Origin: Ulota crispa
Taxonomy: Eukaryota > Streptophyta > Bryopsida > Orthotrichales > Orthotrichaceae
NCBI GenBank assembly: GCA_963920765.1
Contig: OY987242.1
Span: 27,366,002-27,430,001 of the forward strand
Length of the DNA: 64,000 nt
Direction of reading: 5' to 3'
Below are positions 1 through 64,000 of the stretch, piece after piece. Position 1 is the first letter of the stretch. Each line of letters begins with the position of its first letter. The notes beneath the pieces are model-generated. The model searched no databases, was not told where the DNA came from, and saw only the letters and a program-made list of their open reading frames with translations. The position numbers and the translations under genes were made by a program.

Positions 1-852
1 ATCGTCACGTTTCTCTCCGAGGCTATCATCGCCATTGTCGTCGCCATTGCTATTGCCATTGTCGTCGTCGCCAGAGCTCAAGACGTCTGGAGCAGGACTG
101 GAGCTTTCAGTCACAGGCTTCTGCCATGAAGGACCTGCAGGTTCCACCACGGGCTGATGTCCAGTAAAACTGGAGAGCAGCGTTTCAGGAGCCAGGAGGA
201 GCTTGTGAGCTTTCCGGGCGCGCATTTTTTTGCTGCTCTGCGACCGGGTCCTGGGAATCTGGAAGACTTCTTCGCCCTTCTTCAGCCACAGCTCTTGATC
301 TTTCGGTCTGTGCGTGTCGAGACGCTCCGCAGACGGCGCCCCGTGGTCGCCGTCGTCGGGTGCTGGAAACGCTGCGAAAGAGTGGTCGTAGGGAGCTGGT
401 TTAGTGACACATTTAGACACGGTGGCCTCAGGTTGAGGCCACGTGCTTGGGAGAGTCCATTTGCCGGTGTTTGCTCTGGTGCCAGTGTAGTCTTGTGTTC
501 TCATGGGGACGTGCTTGATGTGAGCCGGTTTCCGCACTGCCAGTGTTGGCGAGACGACGCGGGTTCCCACTGCTTGCACCTGTGATGCCACGTGCTGATC
601 GTTTGGTGCAGCGTGCCCTCCGGCGGTGGCTCGGCTGCTGCGCCTTCGCCTGCGCTGGAAGAATGTCGCTGCAAATGCTCTTCGGATCACGGCCACCTGG
701 GTTGCTGACTCGTCGCGCTCCACTTGTAACGCTGCTAGTGATCGCCGCAGGTCTTGACACTGCTGCTGATATCTGCAACGCAATCACACACCATTCGCAG
801 AGAGATCATGAGCTTGAAATGCTTCTGAGTTCAGACATTTCCAACAAGACAT
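1..852 (-). CDS. Unrecognised protein: N-terminal coiled coil, basic patch, acidic N/G/D tract; 3' part outside window; in-frame TGA
   Basis: The minus-strand frame is open from 783 down to the window edge (about 260 codons), so the gene continues to the left. It reads a Gln/Leu/Arg-rich coiled-coil stretch (QQCQDLRRSLAALQVERDES), then AVIRRAFAATFFQRRRRR, a Pro/Ser/Thr-rich middle (KPAHIKHVPMRTQDYTGTR), a basic segment (SQSSKKMRARKAHK) and an acidic low-complexity tract (SSGDDDNGNSNGDDNGDD) ending at the edge. A candidate ATG at 850-852 (MSCWKCLNSEAFQAHDL) is in the same frame but is separated by one TGA at 784-786. Either the true 5' exon lies elsewhere and joins at an acceptor at 773-774 (TTGCAG), or the TGA is a mutation or sequencing error. 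The long frame lacks stops while the two other minus frames are broken, and the region is GC-rich, so I regard it as coding. It lies downstream of the TRIM37-like gene on the same strand. I do not recognise the family. Confidence 0.6.
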
Positions 853-995
853 TTTAATCGTGACACCCTCTCACTTTCAAATAATGGTTCTATTTTTTAC
901 ACTTCTCTAGTCCAGCTATCAATCTCCATTCTTTTTATTAATAAAGGGCCTCAAAGACCCATGCTATAATCCTACGTTATTATTTAACAAACAAT

Positions 996-1251
996 AACAC
1001 CATATTAGGTAAATTGGGAAAAAGGGTACATTTTGGGACTTTTGCAGGTTGTACATGATCATGTACAACTGAGCTCAACGTTTTTTTCCTGGACAAGTGC
1101 CCTCACTTGAGAGGAGGAATTTGCGAGGGAAAAAATCTTAGTGGCTTAAACTGAATCTGATACCTTCAAATCTGGTTTTGAGTGACGTTCTCAGATGTAG
1201 GTGAAGTACAAATTGAGACACCTTTTTTCCCAATTTACCTAATATGGTGTT
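996..1251. mobile_element. MITE with 28-bp inverted ends (GGTAAATTGGGAAAAA family), copy 1
   Basis: The left end at 996 (aacaccatattaggtaaat...) is repeated inverted at 1224-1251 (...atttacctaatatggtgtt). The inverted ends enclose about 200 bp without coding. The same ends recur at 6855-7109 and, weaker, at about 1360-1600. It sits between the distal gene and the 3' end of the TRIM37-like gene. Confidence 0.75.
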
Positions 1252-1359
1252 CAATGGTTCTGTCAGGAATGAGCAAAGCTCGTTATCTAGAGACTGTTGG
1301 ATATTTCAGATCCAAAACTAGTTCCAAATGAGAGTGCTAATATTCCGAGGATGGTAGTA

Positions 1360-1600
1360 CCACCATACTCATTAAATTTGGAAAAAGGACGCATTTTGGG
1401 GCTTCTGAATTTTGCGTTTTCGAGAATATTTTGGCTATTTAAAGTTAATTTTATGATAATTTCTGCAAGATCATACATCATTGATGTAAGATCTTGAAGA
1501 AATCATCATAAAATCCACTCTAGATCACCAAAATACTCTCAAAAATGCAGAATTTAGAAGTCCCAAAATGTATCCTTATTCCCAGTCCAATGAATCCAGT
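1360..1600. mobile_element. Degenerate MITE of the GGTAAATTGGGAAAAA family, copy 2
   Basis: The left part (attaaatttggaaaaagg, followed by acgcattttggggcttct) is mirrored on the right (agaagtcccaaaatgtatcc...). The subterminal 'ATTTTGGGRCTTCTRAATT' is shared with the other two copies. The outer ends have diverged and the borders are approximate. Confidence 0.5.
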
Positions 1601-1704
1601 CTACTAGACTAGTGTTGCGCCCGATCTCGTAATCGAGCTGTGGATTGCAATGAGAAATCCACCAGGTCTGACACCCCTACTGTCACCGTAAGTGGTAGAG
1701 TTTT

Positions 1705-4700
1705 TTAAAGTCTGACTTCTTGGCTCTTGCAACTTTGCAGCACTTGTTCAAGTGCTCGAATGAGGAGAGCTATGCGGGGTGTGGAATCTCGCGGATGCTC
1801 ACTAATGCAAGGTAGGATCCTTTAGAGGTTAAAACGCAATTCATGCAATCCACGGAGTGGAAGAGCTGATAATGAGATGCTTACGTGAGAGGGCGAACGT
1901 AGAAACGTAGAGTGATGGTATCCTCCTCGGGTTGAAGGTAACCTTCCTTCTCGAGAAGGTCAATACGGAAGAACTGGTAGTATCCCCAACATGCTCCAGC
2001 CTGATCGAACCACCCCAGAGATCACGTATGAATGTTAGCCACGACATTATTCTTAATTTTGTGGATTTAGTCTTCACGTACTCCAACAGTATCGCCACTT
2101 TCATTAGAAATCATCAGAAGAAACTTCACACTCATTTGAATTGGCTCCTAGAACTTTGTTGATCCTAAAGATTTATGTCTTTGTGTGAAGGTAGGTGTAC
2201 TACAAGACCAAATACCGCCGTGGTGACAGACTTTCAATTGCACACTATTTGACATGTGAGTTTATCAAGGGTACGATACTCGGGAAACCGAATCTTTCAA
2301 AGTTCACCTCTAAGGGAATTCTTTCGGAACTGCAAATGGAAGGAACAAGCCTGGGATGGATGTCTTGCCTCGAAGTCGGAAGAGAATTTTCGAACAATGC
2401 GTTGGTTGGGACGACTCCGGTGAAGGAGCTCAATGCCGTAGTCATATGCTGCTGCTTCGTTTCCACCCTCGACCATCTGATGCAACGCCAGGTTAGATAG
2501 CAATTCACTCGCTTCGCAGAGAAATACTCCATCTCAGCATGTCACTGAACTACTGAAAGGTGCTAATGTTCGGACGGCTGTAGATGGACTGCAAGGTAGA
2601 TTACTAACTAAAACCGTTTTGGGGACCTGATCCCGACTCCTAGACCAGTTTTCCTACCGAAACTCGTCAATTGATACAGCATGCTTAGCCTTCCTCAATG
2701 TCTATGATTACTCGTCGTTTGATGACAATGTTGTTGCCTACTGGACTATAACCGCCTTAAGAATTTTATACACAGAGGTTAGAATTTGATCTCAGGCTCT
2801 CAGCAGATTTGGCGCTTGTTTTCAACACAGCTTTATACCGATCTCTTGTACACTTCGACATGTGCGTGACGCAAATAGTATTGTTAACTTTGGTAATCAG
2901 GAGAAATGTGACGTTCAAGTGGTGTTTCTACTTTGCAGGCTTAGACCAGACTTACCTCCAAGAAGACAGAGAGATGAGTGCCCTGGGAAGCACCGCTGCC
3001 ATTTGGATAAACCTGTTGCAAAAGTACACATGTTAAGACCACGGGAGTGCTCAGGATTTGGTTGATGAAAGTCTAAACTGCATTTTTAAAGGACGTCGAC
3101 AGGTAAATACTCTAGTTGCTAAACATGTGAAGGGCAGGGAGTAATACCTTCAGTCTCCATTGTACACCTGAAGCGCAGATAGGCTGCACCCAAACAACGA
3201 ATGTTCAGCGACGATAGAGTAACAAGGAACTAAGGTAATTCCACCAATTGTGGACTCTACTGCAAAGTCGATCTTTACAAACAAATACCTGCTTACTATG
3301 GAACAAGGGAGCCTAGGATTGATTTCACTCAGGTCTCCGATTATCAGCTCAAAAATCATTCAAGCAATGTTAAAAATATATAGCATGCTCACAAGCTTCG
3401 GAAATTTCATTTGGTTGTCATCAACGCTGCGCAAGTGAAGGTCGTTTTATAATGGGTACGATGATGAAATGCTAGCTTGGTCGCTACTTTTGTACATACT
3501 CACTATAATGGAATAGGGGGGTGAGCAGTTATTTCTAGCTGTGTCCTTCACGGTTGAAGATAAGAGCAACATTTGTAACCAACGAATGAGCTTGAAAATT
3601 AAAAAGCAACGTTCAATTATGCTTCATAGATAACAATGTTGAACTCTCCTTTGTTCCTAAGTGAAATTGTTGTCAAATAACTATTGCTAACGCAGAGGGT
3701 CAGTAGTTAGATTGTATTGAACAATCTTTCATGTACAACACAATATTGTACAACTTAAACTTTACAGGTTCTTAGTTACTACGATCAATTTGCAAAGGAA
3801 CCAAGGTTATTCTCCATGATTCTAATCTTGTTTAATCCTCATGTTGCAAATGCTGCAGTACGCACTTGCTGAATGGGCAAAACTACATGAACAGGAACAC
3901 CATTCATAATTTCATACATACGGAACACAAGTACCCTACATGGAATTCAATCGATCCAAAAGCATCTTCTCTGACGTTGCTTATTGGACAACCACGTTTA
4001 TTCAAGCAATGTTTTTTGAGAGGCTATGGGACCTTCCTTTTTGTTAAGAAATATATTTAGTGAGTTGCAAAGTCTCCACAAAATCCTAGTAATGACCGTA
4101 CTGGTGTTTCGTAAAACATCCTGAAATAGAATACTGTGCAGGTGCACGAAGCAGTACAAGAGGAGGTAGCCAACGTACCTCGCTGTACACAACATCCTTG
4201 CTCGACATCGCTTCACTGGTATCTGGGTCGCCACCTGCTGTGAAACTAGTAGCCGGTCCTGGTTCACTTAAATTTGCTTTATAGTTCTTCAAAACCAGCT
4301 CTCCATGCTCATACCCAGGCACAACCTGCAACACTAAAAAAGTCAGTACTTCCCTCAAAATGCTGCGTGACATCTCACTTACCTCCTCAAAAGAATTCAA
4401 ATATTTATTGTTTTAAATTGACCAATTTTCCTGTCCACTCTGCGAAAATAGTGGACTACATGGGATCAAATTTGATGTCACCAGAATCAGTGAAGAGCAT
4501 CCCCAATAGCTAGTCAGACTTGTCAATAAATTTGAGCGATATAGAGTGCACATGTGACCTACTGACCTACTCCAACCGGCTACTTAATACGTGAGACCCA
4601 ATTTTGGGCTTCTCAGTTTCTCAGGTCTTTGAAAAATTCGTCTCAGATTCTCGCTATTTTGCAACCCCAGAAATTTTGCTATCAACACGAAAAAGTGACT

Positions 4701-7700
4701 TCAGAGTCTTACACTCCTTGATTTTGTATTTGTTCCATTTTCTCTTGTTCAAATGATTGCTTCAGCATGTTCCAAAAAGTTGCAAAATAATCCCAGATCC
4801 TCGTAGCGTGATGAAGAAGCAGAGAAAGTCAAAGCGGACATTCTCATCACTGAAATAACGACTGTGAATTAAAGCAAGGAATTTCAAGGTCGAGATTTAC
4901 CTCGGACGTAAATTCGGGAGGGATAGGCATGCGCGAAATCTCTGAAAAAGTGCGAGTCCGAATATCCTGCCGAGTTCCACACAGTCAAATCTGTGAATCC
5001 TTTGCTGTAGTAACACGACGTGTTTGTTTGTACCAAAAAAAAAAAAAAATGGCATAATTTGCAGGGGAAAAAGTGTACAAAACATAGCGAGAATGAACGG
5101 TAAATCAGCCGACCTGCAGCATGCGGCTCATGTTGGGCTCTTGCGCAATCAGATCGCTCTTCGGAATACTATTCAACTGTTGATCTAACTCGTGCAATAT
5201 TGTGTCCAGAAGTTCCATCTGTCCAGAAGATAAAAATCCAACTTAAGAGCTCGGCCATCACTTAACAGCAGCTTGGGTATTTGAAGTAACTGACCCTGCC
5301 GATCGTAACACCATTCAAGCTAACTTCTATAGAAATAACCTGCAAACTAATTTGGGGAACACCAGGATTGAATACATACTTCTTGAGTCATAGAGCCCTT
5401 TTGCGCAAGTAACGCCAGCAGCTTGCATTTGAGCTGCTCTTCCAGCCGAGCCTGCAGTACATCCACCTTTCATCAGTCTCTTGAGCTCTAAGCCTCTACT
5501 TTTTTTTTACGAACATTTTATCTACTTTTTATCTACACTTGACAAGATCAACAATAAAATAGAGCAAGTCCTCAATTAGCTCTAGAAGAGGATGCTGATA
5601 CTTCACCTGCATCCTTTTGAATGCGATTTGAAGCTCAGCTGCTGTCTCGTCCTTGGACTGCCAAAAACACACACAATCGCCATGTTTGTTTAAACAGCAA
5701 AGAAACCTCTAAATATCCGCACTTCTATGGACACCCATCTAGTACCTCGGATGAGTCGGATCTATACCATATTACCATTCCTAGTTTCTAGAATTTGCAA
5801 GTATCATAACTTTTTTACTCTGAAACATGCCAGGGTCATGACATGTGACCACAAAAGGAGCACACAAGCTTGAACATCTCGGATTCCTGACGAACAATTA
5901 TACGTACAATCAGAAGAACCACGGTATTAACAGAAAGGTTAAGAAGGTTTGAGATTTGGCGGACCTTCAGTACAGCCTCGATGTTTTTATCAACTGAAGT
6001 TACCAATGCAGAAAGCTCCTGTCAGGCAAACAGGAATATTGTCATGATCAGGCTTTCAAGCATTTCATAACGGACAGTCGCAATGAACAGGGAGAACCGA
6101 AAAACAATAGAAAGTCAGCCGAATGAATTGTGCAAAAAACCGTATGAAATCTAAGTAAATCAGCTAAAAATCGACTGAATTTTTGGAAAATTTCCAAGTG
6201 TAAATATATGGTGAATAGCTAGTGCATCCATTGAAAAAACCGGATGAAAATGAGAAATGTAGGCTTTTAACCGAAAAGCTCAAAATCTCCCCGCACACTG
6301 GACAGTCGTCTTCAATGACTACATGTAGTCTCACACTCTCACGGCTATGAATATATAATTAAGTATTAAATGTAAGATGATCTCTGGCGTAACATTCAAT
6401 GTCTACCAACTAAGGTGTACCTTTCGGCGCTTCCGCAGTCCTGCAGCTTCCATGCGAATCTTCTTCTTGTGGCGACTGTATGCCACACTTAGCTTCTCAA
6501 ATGCGTGGTTTCGGTGATCCTGTGCAGCCGATTGACAAAAATCATACCCTCAGCCTCAGGTAACTAAAATGATCCGGTGACCAAATATATAAAGGGAAAA
6601 CTTCATGGATGCCCCTGAATTTTGTAAAGTTTACATAGATACCTGGACGGCTGGACGGACCCCTACTTTTTCATAAATTACACAAATACCCTTGAATCAT
6701 GATTTTTAGGCATTTATTTGTTGTGCTCGTACTTCCTTCATGACCAATGTTGAAGAAGGGAATGTAGTGAAACAAAAAAGAAAGAACGTGCGCACAAAGA
6801 AAGTAGGGAAGTGGAATGCACAACAAAACAAAACGCCTGAAAATTTTGGTCCAAGAACGCGATTTTCGTTAATTTGGGAAAAACCCCAATTTTGAGACTT
6901 CTGAATGTTTCATTTTAAAGAGATTTTAGGTAATTTAGAGTGAATTTATGAAATTTTCTTCAAGACCTTACATCAATGATGAACTATCATGAAGGAATTA
7001 TCAAAAACTCACTTTTAATCACCATAATTTTCCCCGCTAAATGAAAAATTTAGTATCCCAAAATCCATGTTGGGAAAGTGTTTTTCCCAAATTAACGAAT
7101 ATTGTGTTCAAGGGTATTTATGTAATTTCTGAAAAAGCAGGGGTATCTATGTAAATAGTGCAAACTTCAGGGGTATCCATGAAATTTTCCCATATATAAA
7201 CATGTTCAGAGTAGCCTGCAACGACTAGGGAGAGAAGAATCAACGGTTTAAGAGCACTGTGAAAAGCAACCTACCTCAATCAGAACAGCGCAATCCGAAC
7301 ACACGGCTACTGAGCATGTCGTACAAAAGTAGAGAAGCGGGCTGTCATGAGCCGGACAGTACTGCTGATATTTCCACCAACCCAACCCATATGCCCGTGC
7401 CCATCAGAACAGATAACCTCAACACCTCCACCAAGACATTATCAAGGAACAACAATGGAACCAATGCACGAACAAAACTAGAAAACAGTTGGACTAAAAG
7501 GGGACAATATCCGGTCCAAAATGGCATTAAAATAAAATCCTTCATAACCAATAACATTACTGAGAATTGATGGCATATGTTAATCAAACCAATAGGTCAC
7601 CTTTTCCATTGGACTGTCACCGAGTTTCCCTTGAATCTTCTCCACTTCCTGCAACCGTCACAAAAAGAATGCTCATGAACCACCCCATAACAGTACAAAG

Positions 7701-10509
7701 ACCGAAGCGGAACTTGGAACATATTCATCAAAAAACGAAGTCATACTCATACCCTCTGTTTTGATGGGATAATCAACGCTTGAAAACGACATAGTCTCAA
7801 AGTATTATATTTTACTCAACTCTGACTCAGCAGAGGTCGTGTATTATGTCACCGGAGCCAGTGAACAACAGAGTATGGGACGGTCAAAAAGGAAACAACA
7901 GGTGAGGAGTGAAGTCAGAAGGAGCTTGGGAGAGAATGTCATACCAAGGATATCTCTGAAATGAATCGACAACTCACGAGTTGTGAGACAAGCAGGGGAG
8001 CACGGCAGTGTGGGCACTCCGACTTCTGATCTGTCAGCCATCTCTGAAGACACATCAACAGATTAGCACGTTGAATACAACTAATGCTATCTACATGAAC
8101 ACAAATGCGAGTTTCATGGTCTCCGTAACAATTTTCGCAAATCAAACCATATCTGATACACTTCCATTGAGGAACACAGTTCCGCTTTAAAAAAACGTTC
8201 CTAGTCAAAAAGTCCAGAAATGGTGGCTCCACTGACCTTAATGCATGGCTGACACACCAGCTTGGAACAACATGGACACAGTTGAGCATCCACAACCTGC
8301 AGAAACACACCAAAGTAAGGTCATTAATAAAAACCCCTCAGTAATCAACTGGTTCCTCGAACGTCCATCAACTTTCTCCACTGAGTGCCATTCACGTAGT
8401 AGCCTTAAACCAAAAAAAGTACCAAGATTATATTCATTAAATTCGCCATCCTTTTAACCTTCGTGTCAAGCAAGTCTTCAAGCAGACAGATCAGATTAAA
8501 TATACATTTCTCAACTAGTTCCTTGGCAAAATCTTCCACTTCGAGAATACATCAATAATGATTCAATGCAATTTCAATTGTAATAACACGACTTGCGTTG
8601 AGTTTCATGTTCTCTCACTAACAACCAAAAGATACTCAAAATTCATTCTCCCTATGTGCTCATAGATCCGGCTCTAATTTACAGGAGAGTACCGTAAGGT
8701 ACAGCTGCGTCGTTAGTTTTAGTTCAGTCAATACACACTCTGATTCAAGCAAAATTCTGCAGGTTGATTACAAACAGTTTCTCCATACGATTGGTTTCTT
8801 AAGGCTTGATTTAATATAAGCTTGGCTTCACAGTGAAACCCTATAGTACATTCGAGCATCTTTTTTCTTAACACCTCGGCTCTCAAGTTTCTCAGCATGA
8901 CATACTTTGACTGTGTAATGAAGTCAATGATATTGTGGCAAGTGTGGCAAGTGTGCAGCATATTCATTTGCAAAAGATCATGATGTTGAGAGTTTGAGTG
9001 TATGGCAATCAGCACCTTTCCAAGACAGATGAAGCATCGGAAAATCTCTGCCAACGTCGACGCTGAATCACTGGCGTTGTCAGCAGGAGTGGCTCCATGA
9101 CAAGCCACAAAATCCACCGCTCTCGTAGAATTCGGAGCATCCTCCGCCTCCTCATCCGAGGCCTGCAACGACACGGGTTCACCCGTCTCGTATGCATGCA
9201 GGCCCATGGCATTCATGTACGCCACACTGTCAACGCGTTCCCCACTCGCATACGAAGTCGTTAACTGCTCGTTCTGCGGGAGAATCATCTGCTGCTGCAC
9301 CGCAGGTGCAAATGGCGTGGTCCCAACTACAAGCAGCCTCTGCGCATGTGCCTGCAAACATGACATGCACAGCAAACTCTCATCAATTTTCTTGTAGGGA
9401 TTTGCATATGAATTCCCTGTGTACTAACAGGAAATGTATCAGAGTGAAAAAATCACAGAAGAAATAGTCAGAAATGTTTAACCGCTCACAGGGAAAATTT
9501 GAAGAATTCCTGAAACTGACAGAGGGAAATTAACAAAAGTTTGCTGTGATGATTCCCTTTTCCCACTCAGAGATTCCACAGAATATGAAACAGCCAACTG
9601 GCAGTACTACTCTCCCATAAACCCTTGCCACCTAAACCCAGCTTTTTGCGTCACCGTGCGAAAGGCTTTCGTAACCAGAGATCTTTACGAAGTTTACAGT
9701 TCAGAATTGTTGCTTCTTTTTCTCATAGAAGTCTTCTGAGTAACATCTTGCTGGAAAGCTTCTGAAAATGCACTTTCAGGGCAACAAAATGCACTTCCTA
9801 AGCAAGCAACCATACAGTTGAAGGTATTCAACAAGTATGACTACAGAGGCTGTCCCTGGTTCAAATCCCAAGCTTTTACGCAAGAATGCACGTGGAATGA
9901 CCATGCTGGGGCCAACGTAATAATGAATGGCGTGCTGCAGAAGAAGTCTTATGCACTGGAATGAGAGAGAACAGCAGCCAGACTCCTAAATCTACTTAGC
10001 GAACAGCATGCAAGCAATCGGAGTTGCATTACGAATATGACCGTAACGAATCGTCCCGGTTTGATTCCAAGCAGCGAATTGACACAGTTGAAACAACAGG
10101 GTTGCCTGTAGAGCCGATGTGTACAGCAAATGAATGTTATGTCTAAGCAAGCCGTTTGTGTAGCAGAAACAGAAGAGAATGGTGATGATGATGGTGTGAC
10201 CTGAGCGGGTTCGCCGAGGCTGTTTCGGTGAGAGTGGTGGTGGTGGCTGGTGCGAGTCGGATGGCCATGGGGACGAGCTGCTGCTGCACGGAAGCGGCTG
10301 CGGTGGCCGAACAAGAAGGAGCCGCAATCGGTGCAATCGTAGTCCAGCGCGTGCGACGGCGACACCGCGATCACCGGTCCTCCTGGAGGCCCCAAGCGCG
10401 TACACGCGCTGCTGGAGCTCGAGCTTCGGCTCCCGTTGCCGTCGTTGCCTCCTCCTGCTGCTCCTCCTCGCTGCAGGCTGGCCGCCGCCGCCGCTCCAGC
10501 AGCCGCCAT
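1705..10509 (-). CDS. TRIM37-like E3 ubiquitin ligase (RING, B-box, coiled coil, MATH), 18 coding exons, 640 aa
   Basis: Coding exons in order, minus strand: 10201-10509, 9016-9351, 8237-8296, 7945-8043, 7601-7648, 7275-7364, 6421-6519, 5965-6018, 5607-5657, 5380-5451, 5114-5218, 4901-4939, 4179-4325, 3148-3183, 2956-3012, 2369-2476, 1885-2000, 1705-1801. All joins are phase 0 except the last. Residues 1-200 are Ala/Gly/Ser/His-rich. The RING spans about 207-249: FRCFICLGK, then [13 protein letters not shown], then [14 protein letters not shown] complete B-box follows (C287, H290, C298, C301, C306, C309, H316, H319), then a coiled coil at about 320-450 ([34 protein letters not shown]) and a MATH/TRAF domain at about 460-609 ([45 protein letters not shown]). 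Domain order and these motifs match what I know of TRIM37, which attaches ubiquitin to its targets; the plant-side substrate is unknown. The N-terminal extension is longer and the C-terminal tail much shorter (31 aa) than in the animal protein. The start is the first ATG after an in-frame TAA. Exons 1 and 18 rest on splice signals alone. Confidence 0.88.
2001..2368 (-). other. GC-AG intron inside the MATH-domain coding region
   Basis: Exon 16 must end after FSSDFE, because the next exon resumes with [11 protein letters not shown], matching the continuous MATH motif. The only junction that fits is GAG|GCAAGA, a GC donor with the usual GC-AG context, paired with a normal AG at 2001-2002. A GT donor in frame is absent nearby. 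Confidence 0.75.
6594..7191. mobile_element. Mutator-like MITE with intact 9-bp target duplication, inside an intron
   Basis: The ends are gggaaaacttcatggatgcc... (from 6594) and its inverse ...ggtatccatgaaattttccc (to 7191). The element is flanked on both sides by atatataaa (6585-6593 and 7192-7200), a 9-base direct repeat, as expected for Mutator-like elements. It carries a second MITE (6855-7109) nested within it. It lies in the intron between the B-box exon and the following exon of the TRIM37-like gene. A relative lies at 59592-60246. Confidence 0.8.
6855..7109. mobile_element. MITE of the GGTAAATTGGGAAAAA family, copy 3, nested
   Basis: It begins gaacgcgattttcgttaatt and ends with the inverse ...aattaacgaatattgtgttc. 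Subterminal sequence (gagacttctgaatgtttcat) is shared with the copies at 996 and 1360. It is inserted inside the Mutator-like element. Confidence 0.75.
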
Positions 10510-11330
10510 TTCGAAACCCACTGGAACTGCCCAACCTTCAAATGAATCCTGACCTGGTTACTGTATCCCCAAAATCCTTTGCTCCCAGAAGAATCGCCCA
10601 CGCTCTCATCATAGCTGGCACCACGATGCCGAAGCAAGATATTGAACTTTGTGACCACCACCTGAGATTGAGAACTCAAAATCGAATGATTGTGAAGCGC
10701 TAATACCCTTCGGAAAAGTGACGAATCTTGTGCTGATTGGCTTGGTTGAAAGGAGAGGAAAGGAATGATCACAACATGTTCAACTTCTTTGAGATTCCTG
10801 GTTCCCTCGAAGGTCTTCGCCACGCTGTAGCTTGCTAGAACATGGGCTTTTCGTGCACACCGGAGCGAGACTAACTCTCACTCACTGAAGAAGAAGACGA
10901 AGAAGAAGTTTTATCGACGACATAGAAGGGACCCAAAGCATGCTATGATCTGGTGTCGCAATCTGTCGGTCGAGAAGTGCCTCCGACCAAATCCAATGCG
11001 CATTGCTTGATGCAATTCTAGTGTTGTCGCTCGTCCAAGCAACAACTGGTGCCGCCATGGCTTTGCTTGCGGACCATGGTCGTCTCTCCCCTAGCCAAGG
11101 AGCGAATCCCGGCCCGGAATACAAAATGCGCACGCACTGGAGGACAGGTGACGGAATACTGCACTTTACTGCCACTGTGACCACCAGCAGATCATGAAAT
11201 AGAAAAAAAACACGGTAAAAGAATTCCGCCACAACCACACACTCACACACTCACACACACACACTCACCACAGTGGGCCCTCAATCTACAGGGAAAAGCA
11301 GCCCGGGTTTGGAAACGCAATCAAGTGGCA
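10510..11330 (-). promoter_or_regulatory. 5' leader and promoter region of the TRIM37-like gene (inferred)
   Basis: This is the GC-richer sequence just upstream of the ATG at 10509. It contains a purine-rich GAAGAAGAAGA run at about 10887-10910 and a CA-rich microsatellite at about 11230-11270. Short open frames here have no family resemblance. No TATA box or transcription start can be fixed from sequence alone. Confidence 0.35.
11230..11270. repeat. CA/CACT microsatellite
   Basis: Tandem cacacactcacacactcaca-type repeat upstream of the TRIM37-like gene. Confidence 0.85.
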
Positions 11331-14300
11331 TCAACCCCACCGTAGTGCTGGGTTAAGCTTAGCAGTAGTTGCGACAGGCAAGCCATGTAGAATGGATGGG
11401 CGTTGCTGGCAACAACTGCACCGATTCCACCTGCGCATGACCAATTGACCACCCACCCTTGACCCTTGTCTGTCTGGTTTTAGAAGTTGGAAAACCAAAT
11501 CCATCCTCCTCCCTTCTGACACATACCACTTTGCTAGATTTCTCGCAACCCTCAAAAGCAACTCCGTCCCTAACTCTTCTCTCTCCTCCGAAGCAGTAAA
11601 TTTTTCTCAAAGATTAACGAAGACGTAAGTACAGAATCCAGAGCTGTGATGACTCTTTTTCATGCAAACCTAAACAGTCAAAATATGTAGAATTCCTCCT
11701 TCAACTTGTTTTGCCGTCCACACCGCCGAGTATCTGGCCCTTTGTCAGGCTCAAATTAATGATTTTCTTTGCATGGAACTCCTTTGAAACCCCAACGCCA
11801 TCGCTGGGTATCAATAAGTTCATCAGATTTACAGACTTGGGCTGGATGTGTTGAAATCCCAAGACTCAACATTTGGCTTTCGGTTGAAAATGACGCACAC
11901 TCATGTTACCCTAAAACACCAGTTTTCACGTGAATCCAACATTGTCACCAAATTCTACTCAACTTGGGGCTCAACTAGGGATTGTGTTACGGCCACTTAA
12001 CTTAGTCCTTCATTGTGTGCAAAAAGAAAGGACTTTTTTTAATTCAAGGCAAGTTCTGAACTGTGGGCTCAAAGTGGTGGCTTTTCAAAAGCGTGGTGCT
12101 TTTGGCGCGTGGAGGCGAAGTCTATGGAGTCCGAAGTGGTTGGCTTAAGTTAAGCAGGATTCTTAAGCCGGGATTACGGTTGGCGTCAATCGTGTTGATT
12201 CAGCAAGAGCTGCGTCAGAGGGCATTAATAAAAAAGGGGCTGGCTCCTGAAGCAGTGCTCCCAGTACAGTAGTAGGTCAGGGTTAGGATTCTCTGTAAAT
12301 TAGTCTGGAGACTGGAGGCCCAATTAATAGAAACGGATCGTTTCACTGCAGGTGGGATCTTTCCTCCAGCTTTGTGTGGTTGTTGTTGTTACTTGCAACA
12401 ACAACAAAAAAAGTTAAATTAGGTCTCCCAACGCTTGTAAATTTGTCAACTTGATGATGAGAAGGCAATGGTGATGATGATGGTGCTGCCAACTATCTGC
12501 ATGCATGCCATGGACTTTCAAAGAAATAATATATTATTTTTCTTTTGCAGTTGAGACTTGAGAGTCGTTGCAAGGGAGGGAATCTGATGCAAGCATATTT
12601 CATACACTCACTTTGAATGATGGGCCACAGAAACGGCTCATCTCATTTGCATGACCATGTATCATGATTGCTGGACTCCCTTGCACCTCAAGAAACTGCC
12701 CTTGGTGGCACTCAAGAATTGTGTGTGAGAAAGACAGACAAGCAGGACAAGGGAGCACAGCAAGGGGACGGACAGAGATGGGGAAGAAAGCATTGCAGTT
12801 ATTCTGGCTACTCAAGAGTTTACTAAGCTTACAGTGATTCATGAATGCTACGATAGGGTAGATTCTTCTGTACAGTACAATTGTGGGAGAGAGATACTGC
12901 CATATGTTCGAGTGAGAGTCGTCTACCCTTGTAGTAATACAAGTAATGAGTATGTCTTGCCCATTTTTTTGTATAATTTTGCCTACCTTTTTTTCCTTTC
13001 TTTTTGTTATTTGTCTTTTGTTCAATTTGTTCCACTACGTGCTTTCTCTTTTTACCCTTCCTTTTCCTCTTCCTTCCTCAAATTTCCTGTGACTTTTCAC
13101 CTTCCCTATCCTTGCATTTTCCTCTCCCTCCCCCACTCTCTCATAGAACACTCTAAATTCCTTGTAATATTAAGACACTTGATGCTTTATAATGGAGATC
13201 ATTTAGAGGTCATTCCAACTATGTCCCACATCCCATCTCTCCAAGTCTTAGTTGAGTTTCCTATTTAGGATGTGTTGGGTAGTACAAGGACAAGAAAAAG
13301 GTATTAAGTTGATGCTTTGAAGATGCTATGCAAATAAAATGTTGGGATTTTGAATCCAAAGGTAGGCTCTTTATTTTATTTTGTTAAACCCCATTCTCAA
13401 AGTGAAGTCTTGGCATCAAAACCTCAAAAAACCCTCAAAAAGCCTTATGGTGTAAACAAGCTTTTTTTTAGTGAACTATGATGTTGTGACTTCAAACATA
13501 GCAAGAAGCTAAAAATCCCAATTTTCAACATCTCAAGGGTTCAACCAATCAATTTTTTGAGAGTTTAGTAGGACTTGCAAAATATTGTTATTTTTTATCC
13601 TTAGGAGCAATCTGCAATGAGCCCTAAGACCTTGCTTTGTATGTCCTAGTTAAATTCCATATCTTAGCTTTGTAGTTATAAACAATTGTGATAAAATAGT
13701 TTAAAAATATATTCTTGAATTCAGTATGCAAAAACTTTGGTGTTTGGCTCTTGGATTTTCATTTTTGCCACACTCAATGCTTGGAACAAAGTCCCACTTC
13801 CTTGACTCCAAAAGTTCCACAAAATATTACTATATAAGCATTTCTATGGAACTTCAGACATACGCATTGTGAATTGCCCGGTAGTGTTACCTTACATACT
13901 ACTTGCTCAAATCAACTACTAGTGTTCTATGGAAACCCAAGGAGTTGGTGCATTGTCAACCAATGAGCTCTTTATTCTATTTTATTTTGTGAAGTTGAAT
14001 AAAGAAACTACACGATTTAATTAGATAGATATTTAAAAATCTAATCATGGTATAATACAGGTGATATTTAGAACAACTGAAAAGAACTAATTCAATACGG
14101 AAACTCAAATATACTTGGAGATGAAACTCAAAAACATTTCCCCAAACTGTACTGTAGCTATGATTCAAACTAGAATAATTGTGGATGCTATGGAACAATG
14201 TTTGGGGAGATTTTAAACTTCACAAGTTAAAATCTAACATTTTCCATGTTTCAACTAAATTCTCATGAATTTGCATCAAATATTGCCCACATTCATTATA

Positions 14301-14815
14301 TAAATAAAATTTTAGCTAATTTTTATTGAACATTTCAACCGGTTCTTTTTGTAAACTTACTTGCTAAGTATACACATTTTGCAGATAATACCTAGGCTCA
14401 ATTTACTACTCATACGTCCATCTGGACCCAAGGCGGAAAAGTACTATTTTTTCACCCGTCATAAAATGTGAGTATTTAGATAAATACCATCTAATGATTG
14501 AATTTGGGAATTTTGAATTCATATTTGGATTCATAGACCTTGTTTTAGTAAAACATTACAATTTAACAACAAAAAATAGGGGGAGTTTTTTTACTATTAC
14601 CCTTGTTTAGAAAAAAAAAAACTTGAGTTTTTCCATCTTGATCTCACGTTGATGTATGTGCCATAAATTGAGCCATTATACCTCACCATTTTATGATATG
14701 GTGCATCAAATATTGCATTTCGGTTGCCCTAGACTAATTTCTTGACATTTTACACTATATAAATATTTATTATTGTTATAGTAATTTTCATCAATAATTA
14801 ATGCAATAAAAAAGG
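11331..14815. other. Intergenic, no defensible gene
   Basis: GC content falls steadily from left to right. There is a small perfect stem at about 12380-12410 (gttgttgttacttgcaacaacaac) and a GATGAT-rich patch near 12455-12490. A pyrimidine-rich tract at about 12960-13150 yields an open frame only because of its composition; similar pyrimidine-rich text recurs at about 40100-40330. Part of 14640-14820 is shared with 34240-34385, so it is repeat-derived. I see no other structure. Confidence 0.5.
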
Positions 14816-15205
14816 GGAATTGATATATGCACACTGGAAGGTTGATATTTGCACACCCCCTCAGGGTAAATTTTAGATTTTTACCATCATAAAGCTGAAT
14901 TTGAGAATTTTGAATTTAGATTTGGACTTAGAGACCCATGCTTTAGTCTAGAATCATAAAAAAGTTGCAATTCAACAATACTCAATGAAAAAACTTATCT
15001 TTTTTTACAAACAAAAGTAAAAGTAACAATTTTCTCCCTAGCTAAACTTTTCCATTGGGTGTTGTTGAATTGCAACTTTTTTATAGGTCTAGATTAAAAC
15101 ATGATCTCTAAGTCCAAATCTGAATTCAAAATTCTCAAATTCAACTTTATGATGATAGAAGTTAAAATTTACCCCCATGGAGGTGTGCAAATAATAGAGA
15201 AACAA
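14816..15205. mobile_element. Long-TIR foldback MITE (ATTGATATRTGYACCACACCC family), copy 1
   Basis: Arms of about 180 bp mirror each other: aattgatatatgcacactgg... on the left, and the inverse with aaatttaccc, ccatggaggtgtgcaaat on the right. Both arms contain 'ttgcaattcaacaa' and 'tctaagtccaaat' blocks. Copies with the same inner blocks or ends lie at 36243-36650 and 54293-54703. Confidence 0.7.
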
Positions 15206-16337
15206 AAAAATAACCACATTCACATTGTAGATCATGTGGAATCCTAAAACTTAGAAAATTGCATACTCCTCCAAATAGCCAAATGATGAGTCGTGATATA
15301 ACTTTCCAAGGTAAGGCATTCTAATTATCAAGGCAACTTAAATGCAATATTCAGTGTTGATTCAAAGTTTGATCAAATAGTCAGTCAAACTCACTAATGC
15401 ATTTCCAGAATAGCAATGCATCACCTGAACTTGCTAATCCCATCCAAGTGGTAATCATTCTCTAATAGGGCCTACATTCCCATGTGCCTGTTGACTGACA
15501 ATATTGACCGATAGAATTCTCCTCTGTCAATGCTCATTGGTTCCCTACCCTACAACTGTGCTCCCAACCCAAACTTTTCTGTTTGTTTTGTACCCGTGAA
15601 CGCCCCAGAGAACCGGTTTTCTAGCATGGTTTCAAAGGCTTGTTTGAGGCACTGGATTAAATTTTGATCTTGTTATAAATTTCAATTATGAAGGCATTCA
15701 AGTTTTCCATGTTAACGTAGTAATGGTGAGGAAAGTCAAATATTGTACAAGTATTGTGAGACGTTTGATTGAGTGCAACACCATACATGCTGTGGTGGCA
15801 AGTAGCGTTTTACAAGCTGCAATTGGTCAGTATCCTTTACATACTTCTTTGTGTGTGCTTTGTGATAGTGGGAAATTTGTTGGCAAGGGTTCAAGCATGT
15901 TCTAAACCCTTAATACGGCAACCCTCACCAACTATGTTGGTCATTGTTTTCTATGCAATAGCAATTTGAAACCCTAAAACTTGACTGAAAAAGAAACACA
16001 ATCAACAATAATTTACAAGTGTGTTCATTCACATCTAATCTTGCTACTTACAAAAATTGAGATGAATCAAGAGCATATAGAATTTTGTAAAAATTAATAA
16101 ATAGCAACTACTTGCCAAAAGTGAGATTTTGCCACCACAAGTTTTGATCAAATGTTATAATCTCCCATCTCCCACAATCAATCATTCCCAAAATTTACAA
16201 ACCATTTTCTAAGTAGGTGTTCCACTATTTTCATGGTCACTTTTTCTGAATCATCCAATTGACTAAGATACAATACATCAAAGTTGTAGGTCTCCCAAAA
16301 CCCTGATTTTGGTGAAAATGGCATGAGCACTTAGGGG
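15206..16337. other. Intergenic, no gene seen
   Basis: AT-rich sequence with short accidental open frames. 'Gaggcaacttaaatgca'-type text near 15320 is shared with the repeat text at 38815, so part of it is repeat-derived. Confidence 0.45.
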
Positions 16338-16717
16338 TTAACCTATAAATGCGGAGGTGGACATTTTTGTCGATTGGAGAACAAAAAAACACTCTATAAG
16401 ATGGAAAAAAAAGTCATTTTTCAACTAGTTTTTAAAAGTGATCACAAAAACATGGTCTATCATGGAAGGCAAAAAATAACCTCAATAAACACACTCATAT
16501 TTTTTAAGTAACCAAAATTGTAAGAAGATTCAAAAACATGGTGTTAGATCCCATATTACCCTTCTTTACAATTTTCATGGATTTAACTTGCACTATTGAA
16601 TATTACAGTTTTTAAAACAATAATATAATGAGTGGACATTTGCCACACCACTGTGAATCACTATAAAGTTCTGTAGAGGGACTGGTCACGGTGACCAACT
16701 CAGAGTTTATGGGTTAA
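16338..16717. mobile_element. Possible piggyBac-like element, short class
   Basis: Bounded by TTAACCTATAAATGCGGAGG at the left and ...CTCAGAGTTTATGGGTTAA at the right, in the same style as the TTAA-ended family but with diverged ends. The sequence just left of it (cacttaggggttaa) also looks like the right end of another copy. Confidence 0.4.
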
Positions 16718-17041
16718 TCATCTGAAACGCACCCCCAATATCCGTGAAGGCAAAAGGAAATTGTATAGAATCATCCTTGCGTGCACGTTCATCCTATTGG
16801 TAGTTTTCATTCAAATACTAGTAATTGAAGTTTTTTTAATAAAGAGATTTGGCAATTTTATTAGGTTTTCACCTGCTTTTCATTTCTGCTATCACGGTAA
16901 CCAGTGTCAAATGTGGCAAAATTCTGCCAAAAAAAATCCTATAAATTGTCTTGGTGTCACTAGCATAGAGAGTGTCGAGTCTAGCACTGCAAGTTTTTTG
17001 AAGGGACGATTTGACAAGAAAGTCTCCATTTTGGAGTCAAC

Positions 17042-17361
17042 TAAGGTAGTAACACCCACTAGCATTAGTTCAAGGGTTTTGAGCATGATGATTATCAATA
17101 AACATTTAGCAAAAGCATAGAATTTTATTAGGAACAAAAAAAATAATAAGTTTGCGTTTTCAAATGTATTATTTGGATACTGAGAGAATAAGTTGTGAAT
17201 TTTTAGAGAGCAAACTGCTGTTGCACCCATAATCAACATTAAGGTTTCATGTTCACATGTTGTACATCCTTGTAATTACATCTATTTACTTCCACATATT
17301 TTTAAAGATTTTATAAGTGATTGTTATGGGGACACTAATGCTTATGGACGTTCCTACCTTA
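17042..17361. mobile_element. MITE, TAAGGTAGGTACACCCATAAGC family, copy 1
   Basis: It opens taaggtagtaacacccacta and closes with the inverse ...cttatggacgttcctacctta. It shares interior text (atgtattatttggatact; ttcatgttcacatgttgtac) with copies at 28828-29152 and 59697-60016. Confidence 0.75.
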
Positions 17362-17404
17362 CATTACTAGAATAATCATTAACTTTGAGACAATATCACT
17401 ATCT

Positions 17405-18291
17405 TACAGTGACTCACAAAATTGTCGCAATGTTTGCTTCGACGCCATGTTTTTTTCAATATTTCCACTATATAGTGCCATAATATAGTTGGCATTTTAT
17501 CCTCAGATTTTTTGTATGTGATCCTTGTGCAATCATGATCAAGTATACCAAATTTCAGTTACTAAAAACCAAAATCCTATATTTGGCAAATTGTTTTGTG
17601 TCAAAATCATGATTTTACGAGAAAGTTAATTAAAAAAACATTGGTGATGAATATTTGAGATTTGAATGCATAGATATGTAGGAGACATCCATATGCACAT
17701 CTTTGTTTCAAACAATCATTTCCAAAAAGTTTCAAATTTCCTTCTACAAATATTTTAATGACTTGGTGATCATTACCAAATTTGGTAAAATAGAAAATTC
17801 TTCATGGAAATTAGTTTTTGGCAAAATAACTTATACATTGTGTTTACATGATGATATGTTTATTTTGCCAAAAACTAATTTCCATGAAGAATTTTCTATT
17901 TTACCAAATTTGGTAATGATCACCAAGTCATTAAAATATTTGTAGAAGGAAATTTGAAACTTTTTGGAAATGATTGTTTGAAACAAAGATGTGCATATGG
18001 ATGTCTCCTACATATCTATGCATTCAAATCTCAAATATTCATCACCAATGTTTTTTTAATTAACTTTCTCGTAAAATCATGATTTTGACACAAAACAATT
18101 TGCCAAATATAGGATTTTGGTTTTTAGTAACTGAAATTTGGTATACTTGATCATGATTGCACAAGGACCACATACAAAAAATCTGAGGATAAAATGCCAA
18201 CTATATTATGGCACTATGGCACTATATAGTGGAGATATCAAAAAAACATGGCGTCGAAGCAAACATTGCGACAATTTTGTGAGTCACTGTA
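17405..18291. repeat. 887-bp near-perfect palindrome, TA-flanked
   Basis: The sequence 17405-17840 is repeated almost base for base, inverted, at 17855-18291, with only a tiny loop at about 17848. The ends read TA-CAGTGACTCAC...GTGAGTCACTG-TA, which fits a Tc1/mariner-type foldback with TA target duplication. The few differences include a duplicated ggcactat in the right arm near 18214-18222 and single-base changes. No coding. Confidence 0.9.
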
Positions 18292-18419
18292 TGGATGAGC
18301 GTGAGAAGCTTACATTAAAAAACAGTTTTTGGAAACAAAACTAAAATATCAAAACTTCCTTGTTAAGTTGGTGCCCAAATGGGCTTGTAGAACCAAGCCC
18401 TTACATTGTAGCTTGATTC

Positions 18420-19074
18420 TTAACCCCTAAATGCCTGAGGACGTTTTTGAGCTTCTAGGAATGTGTTCTGAACTTAGCAAGAAGCCAGCATTTTGATAAA
18501 TTTTATTAGTTTTTTAAGATTGTAACTGTACAAATTTAAATTAGATATACTATAGTTCACATTGGAAAAAAAAACACAACAATATCACTTATAGATTAAA
18601 AGATTATATTGTTTGATCATGAGGGTGTTAAAAATGCAAAGATGACTTGAAGTTGTTTTATCCTCTTTTCACATGTTAAAGTTAAAAAACTGGTCACCAA
18701 ACAAATATGAAGCTAAGGGACATAACATACATAGCTTCAATTAATTTATGGCATTGCAAAATCTCTTCTACAATTTTTGAACATGAATTCTAAGTGTAGA
18801 TTTTTCTCCAAGATCTAGTATATGTGAGGCTCATTTCCAAGAGCTCTCAACACTTCAAAAAGTCAAGATTGTAGTAAACACACTTGCACAAAATCTTGAG
18901 TAGACTGAAAATCATAATTATTCATTTTCAAAATCAGATTTTTATGCCAAAACTAAACTTCAAAAAGAAAGCTCAAAACTACAAAACACTAAAATTAACA
19001 ACAAAGTTAGGTTTTATTGAACTTCAAAGTGTTGTGGACACCAAAATGTGATGCCTCAAGCATTTAGGGGTTAA
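18420..19074. mobile_element. piggyBac-like MITE, class B
   Basis: It begins TTAACCCCTAAATGCCTGAGG and ends ...GGCATTT...AGGGGTTAA (ctcaagcatttaggggttaa). It shares interior text (gcttctaggaatktgttct; aggctcatttccaagag) with 43560-44383, a longer copy. Confidence 0.75.
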
Positions 19075-19242
19075 AGACCGAGATTCTACAAGTGGCACAT
19101 GATGACGGATGAATGATTGATAAATCTTACATGTTTCAGCCGATCGAGTTTCAAAGTTTTACGTAGATTCATCAGCCTATTCAAGTTTGCAATTTACATT
19201 ACCTCAATAGGTGAGTGAGTCATTCTTAGAATCATAACATTA

Positions 19243-20283
19243 ACCCTTAAAGGACAGGCCTAGTATCATGAATTTTTTATGGAATTACAATCACCTTCTA
19301 AACTTTATTTTGACATGGTAAATAATATCAAATTTCAATATTGTAATTTTATTACAAGAAGGTATTTGCATACTCAATGTCAAAGAACATTCATTGATTT
19401 TGGTGAATTTTTAAAATTATTACAAATTTTTGAAATGAATGTTAGAGAAATTCATATCAATTACAATATGTATTCAATTACGTCAATTTTTTATACCATA
19501 GATGTATACCACAATGAAGATCATTTCAATGGAATTTTCCATGTTAGTGGAATTTGAAAAAGTACCTATCACATGGTAATAGGTATTCAATTTGTGACAA
19601 TAATAAAACAAATCAAAACTTAATTTTTTTCTAAAATTCAAATTATAGAAGACACTAGATCTAGTAAAAAATTTATTGCTAGTTAAGCTCAAGTTCAAAA
19701 CATATCATTTTAATGACTAGGATAGAGATTTTAAGAAAATATCTTTAAAACTTAAAATACATTACACCATGGTGTATCTTTACTGCTCAATTGACAAGTG
19801 AGATCCTTCTTTGAACATTGTGCATGCAAAATTGTCCATATGGATACACTGAAAAGCATTATATATGTCCCTACAAAATCTCAGATAAAAAATAATGTTA
19901 CTCCAATGTCCACAAAGTGGCCTCAACGATGTTCAGGAGTTGAAACCTCCTTCCCCTCTGTCCATTATTGTAAAGAAAAAAAATGATTCAGCAGATGCCA
20001 AAGTTGTGAATATTCTGTACGAATCTTTTCTTCTCCATACAAATAAGATTAAAAAAAAAGTTAGTCATCTAAACATTTTGGCAGCTACTCTTAGGAGTCT
20101 TGTGTGTTCATAGTGCTTCTTTTGGTGTAATATAATTTCAACCCAAAGCCACATAGCAGGCATGTGTAGTAGCCGAAATCAATTTTAGTAAAAAGGTGAC
20201 ATGTGCCATGACCTTATTGGTTAGAACCATTGTGTTTTTTGAAGAGATGGACCTACTATGTGATTGTGGACTTTTGGTTCAGT
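19243..20283. other. AT-rich repeat debris with one isolated piggyBac-like left end
   Basis: TTAACCCTTAAAGGACAGGC at 19243 looks like a left terminus, but I find no matching right end. The remainder (to 20283) has no supported feature. Confidence 0.4.
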
Positions 20284-20414
20284 AAGGTAGGAGGCTCGTG
20301 AAAGGACCATCTAAGCCAAGTGCGCTTCTGTGGAAAAATCAGGGTAATTTGGTAAAATGGAAATATTTTTGGTAGAAAGCCAAAGAAGAAACACTTATTG
20401 TATGTGGTCATTTT

Positions 20415-20587
20415 CATTAGAAGAAAATTAGAAGAAAATACATTAAAGTTAACATAATTGACTTGATGTTATTTTGTATGTAATTCAAAATTATGTGTTG
20501 AAAACGTAAAATTTTGCATTAGGAACAAAACAACATCAAGTTGGTTATGTTGACTTTAATGTATTGTCTTCTAGTTTTCTTCTAGTG
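20415..20587. mobile_element. Small CACTA-type MITE
   Basis: The inverted ends are CATTAGAAGAAAATTAGAAG and, from the other side, CACTAGAAGAAAACTAGAAG. The arms continue through 'acattaaagt(t/c)aacata' and 'cttgatgtt'. The CACTAGAAGAAAA motif is typical of plant CACTA (En/Spm) termini. Confidence 0.65.
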
Positions 20588-20765
20588 TTAATTTGAAGTT
20601 TTTTGAGTTAGTATGAATTGATTACTATTTATCAAAGCAAAAGGTGCATAGGTAGCTATTCTTGATCATAGGTGGTAGTATTCATGATGCAAAGGCAACT
20701 TGTAAATGGAGCACACAAGTCCTAAAAGCAACCACCACAAAGTCAAGGATGCTCCAATAAGGCTC

Positions 20766-21695
20766 TTAACCCTAAAGGACCATCGTCCATTTGTGGAATA
20801 AATGGGATTTTGGGCATGTACATATGGCTAAACTACGTTGTGTGATTTTTTGAAACTTTTATCAAAGGTGGGGAATTCAAAGATCTATGTAGGCATCTAA
20901 ATGTTTCTTCATTTTGTCATTTGACATAGAAGTTATGCAAGAATTTATGAAAATTTGGGGAGGATTGCCCATCTGGGTATCCCAAAAAACTTCTTTAAAA
21001 CTCACACTTTCTTTAAAAAAAAATTTGAAATTGGTTCTTTAGATTTTTTTTATACATGGGAAGCTATGAATCATTCAATTTCAATCAATGAGATGAAAGA
21101 TATAAGGAGTTTTTGTTTGCGGGCAGTTATGGATTCTCTACTCTAATATAAACTTTGAAGTTTTTTATTTTACTCAATTTTTAATTTTTTGGAAAAAAAA
21201 AACCAAAGGAAGTAGATTGTTTATTATAACACTATAACCATGGGGATTTGCATTTTTCATTTGAATAATTAAATTCTTAACAATCTAGTGTTTTGACTCA
21301 TTCTCTACTTCTTTTTGATTACTATTTTTTTCCCATGTGCTGTGTAGTTCCAATTGATTCGAAAATTCTCCCACATATACCTAACTTGATCTTCTACATG
21401 GTAAATTAAAAGCACAACTTTGGGTAGAGCAATTTTTTCATGTAAGAGTGGTCAAAGGCTTTTGAAATGTACCAACAACAAGGAAAAAAGACTTTTCCCT
21501 TTACTTCAAATGTAAATATCTCACTCCTCTCCATCTAGAATGACATGATTTTTTCCCACAATACTTCCTTTAGTTTAAGGCAAGATCTTACAGTTGGATT
21601 TTCAAAGGAAAAAAAATCTACCTTCTTACTCATCTCCTAGAAGTAGCAATTTTTAGTGATTTTGACGTTAAAAAGGACCCTCCTTTAGGGGTTAA
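20766..21695 (+). mobile_element. piggyBac-like MITE, class A
   Basis: It opens TTAACCCTAAAGGACCATCG and closes ...CCTCCTTTAGGGGTTAA. It contains the class A blocks 'aatgggattttgggcatgta', 'tatggctaaacta', 'gaaacttttatcaaaggtgg', 'atgaaagat' and 'gtggtcaaaggctt'. It is nested within the TAAGGTAGG element. No transposase frame is present. Confidence 0.85.
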
Positions 21696-22589
21696 AGCAT
21701 GCAAGCACCCATTCCATATTCTAACATTCAAATCATGATTGAGAACATGTTTTCATTTTTTAGTATGACATATATCTATATTTTACTGAAAGATAAATCT
21801 GAACACAATCATGACTAATAAGCACACTCAAGAGTGGCTCATGTCACTCTCTTAAGTTCCTAAAACATTTCATACACAAGTACATTTTTTGAACATAGAA
21901 AATGTGGATCATTTAAGAACCTCTGTGCACTGTTTTTGGGACCCCTACATGGCCGGTTCAAATGCTTGGTCCAAATTAGAGCCTCCTACCTTACTCTCAG
22001 GCCTAGTTCAAATTAGCAACTAGACAAAAAAAAAAGAATGTCACATGTTGGAATACTAGTTTTGTTTGTTAAAGGGTTCACACTTAGGATTTGTCTAGTA
22101 CTTCAACTTGCCACATGTGTCACCAACCTAAATATCCGCATCAGCAAACAAGATAGTGCAATTTTGGGGCTTGCCACAAGGGTGGTACCGACCTTGATTG
22201 GTAGAGCAACACTCTTGAAATAGCACAGCCAACAATGAGCTTACATGAATGTGACCCTAACAAAACAAACACCGGACGTGGTGCTAGTTTTTGTGTTTCA
22301 TCTAGCTACTAGTTTGAACCAGGCCTCATATTCAGAATCAGACTGTTGCTTGCCTAATTAAAAACTTTTTTATGGCATGGTGAATTTAAATTTTGTAAGT
22401 TAAAGCAAAGTTCAACATGAATACCAAATAGGCTCATTGGGTTATTCCACGCTATTTTGTACTATATTGAATGTTTACTTTTGGCGCTATAATGTTGATA
22501 GCTTCTACACACAAATTTCAGTAATAAACAATCATAAACAAACCTTGATTTCACAGTTTCATGTGACACATCCCCACCTAAAATCCATG

Positions 22590-23225
22590 TGTTAGGAAAG
22601 TGATTCAATTTACACCAGACCTCTCTAATTTACGTTTTCTAAAAATAGATGCACAAATTAATAAATTAACTTTTAGCCATGTGCACAAATTAAACTAACT
22701 TTTCCCTTACACACGTATGGATACACAAATGTGTTGTAAATTTTTTGACACAATTGGACAAGTAGACCATTGTTGATATTGAGCAAGAATTTTGTGCCCT
22801 CAAGGTTGCCTATTCAAGTGAACCAATTTTGATAGTATCATTGGATGGTTGCTACAACATTGCAACTTTGTTCTATGAAGCTTGGAAGATTGTTGAAGGT
22901 TGCTTTGAGTCACTATGCAAATTTTATGGAGGCATAGCCACCATGTTCCCTAACATGACCATGTTGAATCCGACTTCTTTGTTCTTAAACTTTTGAAGGA
23001 TGAGCATTGTAAATTGTTGACTGACCTCTCGCTTGATGGAGTGTTATAGTGCAAGCAATTCCATGCCTTGTCACAATTAATTTGATATCAAATATGCGCA
23101 TAATAAAGATAAGCTTGTTAATTCATGACAAAAACACAAATTAACTTTCAGGATGTGCATAAATTAGCTCAATTTGTTAATTTATGACAATACTTGAATT
23201 AGAGAGGCATGATTTATACCCTAAG
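22590..23225 (+). mobile_element. DNA-transposon remnant with inverted ends and a hAT-like relic inside
   Basis: Near-inverse text flanks the block: acaccagacctctctaattt at about 22613 and aattagagaggcatgattta at about 23193. Repeated 'tgcacaaattaa(c)taac' motifs lie at both ends. The transposase relic at 22769-23070 lies between them. Confidence 0.5.
22769..23070 (+). pseudogene. hAT-like transposase relic
   Basis: One frame reads IVDIEQEFCALKVAYSSEP and LDGCYNIATLFYEAWKIVEG, then hits a stop. A neighbouring frame resumes with HVESDFFVLKLLKDEHCKLL and TDLSLDGVL, a stop, then CKQFHAL. The 'ESDF...K.EKD...LTD.SLEG.L.CKQ' pattern is one I associate with C-terminal regions of hAT-type transposases. 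At least one frameshift and two stops make it non-functional. Confidence 0.45.
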
Positions 23226-23514
23226 AGCGTTCCCACCTGCCCCCAAAACAAATGGCCTTCTAGGAAGAGGCTAGCCTACTCCCAAAAAAGAGTCCCACCC
23301 GACCCCAAAAATGGATGACTTTTTGGAAAGAGTGACCCAAAAACTTGCCATGGCTTGAAAAATTGTCTTGTTTTCAAACCACCCTCTTTGGCCTTCAAAA
23401 CCTAATGAGACAAGAGACGCACCTTTTGCCTATAATGTGATTTGCTCATAGTTTGTTCTTTTTTAGCACAAAATAAAGGAGCCAATAGGGACCAACTGAA
23501 GGCTCATTGGCCTT

Positions 23515-24471
23515 TTAACCCCTAAAGGTCCATTGTTCCCTCGGGGGACAAATGGGATTTTGGGCAAGTACCTATGGCTAAACTACTTTGCGTGATTTTC
23601 CGAAACTTTTATTGAAGATGGGGAATTATAAGATCTGCGTGGGAATCTAATTTTTCCTTCATTCTGACAATTATTGAAGAAGTTATGCATGAATAACTAA
23701 ACATCAAGGGAGAATCGTGCAGCAAAAAAAAATTGCAATTTTTTAAATAAAATTTTGAAATTGGTTCTATATGTTTTTTTGTATTTGGGAAGCTTTTAAT
23801 CATTAAATAATGATACATGAGATGAAAGTTATGAGAAGTGTTAGTTTGCGGGTAGGTATGGGACTTCCAAACCTCCATTCCTTTTCCCCCTTGTAAAACT
23901 CGTTGCTTTACTTTTTTGAGCTCTTTGTGTATTTGTTTTTTGACTTTTTGTTTTTTGCAAGTTGTAGTTGACTAAGATTCCTTGGTTTTTACCATTTGGA
24001 TCAAAGTAATTTGGGTTTTTGAAATTTACATAAATCCTCCAATTTTGCCTAATGTATATGCAAATTTCATGACCTTACAGCATTACAAGATTTTACAAAA
24101 TATGATCCACACCTCCATTTCATTTAAAAATTCTCCCACATTTATCTAACTTGGTCTTCTACATGGGAAATATAAACCTCAACTTTGCATAGAGCAATTT
24201 TTTTGATATAGGAGTAGTCAAATGCATTTGAAATTTTTGGGCAGTAGGGAAAAAAACTTTTGTTTTCACTTCAGATGTCAGTATCTCACTTCTCTACAAC
24301 TAGAATGAGCTGATTTTTTTTCCCACAAGTACCTCTCATAGTCTAAGGCAAGATCTTCCAATTGGATTTCCATATATATATATATATATATATACATTTC
24401 TCCTCACTCCCCCAAAAATGGCAGTTTTGAGTGACTTTCACAAAAAAAGGACTTGGGCTTTTAGGGGTTAA
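23515..24471 (+). mobile_element. piggyBac-like MITE, class A
   Basis: TTAACCCCTAAAGGTCCATT to ...GGCTTTTAGGGGTTAA. Interior blocks are shared with 20766, 40965, 46781 and 49863 (ggacaaatgggattttgggc; tgcgggtagg; caagatctt). It carries an (AT)n microsatellite at 24371-24396. Confidence 0.85.
24371..24396. repeat. (AT)n microsatellite
   Basis: About 12 uninterrupted AT units inside the class A element. Confidence 0.9.
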
Positions 24472-24758
24472 CATGCCATAACAATGGCCAATAAAGTAGA
24501 AATTGGATGACCCCCTCCATTTACAAGCCAGAAACTGGCCTAGTTTTTGGGGCCGGGTGGTGATTCTCTAATATCTTCAGTTGAAGTAAGGGAACCTAAT
24601 GAAAGTATTTGGTGCAGTACAATAAAATTGAGCGATTGGCGTTGAAATAGATTTAGACTGAAATCAAGATGTTGAGGAAATTTGCCAGCTGTCCTGTGAT
24701 GAAGTCTAAAATATCCAAAAACTAGAAAAGATTCGAAAGCATTGTAGCCCTCAAAACC

Positions 24759-25658
24759 TTAATCCCTACAGGACCAGACCCTCTTTTTTTAGAAACATAG
24801 CAATTTTGGGCAGGTACCTGTGGTTGGATCTTTTCATATTTTAAGTTGAAGTTTTAATAGAATGTGGGGACGATATGTACTGAATTTCATGACATTTGGA
24901 GTTATGAGTAAAAAGTTATGGTCAAATATGTTGTATTTTACGTTCAGCGAGCAACCTAGGCGGATTTTTTAAAATCACCTTTTTCAAAAACAAAATTTTT
25001 AATGGGTTTAGGAGATTTATGTGAATGTAGGAAGCTTTGAATTGTTCCATTTTAATCAACAAGATGAAAGTTATGATAATTTTAGTTTGTGGGCAGTTAT
25101 GGATTCACTACTCTAAAATAAACTCTAAATTCCTTTATTTTACCCAATTTTCATTATTTTGGAAAAAAAACAAAACCAAAGGATGTAGATTCTTTATGAC
25201 AACATTACAACCATTGGGATTGGCATTTTTCATTTCCATAATTAAATTCTTAACGATTTTATGTTTTGATCATTCTTTACTTCATTTTACTTACTAATTT
25301 TTTTCCATAACAATTCCAAATGATTTGAAACTTTTTCAACATGTACTTTACTTAGGTAGAATAAGGAATTTAGTGAAGCACCACCCACATGGCCTTTATT
25401 CCTTAGGAATTTCACCTTCCCAAGGGTAGCTGCCCAGTTTTCATATGATGTTTTTTAATATTCAAACCATTCTAACGTCCAATCCATGCAACGGAAAACT
25501 CTGAAATTTTTTCCACACCTTCTAAAACTATTCTTCTACAAGATCCTATGGACGCATATGCATAAAAATATTTTTGTTTTCAAATTTGATTGATGCTCTC
25601 AAAATGGTAGTTTTGGAGAGTTTTTGGTGAAAACTTTGCTTGGACCTTTAGGGGATAA
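24759..25658 (+). mobile_element. piggyBac-like MITE, class A, decayed
   Basis: TTAATCCCTACAGGACCAGA to ...GGACCTTTAGGGGATAA. The right TTAA has mutated to ATAA. Interior class A blocks (gggcaggtacctgtgg; atgaaagttatg) are present. Confidence 0.7.
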
Positions 25659-26662
25659 AAACCCAACGTCTCCTGGCGCACCAAGTTTTTTTCTCCCACG
25701 GGGGCTTTTTCAAAACCTTAAAAACCATGGACAAAAAATGTCCACTCCCAATTTGCCACCTGGTGTTAAACTTGCATGTTTCCAAGAGGCTCTATTCTCC
25801 AGCCTTTCTCTTCAAACAGAGCATGCCACACATGATTTAGAGTGCAATTTTTTGCTTGAAGTGCTCGACTCTCAGTTGGAGAACTAGCTTCCCTCCGCAA
25901 ATAAGCATCACAAGTATGCTTTCAAGATAAAAGCAAGCACTTTTTTGCTCTTTCGGATGTGCAAGCAAATCATAGCAAGCCACATTGCGATAAGCAAGCA
26001 CATTAAGTTTTAACAAGTGCACTGGAACTTGGAATCCGTGGAGCAAATTTTGGCAAGGCCGCTCATTTTTTCCCATTTGATGTGTTGTGGCTAGACCTAT
26101 TTTTTGAGGCTTTTGGAGGCTAGTTGCGGTGCTTTGCAATATGGCAAGGAAAAGTGGAGGTGCTTTAAACATAACTTAACTTAATTTAGTCAAATTGGAT
26201 TCACCTTCATTGACAAATGATCCCAAATCATTGTTAACCTTCACTGGGGGCTCCCTTTTGCTCCCCCAATATGGAGATCCCCCAGCAAATCTAAACCACA
26301 AGGTCCCCATTTGAGCCAATTAGCTGGTTCATCTTAAACTAAATTCTCCCCCACAGGTATCGAGGAGGAAATATGCCTCCACCTGAGGGAGAGGAATACC
26401 AGCCGGTTAACAATGTTATGCCCTTACAGCGTTCTTGAAAGTTTTGGAGCTTCACTAGGTAAAATCCAATGTTTCGCAATTTCAACCAGTTTTTCCTTGC
26501 ATGCACCGGGTGTTTTGTAAATTGTTAATTGCAATGTTATGGACAATAATCAGATGTTTTTGAAAAATCTTGCTGATTTTTTTGCATGTAATTTCAATGT
26601 TCATTTGATTTTTTTTGTCATTTCAATTGATTGACTTTGAAATAATAACCACTTCTTTGTGA
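25659..26662. other. Repeat-derived intergenic, no gene
   Basis: Contains Leu/Ser-type short frames only. 'ggaggtgctttaaa' near 26158 resembles the right end of the element at 30802-31245. Nothing else is supported. Confidence 0.4.
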
Positions 26663-27593
26663 TTAACCCCTAAAGGACCAACTGTTTGTTCAACGGACAA
26701 ATGGGATTTTGGCATGTACCTGTGGCCAAACTGCTTTGCATAATTTTTTGAAACTTTTATCAAAGATGGGAAATTCAAAGATCTGCATGGGCATCTAATT
26801 TTTATTCCAATTGATGCCAAGGAGCAAAAGTTATGCCCAAATAAGCACAAATTTGGGGACTCCGTGCAGCAAAAGAAATTATTATAAAAACTTGAAAAAA
26901 AAATTCATTTTTTTTTCTCATAGATAATATCTTTGTCTACATCCAAAGCTTTGATTCATTCCATTTGGACTAGTTATGAGAAAGTTATGGACAATCTTGT
27001 TTTTTGGGCAGTTCAAGCATCTTCTTGAAAAAATAACTTATAAACGTCATTTTTGAATGCAATTTTAACATTTTTTCAAAAAAAATTGTTGGAGAGGGTG
27101 AAGTTTGCTTTCTAGAACAATCTCACCATTGGGATCATTGCATTTCAATTCCATTGCAGGGTTATTAGCAATTTAAGTTTTTGTTCAATCTCATACCATC
27201 TTCTGCCTAATGTTTTTTTTAAAGAAAGAAAATTAATTATTTTTTGTTTTTTTTTTTTCCCCAAGATTACCAACTCAACTTCCCACCATGCAAAAATAGA
27301 ATTCCAAACTCTGAGGTGCAAAAATTTTAAGTTAAAAATGTTCAAAATTAAATAATCTAGTCATGCAAGATGCAAAAAAAGCTATTATTTACTTTTTAAA
27401 CACAAATATCTTCCAACCTGTAAGGTCAAAGTTCTTGAGTTTTGTATGACACATTCTTATAGTAGTCCAGTACAAGATCCTATGGTTAGATATGCAAAAA
27501 GACCAATTTTCAAACCTTTTTACTCTTTGCCATAGAGGTGGCAGCTTTGCGTGTCTTTTGATAAAATAAAGGCCATGGTCCTTTAGGGGTTGA
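26663..27593 (+). mobile_element. piggyBac-like MITE, class A subtype
   Basis: TTAACCCCTAAAGGACCAAC to ...GGTCCTTTAGGGGTTGA (right TTAA mutated). It shares long interior stretches with 46781-47710 (atgccaaggagcaaaagtta; gttggagagggtgaagtttg), so these two are the closest pair. Confidence 0.85.
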
Positions 27594-27624
27594 GGCTCCT
27601 TTGTTTTTAATTTTTGAAAGCTCA

Positions 27625-28733
27625 TTATCCCTACAGGGGAAAAAATGAATTTTGGGCAGGCTTGTTCTATTGGGATTTTTTATCACATTTTTTAAAGTTT
27701 TCTTCCTGAAATTAAATTTTGCATGAGCTATGCATGAGTACACTATTTTATAAAATTGGGTTTACAATTCAAAATTTGTTGGTATTTTATGTGTTCTTTT
27801 TTGTTCAAGGGACAATCCAAACATGTCATTTTTTGTTGACTTCTCTCAAGGACAACCAAATGAAGGGTCATCCCTTCATTGGAGTACATCCAAAAGTAAT
27901 AGTGTACTAGACAAATACATTTTTATGATAAATTTTGAAATGCAATTACTACTAGAGATTTGATTATATTTTCAATTTTTTTTTGTAGAGTGGCATACCA
28001 AAAATACTGTTGCGTTTTATTTTTTTATCACCCTCCTTCCGCAATGTGGATTAGCTTTAAGGTCAAAAACTTATGCATGAAACCACCACTACAACCATAA
28101 TACTTCTCGATAAGCACCTTGATAAAGTACGGAAGCAACATGTTGGCTACTTTTGTTGCCAAAGATGATTTTGAAAAAGGTGTAAAACTGGAGAGACAAC
28201 AATCCTTTTGGTAGGGCTTTGTGGTTGTCAATAAAGACAAAACATTCTAACTCATTGTTGGGATTTTTAATCTTTCAAAAGCAAACATTGAGAGTTTAGT
28301 GTGCAAAATACCTTAGTGTCATGTGAATTTCAAGCACATGTTTGCAATGCAGGTCCATGAAGAGATTGTTCTAAGTCTTTCTTGGTCATGGAAACTTGTG
28401 AAAATATGCCCAACATGATTCAAAGCATGTTGGATTACTCTCTACAACACGCATATTGCAAATAGTGTTCTCAACATGAAGTCAAAAGGTCTTGAGAATT
28501 TTGGGCAAAAGTCAACAAATACATATACTAACTCCAAATTATTATATCTCTCTATCCATACAGTCAAATGTCATGAAACTTTTACCATGGCTCTTAGCAT
28601 GAGTCTAATTAAAATCCTACAATTTGATTTGCAAATTTTTTTTAAAATATGTTTAGATCAAATATAAAAAAATGGCAGTTTGTTGAGTGTTTTTTTTTTT
28701 TTTTTGAAAAATGGGCTTGGGCATTCAAGGATT
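27625..28733 (+). mobile_element. Decayed piggyBac-like element
   Basis: The left end TTATCCCTACAGGGG and the right end ...GGGCATTCAAGGATTAA are diverged versions of the family termini. Interior class A text is only partly recognisable (ttttgggcagg). Tentative. Confidence 0.4.
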
Positions 28734-28827
28734 AACTTTGTTGAGTTGTATATAGATAAAAGCAAATACAAAATAAATCATGTGAATTATTCCACTTTTG
28801 AAAATCTAGTAGAAATTGAAACACAAC

Positions 28828-29152
28828 TTAAGGTATGTACACCCATAAGCATCAAACTAAGGGTTTTGAACATGATGAGTATCAATAAACAGCTAGCAAA
28901 TTATAGGATCCTATTAGGAATAGAAAAATAGTAATTTTGCACTTTTGAATGTATTATTTGGATACTATGAGAATAAGTTGTGAATATTTAAAGTATAAAT
29001 TGCCATTGCACCCATAACCACTATTGAGATTTCATGTTCACATGTTGTACATCCATGCCATTACATCTATTCACTTCCACAGATTTTCCGAGATTTCAAA
29101 GGTGACAGTTATGGGAACAATGGTGCTTATGGGTGTGCATACCTTACATAAA
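28828..29152. mobile_element. MITE, TAAGGTAGGTACACCCATAAGC family, copy 2
   Basis: Ends ttaaggtatgtacacccata and the inverse ...tgggtgtgcataccttac. The interior is nearly the same as 59697-60016 (aggatcctattaggaat; ttatttggatactatgag). Confidence 0.8.
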
Positions 29153-29810
29153 AAGAAGGTTCATTCCAAAATGGTTCCCAAAATATTGAGGTGAACGTCA
29201 TGGGAAATTGTAGACTACAATGATTATAAGAAGGGGTTTCAAAGTTAAGACAAAAAACGCTTATATTTTCCAAATTTATCACACAAAACCTAATGCACAT
29301 AAAGTAACAAAATAACATGATAACATGCCTTGATTTTTTGTCCACCTATTCTCATCTATAGTAAATGAAGAAAACTGCTTGCCAAAGCATCCAAATGTGT
29401 CTTCTTATACTATGAAATTTCACTTCCACAGCAAATTTTATTTTATCATAACAATATTTTTGCCAACCACGCACGTCTTAGGTGATGAATTTTCTAAATT
29501 TGAAAACCTCTATGAAACAGAATTACAATCATACTAATATGACAAAAAAATCCAATCCGCATGATTGAATATCTAAGAAAAGTCTGTATAATCCAAACAA
29601 GTACCATCTACACCCAAATCAGGAGACTTACACAATGATCAAGTTCACATCCATTGGTTGAATCTTGATCATAAATTAGAGCAAGCAAAGTTGAATACAT
29701 TTTATTTATTATTTTGGAATGATGTTATTTCCAGTAGTGTTGCAATGCAATGGTGAGCTCAAATTTTGCTCTTTGATTGATTGTTCACCTTGATAAAGCA
29801 GAACCGGCAT

Positions 29811-30732
29811 TTAACCCCTAAAGGCCCAAGGAGTCTACTTTGGGCTTTATGAGAACTCGGGCAGGCTCTATTGACTTCATCATTTGGAAATTTTTCATTA
29901 AATTTTTAAGATGGATGCTATTCATCATAATCTACGTGTGAAGTTTTATTTCATGTCATTCCGATAAGTAATGCAAAAGTTAGAAGGTATTTTCAATTTC
30001 AATGTCAAATCGGGCAGCAAAAAATATATTCTAAAGTTTTTATTTTTATTTTTATATAATTGTATAGAATGATACCTACTCAAAAGAAAATTGAATCACT
30101 CAATTCCAAATAATGAGGTAAGAGTTAAAAGGAGTTTCATTTTGCAGGCAATGAAGGTAGGAAGCGGGTAGAAAAAACATATAAAGTTATTTTTTACTCT
30201 TAATGTTGAAAATTTTCATATGAGAATGAAAATGAAAGTTACTAATTGTCTATTAGAGCATTCTCACCATTGGGATTAACGATTTTCAAATTCTTCCAAA
30301 ACTTATTAGCATATAAGTTACATCTTTCATTCATCAATACCTTTCACTTAACAATTTTTGTAAAAATGAATCCAAAGTTTTTTTTGGTTAAATTTTTTTG
30401 TATATTCTTTCAACTCATTTTCCAACGTATTGCAAAAATTACACAAGAAATACAACATACGAGTTTTTCTCTAAAAAGTTTGAAAAACAAAACTTCAGCT
30501 TCTAGAAGAATTAGAAAAGCCTAAAATTTGAAGTTTGGGCACATTGATCTTGCAATTGGTGGGGATGTTCATTCTAAAATTTTGGGACAATGTAGTTATG
30601 CAAGTCAACTAAAGGATCCTACGGTTGGATTGGTGAAAAAGTAAGTTTCAATGAATATTTTGACCCTAGTTTGGGGACTAGTATTTTGAAGTAGTTTTGG
30701 GCCTCTAAACACAAAAGAATTTTAGGGGTTAT
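29811..30732 (+). mobile_element. piggyBac-like MITE, class A-related
   Basis: TTAACCCCTAAAGGCCCAAG to ...TTTTAGGGGTTAT. The right TTAA boundary is shared with the next element at 30729. Confidence 0.7.
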
Positions 30733-32077
30733 TCCCTAAATGCGCAAGGATGCTTTTCTTGTCTTTGGAAGGCAGTTTTGAAGTTTTGAATTGTCCTTGT
30801 AAGAGCACCTTTATTGGTTGACTTCAGCCGCTGAAATAGCAAGTTGTTTTGTTATTGTCCACATATTTGACCCCCACTGGTGACACGCCCAAGCTTTCTT
30901 CCTCCGCAGGCTCACTAAACAGGGGTCCAAGGATAGTGACTTGTCAAGGTTGTTGATGTGTGTTGCGCGTTTAAATTCCATTCTTTTTTGCAAATCACAA
31001 GCTAATTTGAGACATGTCAAGAGGGAGCCAAGGCATGCGAGTCATGGCCAGGGCCCCACGGCTTGCATAGCGCAAACAGATTTCCCATTTCTTTGTGCCA
31101 GGCCAGATGTTGCGTTGCAGATTCCTTGCTGCGTCCATTTCAATCCAAATTGGTGGAAATTGGAACCACTGCCCGCCCAATTTTGTAACTGCGGGCCCTT
31201 GCAACTTGGCAAGTCCAAGTTACCCCAAACCAATGGAGGTGCTTTAAGATCATTATTAATCATTGAAATGAAATTGCAACTATAGAATCTTGTACACCAA
31301 GGCTTCTAGATGGAGCTCTCTAAAAAAAATCCAAAATGGCTACGCGTATTTTAAGACATTTGTGATTGAATGTATACAAGTATGGAATCTTTTCTTTTTT
31401 TGGAGCTGCCTAAATTTTCTAATGCAAATTTGCAACTTTTGGATACAAAATTGGGAAACAACTACTTAGGATGCTTTAGTGTTTATTGTTGTCACTTGAA
31501 AACTAATGGCCCTCCTTCCAAATCCATGACCACAACATCACAAATGAGCCTGCAACGCAACTATTAAAGCGCAACAACCTAATACAAAGAATTGTTTTAG
31601 CTCCAATTAACCAAAAATCATTATGAATGAAAGAAGATTCAACGGTGAATGAGTTCTAATTTTTATGAAAAAGACAACTTTCCAAATGAAATTAGTCCAA
31701 AAGCACTTTTATATTTTGTTAGATGACAAAATTTCAATAAAAGGGCCCTTCCAGCTGCCCAAGGAAGTGTCCAAGGGAAATCTTCACTTTTCTCAACTTG
31801 ATGCCCATATGTTCAAAGTGGCAGCTTGTCATGGGCTTGGTGACACTTTTCACAACACTATTCATGATACAAAAAGAATGCTTGCATTTTAGCTTCCACC
31901 AAAAACAATTGAAATAAGATATGGAAGAAACTAACTTTTAATGCTGAAGCTAACTTCAACGTGTAACTTCTCCAAAAAACAACCTTAAAAAAATCAAATT
32001 TATGCCTTCAACACGGTTTAAAATATCCTAAATTTTTTGAGCATCAAGATGTGGTGCCTTGGGCATTTAAGGGTTAA
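30729..32077. mobile_element. piggyBac-like element, class B, with a nested insertion
   Basis: TTATTCCCTAAATGCGCAAGG to ...GGGCATTTAAGGGTTAA. A GC-richer block (30802-31245) is inserted inside. Both ends resemble the class B copies at 18420 and 43560. Confidence 0.65.
30802..31245. mobile_element. GC-richer MITE nested in the class B element
   Basis: Left end agagcacctttattggttga; right end inverse ...aaaccaatggaggtgcttt. It is markedly richer in GC than its surroundings, and its overlapping open frames reflect that composition rather than a gene. Confidence 0.6.
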
Positions 32078-32150
32078 AATATTGTCCAATTGATATTGCT
32101 AAAAACCGGTTGAAGCTTGAAATTACTGGATAAAAACCAATCATTATGTC

Positions 32151-32170
32151 CCAAAAAAAAAAAAAAAAAA
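32151..32170. repeat. Poly-A run
   Basis: About 19 consecutive A residues. Confidence 0.8.
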
Positions 32171-32364
32171 CTAGTTACATTATATTACAGTAAAACACGA
32201 GAAATTCGAAAGAATACTTAGTGCATGCACGTGAAAAACCTGTTGAAACTAGGGAAATGCCAGATTTTAAAAGGAAAAACTAAAATTCCTCCGGTAAAAG
32301 CGTTGTCTTGGTTTTCCTAGTTGTTCTAGTGAGAAGTCAAAAATCCCAATTTTCAACATAGATT

Positions 32365-32462
32365 TTGGAAATATGCTGGGGACTTGGGTTATGAGACTTG
32401 GGATGGAACTTGGGATTTGGAACTTGAGAATTGGGACTTAGGGATAAGACTTGGGACATGGA
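32365..32462. repeat. Minisatellite, GACTTGGGA-type unit
   Basis: Degenerate tandem repeat of 'gacttggga(t/c)' (gacttgggttat, gacttgggatgg, aacttgggattt, gacttagggataa, gacttgggacatgg). Confidence 0.65.
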
Positions 32463-32712
32463 ATGAAAAGCTCCAAATTTTTTATTTTCATATTGGGCAG
32501 CTACAATAAGGAAGCTATTTACATCCCTAATAATAGATGCTATATGCAAAATATAGATAAACACTATTTGTTTTTGTCAAAATTAGTCCACATTCATCCA
32601 ATAATAAAAATATCGTCTCAAGATTGTGGAGTACTTTTTCTGCCAAGTATTCTCTCACAAAAAAATCTATTACTTTTTAGTAAAAAATTGCCCAAAAAAA
32701 CTCTTGAACTGC

Positions 32713-33043
32713 CTCTAAGAGCATCTCCACCAGTCCTAACTTGTTTCAAGGTTTTCATCTATTTTTGAAGGGCCCTCAAGCTCCTTGATCTTTACTTATG
32801 CTTTTCAAAAAATTGGCCTTGCATTTTAGCATGCCCGATAATAATCATTTGACCATTTATCAAGGAAATAGAGGATAAAATTTACTAACTTTAGGATCAA
32901 TAGTGATGGATAATGATGAATAATGTTTTGAAGGGCCCTTGCTAGACACTCTAAGATGGAGTGTCTTGAAAGGGTTTGAAAGGGCCCTTGGCACTTTTCA
33001 TCCACTTTGAGCATGTGGAGGGCACCGGTGGAGATGCTCTAAC
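32713..33043. mobile_element. MITE with AGAGCATCTCCACC ends, copy 1
   Basis: It opens aagagcatctccaccagtcc and ends with the inverse ...caccggtggagatgctct. It shares interior text (gaagggcccttgctagacac; cacttttcatccactttga) with 39178-39628. Confidence 0.8.
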
Positions 33044-33144
33044 ACAAAGGTTGAGAAAGAATATTGCCACTAGTGGGTATGTCAAGGATACGTAATCAGT
33101 GCAAGTCCTTTGTCACTAATGAACATGGTGATTATGCTTGTAAG

Positions 33145-34059
33145 TTAACCCTTTAAGGACCACGCGACCATATTTTGGTCGCTGGGAGTGGTTTTTGGCC
33201 TGTAGGTTGAAATTGCTCAATAATTTGGAATTTGGTCTTGAAGTACGCATGTGATCACAAGAATTTCGCATCCATCTAAAAAAATAACAATACAATTGGG
33301 TATGTGAGTTGATAAATAATGGTGTTTATACGACATGGCTTCAAAATACGCATCCAATTTTTGTCAAAGATGGATCAAAGCAACAACTCAATACATCAAG
33401 TATGCAAGAAGAATGTCAAATTTTAATTGCACAATTCTAAAAAATTTCAAATTGTTTAAGAAATACACTTGTATTGTTTTCCTGTATGGTAGCAGTATAA
33501 TTATAGTATTTGAAGATCTCTTGAAATAGTGTTGTCATTTCATCTTTAAATTTTGTCATTGTGCATTTAAGGCCAATTCTTGATAGCCTTCACCAATTGG
33601 ATTTTCCAGAATAATTATCAAATTTCTTGTAGAACCGCTTTAGGGTAGCAAAGAAAGTGGGTTTTTTGACCCTTTTTGTACACTTAGCTACACCTTGTGA
33701 TTGCTATTTTTGTTTATTTTGTGTGAAACTAGTCTTGTTGGAAAGGTGGAAAACCCTGCTTTTTAGAAATGTAAGGCTCTTCTCAATCAAAGCTTGCATG
33801 AAGTGTTAACATTCAAAACTAAACAAGAATGAAACACAAGAGATTTTCCGCATACGGCTCATTCAATCATTATAATATTGCACCTCCAATGATAAATCTA
33901 ACTGAAATTTTGGTGCTTTACAATAAACAAGATGTACTTCCCACTTGTACTGTTGGATTATTGAAAATGGGTCCATATTTGAGTCAATTACAAATCTAAG
34001 CTTACAACCCCTCTTTTCAGTGGATTCTGTGAAAATGGGTGTGGTCGTTAAAGGGTTAA
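33145..34059. mobile_element. piggyBac-like element, class C
   Basis: TTAACCCTTTAAGGACCACG to ...GGTCGTTAAAGGGTTAA, with TTAA at both ends. The interior differs from classes A and B. Confidence 0.75.
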
Positions 34060-34544
34060 ATATCTTTTGTATTCAAACACCCATGAGCTCCTGTAGTCCT
34101 GTCCAGTGAACCTGCTAGCCATGCCTCGGGGCAGTGCTCTTGGAATGGCGCTCACAATTGAATGGGGGTGGAAGTGAGCTCCATTTTCGAGTGGCAGGGT
34201 TTACTGCACGTCCGTGTTTGTGGGGCCAGGGTGGAAGAGCTCAGAGTTTTCACTTATCATAAATTGTAAAAGTTTGGATGTTTACATCAAATAGTGCATT
34301 TAGGTTGCATCATACTAATTTCTTAAAAGTTCACACTATTCAAATATTTAACAAAACAATAGTAACTTTGGTCAATAATTATCATTAGAAGAAAATTCCG
34401 TTCAAAACAACAGAAAATCAACAGTTTCTTGTTGATTTGGGCACTTGCTCACACTAATTGATTAGTTTAACAAAATTTTGTAAAAAACTACATACATTCT
34501 GTTGATTTGAACACCATTATCTAAATCAACAAAAATTTTGGAAT

Positions 34545-35300
34545 CCTTTGGAAATCTTTTGGGAATTTTTTGTGAATCTTTAAGAATCTTTAAGAATCTT
34601 TTGGGAATCATTGAGAATCTTTTCAGAATTTTTAAGAATATTTAAGAATCTTTTCAAGATTTTTGAATCTTTGAGAATCTTCTTGGAATCTTGGAGAATC
34701 TTTTAGGAATCTTTGAGAATCTTTTAGGAATCTTTGAGAATCTTTGGAAATCTTTGGGAGTCTTTTTAAGTTTTTTTGGAATCTTTGAGAATGTTTGAAG
34801 ACATTTGAGAATCTTTGAGAATCTTTGAGAATCTTTTAGGAATCTTTGAGGATCTTTGGAAATCTTTGGAAATCTTTTCAAGTTTTTTTGGAATCTTTGA
34901 GAATGTTTGAGAATCTTTGGAAATCTTTGAGAATCTTTTTGGAATCTTTGAGAATCTTCTTGGAATCTTTAAGAATCCTCTTGGAATCTTTGAGAGTCTT
35001 TTAGGAGTATTTGAGAATTCTTGAGAATCTTTGAGAGTAGTTTGGAATATTTGAGAATCTTTGGAAATGTTCTAGGAATTTTGAATTTTTTTGAGAATTT
35101 TTGAAAATCTTTAATAATCTTCTTGGAATCTTCTTGGAAGCTTTGAGAAGCTTTGAGAATCTTTAAGAATCTTTGGGAATCTTTGGAAATCTTTTGAGAA
35201 TCTTTTTGAAAATTTTAAAAATCTTCGAGAATCTCTAAGACTTCTCAAGAACCTTTTTGGAATCTTTGAGAATCTTTTTAAAATCTTTATGAAATTTGTT
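34545..35300. repeat. Minisatellite, GAATCTTTGA-type unit
   Basis: Dozens of degenerate copies of 'gaatctttgagaatcttt(t/g)gg', unit about 10-12 bp, inside the CACTA-like element. Open frames here simply read the repeat (KIPKRFSKIPKRFSK on the minus strand). Confidence 0.9.
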
Positions 35301-36242
35301 AAAGTACTTCAAAATATTTATAGAAATAGAATCTCTTAAACTGAATTAGAGTCCTTTAGGAATCTTTTTGTAATTCATCAAAATACTTTAAAATATTTTT
35401 AATAAAAAAACTATTACAATAGTTTAGGTTTAATTTTGAAATCTTTCTAGAATCTTTTTGGACCTCATTAAAATGTTTTGAAGCTTTAAAAAATAAAAGA
35501 AGTTTTCAAAAAAAATAGAATCTTTTAGAAGTTTGAGTGTATATTGACTAATTTTATTTTCTTTACTTTTCACAATTTGGTTAGATTTAAAATTAGCACC
35601 CTTTAAAGTCAAGTAAAAACATGACCATAATAACAAAAAAATCAACAGTTTTTTATTGATTTGGACACTTTTGGACACAACTTCACTAATTCAACAAAAT
35701 TTTATATAAAAAGTACAACATTTTGTTGTTTTAAATACCAAAATTTCTTTACAAACAAATATAAAAGATGCTCCTCAATTCTTTGAAAAAATCACATGTG
35801 TCCCTCAAGGATTAAAAGTACCAAAAATATCTTTCCTTTTTGTATAAATATCAACAATGCTTCTAATATATTGGGAAAATGTTAAAAATGCTCCTCAACT
35901 ATTTTAAATTATTTATATCTTTGTGTTATATGATATCCAAGTGTATAGTTTAATGCAAATTCTTACAAGAAACCAAAGGTGATTTTTACATTTCATATAA
36001 CACAGGGATATATTTAACATTTCAAAATAGAAGAGCTTTTTTATTAATTTTCCAAAATAATAGGAGTATAATTGATATTCCTACAAAAAATAAGGAATAT
36101 TTTTTATGTTTCAAATATTTTTGGCATAAACTTAATATTTTGAAAGACTTAAAGGGTATTTTTAGTAGTTTTCCTTCTATTATTAACCAAATGAATTTTA
36201 AAAAAAAAATCTTATAAAATGTTTTTATAAGCTTTAAAAGGT

Positions 36243-36653
36243 GGGAATTGATATGTGTACCACACCCTTCCAATTACTATACCACACCACGGGGTAAATT
36301 TTATATTTCTATCATCAAAAAGCTAAATTTGAAAATTTTGAATTCAAATTTGGACTTAGAGACCATGTTATTGTCTAGAACCATAAAAAAAGTTGCAGTT
36401 CAACAACACCCAATGAAAAAGTTTAGTTAGGGAGAAAATTATTAATTTTACTTTTGTTTGTAAAAAAAGATAAGCTTATTCATTGGGTGTTGTTGAATTG
36501 CAACTTTTTTTACGGTCTTAGACAATATCATGGTCTCTAAGTCCAAATTTGAATTCAAAATTTTCAAATTCAAATTTTTGATGGTAGAAATCTAAAATTT
36601 ACCCTGGGGGTGTGGTACAGTAGTTCAAAGGGTGTGGTTCACATATTAATGCC
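36243..36653. mobile_element. Long-TIR MITE (ATTGATATRTGYACCACACCC family), copy 2, nested
   Basis: Left gaattgatatgtgtaccaca; right inverse ...gtgtggttcacatattaat. The inner blocks 'ggtaaatttta' and 'aacaacacccaatgaaaaa' match the copy at 14816. It is inserted in the CACTA-like element. Confidence 0.75.
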
Positions 36654-37159
36654 CTTAAAAACTATCCAAAACTATTCAAAAGTCTATAGAATTTTGATTT
36701 TATAATTGCAAGGTTTTAATTCTGTAACTTTTCACGATTTCATGTTATTTAAAGCTATCAAACTATGGAGGCTATTTTAACAAAATAAGGTTCTTTTTAC
36801 AAAAAAACAAGCACTAAATATTAATTATTAATGAATCCAACCTTTGCCTGCAACAATCCTTTTGAGATTTGTGAATTCCAATAAATATTTATAAACAAAA
36901 TCAAAAGGATGGAAATAAACAGTTTTTTAATAATTTCTAGACACCTTCTCTGATTTTAGCTCATAACTTTTGATAAAAAGATTGGAATCCAAAAAAAATT
37001 GTTGGAGGTGAAAGTAAAATACATTTACCAACTTTTTTTATTTCTAAGTTTTTTGAAAAAAAGTTTTTGAATTGGCCGAAATAACCTCCAAAGTCTACTT
37101 GTTACTAAAAACCTGAATATTTAATGTACAAATAGAGTCATGATTCTATTGTGCACATG

Positions 37160-37375
37160 TGTGAGTGCACGTGCTTTAGTGGTTGTGAGTAATGTGGAAG
37201 AGTTGTGGAGTGTGAACCCGGACGTAGGGGGTTCAAACCCCACTGCCGACAGCCCTGCCTAGTGGTGCAGGCAGCTGCCCGACACCGTGGGTAGCTGCCC
37301 AATGGTACGGGCAGTTGCCCGATGCTGTGGGCAGCTGCTCAACGCCATGGACAGCTGCCCGGCCCTTAAAAAATT
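37160..37375 (+). mobile_element. tRNA-derived SINE-like unit followed by a short minisatellite
   Basis: An A-box-like TGCTTTAGTGG at about 37170 is followed by GGGGGTTCAAACCCCACTG (B box GGTTCAAACCC) at about 37227-37245, the spacing of an internal RNA polymerase III promoter. The sequence does not fold into an obvious intact tRNA. Then come about five degenerate copies of 'gggcagctgcccgacaccgt' (37255-37365), followed by an AT-rich tail. Confidence 0.5.
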
Positions 37376-37870
37376 TCATTTTTTAATTAAATAAAATAAA
37401 ATTCTATGAAAAAAAATTGAAAAATTGAAAAAAAAAAGAATTGAACAACATAAAATATGTGAAAAGTAAAAGAAAATCAACAGAAAATTAACAAAAAATA
37501 GTAAATAATCAACAAAAAATCAACAAAATATCAACATAAAAGTACCCAAATCAACTTGAACAAATCCACAGAAAAAACAACAATTTTTGGTTGAATTTCT
37601 GTTGATTTTGTGCTAAATTTTCTACTAGTGCATTGAGATAAATAATGGAGGAAGCAAGTAGAGGTTGGGTGCAACAACATGCGCCAAAGCCAAAGAGTAA
37701 GGACACATGAACTTTACACAAAACTAGCAATTATTGTAGCATTAAGAGAGTTGCATGCCCCTCCAGATGGCCAAAGGTGTGTCAAGAGGTAACTTTGCCA
37801 AGGTTAACCCTTTAGGGTCAAGGTGCCCCGGATCATGTCGCTAGATCAACCAAAATTGGCCTCCTTGGCC

Positions 37871-38806
37871 TTAACCCCTAAAAGACTAAGCCATTTTTTC
37901 AGTGAAAATCACTCAAAATTGCCACTTTTGGAGGGTTAGTAAGAAGGTGATTTTTTTTGAAAATTTGGGAAATCCAACCATAGGGTCTTGCCCTAAACTA
38001 GATTAGGTACTTGTGGAAAAAAAATCAGGTCATTTTGGATGGACATGAGTGAGATGTTTACATCTAAAGTGAAAAGAAAGTTTTTTTTCATGCTGCCGCA
38101 AAATTTCAAAAGCCTTTGACCATTCTTACATGAAAATAATTGCTCTACGCAACTTTGCGCTTTATTTTTCCCATGTAGGAGATCAAGTCAGCTATGTGTG
38201 GGAGAATTTTCAAATCAATTGGAACTACACAACACATAGGAAAAATCAATAAGTAAAAAGAAGTAGAGAATGAGTCAAATCACTAAATTTTTAAGAATTT
38301 AATTATTAAAATGAAAAATGAAAATCCCAATGGTCATAATGTTGTGATAAACAATCTACATCCTTTAGTTTTGTTTTTTTCCAAAATAATAAAATTGAGT
38401 AAAATAAAGGACTTCAAAGTTTATTTTAGAGTAGAGATTTCATAACTGCCCGCAAACAAAAACTCCTCATAACTTTCATGTCATTGATTGAAATTGAATG
38501 ATTCAAAGCTTCTCACCTGTAAAAAGAATCTAAAGAACCAATTTCAAATTTTAATTTTTTTAAAAATTAGTTTTTAAAGAAGTTTTTGGGCTGCCCGGGC
38601 GGGCAGTCCTCCCTTGCTTTTGAGATTTTCATGCATAACTTCTTCAATAATTGTTGGAATGAGGAAAAAATTAGATGTTTGTGTAGATTTTTGAATTCCC
38701 CACCTTCAATAAAAGTTTCAGAAAATCATACAAAGTAGCTTATTCAAAGGTACATGCCCAAACTCCCACCTGTCCCCCAAAGGGACAACAGTCCTTTAGA
38801 GGTTAC
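37871..38806 (-). mobile_element. piggyBac-like MITE, class A, inverted
   Basis: TTAACCCCTAAAAGACTAAG to ...AGTCCTTTAGAGGTTAC. It reads class A backwards (tcccccaaagggacaacagtcc at the right). A lone left-type end (TTAACCCTTTAGGGTC) lies at 37804, just outside. Confidence 0.8.
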
Positions 38807-39177
38807 TGGATTAAGGCAACCTAAATGCACTATTTAATGTAGATATAAAAATTTGGGAATTCTGAATTCACATTTGAATTTGGACACTTTGGCTTCGGCA
38901 ATCTTGGAGAAGGGAAAAATTGACCAACTTTTATATAGGGCCCAGATTATTACATTTACCCTCGTTTTCAAAAGGCTTAGATTTTCCACCCTGGCACCAC
39001 AAACACGGATGTGCAGGAAACTGAACCATTTTCAAGTTTGCATGTGCAGGGGGGTGCCTGCAACGGGGTGCCGGTCGCTACATACCCAAACATTCCATTC
39101 ATGTCAGGGCCAGCTAGCTACCCGTCTCTTACACTCACCACGATGTAACTTAGGTCTTGGCAGGAAATTGCAATTGT

Positions 39178-39628
39178 TAGAGCTTCTCCACCGGTCCGGA
39201 CCAGTGTTTTTTTTTTTTTCTGTCGACAAGATATCGATTCTGCCCACCTCATTGGAGTATATGTGGAGGGAAGACATATCAGTGGGCAGAATCGACATTT
39301 TGTTGTCACAAAAAAAATAGTGGTCCGGACTCTTTCAAAGTTTTTTGTTTATTTTGGTTGGTCCTCAAGCCCCTTGATTTTCACCTATATTCTTTAAAAA
39401 GGTGGTCTTATACTCCAACACTTCCCATAAATAATCAGTTGACCACTTATCAAGAAGAGTATTTGAGGATAAAGTCCACTAAACTTAGGATCAATAATGA
39501 TGAATTGTGGCTTGAAGGGCCCTTGCTAGACACGGTAGGACAAAGTATCTTGAGACGGTATTGAGAGGGGCCTCAACACTTTTCATCCACTTTGAACGAG
39601 TTGGAGTCACTAGTGGAGATGCCATAAG
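39178..39628. mobile_element. MITE with AGAGCWTCTCCACC ends, copy 2, with a nested hairpin element
   Basis: Left agagcttctccaccggtcc; right inverse ...cactagtggagatgcc. Interior 'gaagggcccttgctagacac' matches 32713-33043. A second small element (39194-39330) interrupts the left part. Confidence 0.65.
39194..39330. mobile_element. 137-bp hairpin MITE with GTCCGGACCA ends
   Basis: Ends gtccggaccagtgttttttt and the inverse ...aaaatagtggtccggac. The inner arms (cgattctgcccac / gtgggcagaatcg) pair around a short loop. Confidence 0.65.
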
Positions 39629-40964
39629 GCTCAATTCATACTAGTGACCAGATAAAATTATCCCAAATCTCATTGGTTGAAATATCAGTTTTGTCCAATA
39701 AAACATTCACACTTAGAGTTTGTCTAGTACTTCAATTTGTGATGTCACCAACCAATATAACCATATTAGCAAACAAGATAGTGAAGATTTGGGGCTTGCT
39801 ATGAGGGTGGCTCCAAAACTTGTTAGGCAAATGAACACTCTTGATTTGTAGCAACTTTCTTATCCAACACTCTTGGATGGCGTGGAAGTGCTTGAGAGGA
39901 TGGAAGACCAAACATGGTGTCACTTTTTGTGTTTTGTCTGGTGGCTAGATTGAAACAAGCCTTACTATCTTTGTTTCAACAATTTTTCATGAGCCCCCAG
40001 GGGCAAGGACTAAGAGGAATGGTCCATGGACCAAGCAATGATTTCATTAATTTGAGCTATTTATGGAATAAGAAAATTAGAAAAACAAAGTATGTCTTGC
40101 ATGTGCTTTACGCCATGCCTTTTTTAATTTTGTGTGATTTTTCACGTTCCCTTTCTTTGCCTTATTTTCTCCTTTATTTCTTGAATGTCAAAATTTAGGT
40201 GAGAGACATATACCCAATGCTTGACACCCAATACTTATAATAAAGAAATTCAAGTTTATAATAAAGAATTTAGATGTAATTTCCAATGACTTTTCATCCT
40301 CCCTTTTATTGCCTTTCCTCTCCTCTCCTCTATAGAACTTGTGGTGTTAATAGAGGATAAATTGCATGAGCGACACTTGAGGCGATACATGGGGATGAAA
40401 GTGCCAAAGAAATACAATACTTTTCACATCAATGCCACTCGTTGACGTTTACCAATTTCAGAGTTTTGAGTGGACAAATTGCAAATCTGGGACAGATATA
40501 AAACAAGATTCAGCACAAGCTTTGAAAATTTTCCTAGGTCCATATATGGAAACCTACTAGAAAAAAGTATCAATAAAATTAAACAACAACAAAAACACTG
40601 GTAAAGAAGGAAGACAAGAAGTTTCAGATGAATAACATGATCCCCTCATTGTAGCTAACTTACTGTAGAAAGCCACTCCTGGGTGACCTCTACGTGCCCC
40701 CAATTTTTTTATTCTTATTGTGATGTTTTTGTTTGATAATTTCTTGTTCATTCAGAAAAATACTTGAATCTTCAAAAAAAGAATTCTTCCTTCTGACCAG
40801 TTCAATGAAATTGAATCAACAATATTTATTTAAAATTATGCATGCTAGTAATAGTGAGATGCCATTAGACTTTAACCCTCTCATCAACACTGATCAAATT
40901 TGTCTTTGTGGTCATGAATTGTCTTTTTCTTTTTTTGTGACACCATGGTTAGTGAGGTACTCCT
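39629..40964. other. Intergenic, no gene
   Basis: AT-rich sequence with a pyrimidine-rich stretch (40100-40330) resembling 12960-13150. Short open frames have no family features. Confidence 0.45.
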
Positions 40965-41924
40965 TTAACCCCTAAAGGACCAACTGTCCCCTCGAGGGAC
41001 AAATGGATTTTGGGCATGTATCTATAGCTTATCTACTTTTTGTGATTTTTTGAACTTTTATTGAAGGTGGGGAATTCAAAGCTCTACGTGGGCATCTAAA
41101 ATTTTCTTCATTTTGACATTTATTGAAGAAATTATGCATGCATTTCTGAAAAAGGGCAAGGGCAGGCAGCCCAAAAAAAAATCAAAGTTGCATTTTTTTT
41201 TTTTTAAAATCTGAAATTGGTTCTTTTAGATTTATACAAATTTGGGAATCTTTAAATCATTCAGTTTTGATTGATGAGATGAAAGATATGAGAAGTTTTA
41301 GTTTGCGGGTAGATATGGGACTCCCAAACCTCCATTCTTTTTGCCTCTTGTAATATTTGTTTCTTTCCTTCTTTGAGCTCTTTGTGTATTATTTTTTTGA
41401 CTTTTTCTTTTTCCAAGTTGTAGTAGACTAAAAATTCCTTGGTTTTCACCATTTGGATCAAAGTAATTCAGATTTTTGAGTTTTACATAAATTCTCCAAT
41501 TTTGCCTAGCGCATATGCAAATTTCATGGCCTTACGGTATTGCATGATTTTACAAAGTATGATCCACACCTCCATTTCATTTGAAAATTCTTCCACACAT
41601 ACTTAACTTGGTCCTCTACATGGGAAAAATAAACCTTAACTTTGCGCTAAGCAATTTTTTTGATATAGGAGCCGTCAAAGGCTTCTGAAATTTTTGGGCA
41701 GCAGCAAAAAAAACTTTTTCCCACTTCAAATGTCAATATCTCACTCCTCTACATCTAGAATGAGCTGAAATTTTTCCTACAAGTACCTCTCATAGTCTAG
41801 GGCAAGATCTTACGGTTGGATTTCCAAAAAAAAACTTGTTTTGCTAACTTTTTACTCATTCCCCCAAGAGTGGCAATTTTTAGTGATTTTAACAGAAAAA
41901 AGGGCTTGGTCCTTTAGGGGTTAA
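40965..41924 (+). mobile_element. piggyBac-like MITE, class A (best preserved)
   Basis: TTAACCCCTAAAGGACCAAC to ...GGTCCTTTAGGGGTTAA, with a perfect 16-bp inverted repeat and intact TTAA on both sides. Its right TTAA is also the left TTAA of the neighbour at 41921. Confidence 0.9.
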
Positions 41925-42899
41925 TCCCTCATTGCCTAAGGTCCAAAGAGGCCCAAACGCATCCTTGCTTTTCGAGTGTTGTTAGTCTAAATATAAGTGA
42001 AGTATGAAAATCTTAGCCATACAATCTTGTAGTGTGCATGTTGCAAATGATGTGGATCAAATTTGGGGTCATTTGACCACATATACTGGAAGATTATAAT
42101 GTTTTAGTGTTGATAAAAGATGTAGGAATTTTCTTAAAAACATGTTTGGAGGTGAAATTTGATATCTAAACCTACTCAAATGAAATTACTGAAAACGTAA
42201 AGTGGTTCAAAACTAATATACAAACACATTAATGAAAGAAAATATCATTTGATAGACTCATTGTGTTTGCAAATTTGTTTTGAACTATCCAAAAAGAGTG
42301 AAAAAAGTAGCAAACAATCACATCTATGGCTATACCTCCCTCTACTAAAATGCTTCTCATTCACTCACAACTTCTTTGATTGACATGGAATTCTAATAGC
42401 AACAACTAGACTAGTATAGGCAACTTTTCTGAAAAATTTTATTGAAAAAAGAAATTGTATGAAGATGTTATAAGCCACCAAAGTTCATTGTAATGCAAAA
42501 ATGTGTGGGTTTTGAACTTTGAGTTGCTCCTAAGCATTCAAATGAACTTGGATTGACATGAAAATTTTACCACAATTACTAGACTTTAAGGGGAACATAA
42601 CCCATCAAATTTTATTGAAAAATACATTTGATGAAAATGATACAAGCCTCCAAAGTTGCAACCATCACAATGCAATGAGGTGAACTCAAATTGACCTTGT
42701 GAACTTTGAATGGTTTTCACAAACTCAATATATCTTAGACTGATTTGAGATTTCTTTAGTAGAAACTAGACTAGAATGCGCAACTTTTCCAACAAATTTT
42801 ATTGGATTTGAATATTATATGCAAAATTTATAACTTTTCAAATTGAATTGCTAGACTATGAGAGAACACTTTTAGTCCCCTTAGGCAATGAGGGGTTAA
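41921..42899. mobile_element. piggyBac-like element, class D
   Basis: TTAATCCCTCATTGCCTAAGG to ...CCTTAGGCAATGAGGGGTTAA. The interior differs from class A. It shares the TTAA at 41921-41924 with the preceding element. Confidence 0.8.
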
Positions 42900-43237
42900 C
42901 AACATACTAAGCACGGGGGCTTGAGTTCACAAAATCTTTTTTTGTTTCAAAGTATACCACTTAGTTGCGGTATGCTAGGCAAAGGTTATTTAATTTAGCT
43001 CAGTGTACGTTATCTTATTGCACTTATTTGTAACATCAAATTATTTTGTGTTTGCTTGCAATATGCACATAAGTGGTCAGCTTGAATGATCATTTGATTC
43101 TCGACCAAGTTTTACATTGATTTTTGAGTTTCTTATTTATTTGCTAGGATTGGTCATGCATTTGTGCTCGACTTCTACGTTTACTGCTTATCTTTTTTTG
43201 GTTCATGGGGCTACTTCACCCAAACCTAAAATGTTGT

Positions 43238-43477
43238 TTAACCCTTAAAGGACCGCTCTACATATTACATAGTAAATACGCTGCCGTATAACTGGCATTT
43301 GCTACCAATAAAAAGTTTTCATTTGGGATCTTGACTAGCTCACTAGAACCGCATTGATCTATATTCTAGCTTCTTTGTTGATCTCAAATGTAATACAGGT
43401 GTGGATGCATTCCAAATACAAGAAAACACTAAATACTATATTGGTTGCAAAGGGCTCCTCAGTCCTTTAAGGGTTAA
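43238..43477. mobile_element. piggyBac-like MITE, class E (240 bp)
   Basis: TTAACCCTTAAAGGACCGCT to ...CAGTCCTTTAAGGGTTAA. Interior 'gcatttgctaccaa' and 'caaatacaagaaaa' are shared with 56233-56451 and 57732-57974. Confidence 0.85.
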
Positions 43478-43559
43478 GAGTTAGACACCCACAAGTTTGA
43501 AACAAGTGTATAGGAGGATCCCATGCTACCTCAAAAGCTCCTATAATGATCAACCAGCA

Positions 43560-44383
43560 TTAATCTCTAAATGCCTAAGGTAATTTTTGAGCTTCTAGGA
43601 ATTTGTTCTAAGTTGGACAAAACGTCAAAATTTTGATGGATTGCATTATTATTTTTTAAATTGTAACCATTCAAAATCAAATTGCATATGTTGGAGATCA
43701 CATAGGAAAAGAAAGCACAACAATATCATTTATGGATATTATAATATTTGATCAAGAGGGTGTTAAAACTTTGAAAATGACTTTAAGTCTTTCAATCCTC
43801 TTTTCAAATGTCAAATCTAAAAAAATGGTCACTTGAAAAATATGGGTTAAAGGACATAACATACATAACTCCAGTCAATATACGGCTTTTCAAAATCTCC
43901 TCTACAAACTTTTTAAATGAATTCATTAGAAGAGAATTGCCAAAAAATTGTGTTCCACTTAACAAAAAATGTGAGGTTGATTGTGTTGAGTTCTCCATTT
44001 CCAACACAAAATTACGTTGGAAATGGAGAACTCAACACAATCAACCTCACATTTTTTGTTAAGTGGAATGCGGTTTTCTAGCAGTTTGCTTCTAATGATT
44101 TCTATTGTAAATTTTTCTCCAAGGTCTAGTGTATTTTGAGGCTCATTTCCAAGAGTTCTCAACACTAAAAAAGACAAGATTGCAATGAACACCCTTGCAC
44201 AAAACCTTGAATAGAAAATCATAAACAATCATTTACAAAATCAGTTTTTTGATGCTAAAACTAAACTTCAAAAATAAAAGTTAAAAATTAAAATCTACTA
44301 AAAGTAGCAACTTCGTTAGGTTTTATAGAAGTTCAAAGTATTGACAACATCATAATGTGGTGCCATGGGCATTTAGGGGTTAA
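43560..44383. mobile_element. piggyBac-like element, class B, with an internal palindrome
   Basis: TTAATCTCTAAATGCCTAAGG to ...GGGCATTTAGGGGTTAA. Relative to the 18420 copy it has about 150-180 bp of extra sequence, most of it a perfect hairpin (43953-44068). Confidence 0.75.
43953..44068. repeat. Perfect hairpin, about 50-bp arms
   Basis: ttccacttaacaaaaaatgt... is repeated inverted to ...cattttttgttaagtggaa around the short loop acaaaattac. Weaker pairing extends to about 43925 and 44098. Confidence 0.85.
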
Positions 44384-44399
44384 TCAAATGCCAAAACCT

Positions 44400-44790
44400 C
44401 TATTATCTATCTATCTATATATATAAAAGAATACAATTTACCGCTTTGGCAATCCTTTTACCGCAATCCTTTTACCACTTGGGATAAAAAAACTTGCGTG
44501 GGTAAAAACTTGGTTGGATAAAAAAGTTGCATATGTAAAAATTTGCGTACGTAAAAAAATTTCTTAGGTATCATCTCGGGTGAGAAAAAAGTGTATGGGT
44601 TAAAAATGTATGTGTAAAAAACTTGTCGTTAAACAATAATAATGTAACAAAGCTGTATGGGTGAAAAAAAAATGTACAAAAAAAATTGTGTAGGTAAAAA
44701 ATCATTTTTTTTCCTTGAGTACACAATGACACTTCCTTAACTATGCGGGTAAAAAACTCTATGGGTGTAGAATAAAAAATTCTTTACTCC
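44400..44790. repeat. Minisatellite, GTATGGGTAAAAAA-type unit
   Basis: A short tatc/tata run (44403-44426) followed by degenerate repeats of 'gt(a/g)tgggtaaaaaa(c)ttg' (cgtgggtaaaaacttg, catatgtaaaaatttg, gtgtatgggttaaaaatg). Confidence 0.6.
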
Positions 44791-45868
44791 GAGGGAATGT
44801 TTTGTAAACAAAGACAAATATTTTGGATTAAGTTTAAAATTGGCGTACACAAATAAAAAGTAAGAGGCATTTTCTTGGGGGCAAAATGCTTTACATAATT
44901 GGGCCTAAATTATTTTGGGTCATGTTCACAATCTAAGAAGTTTTTTTAGCTTAACTAGCCAACATCCTATGTTCTCTTTCTAACCAATTTTCTAGAGTGT
45001 ACTCCTCGCTAGGCATGTAGAAATAAAGAATATTCTCTTGTTTTTTCCCTTAAATGGTAGGTTTTTTCCTAAACTTTTGAATTCAATTCAACAATTCCCA
45101 AAATCAACCAGCTAGTTTGTAACTAAATGCCAATACTCCCCGTACATTGGTCTTGTTAAACCGACGGTGTGGAGTAGAGAGGAGTTTGCCTTGGGAAATC
45201 AGTGGGATTCTAGTTGCAGCCTATCTCAAATCAACAGGTGGAAAGATACCATAAGATAAAATCTTGCTCTCTAAAATAAAGATGGAAGAAATTATAAAAC
45301 AAAAATATGCAAGAAGAAGAGAAGTAAGATATGGAGTATGTAAAATACATTATGAAGAACATCTCATTTTTTCTCAAGTAGGTTTCCACCTATATACAAA
45401 AGAGAGAAGACATAAAGTAAAAGTCCTTCTCTACTATTGGTCATTGAGTTACTTTAAATGAAAGTAATTCCAAGGTAAAAGTTACTCTTTATTATTGGTC
45501 CTTGGAATCTCTTTACTAAAATAAACTATGGTTGTTGCCTCATCAAAACCTTATCTAAGAAAACCTTACTAAACAAGGACAAAACCGCGGATGAAGGAAA
45601 AAAAGTACAACACCTCACACATACTATAATCTAATGACTTTCCTTATTTTTATCATATGCCGTGATTTACACCACAACAACAGGTGCCTATACTAGTTTG
45701 TATATAAAAACATGTGATTTGCATGTTAGCACTATTGATAGCATGGACATTATCCCATATCAGGTCACCAAAATGCAAATTCCAATATAATTGCCTAAGT
45801 ACACTACAATACATTACAATGAAATTTTTGTTCAAGTATGCTCTTTGAAAATCCATACATGTGTCACA
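44791..45868. other. Intergenic, no gene
   Basis: AT-rich sequence. I see no coding, repeat border or RNA signature that I can support. Confidence 0.4.
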
Positions 45869-46004
45869 GCATTCCTAATCCAACCATAAATACACCCTCC
45901 AAAACCAAGTCTGACATATTAGTGGCCATCAGATCATGATTTGATGGCCACTAATATGTCAGACTTGGTTTTGGAGGGCCTATTTATGGTTGGATTGGGT
46001 ATGC
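45869..46004. repeat. 136-bp hairpin, nearly perfect, single MITE or small-RNA precursor candidate
   Basis: Arms gcattcctaatccaaccata... and its inverse ...tatggttggattgggtatgc pair for about 60 bp with three or four mismatches. The loop is about 6 bases (tcatga) at 45936. Confidence 0.85.
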
Positions 46005-46474
46005 CCTAAGCTTTTTAGTAGGAAATATGCTAGCCAAATTTTGTATCTTTAAATTTGCATTGAATTCTGAAGTACAAGGGCACAATCTAGGGCATTTTTT
46101 TTGTTTTTGGTGGTCAGCCACTATGGCTACTTGTTTGAAATATACAAAGCCGGACATGCGATTTTTTTTATTTTTAAGGAGAAAACGTATGGCATTGAGT
46201 GAAAAGTGTAGGCAGTATTTTGGCAACAAAGTAAACTCTTTGAATTCAAGTGCAGAGGGGTACACTTGGCTTAAGATTTTTTTTGCAGGGAACTTGCACC
46301 AAAAAGTTTAGGAACTTCCGAAGGCCATAATTTCCTCAAAAATTGTCTATTTTTTAAACCAAAAATTGCACTAAAATCATATTGAAGGGTACTACATGAT
46401 TTGATTTTTAAAAAATCTAAAAGTTTACAAATAATAATAAAAGTTTGGCTACTTCCTATATAGTGTCTACCATC

Positions 46475-46620
46475 TAGTACTTCCACCTCTTGTTGAAATC
46501 ACCGCTTCAATTCAATTGGGCATTCTTGCAATAAGGGTTTGTAATTTCTCCATGGATACCTCACCCCAGAGTCTTTGAATGATATGTATCATTTCTTGCT
46601 TGTTCTTTGGCTGTTGGTGG
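46475..46620 (-). pseudogene. Tc1-like transposase C-terminus (relic)
   Basis: The minus strand reads QQPKNKQEMIHIIQRLWGEV, then SMEKLQTLIARMPN, a stop, then IEAVISTRGGSTRW and a stop. This matches the ending I know for Tc1/mariner transposases (a 'LW..V....L..LI..MPRR..AVI...GG.TRY' pattern), with TGA in place of one Arg codon. The catalytic region is missing. Confidence 0.7.
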
Positions 46621-46780
46621 TGGTGTAGCCCAATCGAATTCAAGCGGTGATTTTGATAAGAGGAATGGTGGACACTATATAGAAAGTAGCCAAACTTTTT
46701 TTGTCATTTGTAAACTTTTTTGTTTATTTTTATCAAATCATGTAGTACCTTTTAGTAGAATTCCAACGCAATTTTTGGTT

Positions 46781-47710
46781 TTAACCCTTAAAGGACCATT
46801 GTCTCTTTGGAGGACAAATGAGATTTTGGGCAGGTACCTACGGCCTCAATTTTTGTCATGGTTTTTTGAAACTTTTTTTGAAGATGGAAAAACACATTAG
46901 CTTTTGGGGAGTATAATTTTTATTCCAATTGATGCCAAGGAGCAAAAGTTATGCCCAAATAAGCACAAATTTGGGGACTAGGGGCAGCAAAAAAAAATCT
47001 TATAAAAACTTGAAAAAAAAAATTCGCTTTTTTTTCTTATAGATTATATCTTTATCTACTTCTGGAGCTTTGATTCATTCCATTTGGACTAGTTATGAGA
47101 AAGTTATGGACAATCTTGTTTTTTGGGCAACTCAAGCATCTTCTTGAAAAAATAACTTATAAACTTCACTTTTGAATGCAGATTTAACACTTTTTCAAAA
47201 AAAATTGTTGGAGAGGGTGAAGTTTGCTTTCTAGAACAATCTCACCATTGGGATTATTGATTTTCAATTCCATTGCAAGGTTACTAGCAATTTAAGTTTT
47301 TCTTCAATCTCATACCTTCCTCTACCTAATGGTTTTTTAAAGAATGAAAATGAAGTATTCTTTTTTGAAAAAATTTCCCAAGATTCCCAACTCAACTTCC
47401 CACCATGCAAAAATAGAATTCCAAACTCTAAGGTGCAAAAATTTTAAGTTAAAAATGTTCAAAGTTAAAAAATCTAGTCAAGCAAGGTGCAAAAAAAGTT
47501 GTTTTTTACTTTTTAAATGTAAATATCTTCCAATTTGTGCGGTCAAAGTTCTTGAGTTTTGTATGACACATTTTTATAATAGTCTAGCACAAGATCCTAT
47601 GGTTAGATATGCAAAATGCCTGATTTTCAAACTTTTTTATTCTTTGCCATAGAGGTGACAATTTTGAGTGTCTTTTGACAAAATAAAGGCCATGGTCCTT
47701 TAGGGGTTAA
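46781..47710 (+). mobile_element. piggyBac-like MITE, class A subtype
   Basis: TTAACCCTTAAAGGACCATT to ...GGTCCTTTAGGGGTTAA. The interior closely follows 26663-27593. The uninterrupted Tc1 foldback arm (TTAA at 46353-46356) preserves the pre-insertion site. Confidence 0.9.
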
Positions 47711-47807
47711 AAACGGACAATTTTTGAGGAAGTTATGTCTTCGGAAATTCTTAAAATTTTTGGCAGGTTCCCTGCAAAAAAATTTGTAAGCCAAGTGTAC
47801 CCCTCTG

Positions 47808-48674
47808 TATAGGCAAAATGTCTTGATGAGAAGTATAATTTCAATTCCTATAATAATATAGTTTTCAACGTATTTTTGCTCCCTAGTGGCTATAGTAATA
47901 CAATTTTCAACGTGTTTTTGTTACTTGTGGTGGGGCTTGCATTCAAATTTCCTAACAAAAAACAATAACTTCAAAGACCTAAGACAAACATGATAATCTC
48001 TCTACATAATATTGCAAATGTGCAAAAAAAAATGAGGAATTAAACGCACAATGAAACCCTAAACTAGCACCCTGTAACTTCATAAGCCTCTCATCAACAA
48101 TAGCTTCAAAGTTTTATTGTGCGTAGCCACCAATCACCACTATTGTAAGTCTTGATGCAACATGTATCTAGCACAACTACAAAATTGGCAATCACACAAG
48201 TGTAACAAGGCAACTTGCAAAGATTGCATCAACATAAAGAAATCCATAACTTAGGCGGGAAGCGCAATTAAGAGCTTGCAATATGGCGCTTTGAAAGTGA
48301 TGACCAAAGAAAAATAAGCAACAAGCTACAATGTGCTATTGCAAAGTGGCAAAGCCACTCGCAACGCACCAGTCTTGTTTGCAAAACCAACTAGTATCCC
48401 TGGCAAAAATAAGAGTGACAAGCAAAGCCATGTGGCAGTTAATTTGTCATGGAGGGAGAAAATTTGGCTTCATGTAAAAAAAATCACCAATTTTTTTCAA
48501 GGGCCCAATTGCCATAGCAAAAAGCCTGGTGCTTTTTGGCTGTTTTTGCCAAAAATAAATCTAAAAGGCACAATCAAGCACGCAAGTGATGCAATCAAAA
48601 AATAAACAAAAATCCTTTGAATGCATGGATCTTGAAGATGGTGAAAAGTTGGAGTTTTGCCCTTTTTGCATGCT
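47808..48674. other. Intergenic, no gene
   Basis: AT-rich sequence with small open frames only. No supported element border. Confidence 0.4.
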
Positions 48675-49095
48675 AAGGTAGTCGGCTCTTAAAGCGTTTG
48701 GGCATTTTGAATTGCCCATGTAGATTGTAGAGAAATGGACATGAGGAGGTTCTTAAATCATCCTCTTACAATAATTGAATGCATGAAAAAAAAAAATTTA
48801 ATTGCAAGAGCCAATCATTCTCCTTGCTTTCCCAAGTCTCTTCACAACTTACAAGTGAACAGTTCTTGAAAGGTTTAGGGTCATAAATAAGGGCCTATAG
48901 CACATGCACTTTGAAAATTCATAAGTAATTCAAAAATACTTCAGAAAATATGAAACGATTTGTGTTACATACCACATCTATTTCTCTTTGTTTGAAAAAT
49001 GAATTATAAATCCTCTCATCCACGGAAAACCATGAAAAAGGGAATGAGCCCTTAGATGCTCGGTTTTCAAGCCGACAACCTTACTACCTTACTTC
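48675..49095. mobile_element. Possible MITE with TAAGGTAGTCGGCTC ends
   Basis: ctaaggtagtcggctcttaaa at the left is approximately mirrored by ttttcaagccgacaacctta at the right, resembling the TAAGGTAGGAGGCTC family. Tentative. Confidence 0.4.
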
Positions 49096-49561
49096 TTCAA
49101 AAGTGAGTGTTGTAGTTGATCAAACTAGGGACATAGGAGGATCTACTTGACGTCTTAGTTGTTGTGTTTTATGCTGTGTTTGATGCTGTTTTGTATTTAT
49201 TAAACATGACAACCTCGATCAATACCAAGGTACACAATTTTTATAAAAAGAGACACAACGTTAAGAAGTCAAGACTTGATTCAACCTTCACTTGAAGTTT
49301 TGGATCCATCAAAAGCAATTTGTTTCTTTGAAATCATTGTCAGACTTCCCTAAAACAAGTGATTACCATACTTTTTAGGTGATTGGATTAGTCAACATTA
49401 GAAAGATGGAGCCAAAATTCAAACAACTTTATTTGGTCTCCTTTTTCATTCTTTTTCTATTGAAACTTTCAAGGCTTGGAATTATGGCCTCAATTTGTGA
49501 CTAAAAAAATCCTTTAGACACAAGAGAAATGACTATGTCATACCTTAATTACAATGAACGC

Positions 49562-49866
49562 TTAACCCCTAAATGCTAGAGTGGTTACCGTGGTTGCTCC
49601 TCTATAGTAGCACTATTATGGTGTGGCAAGTGTTTGCTTTTTATAATATTATTTACAAAATTTGTAGACTGAAGTCTTCTCACAATTTGAGTTACCATAA
49701 ATATGCATTCAATGAGGTAATATTTTTTCCCTCCATGATATACCATGTTGAGGTGATCACTTCTATAAAAGAAACAATTGAAATACAAGTTTTTTCCATC
49801 ATTTTAATAGTTTTTTAAAAAATATGTAGAAAATGAAACCCATTAGCCTCAACCTTTATGGGTTAA
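49562..49866. mobile_element. piggyBac-like MITE, short class
   Basis: TTAACCCCTAAATGCTAGAG to ...AACCTTTATGGGTTAA. Its right TTAA is shared with the class A element that follows. Confidence 0.7.
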
Positions 49867-50816
49867 CGCTCAAAGGCCCAAGTGGCCCCTCAAGGGCCAA
49901 GTGGGATTTGGGCATGTGCCTATGGCTAAACTACTTTATGTGATTTTTTGAAACTTTTATGGAAGATGGGGAATTCAAAGATCTACGTGGGTATCTAATT
50001 TTTTCTTCACTTTGACATTTATTGAAGAAGTTATGCATGAATAATTGAAAAACAAAAGAGGAACGGGCAGCCCAAAAAAAAATAGTGTTTTTTTTAAATA
50101 AAAATTTGAAATTGGTTCTTTAGATTTTTATATATGTGAGAAGCTTTGAATCATTGAATTCTGATTGATGAGATAAAAGTTATTTCAAGTTTTAGTTTGC
50201 GGGTAGATATGGGACTCCCAAACCTCCATTCATTTATTTCCTTTTGCCCCTTGTAATATTTGGTGCTTTACTTTTTTGAGCTCTTTGTGTATTTGTTTTT
50301 TGAAATTTTTTTTCCAAGTTGTAGTAGACTAAAAATTCCTTGGTTTTCACCATTTGGATCATAGTAATTCAGATTTCTATATTTTACATAAATCCTCCAA
50401 TTTTGCCTAGTGTATATGCAAATTTCATGACCTTACAGCATTGCAAGATTTTACAAATTATGATTCACACCTCCAATTCATTTGAAAATTCTCCCACACA
50501 TACATAACTTGATCTTCTACATGGGAAAAAAAACTTCAGCTTTGCATTTTTTTTGATATAGGAGTGGTCAAAGGCTTCTAAAAATTTTGGGTAGCAAGGA
50601 AAATAACTTTTTTTTTCACTTTAGATGTCAACATCTCACTCATGTACATCCAACATGAGCTAGTTTTTTTTCTCACAAGTACCTCCCATAGTCTAGAGTA
50701 AGATCTTACGATTGGATTTCCAAAAATAATAATTTCCTACCATTCTACTTATTCCCCAAAAAGTGACAGTTTTCAATGACTTTCATAGAAAAAATGGCTT
50801 GGACCTTTTGGGGTAG
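49863..50816 (+). mobile_element. piggyBac-like MITE, class A
   Basis: TTAACGCTCAAAGGCCCAAG to ...GGACCTTTTGGGGTAG (right TTAA lost). Class A blocks are present throughout (gaaacttttatggaagatgg; tttgcgggtagatatgggac). Confidence 0.8.
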
Positions 50817-51112
50817 TTTTTGAAACTGTATGTGTTAAAAAATTGGTACAAGTTTTGATGTCCTTAACTCTTAGTGTAAATAGCCCCTTTACATAACACA
50901 TGGAACATATCATGTAATGTTTGGAGAGATTTTAAGCTTTACCAGCAAAAATCTAACATTTCTCATTTTTCAACCTATTTTTGAAGTACATGCACTTGAA
51001 GTTGCCTACATCTATACTCCATTCTAGATTTTTTTTTTGAAAATCTAGCCAATAAGTTTTAAACAGATTCAAATTCCAATAGTTTTTTTGTGCTATTTGT
51101 TTGGCTGACTTA

Positions 51113-51239
51113 AGGGTATGTTCATACTTGGTGTTAGGAGGGATATTAACAATATGAATGCAATCTAAAGGTGTATCCAAATGCATCTAATTTTTCTTAG
51201 CTATTACCCCTCTTAAGACCTAGTGTGAACATACGCTTT
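51113..51239. mobile_element. Small MITE with AAGGGTATGTTCATAC ends
   Basis: aagggtatgttcatacttgg on the left and the inverse ...ctagtgtgaacatacgcttt on the right, enclosing about 60 bp. Confidence 0.65.
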
Positions 51240-51281
51240 ATTATCATTAGGATCTCCTCGTTCATTGGACATGAGTGCAAG

Positions 51282-52233
51282 TTAATCCCTAAAGGCCCAA
51301 GCATTTTTCTATAGTGAAAGTCACTGTTAACTGTCACTTTGGGGGGATTTAGTAGAAAAGTAGGAAATAAAGTTTGTTTTGCAAATCCAACCATAGGATC
51401 TTGCCTTAAACTAGAAGAGGTACTTGTGGGAAAAAATGAGGTCATTCTAGATGGAGAGGAGGGAGATACTTACATCTAAAGTGAAAAAAAAGGTTTCTTT
51501 TTGTGCTGTCCAAAAAACTTCAAAAGCCTTTGTCCACACTTACATGAAAAAAATTGCTCTACATAAAGTTCAAGTTTATTTTTTCCATGTAGCAGACCAA
51601 GTTAGGTATGTGTGGGAGAATTTTCAAATCAATTGGAACTATACAACACATGGGGGAAAATAGTAAGTAAAATGAAGTAGAGAATGAGTCAAATCACTAA
51701 ATTGTTAAGAATTTAATTATTCAAATGAAAAAATGAAAATCCCAATGGTTATAATGTTGTGATAAACAATATACTTTCTTAGGTTTAGTTTTTTTTCAAA
51801 ATATTAAAAATTGTGGAAAATAAATGACTTCAAAGTTTATTTTAGAGTAGAGAATCCATAACTGCCCACAAACTAAAAACATCTCATAACTTTCATCTCA
51901 TTGATTGAAGGTGAATGATTCAAAGCTTCCCACATTTAAAAAAATCTAAAGAACCAATTTCAGATTTCTATTTTTAGAAAATACAAAATTTTAAGAAGTT
52001 TTTGGGCTACCCGGATTGCCCTCCCTCCTCCAGACAACAAAAATTCTTGCATAACTTCTTTGTCAAATGTTAGAATGATGAAAAAATTAGATTCCCGGAT
52101 AGATCTTGGAATTCTTCACCTCCAGTAAAAATTTTAAAAAATCACAAAAACTAAATTAGCTATATGTACATGCTCAAAATCTCAACTGTCCCCCGCGGGG
52201 ACAACTGGGGACAACTGGGCCTTTAGGGGTTAA
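51282..52233 (-). mobile_element. piggyBac-like MITE, class A, inverted
   Basis: TTAATCCCTAAAGGCCCAAG to ...GGGCCTTTAGGGGTTAA. It reads class A in reverse (gtcccccgcggggac at the right). An 'acaactggggacaactgggc' duplication lies near the right end. Confidence 0.85.
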
Positions 52234-52807
52234 AACACTGATATTACAACAGCTGCACAGAATCTGCTTAGGCTTAGTTTGCAGGTTTAAAGCCTTTATA
52301 ATTGAATTGTTTTATTTGAGCTGTTATATAGAGTTATTGACTGCAGAGGTGGCAGCATTTATTGCTTTCCTAAATGCCAGAATGCTGGTTAGAAATTGTT
52401 CAGGCTTGGCAAATGTGGCAGTGTTTGTGGTTTTCAAAATTTTCATGTACGGAACTGACAGCATCAAGTTGAATTGAAGGAGTACTACCACCTAGGCTAC
52501 CACAATTAAGGAACACTCTTGCAGAAACGAATAGCTTATGCAGAATCTTAGCATTTTGGGTTGGATATGATGTTTAAGGGTTAAGGTACATACATTTATT
52601 CAATTTAGATGAAATCCATTTGAATATTGTAAGCAACGGTTACAAGTGCTCAAAATCAACTATTAGAGTTTTGAAATCTATGGTTCGATTTCAATGTTGC
52701 AATTGTGAACATTTTGAAATGAATGTGGAGCAGGGAATGCTTAGCCGTGAGTTGAGAGCACTAAGTCTAGATTTTCTTTGTCAAGACAATAAATTTCATC
52801 AATAATC

Positions 52808-53140
52808 CATTAGGAAAAATATGGGCCTCAACAAGGCCCTGAGTTTGGGAGGGTTCCTAGTCATGGGAACCCAATTCCAAGTAAAATCATGCACACGTTG
52901 ACGTGGCACTATTGGTGCCACATCAGCTTTTTTGATTTTTTTAATTTAAAAAAAATCATATAATCATAAAATCAAAAAAGTTTCTTATTTTTTTTCAGAC
53001 TTTTTTTTGATATTTCAGATTTTGTTAATTAATTTTTTCTAACCATCAGCAAGGGTTGGTTCCCCACATTGGGAACAAAAAGTATGGAGGGCTCAAATCG
53101 TTTATAAAGGCCTTATTGAGGCCCCATATTTTTCCTAATG
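52808..53140. mobile_element. MITE with ATTAGGAAAAATATGGGCCTC ends
   Basis: cattaggaaaaatatgggcc at the left and the inverse ...ccccatatttttcctaatg at the right. Internal 'aaggcc' blocks are also mirrored. The interior is T-rich. Confidence 0.8.
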
Positions 53141-53417
53141 CTATATATAAGGTTCTCTAATTGTGCATTTTTAACTTTCATCTCTCAAAAAAATTCCTAT
53201 TTTTTAAGTTTTATCATTAACTTTGAGCTCAAAATTGGTCTCAACTCATGTAATCTTGGCTCATTGCTCATAGGCTCACCATTTTATGCTCACAAAATAA
53301 CATTACCCAATGTGTAGCATACTCCAATGAGTATCTGTTTTTTTTTAATCTAGACTTATAATAGCATGTTTGCTTTTTGATGATAATTCTACCTAATTGT
53401 ATTTGTTAAACATCACC

Positions 53418-54017
53418 TTAAACCCTAAAGGTTTGTTGTCTCCTCAAGGGACAAATGGAATTTTGAGCACGTACCCATGGTTAAACTACTTTGTATGAAA
53501 TTATGAAACTCTTATTGAAGGTGGGGAATGCAAAATTCTATGAAGGCAACTAATTTTTTCTTCTTTCCAACATTTGACAAAGAAATTTTGCAAGAAAAAT
53601 ATCAAAACTAGGAGAAGAGGGGCAGCATAGGCAGTTTGGATAGCCCAGAAAACTTCTTCAAAAATTATGCTTTTTTTAGTAAATTTGAAATTGGTTCTTT
53701 AGATTTACATATTAGATTATTAGTGGGAAGAATTGAATCATTCAATTTCAAAGTTTTATGTTAAAAAAATGTAAATTTTAAAAATACTTTTGGGCTGCCC
53801 AAACTACCCCACCTCTCTAAGTTTTGATAAATTTTTGCATAGCTTCTTTGTCAAATGTCAAAATGAAGAAAAAATTAGATGCCCATATAAACTTTTGCAT
53901 TCCCCACCTTCACTAAGAATTTCAAAAAATCACACAAAATAGTTTAGCCATGGGTACAAGCCCAAGATCCCACTTGTCCCCTGAGGCCTAAGGGAACAAC
54001 AGTCCTTTAGGGTTTAA
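53418..54017. mobile_element. piggyBac-like foldback made of two class A left ends
   Basis: TTAAACCCTAAAGGTTTGTT to ...AGTCCTTTAGGGTTTAA. Both halves carry class A left-end text in opposite orientation (acccatggttaaactacttt and aaatagtttagccatgggta), so the element is a palindromic derivative. Confidence 0.75.
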
Positions 54018-54292
54018 GACATTTGAGTTCTAGTTTCTTCTTCTTGTTTTTTTAGTTTTGTGTAAATAGAATCATGGAATACCCAACTTGTAATGAAGTC
54101 ATGCAACTTGAATGCGACAAGGTCCTACGCTCTTTTGTGTGTGAAGCTAAAATTTCCCATTTTCAATTATTCAACCAATCAAATCTTGGGAATTGGATTT
54201 AACAAGACTGAGGACCAAACAAACAATACTCCCAAGTATATAATTGAGGACCAACCATCTCAATTGCATATTTTACAATTAGCTCAAGGGAA

Positions 54293-54703
54293 TTGATATA
54301 TGTACCACACCCTTTTTACTATTCTACCACACCTACTAAGTGTGGCTAATATTTATGATATTATAATAGGTATGGATCAAGGACAAAGCATCACTAAATT
54401 GAAAATATAATCTGATATAGAAGTTGTAACTTGAGCTTTACTTTTTAGCTCTAAAATCTCATTTATAGTATTGATTCAAAGATCTAAATTAAACTTAGTA
54501 TAATTTGGATTTTTTAATTGTTACTGTGAACAAATTTTGGAGCTACAAAACCAAAGTTGAAGTTGCAACTTCTATATCAAGTTATATTTTTAATTTAGTG
54601 ATGCTATATCCATGATCCACGCCTACTATAATATCATAAATATTGACCTTATATAATAGGTGTGGTAGAATAGTAAAAAGGGTGTGGTACACATATCAAT
54701 CCT
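54293..54703. mobile_element. Long-TIR MITE (ATTGATATRTGYACCACACCC family), copy 3
   Basis: attgatatatgtaccacacc on the left and the inverse ...ggtgtggtacacatatcaat on the right. The arms extend through 'tttttactattctaccaca'. The interior differs from the other copies. Confidence 0.85.
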
Positions 54704-55225
54704 TGAGCTCAAATGACTAAAAGAGTTTGGCGCTAAAAATCTAAAAAGCAATGTGATAGTTACATTGTTTGTTGCAAAATAAATAAGCATTTTTTGCTAA
54801 ATTTAGCCAGTAGTTTGTGCCAAACTGCCACCACAGGAGAGGCTAATAATGAATGAGAGTCAGGTTGTAACAGTGATCCCAAATGTGATTTTAAGAATTT
54901 CTTCATGTGGCTAAATTATGTTAAAATGCTTTAAAAACTCAAATTCCTCACTATGCTATTCTTTTGTTTTTGTAGCAATTTTAGAAATTCTGCCAAAAGT
55001 AGCCACACCCTTAAACACGGGGACACTGGGTTGTAGTACAAATGGAGAATGTAAAAGTTCTGTACTTTCATGGCGCAGCAAAATTTATGGTACCGCAGGG
55101 TTCAGAAATGACATCTTCTGAGTCCTGACCTAAAAGTGCAGGCCTTTATAATCTGGACAATGAATGATTTCAAGCTATTTGACATAGATGAATTGCATCC
55201 ATGTAATATTTGTGTGTTCTTCAAA

Positions 55226-55635
55226 TACTGTAGGTTGAGAGCAGATTCGGCATAAAATAATTCCTCAAAATTTTGCCCAATTATTCCATAAATTATTCTT
55301 CAAAAATTTTCAATGTCAAACAAATCAAAAAATTGAAATGCCAAATAATATAAAAGACATTAAGCTTAGCTAAGAGGGGAAGTTTAAGGTTGATTCCAAG
55401 AGGGCTCAATCTACTGCAAATTTTATACCAAGGGCTAATTTTAGAAGGTGGAAGATGCTTAGGGAAAAGGCTTAATTCTACTAGAAAATTTGGTTGAATA
55501 CCAAATAATAACAACTTTTCTGAAAGTGCCCAATCTTGGTTAATTACAATTACAAAAGCAGATGCCGAAGTTGTTTTTTCTCAAAAAATAATTGATTCGG
55601 CACAGACGTGTGAATTGGCTCTCAACCTATAGTAT
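55226..55635. mobile_element. MITE with ATACTRTAGGTTGAGAGC ends
   Basis: atactgtaggttgagagcag at the left; inverse ...gctctcaacctatagtat at the right. 'gattcggca' is also mirrored. Confidence 0.75.
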
Positions 55636-56232
55636 GTGACAAATTTTGTCATTGAGTGTCTTCATTACTTTTGAAGCAAGTCTTTGAATCAATCCATGTT
55701 GAGGTGGACAAAAAAAACTAGCAAAAATAAAGATACTGTTTCTAGTATCTTCTAAGGCTATTACTCATTCTGTCTCAAAAACTCCAAACACATGCTTTGT
55801 CCTACCAAGTATTGTTTGGAATTGAAGCATATCTAATATAGCTATAATAAGATAAAATGAGATCTCATTGGAAATATAGCATTTTCCTTAAAATCATTGT
55901 GGCCTACACTAAGAAATTTGTTATGTCTTAACTCTTGATGTATTTCTTTTCTTTTGACAAAATTTCTAATATGCTAAAATCATCGTCGACATGGTCAAAT
56001 GCTAGGCGTGAAATACAAAGAAAAGAAATAAAAGTCACGTTGCAATGTGACATTTTCATGTATTCAATGTTGTGAGAATCATAGAAGTACATTGCCCTTG
56101 GCCTATGTATAATTCCCAACAGTTGAGACATAAATATGTTCCCCACCTCCCCTATTGTCAAAGGAAGAATGCTGAACTCAACCACATTTTTGTTGATTTT
56201 TGTATTTGTCTACCAACTAATGCTTTTATAAC

Positions 56233-56451
56233 TTAACCCGTAAATGTCCCATGGCTATAGTAGATACGCTACCATATAATTAGCATTTATTACCAACAAG
56301 AAGTTTTAATTTGGAATTACAAATATCTCACTTTGTAAAATAATGGTCTATATTCTAATTTCTTTGTTGAGACATAGATCCATTCCAAATACAAGAAAAA
56401 CACCTTGTACTGTACAAGTTGCAAAGGCCCTTTCAGACGTTTAGGGGTTGA
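56233..56451. mobile_element. piggyBac-like MITE, class E
   Basis: TTAACCCGTAAATGTCCCAT to ...GACGTTTAGGGGTTGA. Interior 'cttctttgttgag' and 'caaatacaagaaaaacac' match the other class E copies. Confidence 0.75.
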
Positions 56452-56539
56452 AAAAAATTGTAAAAAGACATGATTTTTTTTTTATAAAATTCTCTCATTG
56501 TTGGATATTTTGAACGTACACCACCAATTTGAAGTTATA

Positions 56540-56721
56540 AGGTAGGAACACCCAATATCAATCATGTACCTAATGGCGTCACTATGAATACAAGGTGATC
56601 ATTTGAAAACTCAAATCTAAATATGCCATAGATAATTGACATACCTAAATTTTACCTCTCAAAAGATCATCTTGTGTACATAGTGACGCCATTAGATACA
56701 TAATCGGTATTGGGTATACCT
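56540..56721. mobile_element. Hairpin MITE with AGGTAGGAACACCCAATA ends
   Basis: aggtaggaacacccaatatc and its inverse ...ggtattgggtatacct, with arms that continue through 'ctaatggcgtcactatg' / 'catagtgacgccattag'. Confidence 0.8.
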
Positions 56722-57731
56722 GTGTCATTGTCTCAACTGCAAGATGCTGTATCCATGTTGTAACTGCCGTTTTAGTGCTATGCCTTGTTTGCCTAAAAAT
56801 CTAATGATAAGTGAGATGTCCAGCTCTTCATGCATTTTGGCACATTGTCGTAACCAGGGCACAAAGTACTGTACTGTACAGTAAGTTAAAGTCAAAACTT
56901 AAGGGTGGATCTGGTGAAGTATAACACTGATAGTCCTCTCCATTTGTATGATGGAAAACAGCGACTCCATTAATTGACCACGACAATTACAACCTCTTCC
57001 AACCACAAAGGTTGACCAAGATCTTTGTTCAAGCGCCCCCAGTAAATCTCCTTCTCTCATAGGAATGAACCGCGCGACGTTAAATCGAGCCCACGCAAGT
57101 GGGCCAAGCCTACGTGGACTTTGGGGCAAGACAAGGGCCCGGCTGCCCGAAAACGACCCCGTTCTGTGTCAAATCCCGTCAGGCCCCTTTGTCCTGCGCA
57201 ATACGGCTCTTGTCACACCCTTGTCAGACTCTTGCGCCCTGCACAATATACTCTGTCAGCTCTATTGACAAAACAACTTGTAAGGGAGTGGGGATTTATC
57301 CCACATTGTTTGGCATTGTGGGTGAGGTACTTTGGGTACAAGAAGTACCACTTGAAAGAGAAGAAACACACATTCAATTGCATTTCTCTCTAAGCAAAAA
57401 TCTACACCAAGAGCAAGAATTACCAAGCATCGCAATCTACAAAGTTTTCACCCTTGCAAAGCTTCACAAACTACTTGATACAAATTTCAACAAGTCTTCA
57501 AATTGTATTCAAATTGTATGTATGTGATAATGTCACAAAAAGTGGAGATGTGATATTATAGAGGTCAAGATGTGATATTACAAAGGTCACTATGAATGTA
57601 TCTACAATATCACACAAAGTGAAGAAGTGATATTAAAGAGGTTACGCTATGATACTATAGTGATATTAAAGAGGTTAGGATGTGATATTAACAAGGCTAG
57701 GCTGTGATATTAACGAGGCTAGGCTCTGATA

Positions 57732-57974
57732 TTAACCCTTAAAGGTTGGGGCTACTATTATACATACTTTGTATGGTGCTGTATAACTAGCATTTGCTAC
57801 CAACAATTTTTTTATAATTTAGGATCTTGACTACCTCACAAGAACATCATTGATATATGTTCTAACTTCTTTGTTGATCTCAAATGTAATAAAGGTGTGG
57901 ATGCACTCCAAATACAAGAAAAATATATCATATTGTATTGGCCGCAAAGGGTTGCCTTGTCCTTTAGGGGTTAA
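57732..57974. mobile_element. piggyBac-like MITE, class E, with visible empty site in the partner arm
   Basis: TTAACCCTTAAAGGTTGGGG to ...GTCCTTTAGGGGTTAA. The left arm of the large inverted repeat reads ...CTCTGATATTAA, the element, then TTAAAGAGAATAGTG. The right arm, inverted, reads CTCTGATATTAAAAAGACTT with a single TTAA (58908-58911). Confidence 0.9.
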
Positions 57975-58510
57975 AGAGAATAGTGTTGCTACTAAGGATA
58001 ATACTCAAATCTCAATGATTTCTGTAGCATCATAGCCTAGTCTCTTTAATATCACAGCCTAGTCTCTTTAATATCACAACCTAGTTTCTTTAATATCACA
58101 GCCTAGTCTTGTAATGGCTTTTAGTTCCTAAATCACCTTGACTAGTTAATTCTCTCCCTCTTCGGAGCAATCAACAATCCCTACAGTATTGTAGCAAACA
58201 AATATAGATACAACTAGCAAGAAACATGAGAGGAGTGGAATGAATCAAATACGACATGGAACCTTGACAACTTCGTATTAACAAGAGATTGCTTAGGAAC
58301 ATTGTTACCTAAGCTAGGTTATATGCTAGGCGTTTGAACCCTAAGTTTCCAAGTTCTGTTATGCTAAGTTTCCCTATCTTGCTAAGGTAAGTTTCCTTGT
58401 CCGCACTCAAGCTGTCCTGCTACAATAAGTTTCCATGTCCTGCTACGGTAAGTTTCCTATCTTGCTCAAGTTGTTCTGCTATGGTAAGTTTCCTTGATTT
58501 GCTACTGTTG

Positions 58511-58842
58511 TTAAGGTAGGCGGCTCAAATCTGGAGCAAGCTCTAAAATGGAGCACTTCCTCAAATGTACTCATTTTGTATATGTTGTTTTTCATAGCCC
58601 TTCAATAATGTACAGTGCAATTACATTTGAGGAGGTGCTCCATTTTAGAGCCCTATGGCCTTTCCACTTCAAATAATCATAACTAATTCCACAAAGCTCC
58701 AAAAAACATGAAACAACTTGGGTTAGATGTCAATTCTTCTTGTCTTTCAAGGGAAGTTTACTGAAAATCATTTGAAGGAGTTTCACCTACCCAAAGTTCA
58801 GTTTCAGCCCTTAGGTGCTCCATTTATGAGCCTCCTACCTTA
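58511..58842. mobile_element. MITE with TAAGGTAGGNGGCTC ends, copy 2
   Basis: taaggtaggcggctcaaatc and its inverse ...tatgagcctcctacctta. The interior has mirrored 'ctctaaaatggagcac' / 'gtgctccattttagag' blocks. Confidence 0.8.
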
Positions 58843-59591
58843 TCTAGCTTGTTACTTGCCTTGCCCACAAGTGTCTAGAAGTTACAACACAGTCGCAACA
58901 AGTCTTTTTAATATCAGAGCCTAGCCTTGTTAATATCACAGCCTAGCCTTGTTAATATCACATCCTAACCTCTTTAATATCACTATAGTATCATAGCGTA
59001 ACCTCTTTAATATCACTTCTTCACTTTGTGTGATATTGTAGATACATTCATAGTGACCTTTGTAATATCACATCTTGACCTCTATAATATCACATCTCCA
59101 CTTTTTGTGACATTATCACATACATACAATTTGAATACAATTTGAAGACTTGTTGAAATTTGTATCAAGTAGTTTGTGAAGCTTTGCAAGGGTGAAAACT
59201 TTGTAGATTGTGATGCTTGGTAATTCTTGCTCTTGGTGTAGATTTTTGCTTAGAGAGAAATGCAATTGAATGTGTGTTTCTTCTCTTTCAAGTGGTACTT
59301 CTTGTACCCAAAGTACCTCACCCACAATGCCAAACAATGTGGGATAAATCCCCACTCCCTTACAAGTTGTTTTGTCAATAGAGCTGACAGAGTATATTGT
59401 GCAGGGCGCAAGAGTCTGACAAGGGTGTGACAAGAGCCGTATTGCGCAGGACAAAGGGGCCTGACGGGATTTGACACAGAACGGGGTCATTTTCGAGCAG
59501 CCGGGCCCTTGTCTTGCCCCAAAGTCCACGTAGGCTTGGCCCACTTGCGTGGGCTTGATTTAACATCGCGCAAATGAACTTGTTTTTGTAA

Positions 59592-60246
59592 GGGAATTTT
59601 TTATGGATACCCGTGAAGTTTGCTATATTTGTATAGATACCCCGGTTTTTCAGAAATTGCTCAAATACCCTTGGACCATAATTTGAGACGTTGGTTTAAG
59701 ATAAGAACACCCATAAGCGTTAATGTCCCCATAATCATCACCTCTGGAATTTTGGAAAATTTGTGGAAGTGAATAGATGTAATTACAAGAATGTACAACA
59801 TGTGAACATAAACCTTAATGTGTTGGTTATGGGTGCAATGGTAGTTTGCTCTTTAAAATTTCACAACTTATTCTCAGAGTATCCAAATAATACATTCAAA
59901 AGTGCAAACTTATTATTTTTCTAATCCTAATAGGATCCTATAATTTGCTAGCTGTTTATTCATGCTCATCATGTTCAAAACCCTTAAGTTGATGCTTATG
60001 GGTGCACCTACCTTAGTGATGCACGCTACTCCTTCATGACCAACGTCAAAGTACGGAGTGCAATAAAACACAAAAAGAAGCAACATGTGCACAAGGGAAA
60101 AAGAAGTGACATACACAATAGAACAAACGCCTGAAAATTATGGTACAAGGCTGGGTCCAAGGGTATTTGTGCAATTTCTGGAAAACCAAGGGTATCTATA
60201 CAAATATTACAAACTTCAGGGTATCCAACTATCCATAAAATTTTCC
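59592..60246. mobile_element. Mutator-like MITE related to 6594-7191
   Basis: gggaattttttatggatacc and its inverse ...gtatccaactatccataaaattttcc. Subterminal 'gtatagatacc' and 'caaatacccttgg' blocks are mirrored and are shared with 6594-7191. The flanking 9-mers no longer match. It contains the TAAGGTAG-family MITE at 59697-60016. Confidence 0.75.
59697..60016. mobile_element. MITE, TAAGGTAGGTACACCCATAAGC family, copy 3, nested
   Basis: taagataagaacacccataag on the left and the inverse ...gcttatgggtgcacctacctta on the right. The interior is the inverse of 28828-29152 (agtatccaaataatacattc). Confidence 0.8.
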
Positions 60247-62093
60247 TTAAATTAAAGATGTTACGCACCTTGGATGAAATTGACCAAATTTAGTCAAATG
60301 AACGTGCAATGGAGTTTTGTACCTCATATCTTTGTTCAGTATACGTCCCTTTTGAAGTACCTGAAGGGACGCCTTAAAGTGTGCCAATCTTGAGAGGTTG
60401 ATGGGAGATCTGCAGGCGATGAGAGCAGACCGGTTGTTTTGCAGAGAGTTTTCAGGAGGCAATTTACCAAACCGAGGGAGAAATGCAGTACATGTCAGCT
60501 AATTCCAGTTGCATACAAAAGTACTGTCTCATTCTTGAGTGAACGGAAAGTCTCTCACCAAAACAAAAGACTTCAAACTGTACTTGTACCAATCCAACTA
60601 TTCATTTTAGTCAACAAAGTGTTGATACAACACATTTGACAATAGTGAATCGAAGGAAACATTTTTCCTAGTACTGCAGTGCAAAACACAAAATCAACAA
60701 GTTTTTGGTAAAAAATGTCAAATGGTTGCCAAATCTGAATGTGATTTTTTTTTTTGTTTTTTGTTTTGTTTTGTTTTGTTGTTGTTAACTGCTGTAACTT
60801 CAATCTATTTTTTTATTCTAAGACCTTTTTGCTTGTAGTTACAAAGGGTTTCAACTTATTGAGGGGTGTTATGAATAGCTTATATGATTGTTAAGTCTTT
60901 GTAATTTTATGTTGTCTTGCACCATAGCCTCCAGTGAGCAAGGAGGTCTTACAAAAAAATAAAAAATAAACCAAAAGAAATCTAAAAAAACAACGGTTGT
61001 AGTTTGGATGAATTAGATAAAAACTAGCTAGATTTTTGGAAATTGTCTAATTCAAATATAAGTATATAGGCAAGAACTAAAAAAACCATTGAAAAATGAG
61101 AAGTGTAGAATTTTTATTGAGGAAGCTTAGAATCTCTGAGCACATTAATACAGGGATTGTTGTGTAGCATTCTCTCCAATGTAAAGAAATATGAGAGGTT
61201 CACCTAGTAAGATGTTTGCCAAAATTTTTTTTTTTTGCATGTAAGTGTTTTCTATATGCTTGCTTCCACATTTGTGGGAGTTAGTAACAAATCTTTTAGG
61301 GATTATGTACAAAGTTCTAAAAAAAATAGCAAACGCTATGATTATGTGGTTAGAATGCATACTTTACCTTTTAGGTTTATAACAACATGCTTTAAAAGTT
61401 ACTGAAACTAGATGTGAGATTCTAGATATATAATTCTAAAGTGGTAGGTTTGAGCACTTAGAAGTAAAGGAACTAAGAGGGCCTTAGAAACTCAACAAGA
61501 TTCAACCAATGATCATGTTGTAGCACCCTCAACAACAAGAATCTCAAGAAGCAAGAAATGCAAGGCTTAGCACCAATCTCAGCAACGGAGAAAGCATTAA
61601 AGCATGTAACAAAATTAGTCTAATTCAAAGCCCTCAAGGAAGAAAACGTTCCAAAAAACTTGTTAAGGTCAAAAGATCATCAACTGACAAATATGCGACT
61701 TTAATATCTTTTATAATATGTAATTTAAAAAAAATAGTATTGAGAATTGTTTCCCTTCCAAATACTCCTTGCTTTTGAGGTGCTTCGTAATTGTACATGG
61801 AGGGGTCTCATTGAAAGATGACCAATTGACCATTGTTCATAGTTCTTTGCACAATGATTGCATCAATGGCTGTGATCTAGCTTACAAGGACGTCATCTCT
61901 TGAGGATTTGGATGTGATGATCTTGTTGACTTCTTTGCACATACTTATTGCAATGCCTCTTGCTTGGTTGATTAGTGAGACCAATAGCATATTCAACTGC
62001 AATCAAAATCCATGTCATTAAGTACACAAACAAAAGAAAAAAAAGAAAAAAAATCAAATCCAAAGAACTTGCAACAAAAGTACTACTCTTATT
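60247..62093. other. Intergenic, no gene
   Basis: AT-rich sequence with a GTTTT repeat at about 60745-60785. No supported coding or element border. Confidence 0.4.
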
Positions 62094-62323
62094 AAGGTAG
62101 GAGGTTCTAAAACCAAGCGGGTTCTAAAACCAATCAACTCTAGGAACTCCTGACATTTTGGAAACAATATCTACTACTCTCATTAATGAGTTAGGTGAGC
62201 TTAGCAATATGCTAAGCTCACCTAACTCATTAATGAGAGTAGTAGATATTGTTTCCAAAATGTCAGGAGTTCCTAGAGTTGATTGGTTTTAGAACCCGCT
62301 TGGTTTTAGAACCTCCTACCTTA
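62094..62323. repeat. 230-bp perfect palindrome (TAAGGTAGG-ended foldback MITE)
   Basis: taaggtaggaggttctaaaa... is repeated inverted without visible mismatch to ...ttttagaacctcctacctta around a loop of a few bases at about 62208 (gcaatatgc). Its termini belong to the family at 20284 and 58511. Confidence 0.9.
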
Positions 62324-63226
62324 GTAACATTAACCTTAGTAACATTAACCTTAGATGACCAAACATTCACGGATTTGAAATGACCAATTCAATTGATTGA
62401 GTTATGCAAAAAATAATTCAAACAGGGTTGATTTTTGTATTGGACAAACTTGGTGAAAATTGCTTGTGTTGATCTTCAATCACATGAGGAGCTCTTGTTC
62501 AAATTGAGCTAAATTTAAAAAAACAAGTTGTCAAAGATTCCAGATTCATAACTGCAATCATTGTGTCAGTTCTGAGTTTTGAGGCAATCTTGTCACTCTC
62601 TCATTTGGCTGGTCAAAACAAAGATTCATAACCCTTGTAACAACCAAAAAGTGCAAATCTAAACCTTCGAGATCCAATGAAATGAATTGGCATTACGTCC
62701 AATCACGTTCTCAACCTTGCAGCTTTTCATGGTTACCTAATCCATGTAGCCTCTCAAAAGTCTCCCACGGAAGTACAAACGGAATTCTACGGGTTTTTCA
62801 TGTCACTAGGAAGCCAAACCAGTTGACGTTACTGGACAATAAAAGTTACAGATGAATGAAATATATCTACTTCGTCTGCAGCAGCATACTTCAATTTCAC
62901 TGTCACCACTCCACAAAGTTCAAGCTCATCAAGTGACAATCAGATGCCAAGGCAAATGTAGAAGTGATATCACTCTCAGCTCCGTGAGTGCAAGCACGTG
63001 GATTTCCAAGGATGTACCTCAAGATATCCAAGTTCCTGCACAGCCATTGCACCTAAGAAAATCAAATGTGCTCTGGATTTTGCACTTCAACTACAGACAG
63101 TGGGTTTCAGAGTAGCCACTTCTACTGTTGAAGCTGTCATCGTCGATTAGAACTTGCCATGTGATGCTCTCGCATTCTTCAACAACTCTTCCAATGTTGG
63201 AAATTGGCACCCAACAGTTTTCACTA
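62324..63226 (-). other. 3' flank of the small membrane-protein gene; otherwise empty
   Basis: GC content rises from about 62840. The region lies just after the TAG at 63227-63229, so it may include its 3' untranslated sequence. Open frames on both strands here lack family features. Confidence 0.35.
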
Positions 63227-63496
63227 CTAAAACTCAGCTCTACGCTTTGGCTTTGTGATTGGAGATTCATCTTCATATGACTCCTCTTCCTCTATTAGAA
63301 CTTTGAGAGACGGTGGGGTTTCAAAAGTACCTGGCACTTTTGCCCCCTTCAATAGCTTTCCTTCTGTTGGTCCTTTCATTAAAATGTTGGAAGCACTTGG
63401 GTGTTGAACATTTTGCCTTCTTAACTGCCGATACTCTGATATACCCACAGCACATAGGATCAACAAAACTGACAGACCTAAGAGCACGATGTACAT
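63227..63496 (-). CDS. Possible small one-pass membrane protein, 89 aa, unknown family
   Basis: ATG at 63494-63496, TAG at 63227-63229. Residues 2-20 (YIVLLGLSVLLILCAVGIS) form a clear transmembrane segment, followed by a charged tail with an acidic cluster (EEEESYEDES) and a basic end (KPKRRAEF). An in-frame TGA lies just upstream of the ATG, and an acceptor-like TTTGACAG lies before that, so a non-coding 5' exon is possible. It begins only 237 bp downstream of the helicase stop on the same strand, so it could also lie in that transcript's 3' region. I do not recognise the family. Confidence 0.4.
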   Translation of the reverse strand: MYIVLLGLSVLLILCAVGISEYRQLRRQNVQHPSASNILMKGPTEGKLLKGAKVPGTFETPPSLKVLIEEEESYEDESPITKPKRRAEF

Positions 63497-63732
63497 TCCT
63501 TTTAGTCAATATACACCTCCTGTCAAAGAAGTGATATTAGAATATCCATCATAGATTATGCATGCTATATCCAAACAACACAATCTTTGGTGCGTTGGAT
63601 TCCTCTTTCATTTTCCAACTGGAACGAATAGAAATTTGACCAGTCTAACCATGCTCGACAGCAAAAATGGGGATTTGGGTGTCCGTACCTCGGCTTGCCC
63701 ATGAGAAACGGATGTAGTTGAAGAAGGTGACT

Positions 63733-64000
63733 TCAAGTCTCGTAAGCACTCCCAGGGATATCATGAATTGGTCGTCCTTTCTCATTTCGAGCCATGATGC
63801 GCCTTGCCATGGCTACTTGTTTCCCAAGAGCGAAAACGAAGACCTTGCCCGTGCCTCCTGCACCTCGAGCGGTCCTGCCAACTCGTCTCACATACTCGCT
63901 TGGATCACGAGGGAAGTCAAACAGTACCACATGCTCAACATCAAACGAGTCCAATCCCCGGGAAGCTCTGAAAGGTGCCAAGAGACCATCGTTAGCTATT
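63733..64000 (-). CDS. DEAD-box ATP-dependent RNA helicase, C-terminal end (partial)
   Basis: The frame is open from the window edge to TGA at 63733-63735. It carries helicase motif V ([20 protein letters not shown]) and motif VI ([11 protein letters not shown]), then [19 protein letters not shown] and a short end ([15 protein letters not shown]). Motifs V and VI bind ATP and RNA in the second RecA lobe of superfamily 2 helicases. The '[19 protein letters not shown]' wording and the 'ARRIMERN.KGHP.HDVP.AYE'-like ending are, as I recall, those of plant organellar helicases of the RH50 type; a search is needed to confirm the subgroup. No intron is seen in this part. The N-terminal lobe (Q motif, Walker A, DEAD) lies outside the window. 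Confidence 0.9.

Follow-up and report, generated by a model that had tools for sequence, protein, structure and literature searches.

The piggyBac transposon is a laboratory workhorse of insect origin, associated mainly with animals, and its TTAA target is also used by the Kolobok and Sola3 superfamilies. Two characterized members, piggyBac from Trichoplusia ni (PDB 6x67) and piggyBat (PDB 9c0f), share with the moss elements described here a PF13843-type catalytic domain, as judged by sequence, and the TTAA target; they differ from them in that the moss transposases are mostly broken and the host is a plant, while the T. ni element is 2,472 bp long (excerpts of PMC10813416) and the moss elements span 5.0-6.0 kb where both ends are seen. 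The closest parallel is that of the coral Acropora, where, in the available excerpts of PMC2872659, the CMITEs and AmiPB1 show TTAA targets, ends starting with CCC, a tie to a piggyBac-like transposase element in their own genome, and traces of insertion and excision; the coral differs in being an animal host and in the tandem arrays reported there, whereas moss neighbours share a TTAA at the rate predicted from local density.

Among land plants the picture is fragmentary. PMC10813416 counts plants among the sources from which piggyBac was isolated and the review PMC10794571 includes PiggyBac among the class II superfamilies of plants, so that any strong claim of novelty is weakened; the piggyBac label also appears in the excerpted repeat tables of C-fern (PMC6890710; 1,230 hits at 0.00%) and Stellaria (PMC13180808; 60 hits of 2.3 kb), against which the moss has tens of thousands of ends together with transposases and empty sites. 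No report of a native moss piggyBac was found in the titles and passages covered by a search of published, mostly open-access papers; in the text matches seen for one moss paper (PMC10619864), one of two for "piggybac" is the word piggybacking, and an excerpt of PMC5505980 describes the piggyBac system as yet to be tried in Physcomitrella. What is new here is the land-plant host and the scale of the piggyBac swarm.

The stretch analysed (the window) is 64 kb long and belongs to a genome that a first-pass annotation had called plant-like, a description borne out by the presence of a LEAFY gene; its DNA-binding exon differs very little from PDB 4bhk, which we take to be a moss LEAFY protein, and by this gene the host is a moss. 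In the GC-richer left part, Pfam yielded nothing for the six-frame translations of 1-4952 and 7501-12452 or for 4 ORFs between 8728 and 13268; in the searches of the sequence no tRNA was found with a bacterial model and no Rfam match reached the gathering score. Between 16338 and 57974, 21 TTAA-bounded elements with piggyBac-type ends are confirmed, as follows (a dot stands where no strand is assigned):

16338..16717, strand., 380-bp element, identified by its ends; left end decayed; TTAA common with another end at 16341
18420..19074, strand +, class B, 655 bp; ends TTAACCCCTAAATGC; homologous to 43560-44383
20766..21695, strand +, class A, 930 bp
23515..24471, strand +, class A, 957 bp; from position 431 to 957 it corresponds in sequence to the right terminus of transposase locus L047
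24759..25658, strand., class A-like, 900 bp; ends decayed
26663..27593, strand +, class A subfamily, 931 bp; grouped with 46781-47710 and L007
29811..30732, strand., class F, 922 bp; end pair same as L004
30729..32077, strand., class G, 1349 bp; two termini match transposase element L048; TTAA common with class F
33145..34059, strand +, class C, 915 bp; relatives over its full length at L040 2817-3729 (82%) and L042 729-1637 (81%)
37871..38806, strand -, class A, 936 bp
40965..41924, strand +, class A, 960 bp; from position 447 to 960 it corresponds in sequence to the right terminus of transposase locus L055 (79.6%)
41921..42899, strand., class D, 979 bp; ends resembling those of transposase elements L039/L041; TTAA common with the preceding class A copy
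43238..43477, strand +, class E, 240 bp
43560..44383, strand +, class B, 824 bp; split by a hairpin insert at 43906-44115
46781..47710, strand +, class A subfamily, 930 bp; related empty site at 46253-46518
49562..49866, strand., class H, 305 bp; TTAA common with the next copy (49863..50817)
49863..50817, strand +, class A, 955 bp; right end decayed
51282..52233, strand -, class A, 952 bp
53418..54017, strand., palindromic class A form, 600 bp
56233..56451, strand., class E-like, 219 bp
57732..57974, strand +, class E, 243 bp; related empty site at 58891-59061

The count of 21 (219-1349 bp each) comes from a lenient pairing that admits decayed partner ends, such as ACTACCCCAAAAGG at 50817 and GTAACCTCTAAAGG at 38806, and leaves some exact TTAACCC sites without a partner (e.g., 19240 and 52584); it agrees with the estimate of about 20 copies with common ends made at first reading. 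Likewise, the copies had been thought to fill roughly a quarter of the window, and they total 16,082 bp or 25%, a sum in which the TTAA is counted twice in the four pairs of neighbours that share it. All 21 have matching inverted ends, the sequence directly outside the TTAA being unrelated; exact TTAACCC heptamers number 35 on the two strands combined, and the exact core end TTAACCCYTAAAKG occurs 19 times in the window and 0 times in each of 50 dinucleotide shuffles. The first reading recognized at least five interior classes, of which the sizes hold (A 900-960 bp, B 655 and 824, C 915, D 979, E 219-243) while the number needs correction: classes F (922 bp), G (1349 bp) and H (305 bp), the 380-bp element and the palindromic class A form are also present, and class A itself splits into at least 4 multi-copy subfamilies (17 copies compared).

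The target of these elements, as had been proposed, is a duplicated TTAA: besides the TTAA borders, outside which the flanks are unrelated, there are four related empty sites that agree with this target, two of them keeping an intact single TTAA and two reading TAAA or CCAA; one of the four belongs to the transposase-bearing L040 element, and that of the insertion at 57732-57974 is 96.5% alike over 173 bp, reaching only about 20 bp beyond the junction. The short inverted ends starting with CCC, a feature of the piggyBac superfamily, are found both in the window and genome-wide, where exact ends number 31,318 against 9 for a reversed control; by a crude estimate, piggyBac-type elements make up perhaps 13% of the genome.

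No transposase is encoded in the window, as the first-pass annotation stated of the copies: tblastn with 34 transposase domains from the same genome found none, and none of the 120 matches to the piggyBac transposase profile PF13843 (116 of 528 candidates scored) falls inside it. These matches, at about 116 places elsewhere (best 1.3e-73), supply the source that had been postulated outside the window, mostly as broken genes. Ten loci were read to 9-10 kb, and each of them has, 1,364-2,333 bp past the PF13843 domain, a right end of the same type, the chance expectation estimated from the genome-wide end count being about 0.06 per locus per kb; the 10 were chosen non-randomly, three with the right end already seen and the rest by rank, clade or open frame. 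In five of them (L039, L040, L041, L048 and L050) both ends flank the DDE_Tnp_1_7 transposase, 5.0-6.0 kb apart, and L039 and L041 are 90% identical across a stretch whose limits are, to within a base, the two TTAAs. The L042 transposase, the sole one compared with solved structures, matches piggyBac 6x67 (4.1e-20) and piggyBat 9c0f (5.8e-17). Aspartates of the catalytic type, at the positions of the triad, are present in 31, 26 and 28 of 34 aligned domains (mostly pseudogenes), and two of these positions can be aligned with T. ni piggyBac.

On these grounds the assignment to the piggyBac superfamily stands, and the window elements are very probably non-autonomous, MITE-type members of it in a moss nuclear genome, derived from transposase elements and moved in trans. 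TTAA by itself does not tell superfamilies apart; that the MITEs belong to another one that duplicates TTAA, such as Kolobok or Sola3, is nonetheless very unlikely, given that each of the 10 PF13843 loci read to 9-10 kb is bounded by an end of the same type, that class G and the right half of class A match such loci in sequence, and that ends beginning with CCC characterise piggyBac in published sets (excerpts of PMC10813416 and PMC2872659). Termini running beyond TTAA without duplication, or such ends on a different autonomous superfamily, were not encountered.

The MITE classes share end variants with particular transposase lineages: G and B with L048, A with L046/L047/L055, D with L039/L041 and C with L042. 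Class G is an internally deleted relative of the L048 element, both its termini matching (the left arm weakly; 65%, E 2.8e-8), with about 440 bp (positions 75-516) that have no counterpart in L048. For class A the right ~520 bp match the right ends of two transposase loci, L047 and L055; the left end was not found beside L046, L047 or L055 within about 4 kb, so that the source element is half shown. With up to 2 mismatches the class A end was seen at 0 of the first 30 loci with 1.5-kb flanks, and class A copies also adjoin transposases by chance (L048, about 732-1596; L050, 8114-9001). We infer that the left half of class A and the short classes likewise come from transposase elements. Some classes, chiefly the short ones, may possibly be unrelated sequences that gained piggyBac ends and were then cross-mobilised, a less favoured origin: Blast of E, H and the 380-bp element against nine transposase loci gave only short terminal matches or copies of the same MITE, but the comparison took in nine, later fourteen, of about 116 loci. 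Under the preferred derivation from transposase elements, several piggyBac lineages would have spread into TTAA sites by cut-and-paste transposition, derivatives that were palindromic or had lost internal sequence would have retained the recognised ends, and mobilisation of these in trans would have produced the tens of thousands of copies.

The swarm is presumably now mostly or wholly silent. Continued activity, with an intact autonomous copy and MITEs on the move, seems rather unlikely: 10 of the 120 PF13843 matches are free of stops, in a scoring restricted to part of the candidates, L056, once a predicted intron is bridged, stays free of stops over profile positions 30-349, and the empty site of 57732-57974 is closely alike; against this, none of the stop-free matches covers the whole domain, the longest (L042, profile 2-340 of 349) losing its frame just beyond, and the best identity between any two of the 17 MITE copies compared is 92%. 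No ends of this type were found in the 5 kb read around L056. A speculative proposal, to which we attach little probability, is that mosses have long harboured piggyBac as one of their major DNA-transposon lineages, one that published moss genomes leave without a label, and that at least one copy (L056) has been retained by the host as a gene, whose product may still act on TTAA sites or on the ends of MITEs; unlabelled elements could sit within the 23.68% that DNA transposons are reported to make up in Pohlia nutans. Given about 31,000 recognisable ends and many transposase lineages, natural piggyBac in land plants is made concrete and becomes a family that genome annotators can label; old vertical inheritance versus horizontal transfer into mosses becomes a testable choice, and a moss rich in related ends is a place for checking cross-mobilisation in the use of piggyBac as a tool.

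A preference of the copies for inserting into the TTAA at the edge of existing ones was considered, in view of the four shared-TTAA junctions among the 21 window elements and of the 1,558 counted across the genome when up to 3 mismatches are allowed (none in the control). It is improbable, and is not supported once local density is controlled: outward-facing pairs with TTAAs 0-60 bp apart number 207 versus 573 exact junctions, a ratio of 0.36, where equal targeting predicts 0.38, the number of TTAAs in the 60 bp that flank an edge on its outer side (a small sample, in which 42 edges gave 16). The sequence TTAANNNTTAACCCYTAAAGG occurs 486 times, with the spacer CCC in 36 and GGG in 34, by eye, among the 100 listed; the GGG spacer is what a normal junction gives when one partner has an end of the type TTAAGGGTTAA, and the CCC spacer comes from insertion into that end's inner TTAA. 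Were targeting equal, GGG would outnumber CCC, and therefore a small share may be excision footprints. With no element beyond it, an additional GGGTTAA lies outside the right end of L055, at 7081-7091.

The first-pass annotation had described a TTAA-bounded clan of about 20 copies with inverted ends, and lenient pairing of ends indeed yields 21 elements, each closed by inverted ends that match, from window position 16338 to 57974; their summed length, 16,082 bp, is 25% of the window, in line with the quarter then estimated. Exact TTAACCC heptamers number 35 in the window and exact TTAACCCYTAAAKG ends 19, the latter against 0 in every one of 50 dinucleotide-preserving shuffles, and the TTAA is taken as the element border because the directly adjoining sequence varies between copies. 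As that annotation also stated, no copy encodes a transposase: none was found in the window, either among the scored matches of the PF13843 profile (DDE_Tnp_1_7, the piggyBac transposase domain) or in a tblastn search with 34 transposase domains of this genome. Class A, there a single class, keeps its common ends and is otherwise divided into at least four multi-copy subfamilies (within-window comparison; 17 copies from the window and the extracted loci).

The source transposase expected elsewhere is present in the assembly. A genome profile search gives at least 120 PF13843 matches, merged to at least 116 places (best E 1.3e-73), these counts being lower bounds with 116 of 528 candidates scored, and ends of this type lie beside transposase loci. 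Both the observation and its interpretation as piggyBac-superfamily MITEs are right. Allowing 2 mismatches, a class A end was found in none of 30 transposase loci taken with 1.5-kb flanks, and a looser look gave right ends about 1.4 kb past the domain in L009, L014 and L018. Of ten loci subsequently extended to 9-10 kb, three were chosen for those right ends and the other seven for their rank, clade or open frame; all ten carry a right end 1,364-2,333 bp beyond the domain, alone in L042, L046, L047, L049 and L055, and together with a left end in the remaining five.

Transposase loci with both ends (locus-internal coordinates)
L039, 3863-8889, 5,027 bp
L041, 3897-8922, 5,026 bp, left end decayed to TTCACCCC
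L040, 3796-8897, 5,102 bp
L048, 1971-7426, 5,456 bp, right end TCAACCCC
L050, 582-6591, 6,010 bp, left end TTAACTCC

The alignment of L039 with L041 covers 5,029 bases at 90% identity and ends at most 1 base from both TTAAs. Four further transposase loci, L056-L059, show no paired ends in the 4.5-5.5 kb read. L056 (2050-3738, within G000:C1:1178600-1183600 of this genome) holds a piggyBac transposase-like gene whose stop-free parts, at profile positions 30-166 and 166-349, are joined across an intron predicted at 279 bp and bordered by GT-AG; ends of the TTAACCC type are absent from the 5 kb read. It is a candidate for a domesticated gene or for the youngest transposase.

Class G (window 30729-32077) links MITE and source at both termini of L048: its positions 6-74 and 517-1034 correspond to the right end, reaching inward as far as 6838, and positions 1056-1349 match the left end (65%, E 2.8e-8), so that the middle of L048, with the transposase, is missing from G; about 440 bp of G (75-516) are absent from L048. 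Class A 431-957 matches the last 526 bp of L047 (76%), and class A 447-960 matches the final 514 bp of L055 (79.6%). That the two matches start at a nearly equal class A position, and about equally far from the transposase, speaks against a MITE truncated there by chance, even though class A copies also lie near L048 and L050. In L046 this right end is seen in shorter stretches, and the transposases of these three loci (L011, L025 and L038 in the tree) group with L026 and L034 in one clade. No left half of class A was found beside any of the three. Class D has the end variants of L039/L041 and class C those of L042, in neither case with a long interior match.

A comparison of joined flanks, from 47 elements and composites, with all available DNA gave 8 rows that span a junction, 4 of them related empty sites.

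Related empty sites
window 46781-47710, site reads TAAA
L001 1501-2455, site reads CCAA
L040 3796-8897 (transposase-bearing), site reads TTAA
window 57732-57974, site reads TTAA; 96.5% over 173 bp, reaching only about 20 bp past the junction

The remaining four rows were rejected, being the element's own neighbourhood or the edge of a similar element. Neighbouring pairs with one shared TTAA occur four times in the window (16338/16341, 30729/30732, 41921/41924, 49863/49866) and 1,558 times genome-wide (at most 3 mismatches; control 0). A preference of copies for one another's edges is not supported: 573 exact junctions against 207 cases of outward-facing ends whose TTAAs are 0-60 bp apart give 0.36, and 0.38 is expected from the density of TTAA outside edges (16 over 42 edges).

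In the whole assembly (274.8 Mb, 157 contigs; the window lies at G000:C1:27366002-27430001), TTAACCCCTAAAGGNCC with at most 1 mismatch occurs at 14,390 + 14,452 places (reversed-pattern control 1 + 1), and the broader exact pattern TTAACCCYTNANNGNCC at 15,685 + 15,633 (control 4 + 5); the latter occurs 14 times in the window, for 21 elements. Scaling from this one window gives, to an order of magnitude only, some 47,000 elements, 36 Mb or 13% of the genome. It is this scale, and the moss host, that make the swarm worthy of note. In the portions of the literature searched no report of a native moss piggyBac was found, the nearest described case found there being the coral CMITEs (PMC2872659); plants are named among piggyBac hosts (PMC10813416, PMC10794571), the label appears in traces in two plant genome papers (PMC6890710, PMC13180808), and 23.68% DNA transposons are reported for the moss Pohlia nutans (PMC9247546).

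As for the host, SAM_LFY (PF01698) matches at six genome places (best 1.2e-27), and downstream of the best match lie two exons that match C_LFY_FLO. The second of these exons matches PDB 4bhk_A (FLORICAULA/LEAFY HOMOLOG 1) at E 3e-72, with 2 differences in 105 readable residues by eye (next LEAFY chain, 3e-51); since this nearly identical chain is the Physcomitrella protein, the genome is, judged by this exon, that of a moss. Five weak SAM_LFY matches lie elsewhere (G000:C1:33973746, C3:21851572, C10:3335821, C5:13921926, C2:25193267), whereas C_LFY_FLO matched at the LEAFY gene only; the SAM domain alone may have expanded.

Stop-free PF13843 matches number 10 among the 120 scored, and none of the ten spans the whole domain; the longest, in L042, runs from position 2 to 340 of 349, with the frame lost just beyond (solved relatives: piggyBac 6x67, 4.1e-20; piggyBat 9c0f, 5.8e-17). 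The closest pair of the 17 compared MITE copies is 92% identical. The simplest reading is an old, largely silent swarm; an intact transposase copy could exist among the unscored candidates.

Other repeats are also present in the window. A near-perfect palindrome (17405-18291) has arms of 358 and 52 nt, both 100%, around a 30-nt centre, and another (62084-62332) has 123-nt arms, 98% complementary, 3 nt apart. An inverted duplication (57072-59571; 664-nt arms, 99% complementary, 1,172 nt apart) contains 22-bp tandem repeats with TTAA, and the class E copy 57732-57974 starts at the end of its left arm. One class B copy carries a hairpin insert (43906-44115; 100-nt arms, 85%) that is missing from the class B copy 18420-19074; an overlap of 8 bp between the alignments would be consistent with a target duplication of that length, made by a different type of transposon. 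A degenerate AGAATCTTT-type tandem array of period about 10 occupies 34536-35288, and a further dispersed repeat, about 330 bp long and not related to the TTAA elements, recurs at 17038-17380, 28824-29165 and 59697-60017 (79-86% alike).
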